Source: Roseovarius sp. THAF9
Lineage (GTDB): Bacteria > Pseudomonadota > Alphaproteobacteria > Rhodobacterales > Rhodobacteraceae
Length of the DNA: 64,000 nt
NCBI RefSeq assembly: GCF_009363715.1
Contig: NZ_CP045404.1
Location: 3,316,001 to 3,380,000 of the forward strand
Direction: 5' to 3'
The position numbers were made by a program, and so were the translations under genes. Below, piece after piece: positions 1-64,000 of this stretch. Within the stretch, counting starts at the first letter, position 1. The number at the start of each line of letters is the position of its first letter. The notes under the pieces were generated by a model. That model was not told where the DNA came from and made no database searches. It saw nothing but the letters and a program-made list of their open reading frames with translations.

Positions 1-1345
1 CCTCGGGCACGATCACGCCCACAACCGTCTCGCCGAAATCCGCATGCGGCACGCCGATCACCGCGCTTTCCAGCACGCCGGGCTGCTCGTCCAGCACCAG
101 TTCGATCTCTTTTGGATAAATGTTGTATCCACCCGAGATGATCAGGTCCTTGTTGCGCCCCACGATCTGGACATAGCCGCGATCGTCGATAACGCCGAGG
201 TCGCCAGTGATGAAAAACCCGTTCTCCCGCAGCTCTGCCGCGGTCTTCTCGGGCATCTGCCAATATCCCTGGAACACGTTCGGCCCGCGCACCTCGATCT
301 GGCCGACCTCGCCCTGCGCCACCTCCTCGCCCGTCTCGGGGTCGGTGATCTTCAGCTCCACCCCTGGCAGCGGAAAGCCCACGGTACCGGCGCGCCGGTC
401 CCCGTCATAGGGGTTCGACGTGTTCATGTTGGTTTCCGTCATGCCATAGCGTTCGAGGATGCGATGGCCGGTGCGTTTTTCGAACTGCGTATGCGTCTCG
501 GCCAGAAGCGGGGCACTGCCCGACACGAACAGCCGCATATGCGCCACAAGGTCCTTGTCGAACCGCGGATCGTCCAGAAGGCGCGTGTAGAAGGTCGGCA
601 CCCCCATCATCGCGGTGGCATCCGGCAAAAGCTCGATGACCGTGTCCAGATCGAACTTCGGCAAGAAGATCATCGCGCCACCCGCCACCAGCGTGATGTT
701 GGTGGCCACGAACAGACCGTGCGTGTGAAAGATCGGCAGCGCGTGCAGCAGGACATCATCACTGGTAAACCGCCAGTGCTCCGCCAAGGTCTCGGCGTTC
801 GACAGCAGGTTCTCCTGGCTCAGCATTGCGCCTTTTGACCGCCCCGTCGTCCCCGAGGTGTAGAGCAGCGCAGCCAGGTCATCTTCCTTGCGGCTTACGG
901 TCTCGAACGTCTCGGACGCCTCCGCCGCCTTCTCCGACAGACTGCCAGAGCCATCTTCGTCCAGTGTCTCCAGCGCCGCGCCGTGCTCCGACGTGATAGA
1001 CCGTAGCGCACTCCGCCTGTCGCCCTTGCAAATCACCATCGACGCGCCGCTGTCCTCGATGAAATAGCTCAGTTCCTCCACCGTGTAGCCGGTGTTGAGC
1101 GGAAGAAAGACCAACCCTGCCTGCACACAGGCAGCATACACGGCCAGGGCGTGGTGCGATTTTTCAACCTGCGCCGCAACCCGGGCACCGGGCGCCAGTC
1201 CCGCATCCGCAAAGGTGTTGGCATATTGCGCGGCCAGCCGCAGAAACCGATCATGGGTCAGCGTCTCGCCGTCTGGCAGATACAGAAACGGCGTGTCCTT
1301 GCCGACGTGATCGCCGAACAGGGCATCGAAAAGGGGATTGGTCAT
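1..1345 (-). CDS. matB: Malonyl-CoA synthetase MatB (C-terminus cut by window edge)
   Basis: An ANL-superfamily acyl-CoA ligase, predicted to activate malonate with ATP and CoA in the cytoplasm. It starts at ATG 1345-1343 and runs off the left edge, so about 448 N-terminal residues are visible and the C-terminal lid domain is incomplete. The AMP-binding loop LLYTSGTTGRSKGA lies near residues 160-173, followed by RYGMTETNM and ITGDLG, all family motifs. The start overlaps the stop of malonyl-CoA decarboxylase by four bases (ATGA), so the two are translationally coupled. The malonate assignment rests on the neighbour genes (decarboxylase, TRAP system, MatR-like regulator), because ligase motifs alone do not fix the substrate. 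Confidence 0.9.
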   Translation of the reverse strand, partial: MTNPLFDALFGDHVGKDTPFLYLPDGETLTHDRFLRLAAQYANTFADAGLAPGARVAAQVEKSHHALAVYAACVQAGLVFLPLNTGYTVEELSYFIEDSGASMVICKGDRRSALRSITSEHGAALETLDEDGSGSLSEKAAEASETFETVSRKEDDLAALLYTSGTTGRSKGAMLSQENLLSNAETLAEHWRFTSDDVLLHALPIFHTHGLFVATNITLVAGGAMIFLPKFDLDTVIELLPDATAMMGVPTFYTRLLDDPRFDKDLVAHMRLFVSGSAPLLAETHTQFEKRTGHRILERYGMTETNMNTSNPYDGDRRAGTVGFPLPGVELKITDPETGEEVAQGEVGQIEVRGPNVFQGYWQMPEKTAAELRENGFFITGDLGVIDDRGYVQIVGRNKDLIISGGYNIYPKEIELVLDEQPGVLESAVIGVPHADFGETVVGVIVPE

Positions 1346-2604
1346 GCGTGTCCCTCCTCCGGCAGTGTTTTTGCGGCACTTGCGGCCTGCGATTTGATTT
1401 CGCTCGACGTCGCGACCCTCTGTTCCGCCGCGAAGCGTTCGTGGTTCTGCGACACCTTGCCCAGGTCATAGAGGTAATTCACCATCACCCCCGCGGATTG
1501 CTTCATCCCGTTGGTGGATACGTCCGCATTGGCGTGAACCTTGTGAACCTGCGCCCCGTTGCCAAGGTGGAACCGCGCCACCGGGTCCAGCGGCAGGCCA
1601 TCGTCGCGCTTGGCCTGCGTCAGGTAATAGGCCGCGTAATCGCACAGCGCATCGGGCTGCTGCGCCTCCGCGTTGATGTCCTGGCTTTCCATCCAGCGGG
1701 TCAGGCCGGGGATAGGTGACAAGGTGACGAAATTCCTCAGCGCGGGGTTTTCCAGCGCCAGATCCGCCGCCACCTGCTTGATCAGCGAGTTGCCGAAAGA
1801 GATCTGCGCCAGACCGGACTGGCAGTTCGAAATCGAGTAGAACACGGCGGTGTTCGCCCGTTCGACGTCGATCTGGTCGCGCTCTTCAGCCAGAACCTCC
1901 TGAATCGAGCCCGGGATTCCATCGGTCAGCGCCACTTCCACGAAGATAAGCGGCTCGTCCGGCATGGCCGGGTGAAAGAACGCGAAACAGCGCCGGTCCG
2001 CCGGCTCCAGCCGCCGGCGCAGATCGTTCCAGCTGTCGATCGCGTGCACGGCCTCGTAGGCAATGATCTTTTCCAGGATATGCGCCGGGCTTTCCCAACT
2101 GATCGGGCGCAGCACGAGGAACCCGCGATTGAACCAGCTTGCGAACAGATGCCGGAAATCCAAGTCCAGCGCCTGAAGCTCACCATCGTCCCGGCCCAAC
2201 CGCAGCAGGTCCGTGCGCATCCCGACCAACCGCTTGGTCGCGCCCGGCACCTGGTTCATCCGCCGGATCAGTTCCTGCCGGGGCGACTCCGAGGCGTTCA
2301 GGAAAGCGCGATAGGTGGCCTTGGACTGGCCGCGCTCATACGAGTCCAGCGCGTCACGCACCTCTTCGGGGTTGATGACCATATCCCGCGCGAGGTGCCG
2401 GAAAAACGCCAGCTTCGCGGCATCGTCCCAGCCTTCGTACCGGCCCAGGATCTGCCGCGCCACCGCCTGGCCCGAAACCTCGCCGGTGGCCCCGATCAGG
2501 TCGGCGGTCAGATCCTCGATGGGACGATCGTCACGCGGCACCCCCCGGGACGCGCCGTAGCGACGCTCGAACACTGTTGACAGAAGATCGGCCAGCAAGG
2601 TCAT
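1342..2604 (-). CDS. matA: Malonyl-CoA decarboxylase
   Basis: Converts malonyl-CoA to acetyl-CoA and CO2; together with the downstream ligase it lets malonate serve as carbon source. It is 420 residues long, normal for bacterial MCD. The conserved C-terminal block FHLGNGAQVHKVHANADVS, with the family's catalytic-region histidine, is at about residues 345-363, followed by the conserved VNYLYDL segment. The ATG at 2604 was chosen because it overlaps the stop of the upstream permease gene as ATGA; the open frame continues upstream only as a shadow of that gene. It lies fourth in a five-gene operon with the TRAP transporter. Confidence 0.93.
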   Translation of the reverse strand: MTLLADLLSTVFERRYGASRGVPRDDRPIEDLTADLIGATGEVSGQAVARQILGRYEGWDDAAKLAFFRHLARDMVINPEEVRDALDSYERGQSKATYRAFLNASESPRQELIRRMNQVPGATKRLVGMRTDLLRLGRDDGELQALDLDFRHLFASWFNRGFLVLRPISWESPAHILEKIIAYEAVHAIDSWNDLRRRLEPADRRCFAFFHPAMPDEPLIFVEVALTDGIPGSIQEVLAEERDQIDVERANTAVFYSISNCQSGLAQISFGNSLIKQVAADLALENPALRNFVTLSPIPGLTRWMESQDINAEAQQPDALCDYAAYYLTQAKRDDGLPLDPVARFHLGNGAQVHKVHANADVSTNGMKQSAGVMVNYLYDLGKVSQNHERFAAEQRVATSSEIKSQAASAAKTLPEEGHA

Positions 2605-3917
2605 AGCTCCGCTCCCATCACCATATCGGGCAGCCACGTGGCGATGCCCGGAAACAGGCACAACAGGACAATCGCGATAACCATGCAGGCCACGAAGGGC
2701 AACGACCCGGTCAGGATCGTCTTCAGCGAGATGTCCGGCGCAATGCCGTTGATCACGTAAAGGTTCAGGCCCACGGGCGGCGAGATCAGCCCGATTTCCA
2801 TGTTGATCGTCAGAACCACGGCAAACCAGATCGGGTCGAACCCGGCAGTGGTGATGATCGGCAGCAGGATCGGCGCGGCCATCAGGATCACCGCGACCGG
2901 CGGTAGGAAAAAGCCCGCGATTATCAGAAAGACGTTGATCGCGCCCATCAGCACCCAGCGGTTCACGTCCAGCGTGCCGATCCACTCGGCGATGGACTGC
3001 GTGATGAAAAGCGACGACAGCATGTAGGAGAACACGCCGGCCGCCGCGATGATGAACAGGATCATCACGCTTTCACGCGTGCTGTCGCGCAGCACGGTCC
3101 AGATCTGGCGCGGGTCCCACATGCGGTAGATGATCATCGCGATCAACATGCACATCAGCGCGCCGACGGCGGCCGTTTCCGACGGCGTGGCGATGCCGCC
3201 ATACATGGCGTAAAGCACGCCTAGGATGATGAACAGGAACGGCAGTACACGCGGCAGGATCTCCAGGCGTTCCTTCCAGCTATAGCTGCCCGCCGACAGG
3301 ACGCTCGCGTTGCCCGACTTCCACGTGGAATAGAGCGACCACGCCATGAACAGGCCCACCAGCAGCAGGCCGGGGAACACACCCGCAAGGAACAGCCGCC
3401 CGATCGAGGTCTCGGTGGCGATGCCGTAGACGATCATCGTGACCGACGGCGGAATGAGGATACCCAGCGTCCCGCCCGCGGCGATGGACCCCGCTGCGAC
3501 GCCATCAGGATAGCCCCGCTTGCGCATCTCGGGGATGCCCATCTTGCCGATGGCCGCACAGGTGGCCGGGCTTGACCCCGACATCGCGGCAAACAGCGCA
3601 CAGGCCCCGAGGTTCGACACCACAAGCCCACCCGGCACCCGGGTCAGCCAGCGTTCCAGCGCCTCGTAAAGGTCCGCGCCTGCACGGGTCGAGGCGATGG
3701 AGGCGCCCATGATGATGAACATCGGAATCGACAGCAGCGCGAAGTTGTCCAGCTTGCCAAAGAAAATCTCCGGCATCAGCGACAGCGAGCTCATCCCGTC
3801 GAAAATGATCAGGAATCCGGCAGAGACGACCAGCAGGCCCGCGGCCACGGATATCCCCGAAAACAGGACAACGATGGTGATGATGGCAACCAGACCACCC
3901 AGTGCAAGCGGATCCAT
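2601..3917 (-). CDS. matM: TRAP transporter large permease (DctM type), probably for malonate
   Basis: The 438-residue, 12-helix membrane subunit of a tripartite ATP-independent transporter, which drives sodium- or proton-coupled uptake of a substrate delivered by the periplasmic binder. Hydrophobic segments run through the whole protein, with DctM-family features such as GSSPATCAAIGKMGIPEM near residues 114-131 and the ISPPVGLNLYVINGIAPD motif near residues 378-395. Its start shares one base with the stop of the small permease (TGATG), and its stop overlaps the decarboxylase start. Operon order (binder, small permease, large permease, decarboxylase, ligase) matches the matPQMAB malonate locus described in Sinorhizobium meliloti, which I recall from the literature; substrate is inferred from that. 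Confidence 0.9.
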   Translation of the reverse strand: MDPLALGGLVAIITIVVLFSGISVAAGLLVVSAGFLIIFDGMSSLSLMPEIFFGKLDNFALLSIPMFIIMGASIASTRAGADLYEALERWLTRVPGGLVVSNLGACALFAAMSGSSPATCAAIGKMGIPEMRKRGYPDGVAAGSIAAGGTLGILIPPSVTMIVYGIATETSIGRLFLAGVFPGLLLVGLFMAWSLYSTWKSGNASVLSAGSYSWKERLEILPRVLPFLFIILGVLYAMYGGIATPSETAAVGALMCMLIAMIIYRMWDPRQIWTVLRDSTRESVMILFIIAAAGVFSYMLSSLFITQSIAEWIGTLDVNRWVLMGAINVFLIIAGFFLPPVAVILMAAPILLPIITTAGFDPIWFAVVLTINMEIGLISPPVGLNLYVINGIAPDISLKTILTGSLPFVACMVIAIVLLCLFPGIATWLPDMVMGAEL

Positions 3918-4468
3918 CAGACGTCCTCCAGCCCGAAGGGCTTGTCGATGCCCGTCGTCATTGCGAAAAGATCAGCCGCCAGTTGCAGCGCATAGAGGCC
4001 AAAGCCCAGCGGCAGCGCAAGATACGGCACCCACAGCTTGGGGTTCCACGGCGTGTTCGACGTCTCGCCCCAGTCCCAGGCCTCGTGCCAGAAATGATAG
4101 CCATGCCAGAGCATCATGCCGACCACGGCGAGCGTCAGCGCCATGACGATCCCGGCCAGCACCCGCCGCGCCTTGTTGGGGATCATGATCGGCAGCAGGT
4201 CAACGTTCACATGCCCCCGCACGTATTGCACGTAAGGAAGGCCCAGCATGGTCGCACCGATCATCAGGTACGTCACGCCTTCGGTGTGCCAAATCGTGGA
4301 CTGGTTCAGCACGAACCGGATGAAAATCATCTGACAGACGATCAGGACGGACACGACGATCATCAGCGCAGCGACGACGCCGCAAGCCTGGCTGATCCAG
4401 CCGATGACGCGCAAGATTGGGTTGCCACCGTGGCGGGCGGCCGCTGTGGCGTGGGCGGAACCGGACAT
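3917..4468 (-). CDS. matQ: TRAP transporter small permease (DctQ type)
   Basis: The 183-residue, four-helix inner-membrane partner of the large permease. Helices are visible at about residues 19-45 (ILRVIGWISQACGVVAALMI), 54-75, 98-120 and 145-165. DctQ proteins are poorly conserved, so the call rests on size, topology and its place between binder and large permease. It is separated from the binder gene by 83 bases that hold a perfect 10-bp stem-loop (4510-4534), so its mRNA level may be set lower than that of the binder. It overlaps the large permease gene by one base. Confidence 0.87.
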   Translation of the reverse strand: MSGSAHATAAARHGGNPILRVIGWISQACGVVAALMIVVSVLIVCQMIFIRFVLNQSTIWHTEGVTYLMIGATMLGLPYVQYVRGHVNVDLLPIMIPNKARRVLAGIVMALTLAVVGMMLWHGYHFWHEAWDWGETSNTPWNPKLWVPYLALPLGFGLYALQLAADLFAMTTGIDKPFGLEDV

Positions 4469-4509
4469 CGCTCGGCCTCCGTTGAAAAAGTGGAAAGGGT
4501 ACGCGGCGG

Positions 4510-4534
4510 CGGGCCCGGCGCGGTGCCGGGCCCG
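4510..4534 (-). promoter_or_regulatory. Intergenic stem-loop between TRAP binder and small permease genes
   Basis: A perfect inverted repeat: CGGGCCCGGC at 4510-4519, a five-base loop, and GCCGGGCCCG at 4525-4534. It is all G+C and has no following T run, so it is unlikely to be a simple terminator. By analogy with other binding-protein transporter operons, it may block 3' decay of the binder mRNA or partly attenuate transcription, giving more binder than permease. The structure is seen directly; the role is inferred. Confidence 0.6.
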
Positions 4535-4551
4535 ACGATTGGTTCAGCGGA

Positions 4552-5538
4552 TCACTCGACGGCCAGCGCCTTGTCCAGCAGCGCCTGACCTTCGGGCGAG
4601 CCTTCCAGGAACGCCTTGTAGGCCGTTTCCTGCGCAATCTCGCGCCACGCGTCGAACTCTTCCTGGCTCATCTCGGCGATCTCGACACCGTTCTCGGCAA
4701 AGACGTCACGCGCATTGCCGTCCTGGCTCTTGGCCTCTTCGAGGTAGAACGCCTCGGCCTTCTCGGCGGCCTCCATCAGAGCGGTCTGCTGTTCCTCGCT
4801 CAGGCTTTCGAACTTGGATTTGTTCATCAACAGCGGCTGGTACATGAACCACAGCGCATAATCGCCCGCCGGGGTAAAGCACGACACCTGCTCGTAGATG
4901 CGGTAGCTGACAAAGGAGGAAGACGAGGTATTCGCCGCGTCCAGAACGCCGGTCTGCATCGCGTTATAGATCTCGGCCGAGCTCATCGACGCGATGGAGG
5001 CACCGGCCCCCGCCAGCATCTGCTCGAACGCCTTGCCAGCGGCACGGGTCTGCAGGCCTTCCACGTCCTCCGGCGCGGTGATGCACTTTTCCTTGCCGGC
5101 AAAGCCACCGGCCAGGTAGCCGTGGACCAACACCATGATGTCATCCTCGGCCATGATGCCTTCGATATCGCCCATGAACTCGGATTCGTTCAGACGTGCG
5201 GCGTGGTCGTGGTTCTTCACCAGCCCGGGCATCAGGGTCAGGTTGTAGGCGTTGCGCAGGCCGCCCGCATAGGACAGCGGAAAGACGATCATGTCGACCT
5301 GCCCACGGGCCAGCGGCTTGTATTGCTCGCGCGCCTTGAACAGCGACTGCGACGGGAAAATCTGGATGTCAAGATCGACATCCGCCGCCGCGACTTCGTC
5401 TGCGACCATCTGGGCCACCTTGTGACGCACGTCGCTCGTGGACCATTGGTGCGACAGGCGCAACTCTTCGGCACTCGCCGTCAGGCTGCCTGCGAATAGC
5501 GCTGCTGCCGCGACTGCGGCTGTGAAATTCAGTTTCAT
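4552..5538 (-). CDS. matP: TRAP transporter solute-binding protein (DctP family), probably for malonate
   Basis: The periplasmic receptor that hands substrate to the TRAP permease. It has 328 residues, beginning with a clear signal peptide (MKLNFTAAVAAAALFAGSLTASA, cleavage after ASA). The ATG at 5538 has a strong ribosome site GGGAGGA just upstream, so an upstream in-frame extension is not used. The mature protein has the DctP fold features, including an LQTRAAGK segment near residue 160 carrying the arginine that usually clamps a carboxylate in this family. It is the first gene of the operon and would be controlled from the operator-bearing gap to the divergent gntR gene. Confidence 0.9.
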   Translation of the reverse strand: MKLNFTAAVAAAALFAGSLTASAEELRLSHQWSTSDVRHKVAQMVADEVAAADVDLDIQIFPSQSLFKAREQYKPLARGQVDMIVFPLSYAGGLRNAYNLTLMPGLVKNHDHAARLNESEFMGDIEGIMAEDDIMVLVHGYLAGGFAGKEKCITAPEDVEGLQTRAAGKAFEQMLAGAGASIASMSSAEIYNAMQTGVLDAANTSSSSFVSYRIYEQVSCFTPAGDYALWFMYQPLLMNKSKFESLSEEQQTALMEAAEKAEAFYLEEAKSQDGNARDVFAENGVEIAEMSQEEFDAWREIAQETAYKAFLEGSPEGQALLDKALAVE

Positions 5539-5615
5539 ATGTTCCTCCCAAAACGTCCTGATTCGTACTCGGACTGCCCCGCACCCTAACGAGATTGTGT
5601 CACCAGTCAAATTTT

Positions 5616-5625
5616 TTGTATACAA
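5616..5625. promoter_or_regulatory. Probable MatR-type GntR operator (TTGTATACAA)
   Basis: A perfect 10-bp palindrome in the 133-base gap between the divergent regulator gene and the malonate operon. Read on the minus strand it sits in TCTTGTATACAAAA. The Rhizobium MatR site I recall from the literature has half-sites TCTTGTA/TACACGA, so one half-site is identical. It is about 78 bases upstream of the binder start and 47 bases upstream of the regulator start, a place where one dimer could control both directions. Confidence 0.7.
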
Positions 5626-5671
5626 GAACGGATTTCTTGCGCTCTAGGCGGCGCTGTGCTAGCGGATTGAA

Positions 5672-6328
5672 ATGGAACGCAAGCGCGCAGATCTCATCGC
5701 GGACGCCATCGAAGAGCTGATTTTCGATGGCACGTTCGAGGATGGCGCCCGCCTGGACGAGGTCCAGCTGGCCGAACGCTTCAACGTCTCCAGAACCCCG
5801 ATAAGAGAGGCCCTTCAAAGGCTTATCCTGTCCGGACTGGTGGAACAGCTGCCACGTCGCGGGGTCTTCGTGCGTCAGCCTGGACCGGTCGAACTGATCG
5901 AGATGTTCGAGGTCATGGCCGAGCTCGAAGCGGTCTGCGCCCGGCTGGCCGCGTCACGCATTTCCGACGCGGCCCTTGCCCAACTGCGCGCCATAAACGA
6001 GCGATGCCGCACCGCGACCCAGGCGCAGGACGCCGATGGCAACTACGACCAGAACGATCTTTTTCACGCCACGCTCTACGCCCAGACCGGCAACGCGTTT
6101 CTCGAACAGGAATGCCTGCGGCTGCAACGCCGCCTGCGCCCGTTCCGCCGCCTGCAATTGCGCTGGCGCGGGCGCATGGCGCAATCGGTGGCCGAACATG
6201 ACGCCATCCTCGCCGCGATCGAGGCCGGAGACGGCGATCAGGCCGGCAATCTGCTGCGCCAGCACGTCGCGGTCCAGGGCGAGAAATTCCACCGCCTAAT
6301 GTCCAGCCTGAAGCCCGCGGCCGAGTAA
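5672..6328 (+). CDS. matR: GntR-family (FCD subfamily) regulator of the malonate operon
   Basis: A 218-residue transcription factor with an N-terminal winged helix (residues about 5-72; recognition region QLAERFNVSRTPIREALQRL) and an all-helical FCD ligand domain (about 80-210) with the metal/ligand histidines expected in this subfamily (FHATLY near 130, SVAEHDAIL near 174, LRQHV near 196). It diverges from the TRAP-decarboxylase-ligase operon, the same arrangement as MatR, and a palindromic operator lies in the shared gap. The probable effector is malonate or malonyl-CoA, inferred from context. No strong ribosome site precedes ATG 5672. Confidence 0.85.
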   Translation: MERKRADLIADAIEELIFDGTFEDGARLDEVQLAERFNVSRTPIREALQRLILSGLVEQLPRRGVFVRQPGPVELIEMFEVMAELEAVCARLAASRISDAALAQLRAINERCRTATQAQDADGNYDQNDLFHATLYAQTGNAFLEQECLRLQRRLRPFRRLQLRWRGRMAQSVAEHDAILAAIEAGDGDQAGNLLRQHVAVQGEKFHRLMSSLKPAAE

Positions 6329-6337
6329 CTCCGGCGC

Positions 6338-7660
6338 TCAGGCCAGTACGGTCTCAACCGCCTGCCCCAGCTTGTCGACCAACTCGTCCAGCTGGCTTTC
6401 GGTCAGAATGAAGGGCGGTGCCAACAGCACGTGATCGCCGCGCTGCCCGTCCACGGTGCCGCCCATCGGATAACAGATCAGCCCCGCCTCGAACGCCGCC
6501 GCCTTTATCTTCGCGTGCAGCTTTCGGCCCGGATCGAATGGCGCTTTCGTCTCGCGATCCTCGACCAACTCGATTCCCTGGAACAATCCGCGCCCGCGAA
6601 CGTCGCCCACATGCGGATACTGTCCGAATCTGTCGACCAGCCGCTCCCGCAGCGCATCGCCCAGCGGTGCCACCCGCGCCGCCACGCCGTCGTTCAGCAA
6701 ACGGTCCAGCACCGCCCCCGCGGCCGCGCAGGCGGTCGGATGGCCCAGATAGGTATGGCCATGCTGGAAAAAACCGGACCCTTCCGCGATCGTGTCGTGT
6801 ATCTTGGCCGTGCACATCATCGCGCCGATCGGCTGATACCCGGCCCCAAGCCCCTTGGCGATGGCGCAGATATCCGGCGCGATCCCGTCCTGCTCGCAGG
6901 CGAACAGCGTGCCGGTGCGTCCCATTCCGCACATCACCTCGTCCAGGATCAGCAGGATGCCATGCCGGTCGCAAACCTCTCGTACCGCACGGTAATACCC
7001 GTCGACCGGCGGCACCGCGCCCAGCGTCGCCCCCACGACGGGCTCGGCCACGAAAGCCATGATCGTCTCGGACCCATACTCCTTGATCTCGGCCTCCAGC
7101 TCGGCCACAAGCCGCGCGACATAGCCCTGCGCTGTCTCGCCCTCCTGCATGCCCCGATAGGCATAGCAGGGCGAAACATGGCTCACCTCCATCAAGAGCG
7201 GCGCGAACGGCGCGCGCCGCCACGCATTGCCGCCCGTCGCCAGTGCCCCCAGCGTATTGCCGTGATAGCTTTGCCGCCGCGCGATCACCCGGCTGCGCTG
7301 CGGCTGTCCAGCTTCGATGAAATACTGTCGCACCAGCTTCAGCGCCGCTTCCATCGCCTCGGATCCTCCGGACACGAAGTAAACCCGCTCCAGACCCTTG
7401 GGCGCCACGGCCACCAACCGATCCGCGAGGGCCTCCGCCGGTTCGGACGACAAAAATCCGGTATGCGCAAACGCAACCTTGTCCAGCTGCGCCTTGATCG
7501 CCGCCGTCACATGCGGGTCGCCATGCCCCAGGCACGACACCGCCGCGCCGCCGGACCCATCGAGATACGCCTTGCCCGATGTGTCGTAAAGATAGGCCCC
7601 TTCGCCCCGCGACACGGTCGGCGGCTCGGCGCGGCTGTTGCGGTGAAATACGTGGCTCAT
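6338..7660 (-). CDS. Class III (aspartate aminotransferase family) PLP aminotransferase
   Basis: A 440-residue fold-type I PLP enzyme. The phosphate-binding SGGSEAMEAALKL is at about residues 97-109, the cofactor aspartate at D240 in LILDEVMCGMGRTG, and the Schiff-base lysine at K269 in AIAKGLGAGYQP. Members of this branch move amino groups from omega-amino acids or amines to pyruvate or 2-oxoglutarate; the exact substrate cannot be told. It converges on the gntR gene with only nine bases between stops and diverges from a TAXI-type TRAP binder gene across 121 bases, so it may act on the compound taken up by that transporter, but this is only proximity. Confidence 0.88.
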   Translation of the reverse strand: MSHVFHRNSRAEPPTVSRGEGAYLYDTSGKAYLDGSGGAAVSCLGHGDPHVTAAIKAQLDKVAFAHTGFLSSEPAEALADRLVAVAPKGLERVYFVSGGSEAMEAALKLVRQYFIEAGQPQRSRVIARRQSYHGNTLGALATGGNAWRRAPFAPLLMEVSHVSPCYAYRGMQEGETAQGYVARLVAELEAEIKEYGSETIMAFVAEPVVGATLGAVPPVDGYYRAVREVCDRHGILLILDEVMCGMGRTGTLFACEQDGIAPDICAIAKGLGAGYQPIGAMMCTAKIHDTIAEGSGFFQHGHTYLGHPTACAAAGAVLDRLLNDGVAARVAPLGDALRERLVDRFGQYPHVGDVRGRGLFQGIELVEDRETKAPFDPGRKLHAKIKAAAFEAGLICYPMGGTVDGQRGDHVLLAPPFILTESQLDELVDKLGQAVETVLA

Positions 7661-7781
7661 TCGGCTAACACCTTGAATTCAATAATTTGTCGTCCGATGG
7701 CCTTGCAAGCGGGGCCAGTTCTGGCTCTACTGTGCACATCGACTCATCCCAGGATGATGTTCGCAACACAGGGAGAACACC

Positions 7782-8741
7782 ATGAAAAACTACCTTCTCG
7801 GCGCGTTTGCCGCCGCAGGAATCGCCATTTCCGCCCCCGCATCGGCGCAGGAGTTCATCTCCATTGGCACCGGTGGCGTGACGGGCGTCTATTATCCCAC
7901 CGGCGGTGCGATCTGCCGTCTTGTCAACAAGTCCCGCAAGGATCACGGCATCCGCTGCGCCGTGGAATCCACCGGCGGCTCGGTCTACAACATCAACACC
8001 ATCAAGGCCGGCGAGCTGGAATTCGGCGTCGCGCAGTCCGACTGGCAGTACCACGCCTATAACGGCACCTCGAAATTCTCCGACAACCCGTTCCCGGAAA
8101 TCCGCGCGGTGTTTTCGGTTCACCCCGAACCCTTCACCCTTCTGGTGCGCGGCGACAGCGGCATCGAAAGCTTCGAGGGCCTCAAGGGCAAGCGCGTCAA
8201 CGTCGGCAACCCCGGCTCGGGTCAGCGCGCCACGATGGAAGTCGTGATGGACGCGTTCGGCATCACCATGGACGATCTTGGCCTCGCGACCGAGTACAAG
8301 GGCTCTGAGATGGCCAAGCAGCTGTGTGACGGCAATATCGACGCGATGATCTATACCATCGGTCACCCTGCCGCCGCGATTAAGGAAGCGACCACCACCT
8401 GTGACGTGAAACTGGTCGACGTCGTGGGCGAGCCCATCGACAAGCTGGTGGACGAGAACCCCTACTACCGCGTCGCCACCATTCCCGGCGGCATGTATGC
8501 TGGCAACGATGAGGACAACACCACCTTCGGCGTCGGCGCCACCTTCGTCACCTCCTCCGAGGTGTCCGAAGACGTGGTCTATATCGTGTCCAAGGCGGTG
8601 ATGGAAAACATCGACGATTTCCGCCAGCTGCACCCGGCCTTCGCCAACCTCGAGCCCGAGCAGATGGTTCAGGACGGCCTTTCGGCTCCGCTGCATGCCG
8701 GTGCGGAGAAAGCCTACAAGGAACTGGGGCTGATGGAATAA
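7782..8741 (+). CDS. TAXI-family TRAP transporter solute-binding protein
   Basis: A 319-residue periplasmic receptor with signal peptide (MKNYLLGAFAAAGIAISAPASA, cleavage before QEFISIGTGG). The TAXI hallmark FISIGTGGVTGVYYPTGGAIC begins the mature protein, and two cysteines (CRLVNKS, IRCAVES) are close to the N-terminus. TAXI receptors usually bind amino acids or other small acids such as glutamate; the ligand here is not known. The start is ATG 7782, with AGGGAGA upstream. A strong hairpin with a T run follows the stop, before the fused permease gene, so the receptor can be made in excess over the permease. Confidence 0.92.
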   Translation: MKNYLLGAFAAAGIAISAPASAQEFISIGTGGVTGVYYPTGGAICRLVNKSRKDHGIRCAVESTGGSVYNINTIKAGELEFGVAQSDWQYHAYNGTSKFSDNPFPEIRAVFSVHPEPFTLLVRGDSGIESFEGLKGKRVNVGNPGSGQRATMEVVMDAFGITMDDLGLATEYKGSEMAKQLCDGNIDAMIYTIGHPAAAIKEATTTCDVKLVDVVGEPIDKLVDENPYYRVATIPGGMYAGNDEDNTTFGVGATFVTSSEVSEDVVYIVSKAVMENIDDFRQLHPAFANLEPEQMVQDGLSAPLHAGAEKAYKELGLME

Positions 8742-8755
8742 GCCTCTGAAACTGG

Positions 8756-8783
8756 AAGGGCGCCCCGATGCGGGCGCCCTTTT
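8756..8783 (+). terminator. Rho-independent terminator or attenuator after the TAXI binder gene
   Basis: A perfect 10-bp stem (AAGGGCGCCC at 8756-8765 and GGGCGCCCTT at 8772-8781) with a six-base loop and a T run at 8780-8783. The permease gene of the same transporter starts only 34 bases later, so this probably lets a fraction of transcripts through rather than ending the operon. Confidence 0.82.
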
Positions 8784-8817
8784 CACGACGACAAGAGTTG
8801 CTTGAGGGGGCAGTACA

Positions 8818-11448
8818 GTGAGCGATCAAACCGAGAATACCCGCAGTGCCGATGATATGGTGGCCGAGGCCGATACCGGCGCGCGCAACCCGTCCGCGGC
8901 GTGGCAGACCAAGCTGATCGTCGGCACCTGCATCGTCTGGTCCCTGTTCCAGCTCTACATCGCCTCCCGCGTGCCGGGTATCGTGGCCGAGGTCACCGGC
9001 ATGTCCATCTTCGCCAATATCGTCGCACAGGCCCGCTACGTGCACCTGGCCTTTGCCATCATGCTGGCGACGCTCGCCTTTCCGCTGTTCAAGACCTCGC
9101 CGCGCGACCGCATCCCGCTTTATGACTGGGTGCTCATCATCCTTGGCGTGTCCGCCTGTCTTTACCTCGTGGTTTTCCGGTTCGAGATCGCCGACCGTCC
9201 GGGGCTGTGGAACACAACCGACGTCACCATGTCCGCCATCGGCATGACCGTGCTGATGATCTCGGTCTATCGCTCGCTCGGGCTTCCACTGGTGATCATC
9301 GCGTCCTGCTTCATCCTGTTTGCCTTTTTCGGCGGCTATTCGGAATGGGCCCGCAACATCACCAATTACGGCGGCGCGTCCCTGTCCAAGGCGCTCGGTC
9401 ACTACTGGATGCAGACCGAAGGCGTGTTCGGCGTGGCCCTTGGCGTGTCGACCACGATGATCTTTCTCTTCGTGCTGTTCGGCGCCCTGCTCGACCGCGC
9501 TGGGGGTGGCAACTGGTTCATCAAGGTGGCCATCGCCCTTCTGGGCGCCCTGCGCGGCGGCCCGGCCAAGGCCTCGGTCCTGTCGTCCATGATGACCGGC
9601 ATGATCTCGGGCTCGTCCATCGCCAACACCGTCACCACCGGCACGTTCACGATCCCGTTGATGAAACGCATCGGCTTTCCGGCGGAAAAGGCCGGCGCGG
9701 TCGAAGTGGCGTCCTCTACCAACGGTCAGCTGACCCCGCCCGTCATGGGCGCCGCGGCCTTCCTGATGGTCGAATACGTCAACATTCCCTATATCGACGT
9801 GGTCAAACACGCCTTTCTTCCGGCGGTGATCTCCTACATCGCCCTGCTCTACATCGTGCATCTCGAAAGCCTGAAAATGGGCCTCAAGGGGCTGGAGAAA
9901 CCGGGGCGCCGCATCGGCGTGCTCATGATCCTGATCCTGTTTTTGTCCGGCTTCATCTTCCTCGGTATCTGCACCTTCCTGATGATCGGCCTGCGCAGCA
10001 TCCTCGAGCCGATCATGGGCAATTCCATTTATGCGGCGGTCGCGCTCGTCGGTGTGCTCTACGTGTTCCTCGTCGCTGTTGCGGCGCGCTACCCGGACCT
10101 TGCGATGGACAAGGATGACGACGGCCCGCCCGTCGCCCCCCGCCTGACACCGACGCTGATCGGCGGGCTCTATTTCGCCATCCCGATCTTCATCCTGGTG
10201 TGGAACCTGATGGTGCGCACCGACACGCTCGACCGTCTATCGCCCGCACTTTCGGCCTTCTGGGCGACGATCTTCATGATCATCATCGCGCTGACACACC
10301 GCCCCTTGAAGGCGATGTTCCGGGGTGAGGGCTTTGCCGGCGAAACCTGGCACGGCTGGCGCGATTTCATCGACGGGCTGATCCTGGGCGCGCGAAACAT
10401 GATCGGCATCGGCGTCGCCACCGGCGCCGCCGGCATCATCGTCGGCACGATCTCCCTGACCGGCGCACACCAGGTCATCGGCCAGGTGATCGAGGTCATC
10501 TCCGGCGGGAATATCTGGGCCTTGCTGATCCTCGTCGCGATCCTGTCACTGATCCTCGGCATGGGCCTGCCCACCACCGCGAACTACATCGTGGTCTCGT
10601 CCCTGATGGCTCCGGTGATCATCTCGGTCGGCGCCACGGCGGGCTACCAGTTCGAACTCATCGCCGTGCATCTGTTCGTCTTCTACTTCGGCATTCTGGC
10701 GGATGATACGCCACCCGTGGGCCTCGCGGCCTACGCGGCGGCGGCAATCTCACGCGGCGACCCGATCAAGACCGGTGTCCAGGGCTTTGGCTACGATATC
10801 CGCACGGCGCTCCTGCCGTTCCTGTTCATCTTCAACACCGACTTGCTTCTGATCGACGTGGGGCTGCTCAAGGGCGTGATGGTTTTCTTCATATCACTCA
10901 TCGCCATGCTGCTCTTCGCGGCCGCCACGCAAGGCTATTTCATCGCCAGATCGCGCAAGTGGGAAAGCGCGATGCTCCTCGTCATCGCCTTCATGCTGTT
11001 CAGGCCCGGCGTCTTCCTCGACCAGATATCAGAGCCGTACCAGACTGCCACAGGCAGCGAGGTCTTTGCGCTCATGGACACGGCCGACACCGGTCAGGAC
11101 ATTCGCCTGACCATCGAGGGGCCGGACTTCGACACTGCCGAGATCCGGCCAACCACCATCGTGGTCCCGGGTATCGCCGGCGACGGCACCGCGGCGCTCT
11201 CTGAACAGGGGCTCAATGTCATCGAAGAAGACGGTGTGCTCAAACTCGAGGAGCCCTTCCCCGGCACCCCGCATTTCGAAGCTATCGGCATCGAGTACGA
11301 CTTTTACGGCGACAGCCCCGTTGTCCTGGACAAGGTCGAGATCGAGAATGACCGCATGCCGAAGGAGCTGTTCTTCATCCCCGCCCTGATCCTGCTGGCA
11401 GGGATCGTCCTGATCCAGCGGCCCAGGGCCAAGCAACCGGCTTTCTGA
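8818..11448 (+). CDS. TRAP transporter fused permease (DctQ-DctM) with C-terminal DUF3394-type domain
   Basis: An 876-residue membrane protein. The N-terminal third (about 25-190) holds the four helices of a small permease, followed by the 12-helix large-permease core (about 190-690), including GSSIANTVTTGTFTIPLMKR near residues 262-281, NGQLTPPVMGAAAF near 302-315, and LADDTPPVGLAAYAAAAISR near 626-645. A soluble beta-rich C-terminal region (about 735-850), rich in Asp/Glu and followed by one last helix, fits the DUF3394 domain often attached to these permeases. The start is GTG 8818 behind GAGGGGG. It works with the TAXI receptor upstream and lies 12 bases before the usp gene. Confidence 0.92.
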   Translation: MSDQTENTRSADDMVAEADTGARNPSAAWQTKLIVGTCIVWSLFQLYIASRVPGIVAEVTGMSIFANIVAQARYVHLAFAIMLATLAFPLFKTSPRDRIPLYDWVLIILGVSACLYLVVFRFEIADRPGLWNTTDVTMSAIGMTVLMISVYRSLGLPLVIIASCFILFAFFGGYSEWARNITNYGGASLSKALGHYWMQTEGVFGVALGVSTTMIFLFVLFGALLDRAGGGNWFIKVAIALLGALRGGPAKASVLSSMMTGMISGSSIANTVTTGTFTIPLMKRIGFPAEKAGAVEVASSTNGQLTPPVMGAAAFLMVEYVNIPYIDVVKHAFLPAVISYIALLYIVHLESLKMGLKGLEKPGRRIGVLMILILFLSGFIFLGICTFLMIGLRSILEPIMGNSIYAAVALVGVLYVFLVAVAARYPDLAMDKDDDGPPVAPRLTPTLIGGLYFAIPIFILVWNLMVRTDTLDRLSPALSAFWATIFMIIIALTHRPLKAMFRGEGFAGETWHGWRDFIDGLILGARNMIGIGVATGAAGIIVGTISLTGAHQVIGQVIEVISGGNIWALLILVAILSLILGMGLPTTANYIVVSSLMAPVIISVGATAGYQFELIAVHLFVFYFGILADDTPPVGLAAYAAAAISRGDPIKTGVQGFGYDIRTALLPFLFIFNTDLLLIDVGLLKGVMVFFISLIAMLLFAAATQGYFIARSRKWESAMLLVIAFMLFRPGVFLDQISEPYQTATGSEVFALMDTADTGQDIRLTIEGPDFDTAEIRPTTIVVPGIAGDGTAALSEQGLNVIEEDGVLKLEEPFPGTPHFEAIGIEYDFYGDSPVVLDKVEIENDRMPKELFFIPALILLAGIVLIQRPRAKQPAF

Positions 11449-11460
11449 GGAGGACACGCC

Positions 11461-11880
11461 ATGTTCCAGAAACTGCTTCTGGCCGTCGACATCAACGCGA
11501 TGGAAGGCGCCGGCCGGCTGGCGCAGGCGGCCAAGCTGCTGGCAGCCGGCGACGATGCCGAAATCCACGTGATCAACGTGGTCCCGGGCAGCGGCATGAA
11601 CATGGTCGGCGCCGCGTTCGAGGGCGACTATAACCGCTCCGTGAAAGGTGCGGCCGAAAAGGCGCTGAAAGACTGGACCGACAGTGCCTTCAACGGCAAG
11701 GCGCATCTGCACGTGACCGAGGGCACAATCTATGACAGCGTGCTGCGCATGGCCGACAAGATCGGCGCGGACGTGATCGTCGTGGGGGCGCATCGACCAG
11801 AGTTGCGCGATTACCTCGTCGGCCCGAACGCAGCTCGGATCACGCGCCACGCCAACCAGTCCGTGATCGTCATCCGCTAA
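11461..11880 (+). CDS. UspA-family universal stress protein
   Basis: A 139-residue single-domain Usp with the usual core: FQKLLLAVD at the N-terminus, [24 protein letters not shown] near residues 102-125, and VIVIR at the C-terminus. The nucleotide-binding glycine pattern is only partly kept (GAHRP and VGPNA). Genes of this kind are common at the end of TRAP operons; TeaD, which tunes the TeaABC ectoine TRAP system, is the known example. AGGAGG precedes the ATG, and spacing to the permease is 12 bases. Its last four bases overlap the 3' end of the convergent rnc gene. Confidence 0.88.
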
Positions 11881-12566
11881 GGCTTTTTCGCCGTCACCCG
11901 CGCCAGCAGCGCCTTTGCGGCCGACTGCTCCGCCTGCCGCTTGGCCCCGGCGGTGGCCTCTTCGGCCTCGCCGTTTTCCAGCCGCGCCTCGATGGTGAAT
12001 TGCGGCGCGTGATCCGGCCCGCTGCGCGCCGTCTCCGCGTAGACTGGCGGGGCCAGCCCCTGCGCCTGCGCCCATTCCTGCAGCGCGGTCTTGGCATCCC
12101 GCGCGTCGGCCTTGACGGACGTCACGCGGTCCCCCCACAGCCGCAGGATCACCTCCTGCGCCGCGTCAAACCCGGCATCGCGGTAGACCGCGGCGATCAC
12201 CGCCTCCATCGCATCGCCCAACAGCGCCTGCTTGCGCCGCCCGCCCGACATCATCTCGGACCGTCCCAGCTTCAGCACCTGACCAAGCTCGATCTGCCGC
12301 GCCACCTCGGCACAGGTCTCCTTGCGCACCAGCGCGTTGTAGCGCGGGGCAAGTTGCCCTTCGGCGGCGCCCTTGTCGCTTTCCAGAAGCGCCTCGGCAA
12401 TGACCAGCCCCAGAACCCTGTCGCCAAGGAACTCCAGCCTCTGGTTGTCATCCCGGTTGGCCGTGGTCATCGACCCGTGCGTTACCGCCCGCACCAGCAG
12501 TTCGGGCCGCCCGAACGCATGCCCAAGGCGGCTCTCGAACGCTTTGAGATCGCCCGACAGCTTCAT
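11877..12566 (-). CDS. rnc: Ribonuclease III
   Basis: A double-stranded RNA endonuclease for rRNA and mRNA processing. It has 229 residues: the RNase III domain holds the signature [14 protein letters not shown] with metal ligands E45 and D49, and a second pair at D118 and E121 ([13 protein letters not shown]). A double-stranded RNA-binding domain covers about 157-224, beginning [14 protein letters not shown]. It follows lepB closely (seven bases), the usual rhodobacterial order. Unlike in many relatives, no era or recO gene follows; the gene converges with a usp gene and overlaps it by a few bases. Confidence 0.95.
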
Positions 12567-12573
12567 TCCTGCC

Positions 12574-13413
12574 TCAGTCCAGCTTCTCGAAGAAGCGGTC
12601 GCCGCGCCATGTCCAGAAGAACAGCATGGACCGGCCCGCAGACGAAAAGATCACCCGGTCCGCCCGGCCAATCAGGTTCTCGAACGGAACATAGCCCACT
12701 CCGCCCGGCGCCGTGAGCGGCGCGCGGCTGTCGGTTGAATTGTCCCTGTTGTCGCCCATGAAGAAGTAATGCCCGTCCGGCACCTCGTAGACACCGGTGC
12801 TGTCGTAGCGTTGCGGCCCCACGTTCAGGATGCTGTGCGACACGCCGTTGGGCAGGGTTTCGATCTGCCGCTCTTTCTCGCAAATACCCCCCACGCCCAC
12901 GGCGCCATTGGCACAGCGCGGCGTCTTGCCCAGCGGACCCTGCGCTTCCAGCACTTCCTCGAAGGTTCCGGCATCTTCCAGTTCGACAGGCTCGCCGTTG
13001 ATGTTCAGCACGCCGCCCTTCATCTGGATACGGTCGCCCGGCAGGCCCACGACCCGCTTGATGTAATCCGTGCCGTTGCTGGGGTGACGGAACACGATGA
13101 TGTCCCCCCGCTCGGGCTCCGAGCCGAAGAGCCGCGTGTTGTCACCGTCGAGGAACCCGCAGATGTTCTTGGCGTCGATGTCGATCCCGAGCCGCTCGAT
13201 CTTGATGTTCGGGCAGGACGCATAAGAATAGCCATAGGCGAACTTGTTGACGAACAGGAAATCCCCGATCAGCAGAGTATCCTTCATCGACCCGGACGGA
13301 ATCCAGAACGGCTGGAACAGGATCGTGCGGAAAATACCGGCGATCAGCAGCGCCCAGAAGACCGTCTTGACGGTTTCCCAGATCGTGCTCGATGTCTTGG
13401 ATTCTTCGGCCAT
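12574..13413 (-). CDS. lepB: Signal peptidase I
   Basis: Membrane protease that removes signal peptides from exported proteins. It has 279 residues: one N-terminal membrane anchor (about 13-33), catalytic Ser42 in [14 protein letters not shown], general base Lys119 in [12 protein letters not shown], and the C-terminal box [15 protein letters not shown] cysteine-containing insert around residues 160-180 ([18 protein letters not shown]) is seen in alphaproteobacterial enzymes. It lies between acpS and rnc; the 116 bases upstream to acpS hold no other gene. Confidence 0.95.
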
Positions 13414-13529
13414 GCCTGCCTCCGCTTGCTCTTCTGCGCTACATGCGGGGCGGGGTGACGAGTGTCAAGCCAAGCTCACGTGTGCAGTCGGCGTCGCAGC
13501 CAGCCACAGCGTCGCACCGCACAACGATT

Positions 13530-13931
13530 TCACGCCGCCTGTCGCGCCTCGATCACCACAAAGGCCTGCGCCCAGGGGTGGTCGTCGGTCAGCGTCACGT
13601 GAATAATCGCCTCATATCCCTCGGGCGTCATTTCCGCCAAGCGCTCCGCAGCCCAGCCCGTAACCTTCATCACCGGCTGCCCGGTCTCCAGATTGCTGAC
13701 CGCCATGTCCTTCCACGCGATCCCCATGCGCAACCCCGTGCCCAGCGCCTTGGAACAGGCCTCCTTGGCGGCCCACCGCTTGGCATAGGTGCCTGCCACA
13801 TCGCGGCGGCGCTCGGCCTTGCGCTGCTCGATTGGCGTGAACACCCGGTTGCGGAACCGGTCACCGAACCGCTCCAGCGTGCCCGCGATCCGGTCTATGT
13901 TGGCCAGGTCCGTGCCGATGCCCAGGATCAT
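13530..13931 (-). CDS. acpS: Holo-[acyl-carrier-protein] synthase
   Basis: Transfers 4'-phosphopantetheine from CoA to apo-ACP. It has 133 residues, the family length. Metal-binding motifs are [15 protein letters not shown] at the N-terminus (Asp8) and the [16 protein letters not shown] helix near residues 51-66 (Glu57). It is 11 bases downstream of a membrane hydrolase gene, and is followed by lepB after a 116-base gap. Its position between pdxJ and lepB is standard in this group, although here four extra membrane or secreted protein genes are inserted after pdxJ. Confidence 0.94.
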
Positions 13932-13942
13932 GAATGCGCCCC

Positions 13943-15370
13943 TTATCCGGCTGAAAACAGGGGGAAACTTACACCCAAAGCCCAGGCAAGCGCCAGCCCC
14001 AGACCGACACCCGGGCCAACCGCGCCAAAGCGCAGCGCCGCCATGCGCCCAGTCCAGCCGAAGCTAAGGAAGAACAAAACGATCACCGGCGCGATCAGCA
14101 GCAGAAAGAAAAGCCCCTTGAAATCCAGCGCCACCGCGATGGCCAGCGATACCAGAAAGCCAAGCCTTGCAAGCACCCTGCGCCCCAGACCCGCGCCCTG
14201 AACCGCCCACGCGTCGGCCAACATGAACGGCACGGCCCCCAGCGCCAGCGCCGCGATGACCCCGTACCGTTCGGGCACGGGCCAGAAATTGGCGCCATAG
14301 CGATCCAGAGCGAACCCCAAGACGCCCACGGTCCAGACCAGCACCAGCACCGCGCCCAAGATGCTGATCGACCCCGGCCGCGCCCCCGTGGCCGAAAGCG
14401 CGCCAAGCTGCACCACGCCATATATCAGCAGGTGCAGCGCAAGGTAATCCGCCACCAGAACCGGCAAGACCTGCGTATCCACAGGCGCGGACAGCATCGG
14501 GGCCGCAAGCATCGGCACCCCCACGATTGCAGCGAACCGCCGCCACGACAGCTCATCGGGCACTCCCGCGACCGACGGGAACAGCCGTGCGACGGGCGCG
14601 AACAGGATCGTGATCGCCGCCAGCAATCCGATCAGCGCCCAGCCCGTCTGGCGCACCCGCGCCTGTCCATCCCATCCGTAATAGGCGTTCAGCCAGTCCA
14701 GCGCCGCGGCCCGGCCTGCACGCGAGTGCAGGATCGCCACATGCTCCACCGCCGGTGCCACGATCGCCTCGCGGCGGACGCCATCCGAGGCCTCGGCCAC
14801 TGCGTCAGCGGCAAACCCTTGCAAACGCGGCTCCCACGCGCCGGTGATCATCAGCATGTCATCGGGCGCCTGCGGCGTGACCGCGCCGGAAAACGTGGCC
14901 AACAGGACCAGCGGCCCGATACCGTCGCTCTCCAGCGCCGCCCGGACCAGCACATCGGTCGCCATCGAATGCCCGACCAGCGCCACGTCTTCGGCATCGG
15001 CCCGCGCCGCCGCGATCACCTCCAGCGTCTGGTTCACCAAGAGCCGCGTGGTGCCATCCACGGCCGTGACATCGCCCGACATCGGCGTCGGATGCCGCCC
15101 GTGGCCTTCGAAATCATAGGCATATACCCGGTACCCCGCCTGTGCCAGAAGCAGCCCATATCCCTGCATCATCTGCCGCGACCCGGCAAAGCCATGCGCC
15201 ATGACCACCGCGGGTCCCTCCTCGGACCCGGCCCAAACGGTCACAGGCGTCGGCCCCACATTCATCTCTTCGAACGTGACCCCTGAACGCGCGCGCTCCA
15301 GCGTCCAAAGCGCCCAACAGCCCAAAAGCAGCGCCGCCACGGCCAGCCACCGATGCCGTCGCACCGTCAC
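13943..15370 (-). CDS. Alpha/beta hydrolase fused to a polytopic membrane domain
   Basis: A 475-residue protein with an N-terminal anchor (about 7-23), a periplasm-facing alpha/beta-hydrolase domain (about 40-240), and eight or so membrane helices (about 240-470). The hydrolase has an oxyanion-type [11 protein letters not shown] segment near residue 55, a nucleophile elbow GHSMA (serine near residue 138) and a late histidine in PAVEHVAIL near 211, giving a plausible triad. The substrate is unknown; a membrane-embedded lipase or esterase is the simplest idea. The GTG start at 15370 overlaps the stop of the upstream secreted-protein gene (GTGA), so the two are coupled. Confidence 0.75.
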
Positions 15371-15813
15371 CTCAGGCTGGCCTCGATCGCACCGCTTGCC
15401 TGGTTCACGCTGAATCGCAGCATCCGGTCCTCGGCCTCGATCGGCCCCGGGATCCGCACCGCAAGCTCGAAGATCAGCCCAACCGACGGATCATAGTCCG
15501 CCTCCAGCGAACTGAAATCGACGTCCGCGAACCCGCGCGTACCCTCGACGCTCAGAATCCGGCACTGCCGCGCGCCCAGCACGTCATAGGGCGGTGACAG
15601 GATCAGGATGTGCAAGGGCGACGCGCCCGGCTCGATCCGGTCCACGAGGGCGATCCGCACTTTCCCGTCCGAGAACGTCCGCGTGTAATCCTCCCAAGGT
15701 TCGATCAGCCCTTCGGCACCGCTGCGCCAGTCGCACGGCCCGACCTCCTGCGCGTGCACAAATCCACCCCACCCCATCATGGCCGCGACCAACGAAAACA
15801 TTATCCGTCTCAA
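15367..15813 (-). CDS. Secreted protein of unknown function
   Basis: A 148-residue protein that I do not recognise. It has a signal peptide (RRIMFSLVAAMMGWGGFVHA, cleavage before QEVGPCDW) and two cysteines in the mature chain (GPCDW, ARQCRIL) that could pair in the periplasm. The TTG at 15813 overlaps the stop of the lysE-like gene (TTGA) and gives the signal peptide its basic start; an in-frame ATG at 15801 is the alternative. It is coupled at both ends to neighbours, so it may work with the membrane hydrolase encoded next to it. Confidence 0.7.
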   Translation of the reverse strand: MRRIMFSLVAAMMGWGGFVHAQEVGPCDWRSGAEGLIEPWEDYTRTFSDGKVRIALVDRIEPGASPLHILILSPPYDVLGARQCRILSVEGTRGFADVDFSSLEADYDPSVGLIFELAVRIPGPIEAEDRMLRFSVNQASGAIEASLR

Positions 15814-16427
15814 GGCTCTGCCCTCCAGAACAACAACCGCACACCTGCTAGGCCAAAAAACAGGGCAAAGGCCGCTTCGATCCCGCGCCGCGCTCTCGCA
15901 TACCCCGCCCGGACAGGCATAAGCGAAAAGACGGTGGCGTAGAACAGATAAAGCCCAAGACCCACACCGGCACAGAGCGCAATGGTCAATGCATCCCCGG
16001 CACCCAGTGCCAGCGCCACGACCCAGGCCAAAACCGCCTTCGGATTCAGCACGTTGAGCAACAGCCCGCGCCGGAACATATCCGCGTTGCCTTGCGCCAG
16101 GCCCTGCGACTCCAGGTCCGGTGCCGCGTCGGTGCGCAGCGCCGACCGCGCGGACACGAAAGCTAGAAAGATCAGGTACGCCGCGCCCACCAGCTTCAGC
16201 GCCAGCAGCGCGGGGGCGAAATGCGCGATCAGCAGACCCAACCCCAACCCGGCCAAGACGCCCCAGACCGCAAGCCCGAGTGACAGCCCCAAGGCCATCG
16301 CGACGCCCGCGCTGCGGCCTCGTGCCATCGCCGTTCCCGCCACGGCCAGCGTCGCCGGCCCCGGCGATCCGGCAGCAAAGGCAAAGCTCGCCACCGAGGT
16401 CAGCATCGCCAGTTCGCTCGCGCTCAT
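15810..16427 (-). CDS. LysE/RhtB-family amino-acid exporter
   Basis: A polytopic inner-membrane exporter of about 205 residues. The family signature FAAGSPGPATLAVAGTAMARGRSAG is at about residues 18-42, the second half has the NVLNPKAVLAW motif, and about six helices are visible. It probably exports amino acids or derivatives such as homoserine lactones; substrate unknown. The ATG at 16427 is preferred over a GTG one codon upstream because GGGAGG has better spacing to it and the ATG shares a base with the previous stop (TGATG). Confidence 0.87.
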   Translation of the reverse strand: MSASELAMLTSVASFAFAAGSPGPATLAVAGTAMARGRSAGVAMALGLSLGLAVWGVLAGLGLGLLIAHFAPALLALKLVGAAYLIFLAFVSARSALRTDAAPDLESQGLAQGNADMFRRGLLLNVLNPKAVLAWVVALALGAGDALTIALCAGVGLGLYLFYATVFSLMPVRAGYARARRGIEAAFALFFGLAGVRLLFWRAEP

Positions 16428-16870
16428 CACTTGCCTCCCCGCTCCTCGCGGGCCTTCTCGCGGCTCATCGTGTTGCCAGCGCCGATCCCGTAAAAGAACC
16501 GGTTGGCCAGCAGGTAGCCGCCCGCATACATCAGCAGCAACGTCACGAATTGCTGCGATCCCGGCGCGGCGATGGCCAGCTTGGCAAACTCAGGCGCCAC
16601 CTGCGGCCCGGCATAGGCCAGCGCCACGTTCAGCACCGTCGCCACACCCATCCCGATGAAGCCAAAACGCCAAGCCCGGCTCGACCCGGGCAGCGTGGCG
16701 TGACGGCGCACATATTGCTGCCCTTCGATCAGCGCGGCGATCATTGCCGGCACTATGATCTGCGCGGCCGAGCCCAGCATCTCGTCCTTCGTGATCCCCA
16801 ACAGGCGCACCACCTGCGCCACGCCGATGGCCACGGCCAGAAAAACGGCGCTGTAGCGCAGCCAGATCAT
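16427..16870 (-). CDS. Small integral membrane protein (ABZJ_00895-like)
   Basis: A 147-residue protein with four predicted membrane helices (about 5-25, 34-50, 68-88, 105-125) and a charged C-terminal tail ([12 protein letters not shown]). It resembles the ABZJ_00895 family of small membrane proteins found next to pdxJ in Rhodobacterales; that match is from memory and not tested. No catalytic motif is visible. The start overlaps the stop of pdxJ as ATGA, and the stop overlaps the exporter start. Confidence 0.72.
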
Positions 16871-17637
16871 CCCGCCGAGCGCAGCGTTTCGCCCCGCGCC
16901 TCGTCCATCAGCCGCCGCATCTCCTCGATCGCCGGCCCGAGCCCGCGAAAGATCGACTCACCGATCAGGAAGTGCCCGATATTCAGCTCCATCACCTCGG
17001 GGAACGCCGCGACCGGCTTCACCGTGTCATAGGTCAGCCCATGACCCGCATGGACTTCCAGCCCCAGCGACTGGGCGAAAGCCGACATTTCCCGCAGGCT
17101 GTCCAGTTCCCGGTCGCGCTCTTCGAAACGGCCCTCTGCATGGGCATCACAATAGGCCCCGGTATGCAACTCGATCACCTCGGCGCCGATCCTGTGCGCG
17201 GCTTCGATCTGGCGCTTGTCGGCGGCGATGAAAATCGACACCCGGCACCCTGCCTCCCGCAAGGGCGCTATGAAATGCGCCAGCCGGTTTTCCTCGCGCG
17301 CCACTTCCAGCCCGCCTTCGGTCGTGCGTTCCTCGCGCTTTTCGGGCACGAGGCACACCGCATGCGGCTTGTGGCGCAGCGCGATCTTCTGCATCTCGTC
17401 GGTCGCGGCCATCTCAAAATTCAACGGCCCCTTAAGCGCCGCCATCAGCCCGTCTATATCCGCATCCGAGATATGCCGCCGGTCCTCGCGCAGATGCGCG
17501 GTGATCCCGTCCGCCCCGGCCTCCTCGGCCAGCTTGGCGGCCCGTACCGGGTCGGGACAGGCCCCGCCGCGCGCATTCCGCACCGTCGCGACGTGGTCGA
17601 TATTCACGCCAAGGCGCAGTTTTCCGGCTTCGCTCAT
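16867..17637 (-). CDS. pdxJ: Pyridoxine 5'-phosphate synthase
   Basis: The last step of de novo vitamin B6 synthesis: condenses 1-deoxyxylulose 5-phosphate with 3-amino-2-oxopropyl phosphate. It has 256 residues, a TIM barrel with family motifs [17 protein letters not shown] near the N-terminus, [16 protein letters not shown] near residues 40-55, and the C-terminal phosphate-binding [17 protein letters not shown]. It fits the pdxJ-acpS-lepB-rnc order of the group and is followed by a coupled small membrane protein gene. Confidence 0.95.
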
Positions 17638-17676
17638 GAAATTCTCCAGCTTTTGATCGGCGACTCGTCCTTGACC

Positions 17677-18390
17677 CTAGTGCTTCTCGGGCTTCACGTC
17701 AGCCTTGTCCTTCACGGCCGTTCTGGCCTCCTTGGCCGCGGCCTTTTCCGCGGCTTTCTCTGCCGCCTTTTCCCGGATCGCGGCGAGCTTGGCCTTGATC
17801 CGGCCCTTGCGGCGGTTCTGATAGGCCTGGATCAATGGCAGGCTGATGTAATAGCAGGTCAGCCCCGCAATCGTGCCCGGGATCAGCGCGCCGATCATGT
17901 AGGGAAAGAACACTTCGTCGTAAAAGACCGTCAACCGGCTCCAATCCGCCGTCTGCTCGTTGAAGATTGCCCACAGATTATCCTTCAGGTCCCGCCCCGC
18001 ATCGACGAACTTGCTGCCAAGGGTGCCATGCGCCTCCAACTCAGGATTGTTGCGCAGACCCAGCAGGTAATACCCGGTCTGTAAAGACGACGCCCCGATA
18101 AATACGAACGTGAGGGGATTGCCGAAAAACGTCGACAACAACGCCGCAACAATATTCGCACGCAAGATCCATGCGAGCGCGACCGCCAGGAAAAAGTGCA
18201 GCCCGAAGAACGGTGTGAAGCTGACGAAGACCCCGGCAAAAATGCCGCGCGCGATCCGGTGCGGCGGATCCGGCAGGCGTCTGACCCGGTGCTTGACGTA
18301 ATGAAAGGCCCGCGTCCAACCCGATCGTGGCCAGAGAAACCGTAACGTGGCCTTCCACCAAGGCAGTCTGTCACGGCGTTTGAAAACCAC
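17677..18390 (-). CDS. DUF2062 membrane protein with Lys/Ala-rich tail
   Basis: A protein of about 237 residues with a DUF2062 core (RIARGIFAGVFVSFTPFFGLHF and the ALLSTFFGNPLTF segment), three to four helices, and a repetitive C-terminus made of EKAAEKAAAKEA-type units that should form a charged helix in the cytoplasm. The GTG at 18390 was chosen because it follows a good GAAGGAG site and lies just after the stop of rsh; the frame stays open further upstream but only inside rsh. The biochemical role of DUF2062 is not established. Confidence 0.8.
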   Translation of the reverse strand: MVFKRRDRLPWWKATLRFLWPRSGWTRAFHYVKHRVRRLPDPPHRIARGIFAGVFVSFTPFFGLHFFLAVALAWILRANIVAALLSTFFGNPLTFVFIGASSLQTGYYLLGLRNNPELEAHGTLGSKFVDAGRDLKDNLWAIFNEQTADWSRLTVFYDEVFFPYMIGALIPGTIAGLTCYYISLPLIQAYQNRRKGRIKAKLAAIREKAAEKAAEKAAAKEARTAVKDKADVKPEKH

Positions 18391-18409
18391 GGGGCGCGGC
18401 TCCTTCGGG

Positions 18410-20554
18410 TCAGCTCTGTTCCGTTCCGCTACTGGCCGCCAGCCGGCCGGGGTCGCGGAACCTTTCCACCGTGGCCACGTCGCTTTCGGCATCCAGAACC
18501 GAGATCACACCGTGCAGATGCTCCGCATCGCGCAACTCGACATCTATCAGCAGCCGGTAAAAATCCGGTTTGCGGTCCACGAATGTCAAGTCCGAGATAT
18601 TGGCCTTCTGCTCTCCGATCAACGTGCAAATACGTCCCAGCACCCCGGCGTCATTGCCGATGGTCACATCCAGCGTCGCCTCGTAGACCGCCGCGTGCGT
18701 GCCGCCGTGCCATTGCAGGTCCATCCAGCGCTCGGGCTGTTCCTCGTAACGCTGCAGGTTCTCGCAGTCGATCGTGTGCACCACCACGCCCTTGCCGCGA
18801 TAGGTGATCCCGACGATCCGCTCCCCCGGCAGCGGCTGACAGCAGGGCGCACGGTCGAATCGCTGGTCCGGCTCCAGACCGATAACGGCACGGTCCAGCC
18901 CCACCTCGTTGCCGGTATCCGGCGCAAGGTCCGGGTAGACCGCGTTCAGAACCCGGCTGGTGGTCAGTTCGGCACTGCCCAGCCGCGCCAAGACCTCGTC
19001 ACGCCCCTTCAGACGCAGGGTCTTGGCCGCGCGTTCCAGCGCCTTGTCGGTGGGTTTCTTGCCCACATGCTCGAACGCCGCCCGCGCCAGCTCCCGGCCC
19101 AGCCGGATATAGCGGTCGCGATCGACCTCGCGTAGCGCGCGGCGGATCGCGGCCCGCGCCTTGCCCGTCGTCGCGATGTCCAGCCACGTGGCCTGCGGCG
19201 TCTGCCCGTCGGCGGTGATCACCTCGACCGACTGGCCATTCTTGATCCGGGTCCACAGCGGCACCCGCATCCCGTCCACCTTGGCGCCCACGCAGCCATT
19301 GCCGATCCGTGTGTGAATTGCATAGCCGAAATCAATCGGCGTCGCGCCCCGCGGCAACTTCACCACGTCGCCCTTGGGCGTGAAGCAGAACACCTGGTCG
19401 GCATACATCTCCAGCTTCACCGCCTCGAGGAATTCGTCGTGGTCCTCCTCGCTGTCGAACTGCTCGGTCAGGCTGGAAATCCACTTGGCCGGGTCCACGG
19501 CAAAGGGGTTTTCGGCCGGCACGCCGTCACGATAGGACCAGTGCGCCGCAACCCCCGTCTCGGCCACCTCGTGCATCTGGCGTGTGCGCAACTGCACCTC
19601 GACCAGCTTGCCGTCACGCCCTGACACCGTGGTGTGGATCGACCGATACCCGTTCGATTTGGGCTGGCTGATGTAATCCTTGAACCGCCCCGGCACCGCG
19701 CGCCACCGCCGGTGGATCACGCCCAGCGTGCGGTAACAATCATCCTCCGACGCGGTGATGATGCGAAAGCCGTAGATGTCGCTCAGCCGGGAAAAGCCCA
19801 TCTCCTTTTCCTGCATCTTGCGCCAGATCGAATAGGGCTTCTTGGCCCGGCCCAGGATCTCGGCCTTGATCCCCGCCTCCTGCAATTCCAGCCGCATGTC
19901 CCCGGTGATCCGCTCGATCACGTCGCCCGCCTCGCGCTGCAGGGTGATGAAGCGCCGCATGATCGACGCCCGCGCCTCGGGATTGATGACGCGAAACGCC
20001 AGGTCTTCCAGCTCCTCCCGCATCCACTGCATACCCATCCGGCCCGCCAGCGGCGCGAAGATATCCATCGTCTCGCGCGCTTTCTTCAACTGCTTCTCGG
20101 GCCGCATCGCGCGGATCGTGCGCATGTTGTGCAGCCGGTCCGCCAGCTTGACCAGGATCACGCGCATGTCCTTCGACATGGCCATGAACAGCTTGCGAAA
20201 GTTCTCCGCCTGCTGGGTCTCGGTGCTGGACAATTGCAGGTTCGTCAGCTTGGTGACGCCATCCACCAGGTCGGCGATCTCGCCCCCGAACCTTTCGGCC
20301 ACAGCGTTGTACGATGCACGCGTGTCCTCGATCGTGTCATGCAACAGCGCGGTGATGATCGTCGCATCGTCCAGCCGCTGTTCCGTCAGAATAGCCGCGA
20401 CCGCCACGGGATGGCTGAAATAGGGCTCCCCGGAATGCCGGGTCTGGCCCTCGTGCATTTCCATTCCGAACGCATAGGCGTCGCGGATCAGGTCGCTATG
20501 ACTTCTCGGGTTATAGGCGCGGACAAGATCGACAAGCGTATCTGCACCAATCAT
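18410..20554 (-). CDS. rsh: Bifunctional (p)ppGpp synthetase/hydrolase (RelA/SpoT family)
   Basis: Makes and breaks the stringent-response alarmone. It has 714 residues: an HD hydrolase domain (His72/Asp73 in LLHDTIEDTRA, HPV box near 48), a synthetase domain with KKPYSIWRKMQEKEMGF and the DIYGFRII motif, a TGS domain (VFCFTPKGDVVKLPRGATPIDFGYAIHT), a zinc-finger region around RAPCCQPLPGERIVG, and a C-terminal ACT domain. The intact HD motif indicates a working hydrolase, as expected for the single Rsh enzyme of alphaproteobacteria. It follows rpoZ by 38 bases. Confidence 0.95.
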   Translation of the reverse strand: MIGADTLVDLVRAYNPRSHSDLIRDAYAFGMEMHEGQTRHSGEPYFSHPVAVAAILTEQRLDDATIITALLHDTIEDTRASYNAVAERFGGEIADLVDGVTKLTNLQLSSTETQQAENFRKLFMAMSKDMRVILVKLADRLHNMRTIRAMRPEKQLKKARETMDIFAPLAGRMGMQWMREELEDLAFRVINPEARASIMRRFITLQREAGDVIERITGDMRLELQEAGIKAEILGRAKKPYSIWRKMQEKEMGFSRLSDIYGFRIITASEDDCYRTLGVIHRRWRAVPGRFKDYISQPKSNGYRSIHTTVSGRDGKLVEVQLRTRQMHEVAETGVAAHWSYRDGVPAENPFAVDPAKWISSLTEQFDSEEDHDEFLEAVKLEMYADQVFCFTPKGDVVKLPRGATPIDFGYAIHTRIGNGCVGAKVDGMRVPLWTRIKNGQSVEVITADGQTPQATWLDIATTGKARAAIRRALREVDRDRYIRLGRELARAAFEHVGKKPTDKALERAAKTLRLKGRDEVLARLGSAELTTSRVLNAVYPDLAPDTGNEVGLDRAVIGLEPDQRFDRAPCCQPLPGERIVGITYRGKGVVVHTIDCENLQRYEEQPERWMDLQWHGGTHAAVYEATLDVTIGNDAGVLGRICTLIGEQKANISDLTFVDRKPDFYRLLIDVELRDAEHLHGVISVLDAESDVATVERFRDPGRLAASSGTEQS

Positions 20555-20592
20555 CTGGTCCGCGTCCCATCACCTGCCCGCAGGCCGGGGTC

Positions 20593-20946
20593 TCAGCCCT
20601 GGCCCTGCGCCTCCATCAGCGCGCGCAGCAGTTTCTCTTCGGACATGTCGTCCTCGGCAGGCTTCTCGGCTTCTTCGCCCATCAGCAGCGCCATGGAATC
20701 GTCTTCCGGCTCGTCGACCTCGATCTGGCTCTGGTTCGATTCGATCAGACGCTCGCGCAGATCGTCCGCGGCTTGCGTTTCCTCTGCGATCTCGCGCAGC
20801 GCCACGACCGGGTTCTTGTCGTTGTCGCGGTCCACGGTGACCGGCGAGCCCGACGAAATCTCGCGCGCACGGTGCGCCGCCAGCATCACCAGGTCAAAGC
20901 GGTTCGGGACTTTGTCAACGCAGTCTTCAGTGGTTACGCGCGCCAT
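20593..20946 (-). CDS. rpoZ: RNA polymerase omega subunit
   Basis: A 117-residue small RNA polymerase subunit. The N-terminus [30 protein letters not shown] is the family signature, followed by the [14 protein letters not shown] segment. The C-terminal 45 residues are an acidic, low-complexity tail typical of alphaproteobacteria. The rpoZ-rsh order is the common one and places alarmone synthesis next to the omega subunit, part of the ppGpp binding site known in E. coli polymerase. Confidence 0.95.
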
Positions 20947-21021
20947 GTGGCCTCCGGATAGGGCAGATATCTAAAGAAGCCCTTCGTTTAAAGCGTCTCC
21001 CTAGGCTTTACAAGCAGAGAA

Positions 21022-21588
21022 TCAGTCCAGCGCCACAACCTCCGCAACCGCATCGCCCGGCAGATCCGACAGCATTTCGGCCACGGTCCTCTTCAGAACC
21101 GGATGAACCCAGCCTGACGCGACGTCATTCAGCGGCACCAGCACGAAGGCCCGCTCGTGCAACCGCGGGTGCGGCAGGATAAGGCGGTCGGGCGCATCCC
21201 GCATCTGCCGCTCAAGCGGCAGGCCTTGCCATGCGGTGTATGTCACTTCGTCCGGCACCACGCGCGCCCCCGCAGCCAAAAGATCAAGGTCCAGTGTCCG
21301 CTGCCCCCAGCGCTGGTCCCGCGCGCGCCCGAACGCGCCCTCCAATTCGTGCAAAAGTTGCAACAATTCGGCAGGATTGGCCTCGACCGCAAGCTCAGCA
21401 GCCGCATTGACATAGTCCGGTCCCGCGCCTGCGGGAAAGCAAGGCGTTCGATACATCCGGCTTGCCTGCAACACGCGCGCACCCATCTGCGGAAACCGCG
21501 TTAACGCGGCCCGCAAAGTCGCTTCCGGCGCACCCGCCTCGGACGGCAAGTTCCCGCCCAAGGCGATCAGGTAATGTTGCTCGGACAT
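21022..21588 (-). CDS. folK: 6-hydroxymethyl-7,8-dihydropterin pyrophosphokinase
   Basis: Activates hydroxymethyldihydropterin with ATP in folate synthesis. It has 188 residues with the family motifs LIALGGNLPSEAGAPEATL at the N-terminus, RWGQRTLDLDLLAAG near residues 91-105 (metal-binding aspartates), and LPHPRLHERAFVLVPL near residues 138-153. It is the first gene of a minus-strand run and diverges from the NYN-domain gene; the 155 bases between hold both promoters. Confidence 0.93.
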   Translation of the reverse strand: MSEQHYLIALGGNLPSEAGAPEATLRAALTRFPQMGARVLQASRMYRTPCFPAGAGPDYVNAAAELAVEANPAELLQLLHELEGAFGRARDQRWGQRTLDLDLLAAGARVVPDEVTYTAWQGLPLERQMRDAPDRLILPHPRLHERAFVLVPLNDVASGWVHPVLKRTVAEMLSDLPGDAVAEVVALD

Positions 21589-21743
21589 CCCTCGGCCCTA
21601 TCCTCATTCTTGCGTAACGCTCTTGCGAAGGTCAGACTAAACTTTTAAGTACAGCACTTGCTCTGCCGAGTTTCAAATCCACTCACCGGTTTTTCGTCTA
21701 GAACATCGTCGCGGCAGGGCAAACACATTCGGAAGGACATTTT

Positions 21744-22307
21744 ATGTTTTACAAGGACGAACGGCTCGCGCTGTTCATCGACGGCTCAAACTTATACGCT
21801 GCGGCCAAGGCACTGGGCTTCGACATAGATTACAAGCTTCTGCGGACGGAGTTCATGCGCCGTGGCAAGCTGCTCCGTGCCTTTTACTACACGGCGCTGC
21901 TCGAGAACGACGACTATTCACCGATCCGCCCGCTGGTCGACTGGCTCAACTACAACGGCTTCACCATGGTCACGAAACCGGCCAAGGAATACACCGACAG
22001 TCAGGGCAGACGTAAGGTCAAAGGCAACATGGACATCGAACTGACGGTGGACGCCATGGAACTCGCGCCCCGAATCGACCATATCGTCCTGTTTTCCGGC
22101 GACGGCGATTTTCGCCCGCTCGTGGAAAGCCTTCAGCGCCAGGGCGTGCGTGTGTCGGTCGTCTCGACCATCCGCAGCCAGCCGCCAATGATCTCCGACG
22201 ACCTGCGTCGTCAGGCCGATAATTTCATTGAGCTTGAAGACCTCAAGGAAGTCATCGGACGCCCCCCGCGCGAGGAAGCGCCCGAACGCCAGCAGGCCTC
22301 TGCCTGA
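21744..22307 (+). CDS. NYN-domain (LabA/DUF88-type) protein, putative RNase
   Basis: A 187-residue protein of the NYN/PIN-like nuclease fold. Acidic residues line up as in the family: LFIDGSNLY (residues 8-16), KGNMDIELTVDAM (about 93-105) and LFSGDGDFRPLVESL (about 113-127). NYN proteins are thought to cleave RNA; the target is unknown. GGAAGGA precedes the ATG. A 7-bp stem (22333-22339 with 22353-22359) in the downstream gap could end the message. It is transcribed alone, ahead of ispH. Confidence 0.87.
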   Translation: MFYKDERLALFIDGSNLYAAAKALGFDIDYKLLRTEFMRRGKLLRAFYYTALLENDDYSPIRPLVDWLNYNGFTMVTKPAKEYTDSQGRRKVKGNMDIELTVDAMELAPRIDHIVLFSGDGDFRPLVESLQRQGVRVSVVSTIRSQPPMISDDLRRQADNFIELEDLKEVIGRPPREEAPERQQASA

Positions 22308-22447
22308 CGTACCGCCGAGCTTGAGAACGGCCCGGGACGCGCATCATGCCGACGTCCCGCGCCGCCACGCTTATGCGACCGATATTCCCACCCCCTCTGG
22401 ACGCAGCCTGTCACAGCCTTTACGTCTGAGGGCGAACAGGAGTGTCC

Positions 22448-23398
22448 ATGACCAAGCCGCCCCTTACCCTCTACCTTGCCGCGCCACGCGGTTTTTGCGC
22501 CGGTGTCGATCGCGCCATAAAGATCGTGGAAATGGCGCTCGGCAAATGGGGAGCGCCGGTCTATGTCCGCCACGAGATCGTGCATAACAAGTACGTGGTC
22601 GACGATCTGCGCGCCAAGGGTGCCGTCTTCGTCGAGGAACTCGACGAATGCCCTGATGATCGCCCCGTGATCTTTTCGGCGCACGGTGTCCCCAAATCGG
22701 TCCCGGCCGAGGCCGCCTCGCGCGAGATGGTCTATGTCGACGCGACCTGCCCGCTCGTGTCCAAGGTCCATATCGAGGCCGAGCGCCATGCCGCGAACGG
22801 CCTTCAGATCATCATGATCGGCCATGCCGGCCACCCCGAGACCGTCGGCACCATGGGCCAGCTGCCGGACGGCGACGTCCTGCTGGTCGAAACGCCCGAG
22901 GATGTGGCGCATGTCGAGGTCCGCGATCCCGCCCGTCTGGCCTTCGTCACGCAGACCACCCTTTCGGTGGACGACACCGCCGATATCGTCACCGCGCTGC
23001 AAACCCGGTTCCCCGACATCACCGGCCCGCACAAAGAAGACATCTGCTACGCCACCACCAACCGGCAGGAGGCGGTCAAGGCCATGGCTGAAAAGGCCGA
23101 CGCGATGCTTGTGGTCGGCGCACCGAACTCCTCAAATTCCAAACGCCTGGTCGAGGTCGGCGCCCGCGCCGGCTGCTCGTATTCCCAGCTTGTGCAACGC
23201 GCCGCCGACATCGACTGGCGCGCGCTCGACGGCATCACCACCATGGGCATCACCGCCGGCGCCTCGGCCCCCGAGGTGCTGATAAACGAGGTGATCGACG
23301 CCTTCCGCGACCGCTATGACGTCACCGTCGAACAGGTGGAAACCGCGCAGGAAAACGTCGAATTCAAGGTCCCCCGGGTTCTGCGCGAACCGGCCTGA
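22448..23398 (+). CDS. ispH: 4-hydroxy-3-methylbut-2-enyl diphosphate reductase
   Basis: The final enzyme of the MEP isoprenoid route, a [4Fe-4S] enzyme that makes IPP and DMAPP. It has 316 residues with the three cluster cysteines at C17 (PRGFCAGV), C101 (DATCPLVSK) and C200 ([12 protein letters not shown]), and the HGVPKSV segment near residues 79-85. The ATG at 22448 is preferred over a GTG two codons earlier because the CAGGAG site is correctly spaced from it. Confidence 0.95.
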
Positions 23399-23504
23399 TG
23401 ACATGGCCCGCCACGGCATCGCTTAGCGCACAGATTTTGATCCGTCCCGATGTCACCAGCACCACGCCACTCGAAACGCAGCAAAGGCGCCACTTGCACC
23501 ACCC

Positions 23505-23525
23505 GTCCCGGGCCTGACCCGGGAC
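23505..23525. repeat. CCCGGG-type extragenic palindrome
   Basis: A perfect 8-bp inverted repeat (GTCCCGGG at 23505-23512, five-base loop, CCCGGGAC at 23518-23525) in the 206-base gap after ispH. It has no T run. Palindromes of this type are dispersed in many alphaproteobacterial genomes; a related imperfect one lies at 32469-32496. It could also act as a folded mRNA end. Confidence 0.5.
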
Positions 23526-23604
23526 CCTCCGTTGCGAGTCAGGTTTTCCTGTCTTTCCAAATTCCACGGTGACTGTAGGCTCTTGCGAAAGACGGGAACT
23601 CAAC

Positions 23605-24264
23605 TTGACACGCGACATCCTTGCCTGGCTCACCGGCAGCGCCATCACCACTTTCGCGCGGCTCATCACCGCGGTTCGCGCCATCTGGGACGGCACGGAC
23701 CCCGAACCGGTCCAGCGGGTCTATTTCGCCAACCACACCTCCAACGGCGATTTCATCCTGATCTGGACGGTCCTGCCGCCCAACCTGCGCCGCCGGACCC
23801 GCCCGGTGGCTGGGGCCGATTACTGGCTGAAATCTCCGCTCAAGACATTCATCGGCCGCGATGTGTTCAACGCGGTCCTGATCGACCGCGACACCGAAAC
23901 GCGCACCGAGGACCCGATGAAGCTCATCCTAGACGGGCTCGATACCGGCGCCTCGCTCATCATCTTTCCCGAGGGCACCCGGAACACCACGGACAAGCGT
24001 CTGCTGCCGTTCAAAAGCGGGCTCTACAACATCTCCGATGCCCGCCCCGAGGTGGACCTGGTACCGGTCTGGATCGACAACCTCAACGACGTCATGCCCA
24101 AGGGCAAACTGGTGCCGATCCCGCTGCTGTGCACCGTCACCTTCGGCGCACCGATCCGCGTCGAACCCGGTGAAACCCGCAAGGATTTCCTCAAGCGGGC
24201 CGAAACCGCCCTGTTGGCGCTTGCACCTGCCGATGACACATCGGCAGAGGAGGCGCCGGCATGA
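23605..24264 (+). CDS. Lysophospholipid acyltransferase family protein (PlsC-like)
   Basis: A protein of about 219 residues with the acyltransferase motif NHTSNGDF (the HX4D catalytic box is intact), a substrate-binding LIIFPEGTRN box about 80 residues later, and a VPVWIDNL third motif. It probably acylates a lysophospholipid or similar acceptor at the inner membrane. The TTG at 23605 is used because GGGA lies seven bases upstream; a GTG at 23569 without a ribosome site would add 12 residues. It is coupled by ATGA to a CdsA-like gene and belongs with a CDP-alcohol transferase, resembling the E. coli ynbABC trio. Confidence 0.82.
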   Translation: MTRDILAWLTGSAITTFARLITAVRAIWDGTDPEPVQRVYFANHTSNGDFILIWTVLPPNLRRRTRPVAGADYWLKSPLKTFIGRDVFNAVLIDRDTETRTEDPMKLILDGLDTGASLIIFPEGTRNTTDKRLLPFKSGLYNISDARPEVDLVPVWIDNLNDVMPKGKLVPIPLLCTVTFGAPIRVEPGETRKDFLKRAETALLALAPADDTSAEEAPA

Positions 24265-25211
24265 CCGACACGCACGCCGATTTCCTCACCCTGCTGGCCG
24301 GCATCATCGGAGTCCTCATCGTCGCCAGCGGCGTTGGCTACGTGCTCAAGCAGCGCGTCGCGCCCGATGGCTCCAACGCCACGATCGAAAACCTCAACGC
24401 CCGCATCCTCGCCTGGTGGGGGATGACCGCGTTTCTCGCGGTGGCGTTCCTCGCCGGACGCGGCGGCGTGATCGCGCTTTTCGCCTTCACTTCCTTCGCC
24501 GCCTTGCGCGAATTCGTCACTCTCACCACCCGCCGCGCGTCCGATCACTGGGCCATCGCCTGCGCCTTCTTCGTGATCCTGCCCCTGCAATACTGGCTCA
24601 TCTGGTATGAATGGTACGGCATGTGGTCGCTCTTGATCCCGGTCTACGCCTTCCTCATACTGCCCATCATCGCCGTGCTGCAGGGCGACAGCCGCAATTT
24701 TCTCGTCCGCATCAGCCAGATGCAATGGGCCCTGATGATCTGCGTTTTCTGCGCCAGCCACGTGCCCGCGCTCCTGTTCCTCGAAATCCCCGGCTTCGAG
24801 GCGCGCAACGTCCTGCTGATCGCCTTCCTCATCGTCGTGGTCCAACTGTCGGACGTGCTGCAATACACCTGGGGCAAGCTCTTTGGCCGCCACCCGGTCG
24901 CGCCCTCGCTCTCGCCCTCCAAGACATGGGAAGGGCTGATCGGCGGCGTCGCCTCGGCCACGCTGATCGGCACGGCGCTGTTCTGGATCACGCCCTTCAC
25001 CCCGCTGCAGGCGGCGGGCATGTCGCTCGTCATCACGCTCGCGGGCTTCTTCGGCGGGCTGGTGATGTCGGCCATCAAGCGCGACCGCGGCGTCAAGGAC
25101 TGGGGCCACATGATCGCAGGTCACGGCGGCTTTATCGACCGGCTCGACTCAGTGGTCTTCTCCGCCCCGCTCTTCTTCCACCTGACGCGGTACTACTGGT
25201 CGCTCACATGA
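24261..25211 (+). CDS. Phosphatidate cytidylyltransferase (CdsA family, probable paralogue)
   Basis: A 316-residue membrane enzyme with about eight helices. The C-terminal CDS signature is complete: SAIKRDRGVKDWGHMIAGHG followed by GFIDRLDS (residues about 270-297), and SPSKTWEGLIGG precedes it. It should make CDP-diacylglycerol or a related CDP-lipid from CTP. The housekeeping cdsA of this group normally sits with uppS and dxr, so this copy, linked to an acyltransferase and an atypical CDP-alcohol transferase, looks like a second, specialised enzyme. It overlaps both neighbours by four bases. Confidence 0.88.
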   Translation: MTDTHADFLTLLAGIIGVLIVASGVGYVLKQRVAPDGSNATIENLNARILAWWGMTAFLAVAFLAGRGGVIALFAFTSFAALREFVTLTTRRASDHWAIACAFFVILPLQYWLIWYEWYGMWSLLIPVYAFLILPIIAVLQGDSRNFLVRISQMQWALMICVFCASHVPALLFLEIPGFEARNVLLIAFLIVVVQLSDVLQYTWGKLFGRHPVAPSLSPSKTWEGLIGGVASATLIGTALFWITPFTPLQAAGMSLVITLAGFFGGLVMSAIKRDRGVKDWGHMIAGHGGFIDRLDSVVFSAPLFFHLTRYYWSLT

Positions 25212-25576
25212 GCCTCCTGCGCTCGAACCTCGTGCATATGGCCGGCGGATTCGTCCTGATGGGCGGCTGGGCGGTCTTTGCCAACGCGGGCCACCCGATG
25301 CCGGCGCCGGTGATTGCGGGCCTCGTACAAGGCGCATTGTCCGCCGGCATCACGTTGGCACTTAAATCTGTGATCGAACGCCTGCTGCCGCATATCTCGG
25401 GCACCCCCGGCCTGATCCTGCCGCCGCTCGCCTGTGCCACGGTGTCGATCACGCTACTGTTCCTCGTGCATCGCACCGTGGGCACGCCGGAAATCGCGGC
25501 GACGCTCGCCCTGCCCGTCACCGTCGCCACCAGCTATGCCGCACTCTACAATTACCGCCTGAGGCACGCCCCATGA
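25208..25576 (+). CDS. Small integral membrane protein of unknown function
   Basis: A 122-residue protein with four predicted membrane helices (about 8-25, 33-52, 67-86, 93-113) and few charged residues. I do not recognise a family. The ATG at 25208 overlaps the cdsA-like stop (ATGA) and its own stop overlaps the next start in the same way, so it is made with the two lipid enzymes and may be a subunit or partner of one of them. Confidence 0.75.
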   Translation: MSLLRSNLVHMAGGFVLMGGWAVFANAGHPMPAPVIAGLVQGALSAGITLALKSVIERLLPHISGTPGLILPPLACATVSITLLFLVHRTVGTPEIAATLALPVTVATSYAALYNYRLRHAP

Positions 25577-26229
25577 CCGACACCCGCCGCCCCCTGAACA
25601 GCCGAGACACCGGCTGGGCCCGCCGCATCGCCCGGTGGCTCAGCCGCACCTCGCTCACACCCAACCGCATGAGCCAGGGCTCGATCCTCTTCGCGGCGCT
25701 GGCCTGCCTCGCCTTCTGGGCCTCCGCGCACACGGGCAAGACCGCCGCCATCGTCCTGCTGCTCCTCGCCGCTCTCGGCTGTCAGTTGCGCCTGCTCTGC
25801 AATCTTTTCGACGGCATGGTCGCCGTCGAAGGCGGCAAGTCCGAACCCGACGGCCCCTTCTGGAACGAGGCACCGGACCGCGCCGCCGACCTGCTGATCC
25901 TGACCGGCGCGGGGCTGGCCACCGGACAACTCGCACTCGGCCTGCTGGCCGGGGCTTTGGCCATCGCCACCGCCTATATCCGCGAGCTGGGCCGGGCAGA
26001 GGGGCTGGGCCCGGATTTCTCGGGCCCCTTCGCCAAGCCGCAGCGTATGGCCGCGATCACCGCCGGCGCAGTCCTGACCGCGATCGAACTGGCGCTTTTC
26101 GACACGCGCTACGCCTTGCTTGTCGCGCTGATCGTGACCGTTCTCGGCACAGGAACCACCGCCCTCTCCCGCTCCGCGCGTATGATCCGCGCGCTGAAAC
26201 GACGCCCGCGCGACATGTCGGACACTTGA
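25573..26229 (+). CDS. CDP-alcohol phosphatidyltransferase family protein with altered active site
   Basis: A 218-residue membrane protein with about six helices. The family motif D1xxD2GxxAR-x8-GxxxD3xxxD4 can be laid on residues 77-102 with exact spacing, but reads N77, D80-G81, A84, V85, G94, N98, D102. Thus D1 and D3 are asparagine and the arginine is valine, while D2 and the catalytic-base position D4 are kept; a further D106 follows. It may use a different alcohol or metal geometry, or have lost transferase activity. It is the last of four coupled lipid genes. Confidence 0.78.
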   Translation: MTDTRRPLNSRDTGWARRIARWLSRTSLTPNRMSQGSILFAALACLAFWASAHTGKTAAIVLLLLAALGCQLRLLCNLFDGMVAVEGGKSEPDGPFWNEAPDRAADLLILTGAGLATGQLALGLLAGALAIATAYIRELGRAEGLGPDFSGPFAKPQRMAAITAGAVLTAIELALFDTRYALLVALIVTVLGTGTTALSRSARMIRALKRRPRDMSDT

Positions 26230-26290
26230 TCCCGCCTAGGCGGCCTTCTAAACCAAGTCTGACGCTTGCAGCCAAGGACCGCCCCGCCCC

Positions 26291-26743
26291 GTGAACGAGA
26301 TCCCCCGCACACCCCTGATCCTCGCCCTGGCCGGCCTGCTGCCGTTCCTCTGGAGCGCCGCGACCGTGCTTTGGCCCGATCTGGCGATCTGGACCCAGCG
26401 CGTGGTCGGGCCGCGCTTCGTCGGCCCTTATGTAGGGCTGTTCTACGGCGCGGTGATCCTCAGCTTCATGTCCGGCGTGCTCTGGGGGTTTGCCACGCGC
26501 ATGACCGGCCCCTCGGCCACCACCGGCTACGTGCTCTCGGTCATTCCCGCGCTCTGGGTGTTCTTCACCCAAGGCGGCGGCGCGTACCAGGCCGGGATCA
26601 TGCTGATCCTCGGCTTCGCCGGCATCCTCGCGCTCGACTGGCTCTTTTGGCGCGACGGGGTTGCGCCGAACTGGTGGATGCGCCTGCGCCTGATCATCAC
26701 CACCGTGGTCGTGCTCTGCCTCGTGATCGGCCTCACGCAATGA
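26291..26743 (+). CDS. DUF3429 domain membrane protein
   Basis: A 150-residue protein with five hydrophobic helices and the DUF3429 features PRTPLILALAGLLPF, YGAVILSFMSGVLWGFA and an ALDWLFWRDGVAPNWW segment near the C-terminus. The function of DUF3429 is not established. It starts with GTG 26291, 61 bases after the lipid cluster, and its stop overlaps the methyltransferase start as ATGA. Confidence 0.82.
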   Translation: MNEIPRTPLILALAGLLPFLWSAATVLWPDLAIWTQRVVGPRFVGPYVGLFYGAVILSFMSGVLWGFATRMTGPSATTGYVLSVIPALWVFFTQGGGAYQAGIMLILGFAGILALDWLFWRDGVAPNWWMRLRLIITTVVVLCLVIGLTQ

Positions 26744-27345
26744 GCCATGACGACGAGACCATCCGGGTCTACGGGTCCGAGGCCGCACGCTATGCCGACG
26801 TGACGAAGAATGCAGGCAAGGACCCGGCGCTGCGCCTCTTTCTCGACCATCTCGCCCACGGCAGCAGCATCCTCGACCTCGGCTGCGGCCCGGGCATCGC
26901 CTCGGGCATCATGGCCGCCGAAGGGCACGCGGTCACCGCCACCGACGCCACACCGGAAATGGTGGCCCTCGCCGAGGCGCGACCGGGCGTGACCGCCCGG
27001 CGCGCCACCTTCGACGACATCGACGAGGTCGCGGCCTATGACGGGGTCTGGGCCAACTTCTCGCTCCTGCACGCGCCCCGCGCCGACCTGCCCCGGCACC
27101 TTGCGGCACTAGCGACCGCGCTGAAACCCGGTGGGCTTTTCCACATCGGCATGAAAACCGGCACCGGCGAACACCGCGACACGCTCGGACGGCTTTATAC
27201 CTATGTCACCCAGACTGAGCTTTCCGACCTCCTGAACGCGGCGGGCCTGCACCCGTTCGAGACGCGCACCGGTGCCGACAAAGGCCTTGACGGCAGTCTG
27301 GCGGAGTGGGTGACCATCCTTGCAAGAAAGCCCAACGATGGCTGA
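26740..27345 (+). CDS. Class I SAM-dependent methyltransferase
   Basis: A 201-residue Rossmann-fold methyltransferase. Motif I is [16 protein letters not shown] (about residues 44-59), motif II contains the TDATPEMV acidic loop, and the post-motif segment [12 protein letters not shown] is near residues 128-139. The substrate is unknown. The ATG at 26740 overlaps the DUF3429 stop, and its 3' end overlaps the rnhA start region by eight bases. Confidence 0.86.
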
Positions 27346-27805
27346 ACTTTTCGCCTATACCGACGGCGCCTGTTCCGGCAATCCCGGCCCCGGCGGCTGG
27401 GGCGCGCTGCTCCAGGCCAAGGACGGCGATGATGTCGTCAAGGAACGCGAACTCAGCGGTGGCGAGGCCGAGACCACGAACAACCGGATGGAATTGCTGG
27501 CGGCCATCACCGCGCTCGAAACCCTTTCGAAACCCACGCGCATCACCATCGTCACCGACAGCGCCTACGTGAAGAACGGCGTAACTGGCTGGATCCACGG
27601 CTGGAAGCGCAACGGCTGGAAAACCTCGAACAAGAAACCGGTCAAAAACGTCGACCTGTGGCAACGCCTCGATGCCGCGGCCAATCGACATGATGTCTCC
27701 TGGGAATGGGTCAAAGGCCATGCCGGCCACCCGGAAAACGAGCGCGCCGACGAACTGGCCCGCGCGGGCATGGCGCCCTTCAAGCCCGGCAAGGCCAAGT
27801 CATGA
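27338..27805 (+). CDS. rnhA: Ribonuclease HI
   Basis: Removes RNA from RNA-DNA hybrids. It has 155 residues with the complete active site: D9 in [16 protein letters not shown], glutamate in [12 protein letters not shown], aspartate in VTDSAYV, and the C-terminal [14 protein letters not shown] with the last aspartate. The ATG at 27338 fits the family N-terminus. It lies within a run of coupled genes and overlaps the methyltransferase stop and the TRIC-family start. Confidence 0.95.
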
Positions 27806-28425
27806 CGGCGCTTTTCCTGCTGGATCATGCCTCGGTTCTGATCTTCGCACTGACCGGGGCACTGGTGGCGTCGCGCGCGCAGCTCGACGTGGTGGGCTTT
27901 GCCTTCATCGCCTGCCTGACGGCCGTGGGCGGCGGCACGGTGCGCGACGTGCTTCTTGACCGCAACCCGGTCTTCTGGATCGCCAATCCCAGCTTCATCG
28001 CCACCGCCTGTGCCGCCGCGCTCCTGATCTTCTTCACTGCGCATCTGTTCGAGAGCCGGTACCGCCTCCTGCTCTGGCTCGACAGCCTCGCTCTCGCTGT
28101 GGCTGTTCCGGCAGGCGTCGCCACCGCGCTGGCCATGGCGCAACCGCTGCCCATCGTGGTGATCATGGGCATGGTCACCGGCTGCCTGGGCGGGTTGATG
28201 CGCGACGTGGTCTGCAACGAACTGCCTCTGGTGTTGAAACAGGGCGAGCTTTACGTCACCGCCGCCTTCGCCGGGTCGCTGGCTGCGGTGGCAACGCTGA
28301 TGGTCACAGACCGCGAGCTTTTCATCCTCGCCGCCTGCGCCGGCGTCACCTGGGCCTTGCGTGCAGGCTCGCTGGCCTTCGGCTGGCGCCTGCCGGTCTA
28401 CCGCTCTCGCCCGCCGCGGGCGTAA
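27802..28425 (+). CDS. Trimeric intracellular cation (TRIC) channel family / UPF0126 membrane protein
   Basis: A 207-residue protein with seven helices and an internal duplication. The two glycine-rich TRIC motifs are [20 protein letters not shown] (about residues 41-60) and [19 protein letters not shown] (about 127-145). Prokaryotic TRIC proteins form trimeric cation channels; the bacterial role is uncertain, and some related proteins are reported as glycine importers. The ATG at 27802 overlaps the rnhA stop (ATGA). It converges with a small membrane protein gene one base later. Confidence 0.87.
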
Positions 28426-28426
28426 G

Positions 28427-28666
28427 CTATTTTCGCGCCTTGTAGGCCTGATACCCCCAGATCAGCACCAGCGCGCCCAGAACCGCGCCGATGATCCCGC
28501 CCAGCAGGCCAAGGAAGGCCAGGATACCTTGCAGGATCAGCCCGCCCAGCAGTGCCCCGGCCACACCAATGCCGATCGTCACCAGCGGATCGGCATCGAT
28601 GCGCATGATACGTGTCGCAAGATACCCCGCCACGGCGCCGATGATGATGAGATAGACCAGCCCCAT
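28427..28666 (-). CDS. GlsB/YeaQ/YmgE-family small membrane protein
   Basis: A 79-residue, glycine-rich protein with three helices: GLVYLIIIGAVAGYLATRIM, then LVTIGIGVAGALLGGLILQGI, then GIIGAVLGALVLIWGYQ. This is the pattern of the GlsB/YeaQ/YmgE stress-response membrane family, also called transglycosylase-associated. AAGGGAGAAGC precedes the ATG. A second small membrane gene of related type lies 15 bases upstream. Confidence 0.84.
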   Translation of the reverse strand: MGLVYLIIIGAVAGYLATRIMRIDADPLVTIGIGVAGALLGGLILQGILAFLGLLGGIIGAVLGALVLIWGYQAYKARK

Positions 28667-28681
28667 AAAGCTTCTCCCTTT

Positions 28682-28924
28682 TCAGCGCCCCCGGCGCCAA
28701 TGCGTCGGAATGATAATCAGCGCCCCGATGGACGAAATGATCGCGTCCACCCCGGGCGCGCCGAAGCGGAAGCCGAACATGATCCGCACGAAATAAAACA
28801 AAAATGCCCCGCCGACGCAGATGATGATCGACTGCAGGATGCCATTGCGGGTGAAGCCGGATTTCTCGCTGAGATAGCCGACGATCCCGGCGATCACCAC
28901 GGTGCCGAACAGTTGCAGATACAT
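28682..28924 (-). CDS. Small membrane protein, possibly GlsB-like
   Basis: An 80-residue protein with three hydrophobic segments: LQLFGTVVIAGIVGYLSEKS, NGILQSIIICVGGAFLFYFV and GVDAIISSIGALIIIP. It ends with a basic WRRGR. Spacing and pattern resemble its neighbour of the GlsB/YeaQ group, so it may be a diverged duplicate, but I cannot assign a family with certainty. It is first of the two-gene unit; the 270 bases upstream hold a strong inverted repeat and no gene. Confidence 0.68.
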   Translation of the reverse strand: MYLQLFGTVVIAGIVGYLSEKSGFTRNGILQSIIICVGGAFLFYFVRIMFGFRFGAPGVDAIISSIGALIIIPTHWRRGR

Positions 28925-29118
28925 GAGACCTCGTTGCTCTGGTTGGCGCGATGCTGGCCTGTTTCCGGACCGGAAGCAAGCGCGGGGCCGCGGGTTTCGG
29001 ACGCGCAGGCGCAGTCCGACCGGGGCGAGGGGCCAGCCCCTCGCGCTCCCCGAAGCGTTTTACGAAAGACTGGCGTGGCCGCTTTCGGAAATCGCGGCGC
29101 GACATGCGGACGTTGCGC

Positions 29119-29161
29119 GCGTTCTGCCCCCATCCCGGAAAACGTGATCGGGGCAGAACGC
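29119..29161. repeat. 12-bp perfect inverted repeat in a gene-free stretch
   Basis: GCGTTCTGCCCC at 29119-29130 pairs perfectly with GGGGCAGAACGC at 29150-29161 around a 19-base loop. A motif GGATATTTATAGCCAGAAGA follows at 29166-29185. It lies in the 270-base gap between the start of a small membrane protein gene and the 3' end of fmt, where no coding frame with a ribosome site is seen. It could act as an mRNA end for fmt or be a dispersed palindrome. Confidence 0.6.
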
Positions 29162-29194
29162 TTTGGGATATTTATAGCCAGAAGAAGAGGGCGG

Positions 29195-30100
29195 TCAGAG
29201 TTGGGTCCCCTTGGGCAGATCCATGCCGCGCAGGAAATCGTCGGTCGCCTGTGCGCCACGTCCGGCCTTTTGCAAACGCAGGACTTTCACCGCGCCGCTG
29301 CCGCAAGCGATGGTCATTGCATCGTCGAGCACCTCGCCGGGCGTTCCGCTGCCCGTTCCGACACGTGATGCGAGGAACTTGATCCGCGTGTCCTCGTGGT
29401 CGATCCAGGCGCCGGGAAAGGGCGAGAGGCCGCGAATCTGGCGGTCGACAACTTCAGCGGGACGGGTCCAGTCGATCCGCGCCTCCGCCTTGTCGATCTT
29501 GTCAGCATAGGTGACGCCGTCCTCCGGTTGAGGTTCGGGCGTCAGCGTATCGAGCTGTGCCAGAGCCTCGGTAATCGCCTCGGCACCCAACCGCGACAGG
29601 CGATCATGCAGCGCCCCGGTGGTCTCCTCGCCGCCGATCGGTGTCTCGCGGCGCAACAGCACCGGGCCGGTGTCCAGCCCCGCCTCCATCTGCATGATGC
29701 ACACGCCGGTCTTGTCATCCCCCGCCATGATCGCACGGTGGATCGGCGCCGCCCCGCGCCAGCGCGGCAGCAGGCTGGCGTGGATATTAAGGCAGCCTCG
29801 CCTCGGCGCATCCAGAATGGCTTGCGGCAGGATCAGCCCATAGGCGACAACCACCGCCGCATCGGCGTTCAGTGCCGCGAAATCCGCCTGCTCCGACTCG
29901 CCTTTCAGGCTGAAGGGATGGCGCACGGTCAGCCCCAAAGCCTCGGCCCGCGCCTGCACCGGGCTGGGGCGGGCTTTCTTGCCGCGCCCTGCCGGGCGGG
30001 GCGGTTGGCAATAGACCGCCGCGATCTCGTGCCCGGCATCGACCAGCGCGTCCAGCACCGGCACCGAAAAATCGGGCGTTCCCATGAAGATCAGGCGCAT
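29195..30100 (-). CDS. fmt: Methionyl-tRNA formyltransferase
   Basis: Formylates initiator Met-tRNA. It has 301 residues with the formyl-transferase core: [19 protein letters not shown], the folate-binding [18 protein letters not shown] (asparagine-histidine-serine catalytic region near residues 107-124), the [17 protein letters not shown] segment, and a C-terminal OB-type domain from about 205. It is followed downstream by nothing on the same strand; upstream on the same strand lie two deformylase genes, giving the usual def-fmt pairing. Confidence 0.95.
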
Positions 30101-30120
30101 GACACTCTCCTGCTGGCGCC

Positions 30121-30615
30121 TCAGCGCTGTTTGCGGGCGCGGCGCAGCAGCATGTCCCGCTTCACCTTGCTCAATCGGTCGAAATACATGCGCCCGTCAA
30201 GGTGATCGACCTGGTGTTGCACGCTCGTCGCCCAAAGCCCGACGAAATCACGTTCCTCGACCTCATCTTCGGCGTTCAGGAACCGCACCGTCACGGCGCG
30301 CGGACGGCTGATCCTGGCATGCACACCGGGCAGGTTCGGGCTGGCCTCGTCATGCTCGCGCATCTGGGCACTGACATGTAGGATCTCGGGGTTCGCCATG
30401 CGTACCGCCTGACCACGCGTGTCGCTGGCATCGACCACGGCCAGCCGCTTCATCACCCCGATCTGCACGGCGGCCAGACCCACCCCCGGCATCGCGTCCA
30501 TCGTCTCGATCATGTCGTCCCAGATCGCCTGCTCAGCCTCCGTCACCGCCTCGACCTCGGCCGCCGGCGTGCGCAAACGCCTGTCCGGCCAGGGCACGAA
30601 GGGACGAACGGCCAC
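30121..30615 (-). CDS. Peptide deformylase-like protein lacking catalytic residues
   Basis: A 164-residue homologue of peptide deformylase. Motif 1 is nearly normal ([10 protein letters not shown], residues 44-53). In motif 2 the EGCLS box, which supplies the metal-binding cysteine, is replaced by EASPNLPGV (residues 90-98). In motif 3 HExDH reads HQVDH (134-138), so the catalytic glutamate is glutamine. The fold should persist but classical deformylase activity should not. The GTG at 30615 lies five bases past the stop of the true def gene. A shared operon suggests a regulatory or ribosome-associated job, or decay of a duplicate. Confidence 0.85.
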
Positions 30616-30627
30616 GGGGCTAGCCCC
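30616..30627. promoter_or_regulatory. 12-bp palindrome at the def / def-like junction
   Basis: GGGGCTAGCCCC is perfectly self-complementary, contains the TAG stop of def and ends directly at the GTG start of the deformylase-like gene. Because no clear ribosome site precedes that GTG, re-initiation by ribosomes ending on def is likely, and folding here could tune it. This is inference from position. Confidence 0.4.
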
Positions 30628-31144
30628 GCGCCTTTTCGCGCTTCAGCTTCTGCATCTTGCGAGTGATCAGCTGCCGTTTCATCGGACCAAGGTAGTCGAT
30701 GAAAAGCTTGCCGTTCAGGTGGTCGATCTCGTGCTGCACACAAGTGGCCCACAGCCCGTCGAACGTGTCCGACTGCTCGTTGCCATCACGGTCGATCCAC
30801 GTCACTTCTACCACCTTTGGGCGCGTCACCTCGGCGAACTGGTCGGGAATCGACAGGCAGCCTTCCTCGTAGACGTTCTTTTCGTCCGACGCCGCCACCA
30901 CCTCGGGGTTGAACATCACCAGCGGGCGCGGCGGCTCGCCGGCCTCCTCGTCCTTGGCGCAATCCAGCACGATCAGCCGGTCCATCACCCCGATCTGCGG
31001 CGCGGCCAAGCCAATGCCCGGCGCGTCATACATCGTCTCCAGCATGTCGTCGGCCAGTGCGCGCAAATCGTCGCTCAGGTCGGATACCGGGTCGCACACC
31101 TTTTTCAGGCGCGGGTCGGGATGGATTAGGATCGGTCGCAGCAT
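30620..31144 (-). CDS. def: Peptide deformylase
   Basis: Removes the formyl group from nascent proteins. It has 174 residues with all three motifs intact: GIGLAAPQ (residues 43-50), EGCLS with metal ligand C96 (94-98), and HEIDH with H138, E139 and H142. The ATG at 31144 gives the family start MLRPILIHPDPRL. It heads the unit def, def-like, fmt and diverges from a patB-like gene. Confidence 0.95.
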   Translation of the reverse strand: MLRPILIHPDPRLKKVCDPVSDLSDDLRALADDMLETMYDAPGIGLAAPQIGVMDRLIVLDCAKDEEAGEPPRPLVMFNPEVVAASDEKNVYEEGCLSIPDQFAEVTRPKVVEVTWIDRDGNEQSDTFDGLWATCVQHEIDHLNGKLFIDYLGPMKRQLITRKMQKLKREKARG

Positions 31145-31284
31145 GCGTGTTATGTAACCGTTCGTCGTCAGATTTTGAAGCCGGGCGCCCGGCCATCGCG
31201 CGGAATGCTTTAGGCGATTGCGCCCGGCCCTGCAACGCCATAGCTTGCGCCGGACGCGACCAGACACCAACAGCGGAGACAGCC

Positions 31285-32454
31285 TTGAATTTCGACGACC
31301 CGATCGACCGCCGCGGCAGCAATTGCAGCAAGTGGGACAAGATGGAACAGATCTATGGCGTGACCGCCGAGGACGGGCTGGCCATGTGGGTCGCCGACAT
31401 GGATTTCCGCCCGCCACAGGTTGTCAGCGATGCGCTCGCCGGGATGCTCGATCACGGCGTTTTCGGCTATTACGGGGATGAGGCCGGCTATCGCAAGGCC
31501 ATCACGTGGTGGATGGACACCCGCCACGGCTGGCAGGTGGACCCGTCCTGGATCTTCACCACCCACGGACTAGTCAACGGCACCGGCATGTGCGTCGACG
31601 CCTTCACTCAGCCGGGCGACGGCGTGGTCCTTTTCACGCCGGTCTACCATGCCTTTGCACGTGTGATCACATCGGCAGGACGTCGGGTGGTCGAGTGCCC
31701 GCTGACCAACAATGACGGCCGCTACGAGATGGATTTCGCTGCCTATGACGGCATTCTCGACGGGTCCGAGAAACTGTTGGTCCTGTGCTCACCGCACAAC
31801 CCGGGCGGGCGCGTCTGGACGAAGCGGGAGCTTGAAGACGTGGCCGAGTTTGCCCGGCGGCACGACCTCATTCTCGTCTCGGACGAAATCCACCACGACC
31901 TCGTCTACCCGGGCCAAAGCCACACCGTCATGGCCCATATCGACGGCATCGCCGACCGGCTGGTGATGATGACCGCCACCACCAAGACGTTCAACATCGC
32001 AGGCGCCCATGTCGGCAACGTGATCATCCCCGACGAGACTTTGCGCAGCCGCTTTGCCGCACGGATGGCCGGCCTGGGCCTGTCGCCCAACGCCTTCGGT
32101 CTGGTCATGGCCGAGGCAGCCTATTCCCCCGGCGGGGCGGACTGGGTGGATGCGCTGATGACCTATCTCGACGAGAACCGAAAGGTCTTCGACGCGGGCA
32201 TCAACGCCATTCCCGGGCTACGTTCCATGCCGCTCGAGGCGACCTATCTCTCGTGGGTCGATTTCTCCGGCACCGGAATGCGCGCCGATGAGTTCACCGC
32301 GCGGGTCGAGAAAACGGCCAGGATCGCGGCCAACCACGGGCCAACGTTCGGCACCGGCGGCGAAAGCTTCCTGAGGTTCAATATCGCGACGCCACGGGCC
32401 CGGGTCAAAGAGGCGGTTGCGCGGCTGCAAGACGCGTTTTCCGACCTGCAATAA
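31285..32454 (+). CDS. MalY/PatB-family PLP-dependent C-S lyase or aminotransferase
   Basis: A 389-residue fold-type I PLP enzyme. The N-terminus NFDDPIDRRGSNCSKWDKM is typical of PatB, as are MWVADMDFRPP, the cofactor segment SDEIHHDLVYPG (about residues 202-213) and the lysine in ATTKTFNIAGAH (about 231-242). Family members break cystathionine or other C-S bonds, or act as aminotransferases. The start is TTG 31285, with GGAG seven bases upstream; no ATG gives a normal length. It diverges from def across 140 bases. Confidence 0.87.
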   Translation: MNFDDPIDRRGSNCSKWDKMEQIYGVTAEDGLAMWVADMDFRPPQVVSDALAGMLDHGVFGYYGDEAGYRKAITWWMDTRHGWQVDPSWIFTTHGLVNGTGMCVDAFTQPGDGVVLFTPVYHAFARVITSAGRRVVECPLTNNDGRYEMDFAAYDGILDGSEKLLVLCSPHNPGGRVWTKRELEDVAEFARRHDLILVSDEIHHDLVYPGQSHTVMAHIDGIADRLVMMTATTKTFNIAGAHVGNVIIPDETLRSRFAARMAGLGLSPNAFGLVMAEAAYSPGGADWVDALMTYLDENRKVFDAGINAIPGLRSMPLEATYLSWVDFSGTGMRADEFTARVEKTARIAANHGPTFGTGGESFLRFNIATPRARVKEAVARLQDAFSDLQ

Positions 32455-32468
32455 GCGTCTGTACGCAT

Positions 32469-32496
32469 GTCCCCGGCCGTCGTCGCGGCCCGGGAC
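32469..32496. terminator. Imperfect GC hairpin between convergent genes
   Basis: GTCCCCGGCCG (32469-32479) pairs with CGGCCCGGGAC (32486-32496) with one mismatch, 15 bases after the stop of the patB-like gene and just before the 3' end of the opposite gene. There is no T run, so termination is only possible. The right arm ends in the same CCCGGGAC as the palindrome at 23505-23525. Confidence 0.4.
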
Positions 32497-32506
32497 TCAC
32501 CCCGGT

Positions 32507-32857
32507 TCAGCCTTCCGCGATCAGGGCCACCGGCGCGTCATCGGGCCTCTCGAAATCCACCGGCTGCTCGCCCGAGGCCTCGTTGACAACCTTCAGCTCA
32601 AATCGGATCTCGCGTCCGTCCTCTTCGGACGCCACGATAAGACACCGCTTGAGGTGCCGCGCACCATCGTAAAGGTCCACCAACCCACGCAGATGCGGCG
32701 CCGCTCCGGCAGGCAGTGCAAAACCGTCGTTCCAGGCCCGCAGAACGGCGTGCGATTGCGCCCCGGCCTCGACCCTCAAACGATTGCTCTTTTGCCAGCC
32801 ACGCATCCGCGCTTCTTCGAGGCCCGCAAGGATCTCGGGGGAAAGAAAAGTCGTCAT
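32507..32857 (-). CDS. Conserved hypothetical protein
   Basis: A 116-residue soluble protein that I do not recognise, with no signal peptide or membrane helix. It opens with MTTFLSPEILAGLEEARMRG, has a helix with RMRGWQKSNRLRVEAG and a beta-rich second half (RHLKRCLIVASEEDGREIRFELKVV, written here in part). ATG 32857 is preferred over a GTG three codons upstream because AAGGG has good spacing to it. It is a single gene between a convergent patB-like gene and another hypothetical gene on the same strand. Confidence 0.6.
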   Translation of the reverse strand: MTTFLSPEILAGLEEARMRGWQKSNRLRVEAGAQSHAVLRAWNDGFALPAGAAPHLRGLVDLYDGARHLKRCLIVASEEDGREIRFELKVVNEASGEQPVDFERPDDAPVALIAEG

Positions 32858-32958
32858 GGCCAGCACCCTTGCAGAGAATCGTCCCGACAGAATGTAAGGC
32901 TAAACCATGACAGTCACGTAAAAATTTCGCCGCATTGCCGCAATGCAGGCGCGGCGCA

Positions 32959-33489
32959 TCACGTTTCCAGAAGACCGTTCAACTGATCGCCCAGGTAATA
33001 GCAGACAGCCACCTGCCCACCTGCGCCATGCGGCCCCATGAAAACCCCGTCGGCATCCGAGATATAGGCGCAGATTGCCTGGAACTCCGCCAGCCGCGCC
33101 GCGTCCAGCGGCCCGCCCCGGCTCAGCAGCTCCTCGATCTCCTGCCGCTCCCCGAATTGCTGCACCGCCCATGCCGCCTGCTGCATCGGCAGCGGCACGT
33201 CCGGATGACCCCAAGCCCACATCCAGCTGCCATCGTCGGAATAGGTGCCGATCACCTGCGCCTGCGCCGCGGTCTCCTGCCCGCCATCGTGGAAGAACAC
33301 GATCCGGCCTTTCTTCAGGTTCAGTCGAAACGCGTTTGATCCGTCCCGTGGCGGTGTGAAACTGCCACCGGCCATGCGGGTCTTCAGGAAAAAGCCCGAA
33401 TTGACCGCCAATTGCCGATAGGTCTCCGGCAATTGCGTCGCCCCGGCATCGGCTTGACGACCGGCGAATTCCAACAGGATCTCGTTCAT
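32959..33489 (-). CDS. Hypothetical protein, DUF6882-like
   Basis: A 176-residue soluble protein. The middle holds a tryptophan-rich strand pattern GTYSDDGSWMWAWGHPDVPL, which recalls the DUF6882 family; this is a low-confidence match from memory. The C-terminal third contains AICAYISDADGVFMGPHGAG and could bind a ligand. AAAGGAA lies upstream of ATG 33489. No operon partner is obvious: cobL lies 74 bases upstream on the same strand. Confidence 0.62.
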   Translation of the reverse strand: MNEILLEFAGRQADAGATQLPETYRQLAVNSGFFLKTRMAGGSFTPPRDGSNAFRLNLKKGRIVFFHDGGQETAAQAQVIGTYSDDGSWMWAWGHPDVPLPMQQAAWAVQQFGERQEIEELLSRGGPLDAARLAEFQAICAYISDADGVFMGPHGAGGQVAVCYYLGDQLNGLLET

Positions 33490-33563
33490 TCTATCGTTCC
33501 TTTCGGGATGGCGGGTGGGGCGGCGTTGCGCCACGGCGCAACCAGCGTCACCCGCCATCGTGG

Positions 33564-34766
33564 CTAACGCTTCACCAGGCTCCATTGCATGACCGGCTGC
33601 AACGCGCGCCAGCGGGTGTCGCCCGCCACCGGCTCGGCCCGCTCCACCGACAGTCTGACAAGATCTCCGCCATGCGCACCATGCAGATCCGACAGCAAAG
33701 CTTCGGTTTCCGGCGTATCCGCATTCGCCACCAGCCGCCCCAGCGGGCGCAGCCGCGACCACGCCGCGTCGAACACGTCCCGGCTCAACCCTCCGCCGAT
33801 GTACACGGCGTCCGGCGCGGGCAGACCCTCGAACGCCTCCGGCGCAGTGCCGTCGACAAGCTCAAGCTTCGGCACGCCCAGCGCCAGCGCGTTCGCCGCG
33901 GCCATCGCCCGAAGCTCGGCCCGCGGCTCGACCCGGATAGCCCGAGCATACCGCGCGCCGCGCATCCATTCCACGGCGACCGACCCGCACCCGGTCCCGA
34001 TATCCCACAGGACCGCGCCACGCATGGGCATCAGCTTGGCCAGCGTCGCGGCGCGGACCTCGCGCGGGGTGACGGTGCCGTCATGTTCGAACATCTCGTC
34101 CGCAAGTCCCGGCACGCGCGGCAACAGTGCGGCGTCCGGCGCGGCCACACAGTCCACCGCCAATGTGTTGAACGCAGGCACCTCGTGATCCCACGTTTCC
34201 GCCACCCCATCAAAGCGTGCTTCCTGCGCGCCGCCCATCGCGGCAAGTACCGTCATGCGGGACGCGCCGAACCCCCGCGTCGTCAGGAACTGCGCGATCC
34301 GGCCCGGAGTGCCCGAGCCTGTCGCCAGGATGATCAACCGCGCGTCCGGCTGAATGAAGGCGATCATCTGTTCCACCGGGCGGCCATGCACGGTCAGCGT
34401 TTCCACGTCCGGCAGGCTCCAGCCCATCCGGGCGGCAGCCAGTTGAAACGCGCTCAGCTGCGGATGATAGGTAATGTCTCCAGGATCGAGAACGCGCCCG
34501 ATCCGCGCGCCGATGGAAAACCACAAGGGGTCCCCCGCCGCCAGCACCACCACGCGCCGCCCGCGCAGGCTGCGCAACAGCGCGATCAGGTCATCGAACG
34601 CCTCGGGCCACGCCAGGCGCTCGGCCTCGCCCGCGCCCTTCAATACCGGATGACGGTCGCCGCCAATGATGACCTCGGCGGCTTCGACCACGGCCCGCGT
34701 CGCGGGCAACAGGCCATCCATGCCGTCCTCGCCGATGCCCACGACATGCAACCAGGCTGTTTCCAT
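33564..34766 (-). CDS. cobL: Precorrin-6Y C5,15-methyltransferase (decarboxylating), CbiE-CbiT fusion
   Basis: A two-domain enzyme of aerobic cobalamin synthesis, 400 residues. The N-terminal half is a tetrapyrrole methylase (WLHVVGIGEDGMDGL, VVLAAGDPLWFSIG near residue 72) that methylates C5 and C15 using SAM; the C-terminal half (about 205-400) is CbiT-like with motif I LWDIGTGCGSVAVEW. The ATG at 34766 follows AAGGGA. The gene stands alone, away from any other cob gene in this window, and no cobalamin riboswitch was recognised in the 215-base gap upstream. Confidence 0.92.
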   Translation of the reverse strand: METAWLHVVGIGEDGMDGLLPATRAVVEAAEVIIGGDRHPVLKGAGEAERLAWPEAFDDLIALLRSLRGRRVVVLAAGDPLWFSIGARIGRVLDPGDITYHPQLSAFQLAAARMGWSLPDVETLTVHGRPVEQMIAFIQPDARLIILATGSGTPGRIAQFLTTRGFGASRMTVLAAMGGAQEARFDGVAETWDHEVPAFNTLAVDCVAAPDAALLPRVPGLADEMFEHDGTVTPREVRAATLAKLMPMRGAVLWDIGTGCGSVAVEWMRGARYARAIRVEPRAELRAMAAANALALGVPKLELVDGTAPEAFEGLPAPDAVYIGGGLSRDVFDAAWSRLRPLGRLVANADTPETEALLSDLHGAHGGDLVRLSVERAEPVAGDTRWRALQPVMQWSLVKR

Positions 34767-34981
34767 CGCTCGTCCCTTCCCGGCGTGAAGGCCGCGCGGG
34801 GCGCTGCGCCACCTGTCGCGAAGACACCTACAGCAGGCGTCGCGAACGGGCAAACCAAAGCGGGCGCGTGGTGGCCGATACGACATCCCTGTGTGTGCCC
34901 GCACAGCCTCTGCGCGGCGATCGGTCCTGCCCGAAACCTTCCGTGCCGCTATGTGTTGAGCCAAGGACAAAGGAGGATCCG

Positions 34982-35956
34982 ATGGGCGAACTGATAGACG
35001 GCACCTGGCATACCGGCTGGTACGACACCAAGAAACACGGCGGCGCGTTCAAACGCGACACGTCGAAATTCCGCAACTGGATCACCGCCGACGGCAGCGC
35101 CGGGCCAAGCGGCGAAGGCGGCTTCAAGGCCGAGCCGGGTCGCTATCACCTCTATGTTTCGCTGGCGTGCCCTTGGGCGCACCGCGCGCTGATCTTTCGC
35201 CGCCTGAAGGCGCTGACGGACATGATCGACGTCTCCGTCGTCCATCCTCATATGCTGTCGGACGGCTGGACATTCGACACGGATTTCCCCGGCACCACAG
35301 GCGACAAGCTCTACGGTCTTCCCTTCGCGCGCGATATCTACATCCGCGCCGACCCAAACACGACCGGCCACGTCACCGTGCCGATCCTGTGGGACATCCA
35401 GCGCGAAACAATCGTATCGAACGAAAGCGCCGAGATCATCCGCATGTTCAACACCGCCTTCAACGATATCACCGGCAATGAAGACGACTACTATCCCGAG
35501 GACCTGCGCAGCGAGATCGACCCGGTCAACGACCGCGTCTATGACACGGTGAACAACGGCGTCTACAAGGCCGGCTTCGCCACGACGCAAAAGGCCTATG
35601 AAGACGCCGTCAAACCGCTGTTCGAGTCGCTTGACTGGCTGGAAGACATCCTGTCACGGCGCCGCTACCTTGCCGGCGACCGCGTAACAGAGGCCGACTG
35701 GCGGTTGTTCACCACGCTCATCCGCTTCGACAAGGTCTATCACGGGCATTTCAAATGCAATCGCGCCCGGATCGTGGATTACCCGAACATGTGGGGCTAT
35801 CTGCGGGAACTCTATCAATGGCCCGAAGTGGCGATGACGGTGAACTTCGATCACATCACCCAGCATTACCACTACAGCCACGATACGGTGAACCCGCACC
35901 GGATCATTCCCATCGGTCCCGATCTCGACCTCACCGCGCCCCACGGGCGCGGCTGA
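34982..35956 (+). CDS. Glutathionyl-hydroquinone reductase-like protein (Xi-class GST)
   Basis: A 324-residue member of the ECM4/YqjG family. The catalytic cysteine lies in LACPWAHRALIFRRL (about residues 62-76), with the family blocks SDGWTFD, VPILWDIQRETIVSNESAEI and a C-terminal all-alpha domain ending in the typical HYHYSHDTVNPHRIIPIGP. It reduces glutathionyl-hydroquinones or protects from electrophiles. A very strong AAAGGAGGA site precedes ATG 34982. It diverges from cobL and converges on a chemotaxis receptor gene. Confidence 0.92.
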   Translation: MGELIDGTWHTGWYDTKKHGGAFKRDTSKFRNWITADGSAGPSGEGGFKAEPGRYHLYVSLACPWAHRALIFRRLKALTDMIDVSVVHPHMLSDGWTFDTDFPGTTGDKLYGLPFARDIYIRADPNTTGHVTVPILWDIQRETIVSNESAEIIRMFNTAFNDITGNEDDYYPEDLRSEIDPVNDRVYDTVNNGVYKAGFATTQKAYEDAVKPLFESLDWLEDILSRRRYLAGDRVTEADWRLFTTLIRFDKVYHGHFKCNRARIVDYPNMWGYLRELYQWPEVAMTVNFDHITQHYHYSHDTVNPHRIIPIGPDLDLTAPHGRG

Positions 35957-35965
35957 CAAGGCCGG

Positions 35966-37555
35966 TCACGCGGCGCGCCAATCCCCGGCTTCCGGCTCCG
36001 CACCGGCGTCTTCGCCATCGGCATTAGCTGCGCTTTCGGGCTTGCGCGCCTTCAGGCGGAACGCTGTCACCATTCCGTGCAGGGTTTCCGCCTCCGTCTT
36101 CAGCGCAGTCGAGGCTGCTGACGATTCCTCGACCATCGCGGCGTTCTGCTGTGTCACCTGGTCAAGCTGCGCGACGCTGGTGTTGAGTTCCGAAAGGCTG
36201 GTCGACTGTTCATTCGCTCCATTGGCAATATCGCCGATCAGGCCCGCGATGTTCCCCACGCGAGTGACGATGTCGGTCAGCGCGTCGCCCGCGCTGTTGA
36301 CCAATGACACGCCATTCTCCACATGCGCGCCACCCGCACTGATCAAGCTCTTGATTTCGCGTGCCGAGTCCGCACTACGCTGCGCCAGCGCCCTCACCTC
36401 GGAGGCGACAACCGCGAAACCGCGCCCCGCATCGCCCGCACGCGCCGCCTCTACCCCGGCGTTCAACGCAAGAAGATTGGTCTGGAAAGCGATGTCGTCG
36501 ATCACGCCGATGATCTGATTGATTTCGTCCGACGACTTCTTGATTTCGGACATTGCCCCTATCGCGTCACGCACGACCTCTCCACTGGTCTCTGCCTTGC
36601 CACGGGTCTGTTCTACGACCTCCTTGACACGCGTGGTGCCCTCGGCTGCCGATCGCACGCTGGACGTCATCTCTTCAAGCGCCGCGGCTGTTTCCTCCAG
36701 CGTGGCAGCCTGACCTTCCGTCCGTCGGGACAAGTCCAGCGACCCGGTGCTCAGCTCTTCGGCCCGCAAATGGATCTCCGTCGCATTCTCGGCCACCGCG
36801 CCGATCAGGTCGCGCAGGCTCCCGACCGTGGTGTTGAAGTCCTCCCGCAGGCTTTCATACTCGGGCGGGAACGGATCTTCGATCGTCTCGCTCAGGTCGC
36901 CAGCGGCAAGCATTTTCAGCCTATCGCGCAGAACACCGACAAGATCCTGCGCCTCCTGGCCTGCCCGCTGCGCCGCCTTCCGCGCAGTGTCCGCCTCTTC
37001 GGTCAGCCGCAATGCCTCGCTGCGCTGCTCGATCATCGCCGCGCGCCGCCGGTTCGCGTCCAGCATCGAAAGCGAAAGGATGCCGCCCTCGATAACGACG
37101 ATTGTGCCATGTATGGCCGTGCGCATCACGTTGCTCAGCAGATCGGCCGAAGGGTAGACCATCGCCGGCAGCGCCAGCGTCAGGCCAAGGTGGTGCACCG
37201 CCGTCAGGCCGCAGGCCATGATCAGCACCCGTATACTGCCCATGGTAGACACCACCGCCAGCACGGCGAAGAACATCATATGGGTGTCGATCTGCCACGG
37301 GTGTCCGGCCAGCGCCGCCGTCAGCAGGGCCGATTGCCCCACGAGTCCCGCCGCCAACACGCCGCGCGCCAGCCCGCTGCGCACCCGATGCGCCAGCAGG
37401 CCCGCTCCGGCGAAACCAAGCGACAAAAGCATGAGCGGCAGGGCGGCGTTGCCGACGGCCCATGCAGCCGCCGCCGGTAGCGGCGTCATCAGCAGCAGCA
37501 TAAGCACCGCGAATTTCATGCGCTTCTCACCGTGATCGCTATCGTACTCCGTCAT
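35966..37555 (-). CDS. Methyl-accepting chemotaxis protein with polytopic sensor domain
   Basis: A 529-residue receptor. The N-terminal 165 residues form about six closely packed helices without a periplasmic ligand domain. A coiled segment with a HAMP region ([20 protein letters not shown]) follows near residue 235, then the signalling domain with the conserved hairpin tip [20 protein letters not shown] (about 350-369). No C-terminal CheR-binding pentapeptide is visible. It may sense membrane energy or small hydrophobic ligands. ATG 37555 follows GGGAG, and it overlaps the 3' end of a small secreted-protein gene by 17 bases. Confidence 0.9.
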
Positions 37556-37871
37556 GCCAAGCTCCCTGGAAACCGCAAATTGACGCCAGCGCCGTCGCGT
37601 CGAGAACTGCCCACGCCCCGCCCGCGACCGCGTCCGCCGGTCTGTCCAGCACGGCAAGCCGCGCCAATGGTGCCGCCACCAGCCCGATTTCCCTGCCTCC
37701 GGCCGCCGCGATGATCCGGCCCGGGTCCGCGCCCCATGGCGGCACCAAGACCAGCGCCGGCCACCCCGCCTGTGCGGGGCCGGACATCATCAAAGTCACG
37801 GGCAGCGTCGCCAGAAGCTGCACGGCGAGAAACCCTGCAAGGCAGGAATCGATGACAAATGACCGTCGCAC
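37539..37871 (-). CDS. Small exported protein of unknown function
   Basis: A protein of about 110 residues with an N-terminal hydrophobic segment that could be a signal peptide or anchor ([20 protein letters not shown], then [13 protein letters not shown]) and a small domain rich in Ala, Gly and Leu ([20 protein letters not shown]). The pattern resembles short exported proteins seen in other Rhodobacteraceae. The start is uncertain: GTG 37871 or a GTG at about 37820 are both possible. It overlaps the receptor gene start by 17 bases, so the two are probably cotranscribed. Confidence 0.55.
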
Positions 37872-38102
37872 ATCGCGGGTTTTAGAGGTAGAATCCCTAA
37901 CAGCAGGTTTAGCCGGCCGAAAAAACCGGCCACGCATTTGCATGGGGGAACGCAGGCCTGCAAAAACCCCGCCCGAATCCCTTGACGGCCTGTCCCAATG
38001 GCCGTAGACACGCGCAACGGAATTCAGGGCGCTGCCTATGGCGGTGCCCCTTTGCATTGAGTGGGTCCGCCCGTGCGGCCCGACAAACACGAGGATGAAC
38101 CC

Positions 38103-38393
38103 ATGTCGCGCCGCTGCGAACTGACCGGAAAAGGCCCGATGGTTGGCAACAACTCCAGCCACGCCAACAACAAGACCAAGCGTCGCTACCTGCCCAACCT
38201 GAACGACGTGACCCTGCAATCCGAAACGCTGGGCCGCGGCATCAAGCTGCGTATCACCGCCGCTGCCCTGCGCAGCGTCGACCACCGCGGCGGGCTGGAC
38301 CGCTTCCTGGCCAAGGCCAAGGACACCGAGCTTTCGGACCGCGTACTGAAGGTCAAGAAAGAGATCGCCAAGGCCCAGGCCGCCAGCGCCTGA
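38103..38393 (+). CDS. rpmB: 50S ribosomal protein L28
   Basis: A 96-residue ribosomal protein with the L28 signature [20 protein letters not shown] and [15 protein letters not shown]. The zinc-binding cysteine pattern of some L28 proteins is reduced to one cysteine, as in other proteobacteria. GAGG lies before the ATG at 38103. It is monocistronic with a strong terminator directly after. Confidence 0.96.
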
Positions 38394-38421
38394 TCGCCTT
38401 TCGGCATCCCACAAGACGAAG

Positions 38422-38450
38422 GCCCTGCCGTTTGGCGGGGCTTTTTTTTT
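38422..38450 (+). terminator. Rho-independent terminator of rpmB
   Basis: GCCCTGCC (38422-38429) pairs with GGCGGGGC (38434-38441), with one G-T pair and a four-base loop, followed by nine T residues at 38442-38450. This is the clearest intrinsic terminator in the window. Confidence 0.95.
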
Positions 38451-38756
38451 GCGCACAGGGCGCCGGGTTGGGCGGGGCCCGGGCCAAGGTCGCGGCAAAC
38501 AAACGAATGGCGCCTCGAGATCAGAGAACCGCAGCTGGCAATGGGTGCCTCAGGCCACCTGCGTGGTCCCGCCTGACTCCTGAAAACCCTGAAGTGTCGC
38601 CAGAGGGCCGCGCTCCGCGTGGTCACGGCACCGGTGAATTTCCTGTTGGTTGAGCGAATTCCCAGAAGGAAACATTCCCCGATCTCGACAGAGAGCGGTC
38701 TTAATTAGGCCCAACTGGAATCCCAAAATGCGCATAAACAGGGGCTTGGGTCTAAA
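38451..38756. other. Gene-free stretch between rpmB and the desaturase-acyltransferase gene
   Basis: About 306 bases without a supportable gene. The first half is GC-rich; the second half is richer in A and T (for example TTAATTAGG near 38701) and presumably carries the promoter of the next gene, but no convincing -35/-10 pair, operator or RNA gene is visible. No ribosome site of normal strength precedes ATG 38757. Confidence 0.6.
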
Positions 38757-40889
38757 ATGGAAACAATACAGGTCTTTTTCGACAGTGTGATTGCGGCGCC
38801 GTTCAGCCTGAATGTGCGCTACTCCCTATTTTATCTGTGCTGCATGGTCGTGATCGCGTTCTTCATCTGGAAATACCAGGGAAGCAACGGCAGTTTCGTC
38901 AAGTGGCTTCTGCCGAAAGAGGTCTATCGACACAAATCCAACCTGCTCGACATAAAACTGTTTTTTGCCAGTCGCGTGTTCGCTTTTTTGGGCCTCTTCA
39001 GCGCGGTTTTCTTTCCGACGACAGTCGCCTACACGCTGTTGGTCAACCTGACCAGTGCGGATTTCACGCCACCGCCTATCACCTGGACACGGACCCTGGT
39101 TGTCACGTTAATCGTCGTGGTCGCCTCGGATTTTTGCAAGTACTGGGCACATCGGGCGCATCACGAATGGCCGTTTCTCTGGCCGTTCCATGCGGTCCAT
39201 CATTCGGCAGATGTTCTGACGCCGCTGACGGTGCAGCGCGTCCATCCGGTCGAGCCGATCATACGAAACCTGCTGATGACCGTTCTGGTTGGGATCGTTC
39301 AAGGTCTGGCGCTCTATGCGTTTATCGGCCAGATCAACGTCACCACCATCGGCGGCGCGAATGCAGTGTACTTCATTTTCAACGCCCTAGGCGCAAACTT
39401 CCGGCACAGCCACATCTGGATAAGCTACGGACCGATCCTTGAACGGATCCTGATCTCCCCGGCGCAGCACCAGGTGCATCATTCCGTGGCGATCAAGCAT
39501 CATGACAAGAATTACGGGTCCATATTTGCAATCTGGGACTGGATGTTCGGCACGCTTTACATCCCGACCGAGCGTGAAAAGCTGACCTTTGGTGTCTCCG
39601 ACGGAACAGGAAAACCCGCCGATCAGCCCTATCCCACCCTGATTGCCGCGCTGGTCTCTCCTTTCAAGGAAAGCTGGCAGGCATGTGCCGCTCATATGAA
39701 AGCCAAACCCGGCATGACGCAACCGGTCAGTGCCGGCCTTCCAGCGATGACCACAGGGTTTTCACTCTGGCTCGATGTCCTTCGCGCTGCTGCGGCCTTT
39801 GCCGTACTCTTCGGCCACATGGCGCATATCCGGTTCACGCGCGGCGACTATTACTTTCTCAGGGAATGGAATATCGCCAGTGATGCAGTCGTCGTATTTT
39901 TTGTGCTGTCCGGCGTGGTGATCGCCTATGCCGCGGGCCGCGATCAGACTCTCGGGCGCTTTGCCTTCAACAGGATTACGAGAATTGCAACCGTCTTGAT
40001 TCCGGCGCTGCTGATGACTTTGATCTTTGACGCCATCGGCACGCGTGTCAATATGACGGCCTATCCTGAGCGGTACTACCAAGCGTTGCCCCTTGGAGAG
40101 TTCCTGTGGCGTGGCCTGACCGTTACGAACCTGTGGACAGGGACAGCGGACTGGGTCCGTTTGGGGTCCAACGGTCCGATCTGGTCGCTAAGCTACGAGG
40201 TCGGGTTCTACCTGATCTTCGGCAGCATCATGTTCCTGCACGGTGCTTTACGCCTCGTGATACTGGCCACCCTGGTCCTGCTCGTCGGCCTTCCGGTTCT
40301 GGCATTGTTCCCGGCTTGGTGGCTGGGCGTGATGGTCTGGCGCAATGCCGAGGCCGCGACTGGATCCAGGCCGCTCCGCGCCCGATCCTGGCTGATGGCA
40401 ATCGGCAGTCTCGCGGTTCTGGTGACGCTAAAAGCTTCGAACCTGCCGCAGTTCCTGGAATATGTGACATACACGGCCCTGCAACCGATGAGCCATCACG
40501 CGGTGCTGGTCTATTCCAACGAGGTGCTGTGGAATTCGATCATCGCGATCTGTATTGCGATCCATCTGGTCGGTGTGCGGCGTCTTGCGATGAACGCGCC
40601 CCAGCCCGAAGAAGGGCGGCTTGTCCGCGCCGTCCGCTGGGTCGCCGGGGGCAGTTTCTCACTCTACGTGATGCACTACCCGACACTGCACCTGCTCGAT
40701 GCCACCTTGCCCGAAACCCTGCCGGCATACGACCTGTGGCTGCTGGGGCTAACGCTAACGGTATGCTTCGTCTTCGCGGCGCTGTTCGAGCGTACATTGA
40801 AACCGTTTCGGCTCTACACGAAAACTTTCGGAAACCGCATGGCCCAGGCCTTTGCTACCCCTGGGCAGACCAAGTCACCGATGTTGTGA
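38757..40889 (+). CDS. Fusion of sterol desaturase/fatty-acid hydroxylase and acyltransferase-3 domains
   Basis: A 710-residue membrane protein with two enzyme halves. Residues 1-305 are of the fatty-acid hydroxylase/sterol desaturase superfamily: di-iron histidine boxes HRAHH (132-136), HAVHH (145-149) and HQVHH (238-242), with four or so helices. After a short linker, residues about 335-690 are an acyltransferase-3 domain (LWLDVLRAAAAFAVLFGHMA with H354; about ten helices, ending with SFSLYVMHYPTLHLL). It may hydroxylate a lipid and acylate the same or a related molecule. The base composition looks somewhat less GC-rich than its neighbours, suggesting transfer. Confidence 0.88.
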   Translation: METIQVFFDSVIAAPFSLNVRYSLFYLCCMVVIAFFIWKYQGSNGSFVKWLLPKEVYRHKSNLLDIKLFFASRVFAFLGLFSAVFFPTTVAYTLLVNLTSADFTPPPITWTRTLVVTLIVVVASDFCKYWAHRAHHEWPFLWPFHAVHHSADVLTPLTVQRVHPVEPIIRNLLMTVLVGIVQGLALYAFIGQINVTTIGGANAVYFIFNALGANFRHSHIWISYGPILERILISPAQHQVHHSVAIKHHDKNYGSIFAIWDWMFGTLYIPTEREKLTFGVSDGTGKPADQPYPTLIAALVSPFKESWQACAAHMKAKPGMTQPVSAGLPAMTTGFSLWLDVLRAAAAFAVLFGHMAHIRFTRGDYYFLREWNIASDAVVVFFVLSGVVIAYAAGRDQTLGRFAFNRITRIATVLIPALLMTLIFDAIGTRVNMTAYPERYYQALPLGEFLWRGLTVTNLWTGTADWVRLGSNGPIWSLSYEVGFYLIFGSIMFLHGALRLVILATLVLLVGLPVLALFPAWWLGVMVWRNAEAATGSRPLRARSWLMAIGSLAVLVTLKASNLPQFLEYVTYTALQPMSHHAVLVYSNEVLWNSIIAICIAIHLVGVRRLAMNAPQPEEGRLVRAVRWVAGGSFSLYVMHYPTLHLLDATLPETLPAYDLWLLGLTLTVCFVFAALFERTLKPFRLYTKTFGNRMAQAFATPGQTKSPML

Positions 40890-41024
40890 TCGCGGCCCGG
40901 TCGGCAGAATTGCCGCCTGACGCAGGTCAGACCTTGCGCGCGCGGCCATTGGCTGCAAGGCAGGCTGTTCGGGCCGTCTTTCAACCTTAAGGGCGCTCAC
41001 CACGGATGGGGCGAGCCCTTCGCC

Positions 41025-41708
41025 TCAGCCGCCCACCGACGCCCGGATCGCCGCCATGTTCTGTCCGTAGACTTCCGGTTTCTCCACCGAACCACCCTTG
41101 AACACCGCCGAGCCGGCCACCAGCACATCCGCGCCCGCCTCCACCACCAGCGGCGCGGTCTCTGGCGTCACGCCGCCGTCGATCTGGATATGCACCTCGC
41201 GGTCCCCGATCATCTGGCGCAACCGCCGCGTTTTCTCGATGCCCGACGTAATGAACCTTTGACCGCCAAAGCCAGGGTTCACCGTCATCAGAACCACCAT
41301 GTCCACCATGTCGAGCACGTATTCGATGCTCTCCAGCGGCGTGCCGGGGTTCACGCAAACCCCCGCCTTGCACCCCGCCCCGCGAATGGCCTGCAAGGTC
41401 CGGTGAATATGCGGCCCCGCCTCGACATGGGCGCTGATCATGTCCGCGCCCGCCTCGGCATAGGCGTCGATATACTGATCCACCGGCGCAATCATCAGAT
41501 GCACGTCCATGAAGGTCGTCACATGCGGACGGAACGCCTTCACCGCCGGGGGCCCGAAGGTCAGGTTCGGCACGAAATGCCCGTCCATCACGTCCACATG
41601 CACCCAGTCCGCGCCCTGATCTTCCACCGCCCGGATCTCGGCCCCGAAATTGGCGAAATCTGCGGACAGGATGGATGGAGCGATCTTGACGGAACGGTCG
41701 AACGGCAT
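41025..41708 (-). CDS. rpe: Ribulose-phosphate 3-epimerase
   Basis: Interconverts ribulose 5-phosphate and xylulose 5-phosphate in the pentose phosphate pathway. It has 227 residues, a TIM barrel with [14 protein letters not shown] at the start, the metal-binding [17 protein letters not shown] (about residues 37-53), TFMDVHLMI, and [11 protein letters not shown] (about 144-154). ATG 41708 follows AGGAG. It diverges from the acyl-CoA ligase operon across 136 bases. Confidence 0.95.
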
Positions 41709-41844
41709 GGCAGGCTCTCCTTGGGGTTTGCCCTGCTCTTGCGGCGTTTGGCGCACGCCGTCAAGCCTTACGCCGCCGGATTGCACCGCACCGCCATCCA
41801 TGCAACCAATTGATCCCGCCATACCGTCAAGGGGGACCCGCGCC

Positions 41845-43482
41845 ATGCTCGGCCAGATGCAGCACCGCCCGCTCAGGATCATCGACATCCTGACCTACGC
41901 CGCCGAAGCCTTCCCCGAACAGGGGCTGGTCTCGGTCCGTGACGAAGGCGACATTCACCGCACCACCTATCCACAGGCGCTGGCCCGTGTCTGCCAACTG
42001 GCCCACGCCCTCGACGCGCTCGGGCTGAAGACGGGCGACCGCATCGCGACGCTGGCCTGGAACGGCTACCGCCATTTCGAGCTTTACTATGCCGTCGCCG
42101 GCATCGGCGGCGTCTGTCACACGATCAACCCCCGCCTGCCACCCGACCAGATGCAGTATATCCTCGACCACGCGCAAGACAGCGCGATCTGCGTCGACAT
42201 CAGCCTCGTGCCGCTCTTGGAAAAGGTCACCCTGCCCGAGGGCTGCCGCGTCATCGTCCTGACCGATGCCGCGCACATGCCCGACGCCCCCGACGGCGCC
42301 CTCGCCTACGAGGACCTTCTGGCGGACCAGCCCACCACCTACGACTGGCCCAGCTTCCCCGAGGAGACAGCCGCCGGCCTCTGCTACACCTCCGGCACGA
42401 CCGGCAACCCCAAGGGCGCGCTCTATTCGCACCGCTCCACCGTCCTGCACGCGCTCCTGGTCATCGCCGGCCACCCGCAAAGCCTGCGCCACGGCGCCCG
42501 CGTCCTGCCCGTGGTCCCGCTCTTTCACGTCAACGCCTGGGGCATGCCCTACACCGCACCGCTGGCGGGCATGACCATGGTCATGCCGGGCCGCCACCTC
42601 GACGGGGCCAGCCTTTATGATCTGATGGACCGCGAAGAGGTCTTCTCCGCCTGGGGCGTGCCCACCGTCTGGGCCGGGCTACAACAGGAGATCGCCAAGC
42701 GCGGCACGCCACCCGACGGATTCAAGGACCTCGTGGTCGGTGGCTCCGCCGCCCCCCGCTCGATGATCGCCGCCTTCGAGAAAATGGGCATCAACGTCAA
42801 CCAGGCTTGGGGCATGACCGAGATGAGCCCCATCGGCACCCGCGGCATCCTGCCAAGCCACCTTGCCGACGCCCCCCTCGAAGAACGAATCGACGCCAAG
42901 GTCGGCGCAGGCCGCCGCCTTTTCGGTGTCGAATTCAAGCTCAAGGACGACAACGGCACCCTCGTGCCGCACGATGGCGAAACCCCGGGCGAGCTCTTCG
43001 TCCGTGGCAGCACCGTGATCTCGGGCTACTACAACAATGACGACGCCACCGCCGCCGCCATGGACGACGACGGTTGGTTCGGCACCGGCGACGTCGCCAC
43101 CGTCGATGACAATGGCCGCCTGATCGTGCGCGACCGCGCCAAGGATCTGGTGAAGTCGGGCGGCGAATGGATCAGCTCGATCGACCTCGAAAACGCCGCC
43201 ATTTCACACCCGCTGATCGACACCTGCGCCGTCATCGCCATCCCGCATCCCAAATGGGACGAACGCCCGGTTCTGGTCGTGGTCCCGGCCGGTGACGAAA
43301 AGCCCACGCTGGAGGACATCCACACCCATCTCGAACCGCATTTCGCCAAGTGGCAGATGCCCGACGACATCCTCTTCACCGATGCCCTGCCGCTGACCGC
43401 GACGGCCAAGGTCTCCAAGCTGACCCTCCGCGAGCAATTTTCCGATTACGTCCACCCCGACCTGCGTGAGGGCGGCGCGTGA
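41845..43482 (+). CDS. Acyl-CoA ligase (long-chain fatty-acid-CoA ligase family)
   Basis: A 545-residue ANL-superfamily ligase. Motifs: [20 protein letters not shown] (P-loop, about residues 180-199), [14 protein letters not shown] (about 321-334), [22 protein letters not shown] (about 411-432) and the C-terminal [15 protein letters not shown] carrying the catalytic lysine. It resembles medium/long-chain FadD-like enzymes of roseobacters. AAGGGGG precedes ATG 41845. The next two genes, a phosphotransferase-like protein and a thioesterase, follow with overlapping starts, giving an acyl-CoA handling operon. Confidence 0.9.
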
Positions 43483-44498
43483 GCCTGCCCCTCGACACCG
43501 CCGCGCTGGAGGCGTGGGCCAAGACCCACCTGCCCGCCCTCGGCGGCCCGGTCACGGCCACCAAGTTTTCCGGCGGGCAATCCAACCCCACCTACCTTCT
43601 CGACGCGCCCACGGGCCGCTTCGTGCTGCGCCGCAAACCCCCCGGCGTGCTGCTCAAATCCGCCCATGCCGTCGACCGCGAATACCGCGTGCAAAAGGCA
43701 CTGGCGGACACCGACGTGCCGGTGCCGAAGATGCACGCCCTCTGCGAGGACGACAGCGTGATCGGCTCGGCCTTCTACATCATGGACCACATCGAAGGCC
43801 GCAATTTCGACCAGCCGTCCCTGCCCGACGTCGCGCCCGAAGACCGCGGGCCGCTCATCGACGCCATGAACCGCACTCTCGTGGCCATCCATTCCGTCGA
43901 TCTCGACGCCACCGGCCTTGCCGACTACGGACCCCCCGGCCACTACTGCGAACGCCAGACCGAGCGCTGGACCAAGCAATACCGCGCCACCGCGACCGAG
44001 GACATCGCCGAGATGGACGCCCTCATCGACTGGCTTTTCGCCAACATGCCCCCCGATGACGGCCAGCGCACGCTGGTCCACGGCGACTACCGCCTCGACA
44101 ACCTGCTCTTTGCGCCGGACGCCCCCCGCGTCGCCGCCGTGCTGGATTGGGAACTGTCGACCACCGGCCACCCCTATGCCGATCTGGCGGCGGTCATCAT
44201 GCAATGGTCCATGCCCGCCACGACCGAGGGGCGCGGGCTGGAGGGGATCGACCGTACCGCCCACGGCCTGTGGTCCGACCAGCAGTTCATCGACACCTAT
44301 TGCGAAAGGCGCGGCCTCCCCGGTATTGCCGATTTTCACTTCTATCTCGCCTTCACCTATTTCCGCATGGCCGCCATCCTTCAGGGCGTCAAGAAACGCG
44401 CCCTCGACGGCAACGCGTCGGACCCCGACCGCGCCCTGAAACTGGGCGCCTACGTTCCCTTCTTCGCCCGCTCCGGGCTTGAGGCCGCCACCCAATGA
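43479..44498 (+). CDS. Phosphotransferase family protein (APH/ACAD10-N-like)
   Basis: A 339-residue kinase-fold protein of the aminoglycoside phosphotransferase superfamily. It has GGQSNPTYLLDAPTGRFVLRRKP (nucleotide loop and lysine), the catalytic loop HGDYRLDNLLF (about residues 204-214) and the metal aspartate in AVLDWELSTTG (about 224-234). Close relatives occur beside acyl-CoA dehydrogenases and ligases, and eukaryotic ACAD10/11 fuse this domain to a dehydrogenase to phosphorylate 4-hydroxyacyl-CoAs. A role in hydroxyacyl-CoA catabolism is therefore likely. The GTG start overlaps the ligase stop (GTGA). Confidence 0.87.
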   Translation: MSLPLDTAALEAWAKTHLPALGGPVTATKFSGGQSNPTYLLDAPTGRFVLRRKPPGVLLKSAHAVDREYRVQKALADTDVPVPKMHALCEDDSVIGSAFYIMDHIEGRNFDQPSLPDVAPEDRGPLIDAMNRTLVAIHSVDLDATGLADYGPPGHYCERQTERWTKQYRATATEDIAEMDALIDWLFANMPPDDGQRTLVHGDYRLDNLLFAPDAPRVAAVLDWELSTTGHPYADLAAVIMQWSMPATTEGRGLEGIDRTAHGLWSDQQFIDTYCERRGLPGIADFHFYLAFTYFRMAAILQGVKKRALDGNASDPDRALKLGAYVPFFARSGLEAATQ

Positions 44499-44908
44499 CC
44501 GACACGTTCGATCCCAACCTGCGCGAGGCGCCCTCGCCGCTCTCCGCAACCCTCGGCTTCGACATGACCGACTGGTCCGAAGGCTACGCCCGGGTCGAGG
44601 CCCCGCTCGCGCCGCACCTGATGAACCGCCAGGGCCTGCCCCACGGCGGCGTCTATGCGGCGATCCTCGACACCGCGATGGGCTTCTGCGGATGCTTCAC
44701 CGGCGATCCGAAGGTCAAACAGAACGCGCTTACGCTCAGCATGACGGTCAACTACCTCGCACGCGCCACCGGCACGCACCTGGTGGCCGAAGCCCGCGTG
44801 ACCGGCGGCGGTCGCTCGACTTTCTTCGCCAAGGGCGAGGTCCGCGACGACACCGGCACCCTCATCGCCGAGGCGACCGGCGTCTTCAAACTGCGCTCCC
44901 GGAAGTAA
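44495..44908 (+). CDS. PaaI-family hotdog thioesterase
   Basis: A 137-residue hotdog-fold acyl-CoA thioesterase. Family features: RQGLPHGGVYAAILDTAMGF (about residues 46-65, the catalytic Asp/Gly helix) and MTVNYLARATG followed by VTGGGRSTFFAKGEV. It hydrolyses aryl- or acyl-CoAs. Its ATG overlaps the phosphotransferase stop. It closes the operon 106 bases before copA. Confidence 0.88.
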   Translation: MTDTFDPNLREAPSPLSATLGFDMTDWSEGYARVEAPLAPHLMNRQGLPHGGVYAAILDTAMGFCGCFTGDPKVKQNALTLSMTVNYLARATGTHLVAEARVTGGGRSTFFAKGEVRDDTGTLIAEATGVFKLRSRK

Positions 44909-44976
44909 CCGCCAACTCCGCAAGGTGGGGTTCCACGCCACCACCCGCACCCTACACACAAATCCCACGTCGCCCC

Positions 44977-45007
44977 TTGACCTTCCAGTCACTGGAACCC
45001 TTATCTC
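44977..45007 (+). promoter_or_regulatory. CueR-type copA promoter with 19-bp spacer
   Basis: A -35 TTGACC (44977-44982) and -10 TATCTC (45002-45007) are separated by 19 bases, the overlong spacing of MerR-family promoters. Inside the spacer lies the perfect dyad TTCCAG-TCA-CTGGAA (44983-44997). This matches CueR sites, and a cueR gene lies downstream in the same operon. Transcription should start about 45014, at the A of the copA start codon. Confidence 0.88.
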
Positions 45008-45013
45008 TGCGAC

Positions 45014-47461
45014 ATGACAACGCTTCGCCTAGAGATTGACGGCATGTCCTGCGCCGGCTGCGCGGGTCGGGCCGAACGCGCGCTCACGTCCCTTCCGGGC
45101 GTGGACACCGCGACCGTGAACTTCGCCACTCATAGCGCTCAGGTGTCGACCGGCACCGCGTCGCTCGACGCCATCACCGGTGCGCTCTCCTCCGCCGGCT
45201 ACCCTGCCCGCACGGCGCAGACGACCCTGGCGATCGACGGCATGCACTGCGCCTCGTGCACGGGCCGGGTCGAGGACAGCCTGACCGCCATGCCCGGCGT
45301 CCTGACCGCCGCCGTCAACCTTGCCAGCCAGACGGCACAAGTCACCTACCTGGCGGGCACCACCACGCCCGCCGACCTCGCCCGCGTCGTCACGCAGTCC
45401 GGCTACCCGGCCCGCCCGTCCGAGGAAGACACGCCCGATCCCGCCGCCTCCCGCCGCGCCGCAGAGATCACCCATGCCCGCCGCATGACCCTGCTGGCCG
45501 GCGCCCTGACCCTGCCGGTCTTCGTCACCGAAATGGGCGGTCACCTGATCCCGGCCTTCCACCACTGGCTGCACGGCGCGATCGGCCAGACCCCGCTCTG
45601 GACCCTGCAATTCCTGCTCGCCACGCTGGTCCTCGCTTGGCCCGGACGGCAATTCCTGACCTTGGGTATCCCCGCCCTCCTGCGCGGCGCGCCCGACATG
45701 AACAGCCTCGTCGCCTTGGGCACGCTCGCCGCCTGGGGCTACTCCACCCTCGCGCTCTTCGCGCCGACTGTCCTGCCCCCCGGCACCGTCGCCGTCTATT
45801 ACGAGGCCGCCGCGGTCATCGTCACCCTCATCCTTCTGGGCCGCTGGATGGAGGCCCGCGCCCGCGGCCAGACCGGCGCCGCCATCCGCCGCCTGATCGG
45901 CCTGCAACCCGACACCGCCCGCGTGATCCGTAATGGCGAAACCACCGAAATCCCCGTCGCGCAGGTCGGCGTCGGCGACAGGGTCCAACTGCGCCCCGGC
46001 GAGCGCATCCCCGTCGACGGCACCGTCACCGGTGGCACGTCCTACGTCGACGAATCCATGATCTCGGGCGAACCCCTGCCGGTCTCCAAATCCGACGGGC
46101 ACGCCCTCATTGCCGGCACGATCAACGGCGACGGCGCGCTCACCATGACCGCCACCGGCGTCGGTCGCGACACCATGCTCGCCCGCATCGTCGCCATGGT
46201 CCAAGAGGCCCAGGGCGCCAAGCTCCCGATCCAGGCGCTGGCCGACAAGGTCGTACGCATCTTCGTGCCCGTGGTCATCGCCGTCGCACTCCTCACAGTC
46301 CTCGCATGGCTCGCCTTCGGTCCCACTCCCGCCCTCGGCCTTGCCCTGGTCGCCGGTGTTTCCGTCCTCATCATCGCCTGCCCCTGCGCCATGGGCCTCG
46401 CCACGCCCACCTCGATCATGGTCGGCACCGGGCGGGCCGCCGAGCTTGGCGTGCTCTTCCGCAAGGGCGACGCGCTCCAGACGCTGGCCGAGGCCCGCGT
46501 CGTCGCTTTCGACAAGACCGGCACGCTCACGATGGGCCGCCCAACCCTCACCACGCTGCACCTCACGCCCGGCTTCGACCGCGCCGAAACCCTCGCCGCT
46601 ATCGCCGCCGCCGAGGCGCAATCCGAGCACCCCATCGCCCGCGCCATCGAGGCCGCCGCCCACGACGAAGGCCTCAATCTGCCCGCGGTCAAGGCGTTCA
46701 AGGCCATGTCCGGCCACGGCCTCTCCGCGACCGTGGGCCAACACGACATCCTGATCGGCACCGCCCGCCTGATGCAGATGCACGACATCGACACCGCACC
46801 CTTCAAGGCCAAGCTTGATGAGCTTGCCAGCAAAGGCGAGACGCCCGTCTTCGCCGCCATCGACACCCGGCTGGCCGCCTTGCTCGCGATCTCCGATCCC
46901 GTCAAGGACCAAGCAAAAGACGCAGTCCAGGCCCTGCACGACATCGGCCTCGAAACAGCCCTCATCACCGGCGACACATCCGCCACGGCCCACGCCGTCG
47001 CCACGCATCTCGGCATTGACCATGTCGAGGCCGAGGTCCTGCCCGGCGACAAGCGCGACACCATCGCCCGCCTGCAAGAGGCGCATGGCGCAACCGCCTT
47101 CGTCGGCGATGGCATCAATGACGCGCCCGCGCTGGCACAGGCCGATATCGGCATCGCCATGGGCACCGGCACCGACGTCGCCATCGAAAGCGCCGACGTG
47201 GTGCTCGTCTCCGGCAACCCCGCAAACGTGCTGACCGCACTCCATGTCTCGCGCCGCACCCTGCGCAACATCCGCCAGAACCTGTTCTGGGCGTTCGCCT
47301 ACAACGCCGCGCTCATCCCCGTCGCCGCCGGCGCGCTCTACCCGATGACCGGCACGCTCCTGTCGCCCATGCTGGCGGCGGGCGCCATGGCGCTCAGTTC
47401 GGTTTTCGTGCTGACCAACGCCCTGCGCCTGCGCCGCCTGACCCCGGAGACCACGCAATGA
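45014..47461 (+). CDS. copA: Copper-exporting P1B-type ATPase
   Basis: Pumps Cu(I) out of the cytoplasm. It has 815 residues with two N-terminal heavy-metal-binding domains (GMSCAGC with C13/C16 and GMHCASC with C79/C82), eight helices, the metal-translocating CPC near residues 456-458 (IIACPCAMGLATP), the phosphorylation site D500 in DKTGTLT, the SEHP motif near 537-540, and GDGINDAPAL near 697-706. No ribosome site precedes ATG 45014, and the promoter places transcription start at or next to that ATG, suggesting leaderless translation. The stop overlaps the cueR start. Confidence 0.95.
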   Translation: MTTLRLEIDGMSCAGCAGRAERALTSLPGVDTATVNFATHSAQVSTGTASLDAITGALSSAGYPARTAQTTLAIDGMHCASCTGRVEDSLTAMPGVLTAAVNLASQTAQVTYLAGTTTPADLARVVTQSGYPARPSEEDTPDPAASRRAAEITHARRMTLLAGALTLPVFVTEMGGHLIPAFHHWLHGAIGQTPLWTLQFLLATLVLAWPGRQFLTLGIPALLRGAPDMNSLVALGTLAAWGYSTLALFAPTVLPPGTVAVYYEAAAVIVTLILLGRWMEARARGQTGAAIRRLIGLQPDTARVIRNGETTEIPVAQVGVGDRVQLRPGERIPVDGTVTGGTSYVDESMISGEPLPVSKSDGHALIAGTINGDGALTMTATGVGRDTMLARIVAMVQEAQGAKLPIQALADKVVRIFVPVVIAVALLTVLAWLAFGPTPALGLALVAGVSVLIIACPCAMGLATPTSIMVGTGRAAELGVLFRKGDALQTLAEARVVAFDKTGTLTMGRPTLTTLHLTPGFDRAETLAAIAAAEAQSEHPIARAIEAAAHDEGLNLPAVKAFKAMSGHGLSATVGQHDILIGTARLMQMHDIDTAPFKAKLDELASKGETPVFAAIDTRLAALLAISDPVKDQAKDAVQALHDIGLETALITGDTSATAHAVATHLGIDHVEAEVLPGDKRDTIARLQEAHGATAFVGDGINDAPALAQADIGIAMGTGTDVAIESADVVLVSGNPANVLTALHVSRRTLRNIRQNLFWAFAYNAALIPVAAGALYPMTGTLLSPMLAAGAMALSSVFVLTNALRLRRLTPETTQ

Positions 47462-47844
47462 ATATCTCGCAGATCGCAGAGAAAACCGGCCTGCCGCCCA
47501 AGACCATCCGCTATTACGAGGAGATCGGCCTCATCGCGCCCGACCGTGGCGCCAACGGCTACCGCGTCTTCACCGACAGCCACCTGCACAAGCTGGCCTT
47601 CCTGGGCCGCGCCCGCGCCTTGGGCTTCTCCATCGAGGATTGCCGCACGCTGCTAGCCCTTTACGAGGACGACACCCGCGCCAGCGCCGACGTCAAATCC
47701 ATCGCTCGCCAGCACTTGAAACAGATCAATGAGAAAATCTCGCAACTGCAATCCATGGCCGACACGCTCGGCCACCTTGTCGAGTGCTGCGCCGGCGACA
47801 ATCGCCCCGATTGCCCGATCCTGAACGACCTCGCCCGCCACTGA
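47458..47844 (+). CDS. cueR: MerR-family copper regulator CueR
   Basis: A 128-residue metal-sensing activator. The winged helix is at residues 1-68 (MNISQIAEKTGLPPKTIRYYEEIGL), a dimerisation helix follows, and the metal loop reads CCAGDNRPDCPIL with C111 and C119, eight apart as in E. coli CueR (C112/C120). S76 corresponds to the CueR serine at position 77 that marks sensors of monovalent ions. It is cotranscribed with copA (ATGA overlap), so it activates its own operon from the dyad upstream of copA. Confidence 0.93.
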   Translation: MNISQIAEKTGLPPKTIRYYEEIGLIAPDRGANGYRVFTDSHLHKLAFLGRARALGFSIEDCRTLLALYEDDTRASADVKSIARQHLKQINEKISQLQSMADTLGHLVECCAGDNRPDCPILNDLARH

Positions 47845-47849
47845 GCACC

Positions 47850-47897
47850 AGAATTTTCGCACGAAAATTCTCCCCCAATATTATTCCTACGAATAAT
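47850..47897. terminator. Paired AT-rich hairpins between convergent genes
   Basis: Two hairpins lie back to back in the 56-base gap: AGAATTTTCG/CGAAAATTCT (47850-47859 and 47862-47871; practical loop four bases) and ATTATTC/GAATAAT (47880-47886 and 47891-47897). They stand out from the GC-rich surroundings and probably end transcripts from both cueR and the opposite FAD oxidoreductase gene. Confidence 0.65.
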
Positions 47898-47900
47898 CTC

Positions 47901-49229
47901 TCACAGCTCCGCGCCTGCCTTCCATTCCCCCCACTTCATCGTCGCATTCGCCCCGATATAGGTGAACGGCAGCGGCGGCAGGCGTGATGGCTCCCCCTGC
48001 GCCATGACGTGTTCCGCGATTTCCGAGCGGTACCCCGAGGCCAACTCCGCCATCGCCATCCCGTGCAGCGTACCCCGCGCCGTCCCCAGCCCGTTCTGGC
48101 AACAGGCCGAGAACAGCCCTTCTTCCACCTCGCCCAGCGCCGGCGCGCCGTTCCAGCTGAGGCACAGCCGTCCACCCCAGCGATACTCCATCTCGGCACC
48201 CGCAAGCTGCGGAAACCGTGCCGCGAACGCCGTGTCATGCGACCGGCCCATTGCCGCTACTCGCCTTTGGGAAATCTTCAGCGACGGATCATAGGTCACA
48301 CGGTTGCGCATGATGATCCGCGTGCCGCCCGTGCCACTGATCTTGCGCACCGTGCTGCCCATCGGGTCCGCCGGTGTCAGCCCCCAGCGTTCCGCGCCAA
48401 GCCGGGCAGTCTCGCTGTCAGTCAGCGGCCGCGTCATCGAGGCATACAGAAACAGGTGCAACAAGCGTCCCGTGAATTGCCCGAAACTCTCCGCATGACC
48501 ATTCACCGCCAGTATTACCTTCGGCGCCGTCACACGGCCCCTGGGCGTCACCGCAACCCAATCGCCCTCGCGCCGCAGCTCGGTCACAGGCGACTCCTCG
48601 CAGATGCGCACCCGGTTGCTGGCCAAACCCTTTGCCACGCCCCGCACGAACAGCGCCGGCTGGATCATCGCCGTGCCGGGCGTATAAAGCCCGCTACGAT
48701 AATACTCCGATCCGGTCATGTCCCGCATCGCATCGGCATCCAGCAACTCATGCGCCTCGCCCATCGCTTCAAGATGCGCGGCATAATCAAGGTTGTGGCG
48801 ATGCCCTTTCTCGCTCGCCGCCGCGTTGGTCTTGCCCGACCGCGTAAAGGCTTCCGCGCCCAGCCCGAACGCCTCCGCCATCTCTCCGGCAAAACCGATG
48901 GCCGTCCGGTTCATCCGCGTCTGCCTGACGTCCTTCTCCAGCGCCCCGCCGTAATCCTGCGACGACAGGTCATGCGGCAAATCGATCATGAAGCCCGAGT
49001 TGCGGCCCGCCGGCCCTTCCCCGATTCGCTTGGCTTCCAACAGGACGATCCGAGCCTCCGGGTGCAGCTGGCTCAACCGCCGCACGGCCGCCAGCCCGGC
49101 GAACCCGCCGCCGATCACGAGCCAATCCGCCGTCATCGCCGAATCCAGCGGCTTTGCAGGCTCCGCTTCAGGCAGGATCGCGTTCCACCCGGTCACACCC
49201 GGATCACACGGCAACTGGCGCACCTTCAT
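47901..49229 (-). CDS. FAD-dependent oxidoreductase (DAO/PuuB-like)
   Basis: A 442-residue flavoprotein of the D-amino-acid-oxidase superfamily. The dinucleotide fold is DWLVIGGGFAGLAAVRRL (GGGFAG at residues 40-45), with a second FAD motif GPAGRNSGFMIDLPHD and a C-terminal YRWGGRLCLSWNGAPALGEV/FSACCQNGLG segment. Relatives oxidise secondary or glutamylated amines (for example gamma-glutamylputrescine oxidase) and sarcosine-like compounds. It is the last gene of the minus-strand catabolic cluster. Its ATG at 49229 overlaps the stop of a 28-codon open frame that links it to the P450 gene. Confidence 0.87.
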   Translation of the reverse strand: MKVRQLPCDPGVTGWNAILPEAEPAKPLDSAMTADWLVIGGGFAGLAAVRRLSQLHPEARIVLLEAKRIGEGPAGRNSGFMIDLPHDLSSQDYGGALEKDVRQTRMNRTAIGFAGEMAEAFGLGAEAFTRSGKTNAAASEKGHRHNLDYAAHLEAMGEAHELLDADAMRDMTGSEYYRSGLYTPGTAMIQPALFVRGVAKGLASNRVRICEESPVTELRREGDWVAVTPRGRVTAPKVILAVNGHAESFGQFTGRLLHLFLYASMTRPLTDSETARLGAERWGLTPADPMGSTVRKISGTGGTRIIMRNRVTYDPSLKISQRRVAAMGRSHDTAFAARFPQLAGAEMEYRWGGRLCLSWNGAPALGEVEEGLFSACCQNGLGTARGTLHGMAMAELASGYRSEIAEHVMAQGEPSRLPPLPFTYIGANATMKWGEWKAGAEL

Positions 49230-49312
49230 GGCAGATGCAACCTTGCGAACCGGCCCACGCCCCAAGCCCGGACCTCGTCCGCAACCAGCGCACCCGTAAC
49301 CGGACACCGCAT
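49226..49312 (-). CDS. Possible 28-codon coupling ORF between P450 and FAD oxidoreductase genes
   Basis: A short frame beginning MRCPVTGALVADEVRAWG. Its ATG shares a base with the P450 stop (TGATG) and its TGA overlaps the start of the oxidoreductase (ATGA), so ribosomes could pass through all three frames. It has no ribosome site of its own and no recognisable domain. It may serve only to couple translation, may be a real small protein, or may be chance. Confidence 0.35.
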   Translation of the reverse strand: MRCPVTGALVADEVRAWGVGRFARLHLP

Positions 49313-50496
49313 CACGCCACCTCGTAGCGAACGGGCAGGCGCAGCGCGCCCGTGTTGCCGCTGTCCGGCAACCATTCCGGTGTGCCGTCATACGCAACCG
49401 TACGGAATGTCTGACGCAACGCATCCAGCGCACAACCCGTGTCGGTCCGCGCCACGAAATGCCCGATGCAGTGATGCGCCCCGCCGCCGAACCCGAAATG
49501 CCGCTTGCGCTTGACCGTGATGTCAAAGCCCGGGTCCTCGCAAATCTCCGGGTCCCGCGCCGAGGCATGGACCAGCAGATTCAGAACCGTGCCCTTCGGG
49601 ATCACCATCCCGTCCATCTCGACAACCTCCACCGCCTCGCGGGTGGACCACGTCGTGGTGGGCCGCGCGCGAATGAACTCTTCCACCGCGTTCGGGATCA
49701 GGCTCTCATCCTCGCGCAGCATTTGCCACTGCTCGGGGTTCTCGATGAACAGCGACAGGCCAAGCCCCAGCAACGCCCGCGTCGTATCCACGCCCCCGAA
49801 GATCGAAATCACGATGGTGTTCAGCAATTCCTCGTGCGTGCAGTCCCCGTTGCGGTCGAACTCCGCCACCATGCGCGCAACATACGACTGCGTATCCTCG
49901 CCGCGCCGCACCCTGGCCACCAATTGATCGGCCAGCTGGAACAGCGTCTCGCAGGCCGCGTTGAACCGCTCCTGGTATTTCGGCGCCTCGATCCCCATCG
50001 CCAGCCCCAGATCGGCGGCATTGTGCGCCACCAGCGGCCACGCCTCACGCTCCATCCCCAGCAGCGTCGTGATCGCTTGCCCCGCAAAGGGCTCGCAAAA
50101 CGCCGACTGAAACTCGCAGGAAGATTTGCCGCGCAGGTCCGCACAAAGGTCCCGCGCAATCTCATCAAAGGCCGGGACCAGCGACAGCACATACTCCTCG
50201 CTCAACGCCGGCACCGCCAGCGCGCGCAGCTTCTGATGCGCCTCGCCCTCTCGCCCGATCACCGAATCCCGCCAAAAATCCGCGAACCGGCCTTCAATCC
50301 CGACCGTCTCGGGCCAGTTGTGGCTGCCCTGCCGAAACCGCCGGTCGCGCAGGATCTTGCCCACCTGACGGTATCTCAAAACCGCCAAGCCAAAGGGCGT
50401 CTCGGCGCACCAATGGGCCTTGCGCGCCGCGACAACCTCCGCCCCCCGGGTCGAGAACTCCGGGTCTTTGAGGTCCAGATACGGCAGGTTGCCCAT
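49312..50496 (-). CDS. Cytochrome P450
   Basis: A 394-residue soluble bacterial P450. The heme loop is FGFGGGAHHCIG with the axial cysteine near C343, the oxygen-binding I-helix reads IFGGVDTTRA, and the K-helix ExxR is EEFIR. It should hydroxylate or N/O-dealkylate a small substrate. No ferredoxin or ferredoxin reductase gene is next to it, so redox partners must be elsewhere. ATG 50496 (after GGGGAG) is preferred over a GTG three codons upstream. It lies 30 bases after the MttB-family gene; oxidative N-demethylation is a natural guess in that context. Confidence 0.92.
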   Translation of the reverse strand: MGNLPYLDLKDPEFSTRGAEVVAARKAHWCAETPFGLAVLRYRQVGKILRDRRFRQGSHNWPETVGIEGRFADFWRDSVIGREGEAHQKLRALAVPALSEEYVLSLVPAFDEIARDLCADLRGKSSCEFQSAFCEPFAGQAITTLLGMEREAWPLVAHNAADLGLAMGIEAPKYQERFNAACETLFQLADQLVARVRRGEDTQSYVARMVAEFDRNGDCTHEELLNTIVISIFGGVDTTRALLGLGLSLFIENPEQWQMLREDESLIPNAVEEFIRARPTTTWSTREAVEVVEMDGMVIPKGTVLNLLVHASARDPEICEDPGFDITVKRKRHFGFGGGAHHCIGHFVARTDTGCALDALRQTFRTVAYDGTPEWLPDSGNTGALRLPVRYEVA

Positions 50497-50526
50497 TCGC
50501 GTCACTCCCCGCGCCGCGGCGCGTTC

Positions 50527-52080
50527 TCAATACTCCTGGTTCAGCGCATCCGCCGCCGGGATCTCGCTTTCGCGCGTGGCAATATACGCCAGCAGCGCCT
50601 CGTTCACACCTTCGTCCAGCTTCGGTGCCTGATACTCGTTCAGCATCTTGCGCGCATAGGCCTGCGCCCGCGCATTGGCCTCCACAGCGCCCTCGGCCTG
50701 CCACTGCTCGATCGAGTTGTTGTCGAACAGGTCCGGCATAAAGAACGCCCGCTGAAAATTCGCCAGCGTATGGGGATGGCCCAAGTAATGCCCGCCCGGC
50801 CCGATATCGCCCACGGCGGCCACCGCCTCGTCGAAATCGTCCCAGCGGATGCCTTCGGCCATCCGGTAAGCCATCGCGCATTGCTCGGCGTCAATCACGA
50901 ACTTTGCCATCGAGCAATGCATCCCCGCCTCGTTCCAGCCCGCGGCGTGCCACATGTAATTCGTCCCGGCCATCTGCAACGCCATCAGGGTCGTCGCACT
51001 CTCGTACCCCGCCTGCGCGTCCAGCGTCTTGGCCCCGCCAAGGCTGGCAGAGGACCGCCACGGCACGCCATAGAACCGCGCCATCTGCCCGATCATCATG
51101 TTCATCAGGCTGATCTCGGGTGTCCCCGCCATCGGCGCGCCCGACTTCATGCTGACCGTCGACAGGTAGTGCCCATAGATCGCCGGTGCCCCCTTGCGAA
51201 TGACCTGCGTATAGGCCAGCGCGCTCAGCGCCTCGGCATTCAACTGCGCCACCGTCGGCGCGACAGACGCCGGCGTATTGGCCCCGCCCAGCACGAACGG
51301 GCTGCACAGCACCGGCTGGTTGCGGCGGCAGAACGCCCGCATCGCACCCAACATGGTTTCGTCCCAGACCAGCGGGCTGTTGCCGTTGCAGTTCCCCGTC
51401 ACAACCGGGTGCGTCTCCATGAACTCCTCGCCAAAGAGGATCGCGCACATCTCCATCACGTCCTCGGCGTTCTTGGGGCTGGTCGTCATCCCCATGAACG
51501 TCTTGTCCGAGTGCTTCATCGATGAATAGGTGATCCGCAGATGCCGCTGGCTGATCGGGTGGTCATACGGCTCCACGATATGATGCGCGCTGGAATGCAG
51601 CGCAGGCGACATCTGCGCCAGCTTGTGGAAATTCGCCAGATCCTCCAGCGTCGGGTTCCGCCGCACGTCGTCCAGATCGCGCAGGAACGGCGCGCCCGTC
51701 ATCGGCACGAAAATCGCATGCTCCTTGCCGAAGGGCAGGTTATTGGCCGGGTTCCGCGCGTGATAGGTGAACGTCTCGGGGATCGTCCTGATCAACTCCC
51801 GCACCAGCCCCCGGTCCAGATGCACCCGGTCGCCATCGCGCACCTCCGCGCCGACCCGCTTCCAGTCGGCAATCGCGATCTCGTCGCGAAAGATCACGCC
51901 GACGTTTTCGAGGATATCCATACTCGCCGCATCGATTCGCTCGATCTCGCCGGCACTCATCGGCTCGGTCAGCGGCAACCCCCGCTTCAAGCTGGGCAAC
52001 ATGGTCACGTCCCGCACGGCCCGCAACGCGGTCCGCGTGCCGCGCCCTCGACGCGCCGGTTTTTCTGCAATTGCTGTCAC
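50527..52080 (-). CDS. Trimethylamine methyltransferase (MttB) family protein, non-pyrrolysine type
   Basis: A 517-residue MttB-superfamily TIM-barrel protein with family segments such as TGAPFLRDLDDVRRNPTLED, MGMTTSPKNAEDVMEMC, ELNAEAL-type helix and a conserved GGAKTLDAQAGYESA segment. The frame runs through without an internal amber codon, so it is not a pyrrolysine enzyme; such relatives take a methyl group from glycine betaine, proline betaine or carnitine. They normally need a corrinoid protein, which is not encoded nearby. The GTG start overlaps the stop of the ProC-like gene (GTGA). Confidence 0.9.
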   Translation of the reverse strand: MTAIAEKPARRGRGTRTALRAVRDVTMLPSLKRGLPLTEPMSAGEIERIDAASMDILENVGVIFRDEIAIADWKRVGAEVRDGDRVHLDRGLVRELIRTIPETFTYHARNPANNLPFGKEHAIFVPMTGAPFLRDLDDVRRNPTLEDLANFHKLAQMSPALHSSAHHIVEPYDHPISQRHLRITYSSMKHSDKTFMGMTTSPKNAEDVMEMCAILFGEEFMETHPVVTGNCNGNSPLVWDETMLGAMRAFCRRNQPVLCSPFVLGGANTPASVAPTVAQLNAEALSALAYTQVIRKGAPAIYGHYLSTVSMKSGAPMAGTPEISLMNMMIGQMARFYGVPWRSSASLGGAKTLDAQAGYESATTLMALQMAGTNYMWHAAGWNEAGMHCSMAKFVIDAEQCAMAYRMAEGIRWDDFDEAVAAVGDIGPGGHYLGHPHTLANFQRAFFMPDLFDNNSIEQWQAEGAVEANARAQAYARKMLNEYQAPKLDEGVNEALLAYIATRESEIPAADALNQEY

Positions 52081-52841
52081 GCGTCGTCCTCCATGCTGTC
52101 TGAAATTCCGTCCAGTATTCCGGGCAACCCGTCAAAGGCCCTCTGCGCCGCCAGCCCCTCGACCATCTGCAGGTTCAGGGTGTTGGGCGTGGCCAGCGCC
52201 ATCTTCTCGTTGTGCAACTCTCCCGCGTGATCTCGGCCGAGGCCGTTCAGCACGCCTGTCACCAGGTTGCTGACGTAGATTTCCGCCGCCTCGGGCGACC
52301 CGGTCTTCCCCGCCAGCCACCCGGCGCCTTCTTCCAGAAGGCCAAGCGCTGCGGCCACCATCGTCGAGGCCGCGAAATGGTGATTCAGCGCCGCCTCGTC
52401 CGCCTGCGGCAGCACAGGGTTCTCGGCCCCAAAGAGCGCCCGCACGACGCCCGGATCCCCCGCCACTGGCAAGGGGCAGCCGCCGTTCTCGATAAACCCG
52501 TAAGGGATCGTCACCGACACATCGCGAACCGGCGCACAGGCTGCCTCGATCTCGGCCAACGGCACGCCCGCCATGACCGACACGATCTTCTGATCCGCCC
52601 GGAACGGCAGGCCCGCAACGACGTCTTTCCAGACCGCCGGACGCAAGCACAAAAGAACGATCTCACTCCGCTCCACGACCTCGGCATTCTCCGCCACCGC
52701 GATGCCCACACCACTCTCCGCCAGCGCCGCCGACACCGCCTCACTGCGCCGCGACACCGTCACGTCATGCCCGGACCGGGCCAGCGCCCGCGCCATCGGC
52801 GCCGCGATATGTCCGGCTCCTAGGAATCCAACCCGGCTCAT
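52077..52841 (-). CDS. ProC-like NAD(P)-binding oxidoreductase
   Basis: A 254-residue protein of the pyrroline-5-carboxylate reductase family. The N-terminal Rossmann motif is RVGFLGAGHIAAPMARALA, and the C-terminal half is helical with EEGAGWLAGKTGSPEAAEIY. It could reduce a cyclic imine or oxidise a cyclic amine; exact substrate unknown. Both ends overlap neighbours by four bases (MttB-like and aldehyde dehydrogenase), so it is a fixed part of this pathway. A pyrroline-type reductase suggests a ring amine or an imine among the intermediates. Confidence 0.85.
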   Translation of the reverse strand: MSRVGFLGAGHIAAPMARALARSGHDVTVSRRSEAVSAALAESGVGIAVAENAEVVERSEIVLLCLRPAVWKDVVAGLPFRADQKIVSVMAGVPLAEIEAACAPVRDVSVTIPYGFIENGGCPLPVAGDPGVVRALFGAENPVLPQADEAALNHHFAASTMVAAALGLLEEGAGWLAGKTGSPEAAEIYVSNLVTGVLNGLGRDHAGELHNEKMALATPNTLNLQMVEGLAAQRAFDGLPGILDGISDSMEDDA

Positions 52842-54331
52842 CCCACCAGATCTCCGTCCTTGGGATCACTCAGATCGACCCAGATCGTCTTGACCTCGGT
52901 GAACTGGTCATGCGCATGCACGCCATTGTCACGCCCGCCGAAACCGGACTGCTTGTAGCCCCCGAAAGGCGTGGCGATGTCCCCTTCGCCATAGCAGTTC
53001 ACCGTCACAGTCCCCGCGCAGATCTCCCGTGCCGCCCGGATCGCCCGCCGCACATTCGAGGTATAGACCGACGCCGCCAGCCCATAGGCCGTGTCATTGG
53101 CCAACTCGATGGCCTCCGCCTCGCTCGCCACCTCGATCACCGACAGGACCGGGCCGAAAATCTCTTCGCGCGTGCGCTTGTCGTCTTTCTTGACCTCGTA
53201 AACCGTCGGCTCGACGAAATTGCCCTTTGGCTTGCCGCCCCCGGCCACCGCCTTGCCCTTCAGATACCCGGCCACCTTCTTGCAATGCTCGGCATCCACC
53301 AGCGCGCCCAGATGGTTCGCCGGGTCCAGCGGATCGCCGGTTTTCCAATCGCGCATCCGCGCCACGATCCGCTCCATCAGCGGCGCCTTGACGGCCTTGT
53401 GCACGATCAGGCGGCTACAGGCCGAGCAATTCTCACCCATGTTCCAGAACGCCGCGTTCACCACATGCTCGGCTACGTGATCGAGGTTCTCGGCATCCTC
53501 CAGAACAACAGCGGGGTTCTTGCCCCCGCATTCCAGCGTGACCTTCTTCATGTTGCTGTCCGCCGCATAGCGCAGGAACCGCTTGCCGATCTCGGTCGAG
53601 CCGGTAAAGCTTACCATGTCCACGCCCATGTGCAGGCCCAGCGGCTCGCCCACGCTCGGCCCATCCCCCGGCAACACCTGCAACACGCCGCGCGGCACGC
53701 CCGCCATATGCGCCACCTCCGCCAGCCGCAACGCGGTCAGGCTGGTCTGCTCGGCGGGCTTCACGATCACCGAATTGCCTGCCGCCAGCGCTGGCCCGAT
53801 CTTCCAGGCCATCATCAACAGCGGAAAGTTCCACGGCAGCACGCAGGCCACCACGCCCAAAGGCTCCCGTACGATCAGGCTCAGCGCGTCGTCCCCCGAC
53901 GGCCCCACCTGGTCATAGATCTTGTCGATCAGTTCGGCATGCCACTTGATCGTGTGAATGACCTCGGGAATGTCCACGGTCTCGCAGTCCCGGATGGGCT
54001 TGCCGCTATCGAGGCTCTCCATCACCGCGAATTCGTGCCGCCGCCGCGTGATCAGTTTGCACAACCGGATCAGCACATCCTTCCGCGCGCCCGGATGCGC
54101 CTTCGCCCACTCGCCGCGCTCGAACGCCTCCCGCGCCTTTTCCACGGCGAAATCCACATCCTTCGCGTTCGCGGTCGATATCTTCGCCAGAACGTCCCCC
54201 GTCGCGGGGTTCACCGTCTCCATCACCGGCCCCGACCCCTTGCGGAACTTGCCATCGACAAAAGGCGCCTTGGGCAGATCGATCTCGGCGGCAATCGCGC
54301 CGTATTCTTCCCGTGTCAGAAGCTCGCTCAT
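52838..54331 (-). CDS. NAD(P)-dependent aldehyde dehydrogenase (PuuC/BADH-like)
   Basis: A 497-residue class I/II type ALDH. Catalytic residues: N168 in LPWNFP, E267 in LECGGKNP and C302 in MGENCSACSR; the nucleotide loop is SFTGSTEIGKR (241-251). Sequence style is close to betaine-aldehyde and gamma-glutamyl-aminobutyraldehyde dehydrogenases. It would oxidise an amino-aldehyde made by the flavoprotein or P450 of the cluster. It is coupled by ATGA to both the DapA-like gene upstream and the ProC-like gene downstream. Confidence 0.93.
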   Translation of the reverse strand: MSELLTREEYGAIAAEIDLPKAPFVDGKFRKGSGPVMETVNPATGDVLAKISTANAKDVDFAVEKAREAFERGEWAKAHPGARKDVLIRLCKLITRRRHEFAVMESLDSGKPIRDCETVDIPEVIHTIKWHAELIDKIYDQVGPSGDDALSLIVREPLGVVACVLPWNFPLLMMAWKIGPALAAGNSVIVKPAEQTSLTALRLAEVAHMAGVPRGVLQVLPGDGPSVGEPLGLHMGVDMVSFTGSTEIGKRFLRYAADSNMKKVTLECGGKNPAVVLEDAENLDHVAEHVVNAAFWNMGENCSACSRLIVHKAVKAPLMERIVARMRDWKTGDPLDPANHLGALVDAEHCKKVAGYLKGKAVAGGGKPKGNFVEPTVYEVKKDDKRTREEIFGPVLSVIEVASEAEAIELANDTAYGLAASVYTSNVRRAIRAAREICAGTVTVNCYGEGDIATPFGGYKQSGFGGRDNGVHAHDQFTEVKTIWVDLSDPKDGDLVG

Positions 54332-55236
54332 GTCCTGCCCCCTTCGATCGCGGCAATCGCCGTGTTCATCGTGCGGATCACCTCTTCGAGGTTCCGCTTG
54401 TCATCCTTGTTCAGCGGCAACAGCGGCTTGCGCGGCGGCCCCGCCGGAATGCCCCGCATCGTCACACCATGCTTGATGCACTGGATGAACTTGCCGCCCT
54501 GCTCCAGCACCCGCATCAGCGGCATCATCGCCGACATGATCGCCCGGCCTTTGGTGAAATCCCCCTCCACCACGCAGGCCCGGTACAGCGCCACATGCGC
54601 CTCGGGCGCGAAATTCGACCCGGCACAGACCCAGCCCTTCGCCCCCCAGGCAAAGAATTCCAGCGCCTGGTCATCCATCCCGCACAGAAGGCCCATATGC
54701 GGATACTCCCGGGCGATCAGGTGCAGCCGGTTGATGTCGCCGCTGCTCTCCTTGATGCCGCAGAAATTGGGCGAACGGCCCAGGCGATCCAGCGTCTCCT
54801 CGTCCATGTTCACGCCCATCCGGCCCGGGTAATTATACAGCATCACCGGCATATCCACCGCCCGGTCGATGGCCAAAGCGTGCAGCGCAATCTCGCGCCC
54901 CGTCGGCACCGAATAAGGCGGCGTCGCCACCAGGATCGCATCCGCGCCCACATCCTTCGCCATCTTCGCAAACGCGACGCTATCCTCGGTACGCAGCGCG
55001 CCCGTGCCCACGACCAGCGGCACACGCCCCTTGATCAGCGCATGCGTCTTCCGGGCCAGCCATTCGCGCTCTTCAAAGCTCTGCGCATAATACTCCCCCG
55101 TGGTCCCGGCACTGATGATCCCGGCCACGCCGCCCGCGATCAGCTGCTCCACCACGTCCCCCAGCGCGCCCTCGTCCACCGTGAAATCCTCACGATAGGG
55201 CGTCACGATGGGCGTCCAGATCCCCTCAAACTGCAT
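54328..55236 (-). CDS. Dihydrodipicolinate synthase (DapA/NAL) family lyase
   Basis: A 302-residue class I aldolase-fold protein. It keeps GTTGEYY (residues 44-50), the catalytic tyrosine Y134 in LYNYPGR and the Schiff-base lysine K162 in GIKESSGD. The cluster context points to a catabolic member (aldolase, dehydratase or deaminase) rather than lysine synthesis. ATG 55236 follows AAGGA and lies inside the 3' end of the gntR gene. Its stop overlaps the aldehyde dehydrogenase start. Confidence 0.9.
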   Translation of the reverse strand: MQFEGIWTPIVTPYREDFTVDEGALGDVVEQLIAGGVAGIISAGTTGEYYAQSFEEREWLARKTHALIKGRVPLVVGTGALRTEDSVAFAKMAKDVGADAILVATPPYSVPTGREIALHALAIDRAVDMPVMLYNYPGRMGVNMDEETLDRLGRSPNFCGIKESSGDINRLHLIAREYPHMGLLCGMDDQALEFFAWGAKGWVCAGSNFAPEAHVALYRACVVEGDFTKGRAIMSAMMPLMRVLEQGGKFIQCIKHGVTMRGIPAGPPRKPLLPLNKDDKRNLEEVIRTMNTAIAAIEGGRT

Positions 55237-55930
55237 CTTCACGATCCTTCATCGGCAAAACGTCGATCGGCAACGGATCGGGACTCACGAACCGCTCCAG
55301 CCGATCGCGCGACAGGTTCCAGTGCTCGATCGTCAGATCCACCATCAGGCCCGGCTCCTGCCGCTCGATGGCCACGATCATTGCGTCATGGTGGTCGCAC
55401 GCCTTCACCACCCGCAACGACTCGTCCGCCGAGGCGGGGCGATAGAATGTCTGGCTCAGCCGCGTATGGTCGATCAGCATGCGCTTCAGGCTGGGCAACA
55501 GATAGGGATTGTGCGCCATCTCCCCCATCGCCAAGTGAAAGCGGTGGTTCTGCAACGCCGCCTTCGCCGCGTCGCCCGTCTGCGTCGCCCGGCGAAACGC
55601 GTCCTGGATCCCCTTCAGCCCGTCGATCTCATCCGGCCGCCGGTTTTCCGCCGCCAGCCGCGCGACATTGGCATAGATCATCGGCGCGGTCTGAAAGAAC
55701 GTCCGCAGCACCGGCAGATCCATCGACGCCACCTTGGCGCCGCGGTTCTGCGTCAGGTCCACATACCCCTCACCGCCCAGCCGCTGCAGGATCTCCCGCA
55801 TCGGCGTGCGCGACATGCCGTACCGCTCGCACAGCGTCGCCTCATCCAGATCGCTGCCCGGCGCGATATCCTGCGTCAGGATGCGCATCCGCAAGTCTTC
55901 CAGGCACTGAGTCTTCTTGTCGGCGGTCAA
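55226..55930 (-). CDS. GntR-family (FCD subfamily) regulator of the catabolic cluster
   Basis: A 234-residue transcription factor: winged helix at about 8-75 (ATLCERYGMSRTPMREILQRL), then an FCD domain with histidines in QNHRFHLAMGE, LLPSLKRMLIDHTRL and KACDHHDAMI. The TTG at 55930 is the probable start because a perfect AAAGGAG lies seven bases before it; a GTG at 55954 would overlap that site. A 28-bp nested palindrome centred 30 bases upstream is the likely autoregulatory operator. It is the first gene of the unit that continues through the FAD oxidoreductase. Confidence 0.87.
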   Translation of the reverse strand: MTADKKTQCLEDLRMRILTQDIAPGSDLDEATLCERYGMSRTPMREILQRLGGEGYVDLTQNRGAKVASMDLPVLRTFFQTAPMIYANVARLAAENRRPDEIDGLKGIQDAFRRATQTGDAAKAALQNHRFHLAMGEMAHNPYLLPSLKRMLIDHTRLSQTFYRPASADESLRVVKACDHHDAMIVAIERQEPGLMVDLTIEHWNLSRDRLERFVSPDPLPIDVLPMKDREDAV

Positions 55931-55946
55931 AACGAATCTCCTTTCT

Positions 55947-55974
55947 GAATACACAATGTATACATCTCGTATTC
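55947..55974. promoter_or_regulatory. 28-bp nested palindrome, probable GntR operator
   Basis: The core ATGTATACAT (55956-55965) is a perfect palindrome, and outer arms GAATAC (55947-55952) and GTATTC (55969-55974) are also perfect with the same centre. The core resembles the TTGTATACAA operator at 5616, as expected for FCD-type GntR proteins. It sits directly upstream of the gntR start. Confidence 0.75.
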
Positions 55975-56021
55975 ATACGTCGATTCAATTCGACATCGCC
56001 CGACCGATTGCCCCAAGCCCA

Positions 56022-56042
56022 TATTTTTTCTTGCCAAAAATA
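56022..56042. repeat. AT-rich inverted repeat / shared extragenic motif
   Basis: TATTTTT (56022-56028) and AAAAATA (56036-56042) are inverted around seven bases. On the minus strand it reads GAGTATTTTTGGCAAGAAAA, close to GGATATTTATAGCCAGAAGA at 29166. It lies downstream of the hypothetical gene ending at 56171 and may mark a transcript end in the 240-base gap that splits the cluster into two units. Confidence 0.45.
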
Positions 56043-56170
56043 CTCGCGCCGCAGGCCCCCCGTCTGCCACGCGCGCACGGTCAGGCACAGCGCGTCACGC
56101 TGCCCTCACGCCCACGAGGCCAAAGGCCGAGACAAACCTGCGCGCGTGAAACGCGCTCAATCTGACTGGA

Positions 56171-56770
56171 TTACCGCCGCCCACCCACCGGCGGATCGGC
56201 CCGGCTCGCGTCCCAGTCGGGCTCGAACCCCAGAACCTCGGTCGCCGGCGGCAGGGTCGGATTGAACAGCACGTTATGCGCCATCGTCGACTGGTGCAGC
56301 ATGTTGTGCGGCGCCAGCCGCCAGACCTTGCAAGCCAGCTCGAACTCCTGCCCATAAGCCGCGAAGCGCAGCGTCGCATGGCCCGCCTCGTGCAGCGTCT
56401 TGGCGCCTTCGCTGCCCGGAGGGAAGGTCGCGGTCAGGATGTCCGAGAACTCCTTGGCCTTCTGATAATACGTCGCCGACAGGAACTGCAGCGCGTTTTG
56501 CCGCCGCTGCGCCGGGTCGTTGGTCTTGGCCGCCATGTGCTGCAACTCGGGCGTCACCGAATACCCCGGCGCTTTGTTCAAAAGCGTGATCACAACGCCC
56601 ATCGGCTGGTCATGCCCCTCTGGCGTGACTTCCGGCATAATCGCGTCATCCGGCCGCCCGTCATTGTTGCGCATCGCCAGCTGCCGCACATGGCACTGCC
56701 ACTTCAAAAACCCCAGTCGCAGCGGATTGTCGGAATAGCTTTGCCCCAGTTGGGCCGCCAAAGATGTCAT
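56171..56770 (-). CDS. Hypothetical protein in the amine catabolic cluster
   Basis: A 199-residue soluble protein that I do not recognise. It has no signal peptide or membrane helix, is rich in His, Met and aromatic residues, and contains FLKWQCHVRQLAMRNNDGRP near residues 20-39 and HEAGHATLRF near 126-135. HEAGH looks like part of a zinc-protease motif, but the rest of such a domain is not evident. The ATG overlaps the stop of the nitrilase gene, so it is tied to this pathway. Confidence 0.7.
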   Translation of the reverse strand: MTSLAAQLGQSYSDNPLRLGFLKWQCHVRQLAMRNNDGRPDDAIMPEVTPEGHDQPMGVVITLLNKAPGYSVTPELQHMAAKTNDPAQRRQNALQFLSATYYQKAKEFSDILTATFPPGSEGAKTLHEAGHATLRFAAYGQEFELACKVWRLAPHNMLHQSTMAHNVLFNPTLPPATEVLGFEPDWDASRADPPVGGRR

Positions 56771-57618
56771 GCCACGCTCCTCTCGGGGTCTGGCGTTTCC
56801 ATATCGAACTCCCGGTCGCTGGTCAGGCTTGGCACCCGACCGGCGGCCTTTTCCACGTCATCCAGGTCGATCTCCGCCTGCACCACGCCCGGCTCCGTGC
56901 CACCCTCGGCAATCACCTCGCCCCACGGCCCGACGATCAGCGAATGCCCGAAACATTCGCCCCCGCCCGGCACCGGCCCGATGGCACAAGGCGAGACGAC
57001 AAAGCGCGTGTTTTCGATCGCCCGCGCCCGGTTCAGCACATGCCAATGCGCCTCACCCGTCTTCCTGGTAAAGGCGGCAGGACATATCAGCATCTCCGCG
57101 CCGGCCTGCGCCAGCCCACGCCACAGCATCGGAAACCGCAGGTCATAACAGATAGTATGCCCGATCCGCCCGAACGGCGTGTCGTGAATGACGGCCCGGC
57201 TGCCCGGCGCCACCCGTTCGCTTTCGCGATAGACTTCCGTCTCGCTCAACTGGATATCGAACATGTGGATCTTGTCATACCGCCCGGTGACCCTGCCGGA
57301 CGCATCCAGCATGATCCCGCGATTGATGATCCGCCCGTCCGGGCCATCGACGGCGATGGAGCCGAGGTTGATCCACACCCCCGCCTCCCGCGCGAACGCC
57401 TGCGCCTCGCGCAAAAACGGATGATCGTCCTCGGGGGCCGAGGGCGCCGCCACAGCCGCACCCTCCGTTTTCAACCCGCCGCAATATTCCGGCAGGAAAA
57501 GAACCTGCGCCCCGTCAGCGACCGCCTGTTCGGCCAGTGGCCGAGCCTCCGTCCAGGCCGATGCGAAATCGGGCATGGGCCGTGTCTGCAGGCAGGCGAT
57601 ATTGATCGGGCGCGTCAT
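56767..57618 (-). CDS. Carbon-nitrogen hydrolase (nitrilase superfamily, omega-amidase-like)
   Basis: A 283-residue amidase with the complete Glu-Lys-Cys triad: E44 in FLPEYCGG, K116 in RYDKIHMFDI and C157 in TICYDLRFP. The KIHMFDI context is typical of the Nit1/Nit2 branch, which hydrolyses omega-amides such as 2-oxoglutaramate. In this cluster it could release ammonia or an amine from a gamma-glutamyl or other amide intermediate. ATG 57618 follows AAAGGA; a TTG five codons upstream lacks a site. It is coupled by ATGA to the unknown gene downstream. Confidence 0.9.
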   Translation of the reverse strand: MTRPINIACLQTRPMPDFASAWTEARPLAEQAVADGAQVLFLPEYCGGLKTEGAAVAAPSAPEDDHPFLREAQAFAREAGVWINLGSIAVDGPDGRIINRGIMLDASGRVTGRYDKIHMFDIQLSETEVYRESERVAPGSRAVIHDTPFGRIGHTICYDLRFPMLWRGLAQAGAEMLICPAAFTRKTGEAHWHVLNRARAIENTRFVVSPCAIGPVPGGGECFGHSLIVGPWGEVIAEGGTEPGVVQAEIDLDDVEKAAGRVPSLTSDREFDMETPDPERSVA

Positions 57619-57640
57619 GTCTGGTCCTTTCAAAGTTCCT

Positions 57641-58054
57641 TCAGAACTTCATATAGGCCTTGCGCAGGTTCACCAAAGGGTGCCGGTCCGACATCTGGAA
57701 CTTGATCAAGAGTTCCCGCGCGATCATGTCCCGATCCTGCTGGTTGTCGGGCAGCTCGATCGTGTCGGGCACCCGCACCCAGCCGTTGTTGTTGCGGTCG
57801 AACACCGCCGGCGAGCCTTCCTCGTAGCCCATGTGCACGTCTTCCAGCCAGTTCAGGTCGTCCCAGCCCATGGTCTCTATGTATTTTTCCAAGAACGGTG
57901 TGATCCGGTCATAATCCGGCACAAGGTTCACGTCATAGCGATAGCCGATATGCTGGCCGATTTCCTTTTCACGTTCCGAGCCAAGCCCGTCCTTGTCCTT
58001 CAGGAACTGGTCGACATCGGTAATCTCCGAGCCGCGATATTGTGTTCCAGCCAT
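57641..58054 (-). CDS. Hypothetical protein in the amine catabolic cluster
   Basis: A 137-residue acidic, soluble protein that I do not recognise, opening MAGTQYRGSEITDVDQFLKD and containing WDDLNWLEDVHMGYEEGSPA. No enzyme motif is visible. It follows the FMN-domain gene of the split glutamate synthase and precedes the nitrilase by 22 bases, with a strong GGAGG before ATG 58054. It may be a small subunit or assembly factor for that trio. Confidence 0.75.
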   Translation of the reverse strand: MAGTQYRGSEITDVDQFLKDKDGLGSEREKEIGQHIGYRYDVNLVPDYDRITPFLEKYIETMGWDDLNWLEDVHMGYEEGSPAVFDRNNNGWVRVPDTIELPDNQQDRDMIARELLIKFQMSDRHPLVNLRKAYMKF

Positions 58055-58084
58055 TGTTTTCCCTCCTTGTCGGGAGGTGGGGTG

Positions 58085-58130
58085 AAACCCCACCCTACGC
58101 CGTAAACGTAGGGTGGGTTTCCAACCCACC
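58085..58130. repeat. REP-like repeat unit A with two competing hairpins
   Basis: Fold 1 pairs AAACCCCACCCTACG (58085-58099) with CGTAGGGTGGGTTT (58107-58120), 14 pairs with one bulged C. Fold 2 pairs GGTGGGTT (58112-58119) with AACCCACC (58123-58130). Both use the same GGTGGGTT bases, so only one can form. A second, related unit is at 59535-59562. Both lie in gaps flanking the FMN-domain gene. Confidence 0.75.
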
Positions 58131-58132
58131 GT

Positions 58133-59497
58133 TTAGAAATGGTGATAATCCTCGACGCCAACCGTATGGCCGGTGCCCGCCAGCGGAACCCCCGCCATGG
58201 CCGAGGCTTCCATCGTCAACGCGGCCAAGTCCTCCGGTTCCAACGAGTGCAGATAGGTCTTGCCGCACGCCCGTGCGAACAACTGCGCCTCGATGGTCAG
58301 CGTGTGCAGGAAGTTGTACACGCGCTCCGCCGCCTCGTCCGGGTCCAGCCGCTCGCGCAGCTTGGGGTCCTGCGTTGCCACGCCCACCGGGCAGCGGCCC
58401 GTGTGACAATGGTAGCAATAGCCCGGCTCGGCCCCGATCTCTTCGGGATAGTTGGCCTCGGGAATATCCTTGTTGCAGTTCAGCGCCATCATGGCCGAGT
58501 GGCCGATCGCGATGGCATCCGCGCCCAGCGCGATGGCCTTGGCCACGTCCGCGCCGTTCCGAATCCCGCCCGCGTAGACCAGGCTGATCTCGCCGCGCTT
58601 GCCAAGGCTGTCGATGGCCTTCCGCGCCTGACGGATCGCCGCCATGCCAGGCACACCGGTATCTTCCGTGGCCAGGTGCGGGCCCGCGCCCGTGCCACCT
58701 TCCATCCCGTCGATATAGATGCTGTCGGGGTCACACTTCACCGCCATCCGCACATCGTCGAACACGCGGGACGCGCCCAGCTTCAGCTGGATCGGGATCT
58801 GCCAGTCGGTCGCCTCGCGGATCTCCTGGATCTTCAGCGCCAGGTCGTCCGGGCCCAGCCAGTCGGGGTGACGCGCCGGCGAGCGTTGGTCGATCCCCGC
58901 GGGCAAGCTGCGCATCTCGGCCACCTGGTCAGTCACTTTCTGACCCATCAGGTGCCCGCCCAGGCCAACCTTGCAGCCCTGCCCGATGAAGAATTCACAG
59001 CCATCAGCCAGAACAAGGTGGTTGGGGTTGAAGCCATAGCGCGACTGGATGCACTGGTAGAACCACTTGGAGCTATAGCGCCGCTCGTCGGGGATCATCC
59101 CCCCCTCGCCCGAACAGGTCGCCGTGCCCGCCATCGTGGCGCCCCGCGCCAGCGCGGTCTTCGCCTCGTAGGACAACGCGCCGAACGACATGCCGGTGAT
59201 ATAGACCGGGATATCCAGTTCCAGCGGCACCTTGGCGCGCGGCCCGATCACGGTCTTGGTCTCGCATTTCTCGCGATACCCTTCGATCACGAACCGCGTC
59301 AGCGTGCCGGGAAGGAAGGTCAGGTCATCCCAGTGCGGGATCTTCTTGAACAGCGAGAACCCCCGCATCCGGTAGCGGCCAAGCTCGGACTTGATGTGGA
59401 TGTCATCCATCACACGCGGCGGGAAGATGAAGCTGTCGCCGATGCGGTTTACATCGCGGTCCAGCTGTTTTTTCTGCGGCAGATCACCATCAGCCAT
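58133..59497 (-). CDS. FMN-binding glutamate synthase domain protein (GlxD/MgsC-like)
   Basis: A 454-residue TIM-barrel protein equal to the central catalytic domain of glutamate synthase. It has SGEGGMIPDERRYSS, the FMN-barrel segments IDGMEGGTGAGP and YAGGIRNGADVAKAIALGAD, and the iron-sulfur loop CYHCHTGRCPVGVATQ with three cysteines. It receives ammonia or methylamine from the amidotransferase partner and makes glutamate, N-methylglutamate or an analogue. With the next two genes it forms the GlxBCD/MgsABC type of split synthase. The gaps on both sides carry REP-like hairpins. Confidence 0.9.
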   Translation of the reverse strand: MADGDLPQKKQLDRDVNRIGDSFIFPPRVMDDIHIKSELGRYRMRGFSLFKKIPHWDDLTFLPGTLTRFVIEGYREKCETKTVIGPRAKVPLELDIPVYITGMSFGALSYEAKTALARGATMAGTATCSGEGGMIPDERRYSSKWFYQCIQSRYGFNPNHLVLADGCEFFIGQGCKVGLGGHLMGQKVTDQVAEMRSLPAGIDQRSPARHPDWLGPDDLALKIQEIREATDWQIPIQLKLGASRVFDDVRMAVKCDPDSIYIDGMEGGTGAGPHLATEDTGVPGMAAIRQARKAIDSLGKRGEISLVYAGGIRNGADVAKAIALGADAIAIGHSAMMALNCNKDIPEANYPEEIGAEPGYCYHCHTGRCPVGVATQDPKLRERLDPDEAAERVYNFLHTLTIEAQLFARACGKTYLHSLEPEDLAALTMEASAMAGVPLAGTGHTVGVEDYHHF

Positions 59498-59534
59498 GAT
59501 TTTGTTCCTTTCGGTTCAACACCGTAGGTCGTGT

Positions 59535-59562
59535 CCACCCCGTAGGGTGGGTGACAACCCAC
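59535..59562. repeat. REP-like repeat unit B with two competing hairpins
   Basis: CCACCC (59535-59540) can pair with GGGTGG (59545-59550), or GTGGGT (59547-59552) can pair with ACCCAC (59557-59562). The core CGTAGGGTGGGT and the following AACCCAC are shared with unit A at 58085-58130. It lies in the 68-base gap between the GXGXG and FMN-domain genes. Confidence 0.7.
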
Positions 59563-59565
59563 GCG

Positions 59566-60435
59566 TTACAGGATGAGCTTCTTCTCGGACGGCTCGAGGT
59601 TGTCGTAGTTCCACAGCATCTTGCCGGCGACGACCTTGGTGAAGTGATCCACCCCCTTTTCGGGCATCAGGCCGTATTGCGTCAGCTTCCGTGTCAGCCA
59701 CTTCTTGTCCAGATCGGTCAGCTCCGCCTCGACAGCATCCACACCAAGGCTCTTGATTTCTCCGCCCACGTAAATCGTGCCGTCATACATCGAGTCGCCC
59801 AGGTTCTTGCCCGCGTTGCCGCAGACCACCATCCGGCCCCGTTGCATCATGAAGCCACTCAGCGCGCCCGTGTCGCCACCGACGATGATCGTGCCACCCT
59901 TCTGGTCGATCCCCGTGCGCGAGCCCACCGAGCCGCGGCACACAAGGTCGCCGCCTCGAATGGCCGCGCCAAAGGTCGAACCGGCGTTCTTCTCGATCAT
60001 GATCGTCCCGGACATCATGTTCTCGCCGCAGGACCAGCCCACACGCCCGCTGATGCGCACGTTCGGCCCGTCGATCAGGCCGACGGAAAAGTACCCGGTC
60101 GAGCCTTCGATGATCAGGTTCAGCTTGCTCAGGATCCCCACGCCAAGGCTGTGCATGCCCCGCGGGTTCTGCAGCACGATCGTGCCATAACCTTCCTTCA
60201 TCAACTCGCGGATGTTCGAGTTCACTTCCGTCACGGTCTTGCCGTCACAGTCGATCTCGGTCCGCTTGTTGAAGTCCACGTCGGGCGCCCACGGATAGGT
60301 GAAACGCTCCTCGGCATCCGGGTCGAACTCGACGTAAAGCGACTTGCCCGTCAGCTGTTCGGTCCGCATGCCCAGCGCGGTCACCCGCTCCTCCTGGGTC
60401 ATCTTCTTCAGTTCTGCGTCGCTCACGCTTGCCAT
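59566..60435 (-). CDS. GXGXG-domain protein of split glutamate synthase (GlxC/MgsB-like)
   Basis: A 289-residue beta-helix protein equal to the C-terminal domain of glutamate synthase. Repeated glycine-rich turns include GGTIIVGGDTGALSGFMMQR and GNAGKNLGDSMYDGTIYVGG. In the full enzyme this domain supports the ammonia tunnel. Its ATG at 60435 lies 13 bases inside the 3' end of the amidotransferase gene, so the subunits are made together. Confidence 0.9.
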   Translation of the reverse strand: MASVSDAELKKMTQEERVTALGMRTEQLTGKSLYVEFDPDAEERFTYPWAPDVDFNKRTEIDCDGKTVTEVNSNIRELMKEGYGTIVLQNPRGMHSLGVGILSKLNLIIEGSTGYFSVGLIDGPNVRISGRVGWSCGENMMSGTIMIEKNAGSTFGAAIRGGDLVCRGSVGSRTGIDQKGGTIIVGGDTGALSGFMMQRGRMVVCGNAGKNLGDSMYDGTIYVGGEIKSLGVDAVEAELTDLDKKWLTRKLTQYGLMPEKGVDHFTKVVAGKMLWNYDNLEPSEKKLIL

Positions 60436-61358
60436 ACCCGGACCTCCTCATCATAGGGATCTGTCGTGTCGATTTCCTGCGGAAGGATCGCGCGGATCGC
60501 CACCTCTTCGCTCGCCATTGCAATGAGGTCGTCGGATTCGTAAAGAACCAGCGGTTTCGCCGCCATCGTGTCCTTCGCCATGCCCAGCTGGTCCTTGGTG
60601 GCCACGAGGTACGTGAACACCCCGTCGATCTCCTCGATCGACTTGCGCAGGGATTCTTCCAGCGTGATGCCGTTGGCCAGGTTGTGCGCGGTGTAGACCG
60701 CCAGCAGTTCGCTGTCGCAGTTCGACATGAACCGGTGACCCTTGCGCTCCATCTCGCGGCGCATGATCCAGTAGTTCGTGATCTGGCCGTTATGCACCAC
60801 GCTCACGTCGTTATAGGGAAACGCCCAGTAAGGGTGGGCCGACTTGATATCGACATCCGATTCCGTGGCCATCCGCGTGTGCCCGATGGCGTGCGTGCCC
60901 TTGAAATCATTCAGGCCATAGGCCTCGGACACCACCGACGCGTCGCCCAGGTCCTTGATCAGCTCCAGGCCGTTGCCCATCGACAGGATCTCGATTCCGT
61001 CGGTTTCCTCGATATGCTCGGCCATCTCGCCGACATTGTCGGCCCCGTTGAACACGTAGCGCAGCGCGTATTCCAAGGGCGCTTCCTTGGACTTGATCTT
61101 GGCGCCATGCTCTTCCATGACCTTTTCGACATAGGCGATGCGATCCTCGATCACCTTGTGAACGCCACGGCCCTTTTCCATGTCCTCGGCCTCGGCCACC
61201 TTCAGGCGCATGATGTAATCGCCCTCGGTCGGTTCACCATATACCGCGTAGCCGGTACTGTCCGGCCCCCGGTGCTTGAGCGCCAGCAGCATCGAGGTCA
61301 TCTCCGACCCCACGGCGCTGCTCTTGCCCTTGTAGATTAGTCCAGCAATTCCACACAT
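60423..61358 (-). CDS. Class II glutamine amidotransferase subunit (GlxB/MgsA-like)
   Basis: A 311-residue Ntn-type amidotransferase. The N-terminal Cys2 (MCGIAGLIYKG) becomes the nucleophile after methionine removal, and the active-site segments HTRMATESDVD, VVHNGQITNYW and SNCDSELLAVY are kept. It frees ammonia (or, by homology with MgsA, methylamine from gamma-glutamylmethylamide) for the FMN subunit. It follows the glutamine-synthetase-like gene after 80 bases that hold two strong hairpins. Confidence 0.9.
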   Translation of the reverse strand: MCGIAGLIYKGKSSAVGSEMTSMLLALKHRGPDSTGYAVYGEPTEGDYIMRLKVAEAEDMEKGRGVHKVIEDRIAYVEKVMEEHGAKIKSKEAPLEYALRYVFNGADNVGEMAEHIEETDGIEILSMGNGLELIKDLGDASVVSEAYGLNDFKGTHAIGHTRMATESDVDIKSAHPYWAFPYNDVSVVHNGQITNYWIMRREMERKGHRFMSNCDSELLAVYTAHNLANGITLEESLRKSIEEIDGVFTYLVATKDQLGMAKDTMAAKPLVLYESDDLIAMASEEVAIRAILPQEIDTTDPYDEEVRVWQA

Positions 61359-61396
61359 CTGGAAACGCCTCCTCTGGGTTGCATAGTCGTTAGATC

Positions 61397-61422
61397 GGCG
61401 GCGGGCTCCTCAACCCGCCGCC
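61397..61422 (-). promoter_or_regulatory. GC stem-loop between glnT-like and amidotransferase genes
   Basis: GGCGGCGGG (61397-61405) pairs perfectly with CCCGCCGCC (61414-61422) around eight bases. There is no T run on the transcribed side, so it is more likely to protect the upstream message or attenuate than to terminate fully. Confidence 0.6.
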
Positions 61423-61427
61423 AGACG

Positions 61428-61457
61428 CATGGAATGCCTCAGGGCAGGCATTCCATG
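61428..61457 (-). promoter_or_regulatory. 12-bp perfect stem-loop spanning the glnT-like stop codon
   Basis: CATGGAATGCCT (61428-61439) is exactly inverted as AGGCATTCCATG (61446-61457), with a six-base loop. The stem includes the last codons and the TGA stop of the glutamine-synthetase-like gene. Together with the neighbouring hairpin it forms a folded 3' end that could raise the level of the ligase mRNA over the synthase mRNA. Confidence 0.65.
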
Positions 61458-62917
61458 TACGTGTCCTTGTCCCAATCCGTCACGGTGGACATGAACCGGG
61501 CATATTCGTCGTGCTTGTACTCGTCGAACAGGCGGTACATCTCGCCGGGCATCCCGCGCTGCACCACTTCGTCCTTCTTCAGGAAGTCCAGCGCCTCGCC
61601 AAGCGACATGGGCAGCTTCTTCACTTCCTTGCCGGCCTCGATCGCGGCGTAGATGTTGCGCTCTTCCGGCTCGCCCGGATCCAGCTTGTTGTCGATCCCG
61701 TCGTCCATCGCCGCCAGCAGCGTCGTGCCCATCAGGTACGGGTTCACCATGCTGTCGACCGAACGGTACTCGAACCGCCCCGGCGCCGAAACGCGCAGAC
61801 CCGTGGTGCGGTTCTGGAAACCCCAGTCGGCAAAGACCGGCGCCCAGAAACCCGTGTCCCAAAGACGACGGTAAGAGTTCACCGTCGAACAGCCCACGGC
61901 GGTCAGCGCCTGCAGGTGATGCACCACTCCGCCGATCGCCTCGAGGCCTTCCTTGCCGGGCATCTGCGGGTCGTCGTCATCGGGCATGAACGTGTTCTCG
62001 CCGCCCTTGACGTACATGTAGTTCTCTTTCATCCCCGGCAGATCCTTGGGATCATTGCCGCACTTGACGAACTCGTCCTCGCCGCCCCGCCACAGGCTCA
62101 TGTTGTGGTGACAACCGCTCGCCGACACGCCCATGAACGGCTTGGTCATAAAACAGGCGAAAATGCCGTTCTCGCGCGCCACCTGCGCACAGATCTGGCG
62201 GTAGGTGGTCAGACGGTCCGCGTTGCGCAGCACGTCGTCGAACATCCAGTTCAGCTCCAGCTGGCCGGGCGCGTCCTCGTGGTCGCCCTGGATCATGTCG
62301 AGGCCCATCATGCGGGCGTACTTGATCACCTGCATCGACACCGGGCGCAGGCTCTCGAACTGGTCGATGTGATAGCAATAGGGCTTGGAATAGCCGTCGC
62401 GCGGCTTGCCGTTCTCGTCGAATTTCAGCCACATCATCTCGGGCTCGGTCCCGATCCGCAGGCTCCGGCCATGCTTCTTTTTGAAGTCTTCGTGCATGCG
62501 CCGCAGGTTGCCCCTGCAATCCGAGGTCAGGAATCCACCCGGATTTTCCTTTTCCTCGCGGTTGCGGAACAGCGTGCAATAAAAGCGCCCGATCGTCGGC
62601 GCCCAGGGCAGCTGCATGAAGGTTTCAGGTTCCGGAATGCCCACCAGCTCGGCCGCTTCCGGGCCATAGCCCAGGTACTCGCCCGCGCGGTTGGTGAACA
62701 GGTTCACAGTGGCGCCATAAACCAGCTGAAAGCCCTTCTTCGCGACGGTTTCCCAGTGATCGGCAGGAATGCCCTTGCCCATGATCTTGCCGGTCACCGA
62801 CACGAATTGCAGATAAAGGTACTCGATGCCTTTCGCATCGATCATCTTGCGGACTTCTTTGATTTTCTCGTCGCGCCCGGGGGCCTCGACAAATTTCTCA
62901 AGATCCATTTCAGCCAC
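61439..62917 (-). CDS. Glutamine-synthetase-like ligase (GlnT/GSIII/GmaS group)
   Basis: A 492-residue GS-fold enzyme. It has the GTEPEMMWLKF metal site (about residues 155-165), ELNWMFDDVLRNADR, the nucleotide loop GCHHNMSLW (about 269-277), and the NSYRRL/SAPGRFEYRS block near 346-375. Members make glutamine, gamma-glutamylmethylamide or other gamma-glutamyl amides from glutamate, ATP and an amine. It heads a unit with the split glutamate synthase, like gmaS-mgsABC or glnT-glxBCD, but the N-methylglutamate dehydrogenase genes are absent. It is longer than the roughly 435-470 residues usual for GmaS or GlnT. The GTG start follows GGGAG. Confidence 0.9.
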   Translation of the reverse strand: MAEMDLEKFVEAPGRDEKIKEVRKMIDAKGIEYLYLQFVSVTGKIMGKGIPADHWETVAKKGFQLVYGATVNLFTNRAGEYLGYGPEAAELVGIPEPETFMQLPWAPTIGRFYCTLFRNREEKENPGGFLTSDCRGNLRRMHEDFKKKHGRSLRIGTEPEMMWLKFDENGKPRDGYSKPYCYHIDQFESLRPVSMQVIKYARMMGLDMIQGDHEDAPGQLELNWMFDDVLRNADRLTTYRQICAQVARENGIFACFMTKPFMGVSASGCHHNMSLWRGGEDEFVKCGNDPKDLPGMKENYMYVKGGENTFMPDDDDPQMPGKEGLEAIGGVVHHLQALTAVGCSTVNSYRRLWDTGFWAPVFADWGFQNRTTGLRVSAPGRFEYRSVDSMVNPYLMGTTLLAAMDDGIDNKLDPGEPEERNIYAAIEAGKEVKKLPMSLGEALDFLKKDEVVQRGMPGEMYRLFDEYKHDEYARFMSTVTDWDKDTYMECLP

Positions 62918-63134
62918 GGTCTAGCTCCCTGATGTTGTGCCGCCCTGGTCGGATCGAGGATCGAAGGGCAGCTGGTCTTTTAGGTGGCATGAGCAGACAT
63001 CGCGGTGCCGCCCAGCACCCTCACGATTCCGAGCCTCAATCCAAAAGTCAACCGATTTTGATCCAAACATGCATATTTCGCTGGAAATAGCCGCCATATG
63101 GTATATAATTGGTCTAGTTAACGGAGGAATCACA

Positions 63135-63818
63135 GTGGGTGACGCACAAAGAATGGGCGCGGCGGATATCGCCGGCCTTATCCGGCGCGAAATTTCCAAG
63201 GGCACGCTGCAACAGCATGACCGCCTGCCACCCGAACGGGTGCTGTCCGAGACATACGGCGCCGCTCGCGGCACCGTGCGCAAGGCGCTCATGCAATTGG
63301 AATCCGAAGGTTTTGTCGAGATCCGACCGGGCAGCGGCACCTATGTCATGCACAAGACCGAGACGGCGGCGGCCAGCGCCATCGACAACGCCACGCCGCT
63401 GGAACTGATGGATGCCCGATTCGCGCTCGAGCCGCACAGCTGCCGTCTGTCGGTCCTGCATGGCCGCCACGCCGATTTCGACCGGATGGAAGAGCTTTGC
63501 GACCAGATGGAGGCCAGCCTCGACGACCCCGCCGCGTTTTCCGAGGCCGACACGCAGTTTCACCGCGCCATCGCCGACAGCACCCGCAACGGCCTACTTG
63601 TCTGGATCCTCACCCAGATCGGCAGCGTCCGGGGCCAGGACGACTGGACCCGCATGCGCCGCCTGACGCTGGATGAGCCGACGATCACCACTTACAACAG
63701 GCAACACCGCCAGATCCTCGAGGCGTTGCGCGCCCGCGAACCCGAACGCGCCGCGAACATCATGAAAGAGCATCTTGAAACCGCAAGGCTGTCACTCACG
63801 CGGGCGTCCGAGACATAA
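63135..63818 (+). CDS. GntR-family (FadR/FCD subfamily) regulator divergent from the cluster
   Basis: A 227-residue transcription factor with a winged helix (about 8-75; RLPPERVLSETYGAARGTVRKALM) and an FCD domain (about 85-220; FHRAIADS, RQHRQILEAL, MKEHLETARL with the metal/ligand histidines). GTG 63135 is chosen for the GGAGG seven bases upstream. It diverges from the glnT-like gene across 217 bases and probably controls that unit, giving the cluster two GntR regulators. The AT-rich gap has direct heptamers TGGTATA (63100-63106) and TGGTCTA (63111-63117), 11 bases apart. Confidence 0.88.
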   Translation: MGDAQRMGAADIAGLIRREISKGTLQQHDRLPPERVLSETYGAARGTVRKALMQLESEGFVEIRPGSGTYVMHKTETAAASAIDNATPLELMDARFALEPHSCRLSVLHGRHADFDRMEELCDQMEASLDDPAAFSEADTQFHRAIADSTRNGLLVWILTQIGSVRGQDDWTRMRRLTLDEPTITTYNRQHRQILEALRAREPERAANIMKEHLETARLSLTRASET

Positions 63819-64000
63819 GACCCGCACAACAGCCCCCAAACCTGCCCGCAATCGACACAATTCGGTGACATTGCAGCGAAGGTTCGATTTGAGCCCATAG
63901 CGGTCGCTCGCAATAATCTTAGAAAAGGACACTTCGGGCTGGACGCAGACATTCGCTAAAAGCTATGCCAGCGTCAGCGTCAGCGTTAGATGGATAAGAA

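What the first reader, a model, noticed from the sequence alone, without database searches (positions are those of the whole stretch)
47901..63818. 15-kb uncharacterised amine catabolic cluster joining MttB, P450, FAD oxidoreductase and a split glutamate synthase
Twelve enzyme or unknown genes on one strand, mostly with overlapping starts, plus two GntR regulators. Seen: GS-like ligase, amidotransferase/GXGXG/FMN trio, nitrilase, two unknown proteins, DapA-like lyase, ALDH, ProC-like reductase, MttB-like methyltransferase, P450, FAD oxidoreductase. Known: GmaS-MgsABC converts methylamine to N-methylglutamate; PuuA/B/C/D uses gamma-glutamylation, flavin oxidation, aldehyde oxidation and amide hydrolysis. 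Inference: the cluster degrades an N-methylated or quaternary (perhaps cyclic) amine, with demethylation by MttB and/or P450, oxidation by flavoprotein and ALDH, and nitrogen capture by the GS/synthase set. I know of no described pathway with this exact set.
Basis: partly seen in the sequence, partly recalled or inferred. Interest (0 to 1): 0.88.

Follow-up and report, generated by a model that had tools for sequence, protein, structure and literature searches.

The report
Likely second dimethylamine breakdown gene module
Two separate gene sets lie side by side in a Roseovarius-like sea bacterium: one probably lets bacteria use dimethylamine without the known enzyme for it, the other probably breaks down a methylated amino acid.

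Summary
The genes are as described, but they form two modules, not one pathway. Module A (GntR, a ligase "GS2", a split glutamate synthase, unknown proteins U162 and U199, a nitrilase) is a conserved block. In relatives it usually sits in the trimethylamine island beside Tmm, TmoXVW or Tdm (45 of 64 loci with enough flank). It is not the genome's GmaS-Mgs, which lies elsewhere. In 198 family genomes module A and the DmmA class of dimethylamine monooxygenase never occur together; of 46 with Tdm, 19 have module A, 25 DmmA, 2 neither. So module A most likely does the dimethylamine step, probably by gamma-glutamylation. That would fill a gap stated in print for bacteria without Dmm (PMC5520151, PMC8918994). 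The P450 tracks Tdm and module A more than module B. Module B (GntR-DapA-ALDH-MttB-FAD oxidase) is a separate conserved, betaine-type cluster. A and B are joined in 6 of 80 loci, all Roseovarius. Substrates, chemistry and presence in SAR11 are untested, and the exclusion rests on few evolutionary switches.

The parts
62937..63818 (+). GntR1, FCD-type regulator, divergent from module A
   Evidence: Pfam FCD 95.5 bits, GntR 65.6; next to GS2 in relatives
61439..62917 (-). GS2, GmaS-like ligase (module A)
   Evidence: Gln-synt_C 256 bits; 188 bits to GmaS 7cql against 615 for the genome's true GmaS; catalytic residues of GmaS kept
60423..61358 (-). GlxB2/MgsA-like class II amidotransferase (module A)
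   Evidence: GATase_6; starts MCGIAG; that motif in 66 of 70 relatives' ORFs
59566..60435 (-). GlxC2/MgsB-like GXGXG protein (module A)
   Evidence: GXGXG 55 bits
58133..59497 (-). GlxD2/MgsC-like FMN protein (module A)
   Evidence: Glu_synthase 305 bits; 54% identical to the genome's own second copy
57641..58054 (-). U162, 137-aa unknown protein (module A core; the first ORF list gives 162 aa from an upstream GTG)
   Evidence: no Pfam or NCBIfam family; 82-93% identical in 11 relatives
56767..57633 (-). Nit, CN_hydrolase (module A; missing in some lineages)
   Evidence: CN_hydrolase 170 bits
56171..56770 (-). U199, predicted split-barrel protein (module A)
   Evidence: no Pfam family; model pLDDT 92, Foldseek and VIA matches to FMN/F420/haem split barrels
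55226..55954 (-). GntR2, FCD-type regulator, first gene of module B
54328..55242 (-). DapA-family lyase (module B)
   Evidence: DHDPS 217 bits; in 18 of 20 MttB regions
52838..54331 (-). aldehyde dehydrogenase (module B)
   Evidence: Aldedh 532 bits; in 18 of 20 MttB regions
52077..52841 (-). ProC-like reductase (module B, accessory)
   Evidence: in 3 of 20 MttB regions
50527..52080 (-). MttB-family methyltransferase (module B)
   Evidence: MTTB 704 bits; 488 bits to 4yyc; orthologues in 53 of 198 genomes
49312..50505 (-). cytochrome P450; lies inside module B here but tracks Tdm and module A
   Evidence: p450 84 bits
47901..49238 (-). FAD-dependent oxidase of the DAO family (module B)
   Evidence: DAO 136 bits; in 18 of 20 MttB regions

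Best explanation
Two operons, each conserved on its own, that became neighbours in Roseovarius. Module A is an alternative route for the dimethylamine (DMA) step of trimethylamine catabolism, used where the monooxygenase DmmDABC is missing. Inferred steps: GS2 joins DMA to the gamma-carboxyl of glutamate with ATP. The split synthase, with U162, moves the dimethylamino group to 2-oxoglutarate, giving N,N-dimethylglutamate, and an oxidase removes one methyl there; or the oxidase acts on the amide directly. The oxidase would be a SoxB-like FAD protein (c21) in many relatives and the P450 in the window's lineage. The product enters the ordinary GmaS/Mgs/Mgd methylamine pathway. Module B is a betaine pathway: MttB takes a methyl from a quaternary amino acid, with a corrinoid protein encoded elsewhere, the FAD oxidase opens the C-N bond, and the DapA-type lyase and ALDH finish the carbon chain. 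Shown: conservation, gene order, exclusion with the DmmA class, conserved catalytic residues. Inferred: all substrates and reactions.
For: Module A sits beside Tmm, TmoX/V/W or Tdm in 45 of 64 loci with at least 6 kb beyond U162; one representative Tmm and one Tdm pass their NCBIfam cut-offs. Tdm genomes (E 1e-250 or better): 19 module A only, 25 DmmA class only, 2 neither, 0 both, p 5e-11; inside the closer Tdm group 19 against 2, p 0.005. The window's genome has Tdm, a true GmaS-Mgs and no PF11927 match at E 0.001. GS2 keeps GmaS residues Asp177, Glu179, Glu186, Trp300 and Arg312 in 85 of 85 rows (some rows are the same gene fetched twice). GmaS itself has Km 27 uM for methylamine and 16 mM for DMA (PMC7948447). 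P450 in 11 of 46 Tdm genomes and 0 of 152 others. Module B core in 18 of 20 fetched MttB regions; corrinoid protein beside DUF1638 in the genome.
Against: The exclusion is not 46 independent events: on 23 Tdm proteins the labels need only 3 changes. The DmmA class is my cut at 215 bits in PF11927 (next score 199); its name is recalled and NCBIfam gave no match for three members. G032 and G083 have Tdm with neither module A nor that class. G010 and G166 show that the closer Tdm also works with the DmmA class. In G184 both c21 and GS2 are only partly present. Of 64 loci with flank, 19 show no TMA gene. Nit is missing in some lineages, U199 in others. No biochemical or growth evidence for module A exists in my calls.
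Confidence: 0.6

Rival explanations
1. Module A is a second monomethylamine system (isozymes of GmaS-MgsABC with other affinity or regulation). Its exclusion with Dmm only reflects two old forms of the TMA gene island, and DMA is handled by something else, for example the P450 acting alone.
For: GS2 and its synthase are homologues of GmaS-Mgs with the GmaS catalytic residues. Few independent switches. The P450 occurs only in Tdm genomes.
Against: True GmaS is present too in the window's genome and beside module A in L125, L129 and L150, so a plain isozyme would be redundant. Positions 148, 149, 174, 176 and 182 near the amine pocket are fixed otherwise in GS2 (85 of 85 rows). P450 is missing in 11 of 20 module A genomes.
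Confidence: 0.25
2. One joint pathway: module B releases methylamine or dimethylamine from a quaternary compound and module A captures it.
For: A is followed by B in the window and in 6 of 80 loci, all Roseovarius. Chemically a dimethyl amino acid oxidised at its alpha carbon would give DMA.
Against: Module B orthologues are in 53 of 198 genomes, module A in 20; co-occurrence is weak (MttB with U199: 9 of 19 against 44 of 179, p 0.053), and they are unlinked outside Roseovarius.
Confidence: 0.12
3. For module B alone: it degrades hydroxyproline betaine or proline betaine, with MttB doing the first demethylation.
For: An enolase-superfamily protein beside MttB in L019 scores 380 bits to 4e8g and 314 to 2pmq and 4h2h, which I recall as epimerases of these betaines; relatives of it are in 2 of 20 MttB regions and 3 of 80 U162 loci. 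The FAD oxidase's second best NCBIfam match is L-pipecolate oxidase (121 of 600 bits).
Against: The window lacks that epimerase; the best match in its genome is 32% identical. ALDH is nearest PuuC and betaine-aldehyde models. All these NCBIfam scores are below the curated cut-offs. Homarine could not be compared (paper not held).
Confidence: 0.35

Closest known systems
GmaS-MgsABC-Mgd (gamma-glutamylmethylamide / N-methylglutamate pathway)
   Same: GS-type ligase followed by the amidotransferase, GXGXG and FMN subunits of a split glutamate synthase; GmaS catalytic residues conserved
   Different: GS2 is about 30% identical to GmaS, both occur in one genome, and U162, Nit and U199 are extra genes; the amine is probably DMA
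DmmDABC dimethylamine monooxygenase (PMC5520151)
   Same: Place in the trimethylamine pathway, after Tdm
   Different: No homologous gene; module A occurs where the DmmA class is missing
MtgBCD glycine betaine demethylation (PMC12478193)
   Same: Module B has a PF06253 methyltransferase; the genome has a stand-alone corrinoid protein
   Different: Different subfamily and different neighbours (DapA, ALDH, FAD oxidase); substrate unknown
Hydroxyproline-betaine and proline-betaine catabolism (recalled; the papers are not held)
   Same: DapA-type lyase, ALDH, FAD oxidase, and in some relatives an HpbD-like epimerase
   Different: MttB where that pathway, as I recall it, uses a Rieske oxygenase; no epimerase in the window
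PuuABCD putrescine pathway
   Same: Gamma-glutamylation logic, oxidase and ALDH families
   Different: GS2 scores 206 against a 650-bit cut-off for gamma-glutamylputrescine synthetase; the genes of the two halves are not conserved together

Membership tests
GmaS | High similarity to characterised GmaS (7CQL); over the TIGR03105 cut-off | tested here: not met
   188 bits to 7cql against 615 for the genome's other ligase; TIGR03105 304 of 469.6 bits
GmaS | Catalytic residues Asp177, Glu186, Arg312 (PMC7948447) | tested here: met
   85 of 85 GS2 rows
GmaS | Ligase activity with methylamine | not testable with these tools
   needs enzyme assay
MgsABC N-methylglutamate synthase | Three split glutamate-synthase subunits with N-terminal Cys and Fe-S cysteines | tested here: met
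   Pfam; MCGIAG in 66 of 70 and the cysteine motif in 69 of 74 relatives' ORFs
DmmDABC | DmmA subunit (PF11927, family name recalled) | tested here: not met
   no match at E 0.001 in the window's genome
TMA gene island | Linkage to Tmm, TmoXVW, Tdm | tested here: inconclusive
   met in 45 of 64 relatives' loci; in the window's genome Tdm and TmoXVW are about 3 Mb away
MttB/MtgB cobalamin-dependent demethylases | Full-length PF06253 | tested here: met
   704 bits, residues 10-508
MttB/MtgB cobalamin-dependent demethylases | Corrinoid partner protein | tested here: met
   in the genome at C1:1996604, not next to MttB; pairing untested
Hydroxyproline/proline betaine pathway | HpbD-type epimerase in the cluster | tested here: not met
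   absent from the window; best genome match 32%; present in L019, L072, L075, L088, L089, L098
Hydroxyproline/proline betaine pathway | Growth on the betaine | not testable with these tools
   needs culture work
Homarine pathway (Nat Microbiol 2026) | Same genes | not testable with these tools
   paper not held; only its citation seen

The most novel reading that the evidence does not exclude
Module A is a ligase-dependent dimethylamine pathway: GS2 makes gamma-glutamyl-dimethylamide, which is demethylated directly by the P450 or, as N,N-dimethylglutamate, by the SoxB-like oxidase. It is the missing DMA step of the many sea bacteria that have Tmm, Tdm and GmaS but no Dmm, perhaps including SAR11, since lysine-rich U162 relatives stand for thousands of metagenome sequences.
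Probability: 0.35. Interest if true: 0.92.

Novelty: new variant of a known kind. Interest (0 to 1): 0.77.

Why it matters
Dimethylamine is a marine nitrogen source and an aerosol precursor. The paper that identified Dmm inferred a metabolic bottleneck because dmmDABC is absent from SAR11 and other marine bacteria (PMC5520151, abstract and section 15). A later paper grew SAR11 strain HTCC1062 on TMAO nitrogen and suggested an unknown replacement for Dmm (PMC8918994, section 12). A second DMA route, encoded partly by 'hypothetical protein' genes, would revise that picture and give marker genes (gs2, u162) to measure it. It also warns that GS-III-like genes counted as gmaS may be of two kinds.

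Tried and rejected
I first took the window's ligase and synthase for the genome's GmaS-Mgs; the copy at C1:2.075 Mb proved to be the true GmaS. I noted that copy as interrupted by a stop; one search shows the stop is its natural end. A structure for U162 failed (pLDDT 49). I set aside the P450 as a core module B enzyme, since 0 of 20 MttB regions have it while 11 of 11 P450 genomes have Tdm; G109 (L019) does have P450 inside module B, as the window does. The FAD oxidase has no PDB relative at E 1e-8. NCBIfam matched none of three DmmA-class proteins. An exclusive choice between c21 and P450 is suggestive only (6 of 8 against 2 of 8, p 0.13). Searches for a gamma-glutamyl-dimethylamide or dimethylglutamate route in print found none (CC-licensed PMC only), nor did on Roseovarius and dimethylamine.

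Papers: PMC5520151 abstract, passages and section 15; PMC7948447 passages and section 7; PMC8918994 passages and section 12; PMC13390433 abstract and passages; PMC7574528, PMC3160333, PMC12478193 and PMC12195410 passages. Not held: two hydroxyproline- and proline-betaine papers, PMC3870248, the homarine paper; what I say of their content is recalled.
Full report
WHAT IS THERE. The minus strand from 62917 to 47901 carries 13 enzyme or unknown genes and one GntR gene; a second GntR gene faces the other way at 62937-63818. A gap of 216 bases before the second GntR splits the run into two units: A (GS2 to the 199-aa protein) and B (GntR2 to the FAD oxidase). My labels: U162 is the 137-aa unknown (listed as 162 aa from an upstream GTG), Nit the nitrilase, U199 the 199-aa unknown. 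The nearest named locus is L083, Roseovarius confluentis, with 93-100% protein identity gene by gene; it has two SDR genes that the window lacks and lacks the window's ProC.

MODULE A IS A BLOCK OF ITS OWN. In 198 genomes of the family, one per genus, U199 is found in 19 at E 1e-5 and U162 in 19 at E 1e-10, together 20 genomes including the window's. I fetched 18 regions around U199. In 3 the contig starts inside the module (L040, L046, L048). In the other 15 the order GntR1, GS2, GlxB, GlxC, GlxD, U162, Nit, U199 holds, except that Nit is missing in 2 (L047, L049) and GS2 is only half present in L039. None of the 18 shows MttB or DapA. U162 is 82-93% identical to the window's in 11 relatives.

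IT BELONGS TO THE TRIMETHYLAMINE ISLAND. Beyond U199 in relatives lie, in varying sets, a DUF1330 protein, a trimethylamine monooxygenase (one representative scores 798 against a cut-off of 675), an ABC transporter with an OpuAC binding protein that I take for TmoXVW, and TMAO demethylase Tdm (one representative 1186 against 1100). A scan of named genomes with a U162 alignment found at least 580 stretches and kept the best 80: mostly Rhodobacteraceae, with Granulosicoccaceae, SAR116, Rhizobiaceae and Rhodospirillales records; some of them are the same contigs as in the family sample. Of the 80 loci, 64 have at least 6 kb beyond U162, and 45 of these hold at least one of Tmm, TmoX, TmoV, TmoW or Tdm at 45% identity or more; 19 do not, 8 of them with P450. 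In the window's genome the transporter and Tdm are elsewhere (C1, 385.7-392.2 kb), with no Tmm seen beside them.

IT IS NOT THE GENOME'S GmaS-Mgs. A second ligase/synthase locus lies at C1:2.075-2.079 Mb. Its ligase scores 615 bits to the solved GmaS 7CQL; the window's GS2 scores 188. GS2 keeps residues given as catalytic or characteristic in GmaS (PMC7948447): Asp177, Glu179, Glu186, Arg312, and Trp300 where ordinary glutamine synthetases have a glutamate, in 85 of 85 rows (some rows are the same gene fetched twice). Positions 148, 149, 174, 176 and 182 are fixed in all 85 GS2 rows at residues that the six close GmaS rows lack, apart from one row at position 149. Two further rows in the GmaS set, one gene of G046 fetched twice, lack several of the residues and are a third kind. 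So GS2 looks like a GmaS-type ligase of another subfamily.

IT EXCLUDES THE KNOWN DIMETHYLAMINE ENZYME. Tdm makes dimethylamine. At E 1e-250 Tdm is found in 46 of 198 genomes: 21 at 64-100% identity to the query and 25 at 52-56%. PF11927, which I recall as the family of DmmA, has matches in 148 genomes, but only 27 have the high-scoring class (215-238 bits; next score 199). Of these 27, 25 have Tdm, and in 20 of the 25 the gene is on the same contig within 29 kb. No genome has both module A and this class. Of 46 Tdm genomes, 19 have module A, 25 the DmmA class, 2 (G032, G083) neither; p 5e-11. Within the closer Tdm group the split is 19 to 2, with none having both or neither; p 0.005. The window's genome has no PF11927 match at E 0.001. 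Caution: on a tree of 23 of the 46 Tdm proteins the three labels need only 3 changes, and well-supported branches force at least 2 for the DmmA label. The pattern therefore rests on a few independent switches.

WHY THIS POINTS TO DIMETHYLAMINE. PMC5520151 reports dmmDABC absent from all SAR11 examined and from other marine bacteria, and calls it a bottleneck. PMC8918994 grew HTCC1062 with TMAO as sole nitrogen source and suggested an isoenzyme in place of Dmm. GmaS is a poor candidate: Km 27 uM for methylamine, 16 mM for dimethylamine (PMC7948447). Module A has a GmaS-like ligase with its own synthase, lies in the right island and occurs where the DmmA class is missing.

MODULE B. MttB at E 1e-200 is in 53 of 198 genomes: 51 nearly full-length matches at 73-100% identity and two partial ones. 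I fetched 20 of the other 52 regions. Of these, 18 hold DapA, ALDH and the FAD oxidase, and 17 a GntR2 relative at 50% or more; in 4 of the 18 MttB faces the other way or stands apart. ProC is in 3 of 20, the SDR pair in 5, an enolase-superfamily gene in 2, P450 in none. G109 (L019), found by its P450, has MttB, P450, the enolase gene and the SDR pair together. That enolase protein scores 380 bits to 4e8g and 314 to 2pmq and 4h2h, recalled as proline-betaine and hydroxyproline-betaine epimerases. For glycine betaine, PMC12478193 (passages) shows MtgBCD in aerobic marine bacteria and notes up to seven PF06253 genes of unknown substrate. The window's genome has five full-length PF06253 genes and a stand-alone corrinoid protein beside a DUF1638 gene. 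A betaine of an amino acid is the best guess; hydroxyproline or proline betaine is the first to test.

THE JOIN. A followed by B is seen in the window and in 6 of 80 loci, all titled Roseovarius (L083, L084, L087, L088, L089, L098). L085 and L090 have A and P450 without B in the flank held. Over the family A and MttB co-occur only weakly (9 of 19 against 44 of 179, p 0.053). The join is a lineage-level arrangement; that B releases methylamine or dimethylamine for A is a guess.

SPREAD. A U162 search reached its ceiling of 8,000 scored relatives; none of the named ones among the 120 listed bears a functional name. A 31% GC contig of the viral collection (L173) ends in the tail of a GlxD-like gene followed by a U162 relative. 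Its closest relatives include lysine-rich proteins (three read), single clusters of which stand for up to 4,202 sequences.

VERDICT. Observation confirmed; the one-pathway interpretation is only partly supported. The finding of interest is module A, a probable second route for dimethylamine. Confidence is 0.6 for the overall explanation and about 0.35 for the exact chemistry.

Noticed in passing
L173:7572-8336: A 31% GC contig from the viral collection ends in the tail of a GlxD-like gene and a U162 relative (77% identical) after about 7 kb of other genes, three of six tested with phage-family matches at E 1e-6 or better: a phage-host junction or a chimeric assembly.
   Followed up: partly
window 45014-47844: A heavy-metal P-type ATPase and a MerR-type regulator adjoin the FAD oxidase end. 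A similar ATPase gene lies next to the DAO/P450 end in L019, L085 and L090.
   Followed up: no
L026 / L171 (genome G046): Beside a P450 relative stand a GS2-like ligase (51%), a GmaS-like protein (27%) that lacks several catalytic residues, and a reductase-like frame: possibly another amine-ligase system.
   Followed up: no
G000:C1 at 1.80, 2.17, 2.61 and 2.82 Mb: Four further full-length PF06253 (MttB-family) genes, 27-43% identical to the window's, of unknown substrate, and two fragments near 235 kb.
   Followed up: no
L156: A record titled Oceanobacillus sp. HTM 045 carries module A with Tmm-TmoXVW-Tdm at 67.5% GC; the title is probably wrong.
   Followed up: no
L039:4180-5900: In genome G184 the SoxB-like gene and GS2 are each only partly present next to one another, a possible deletion or assembly fault.
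   Followed up: no
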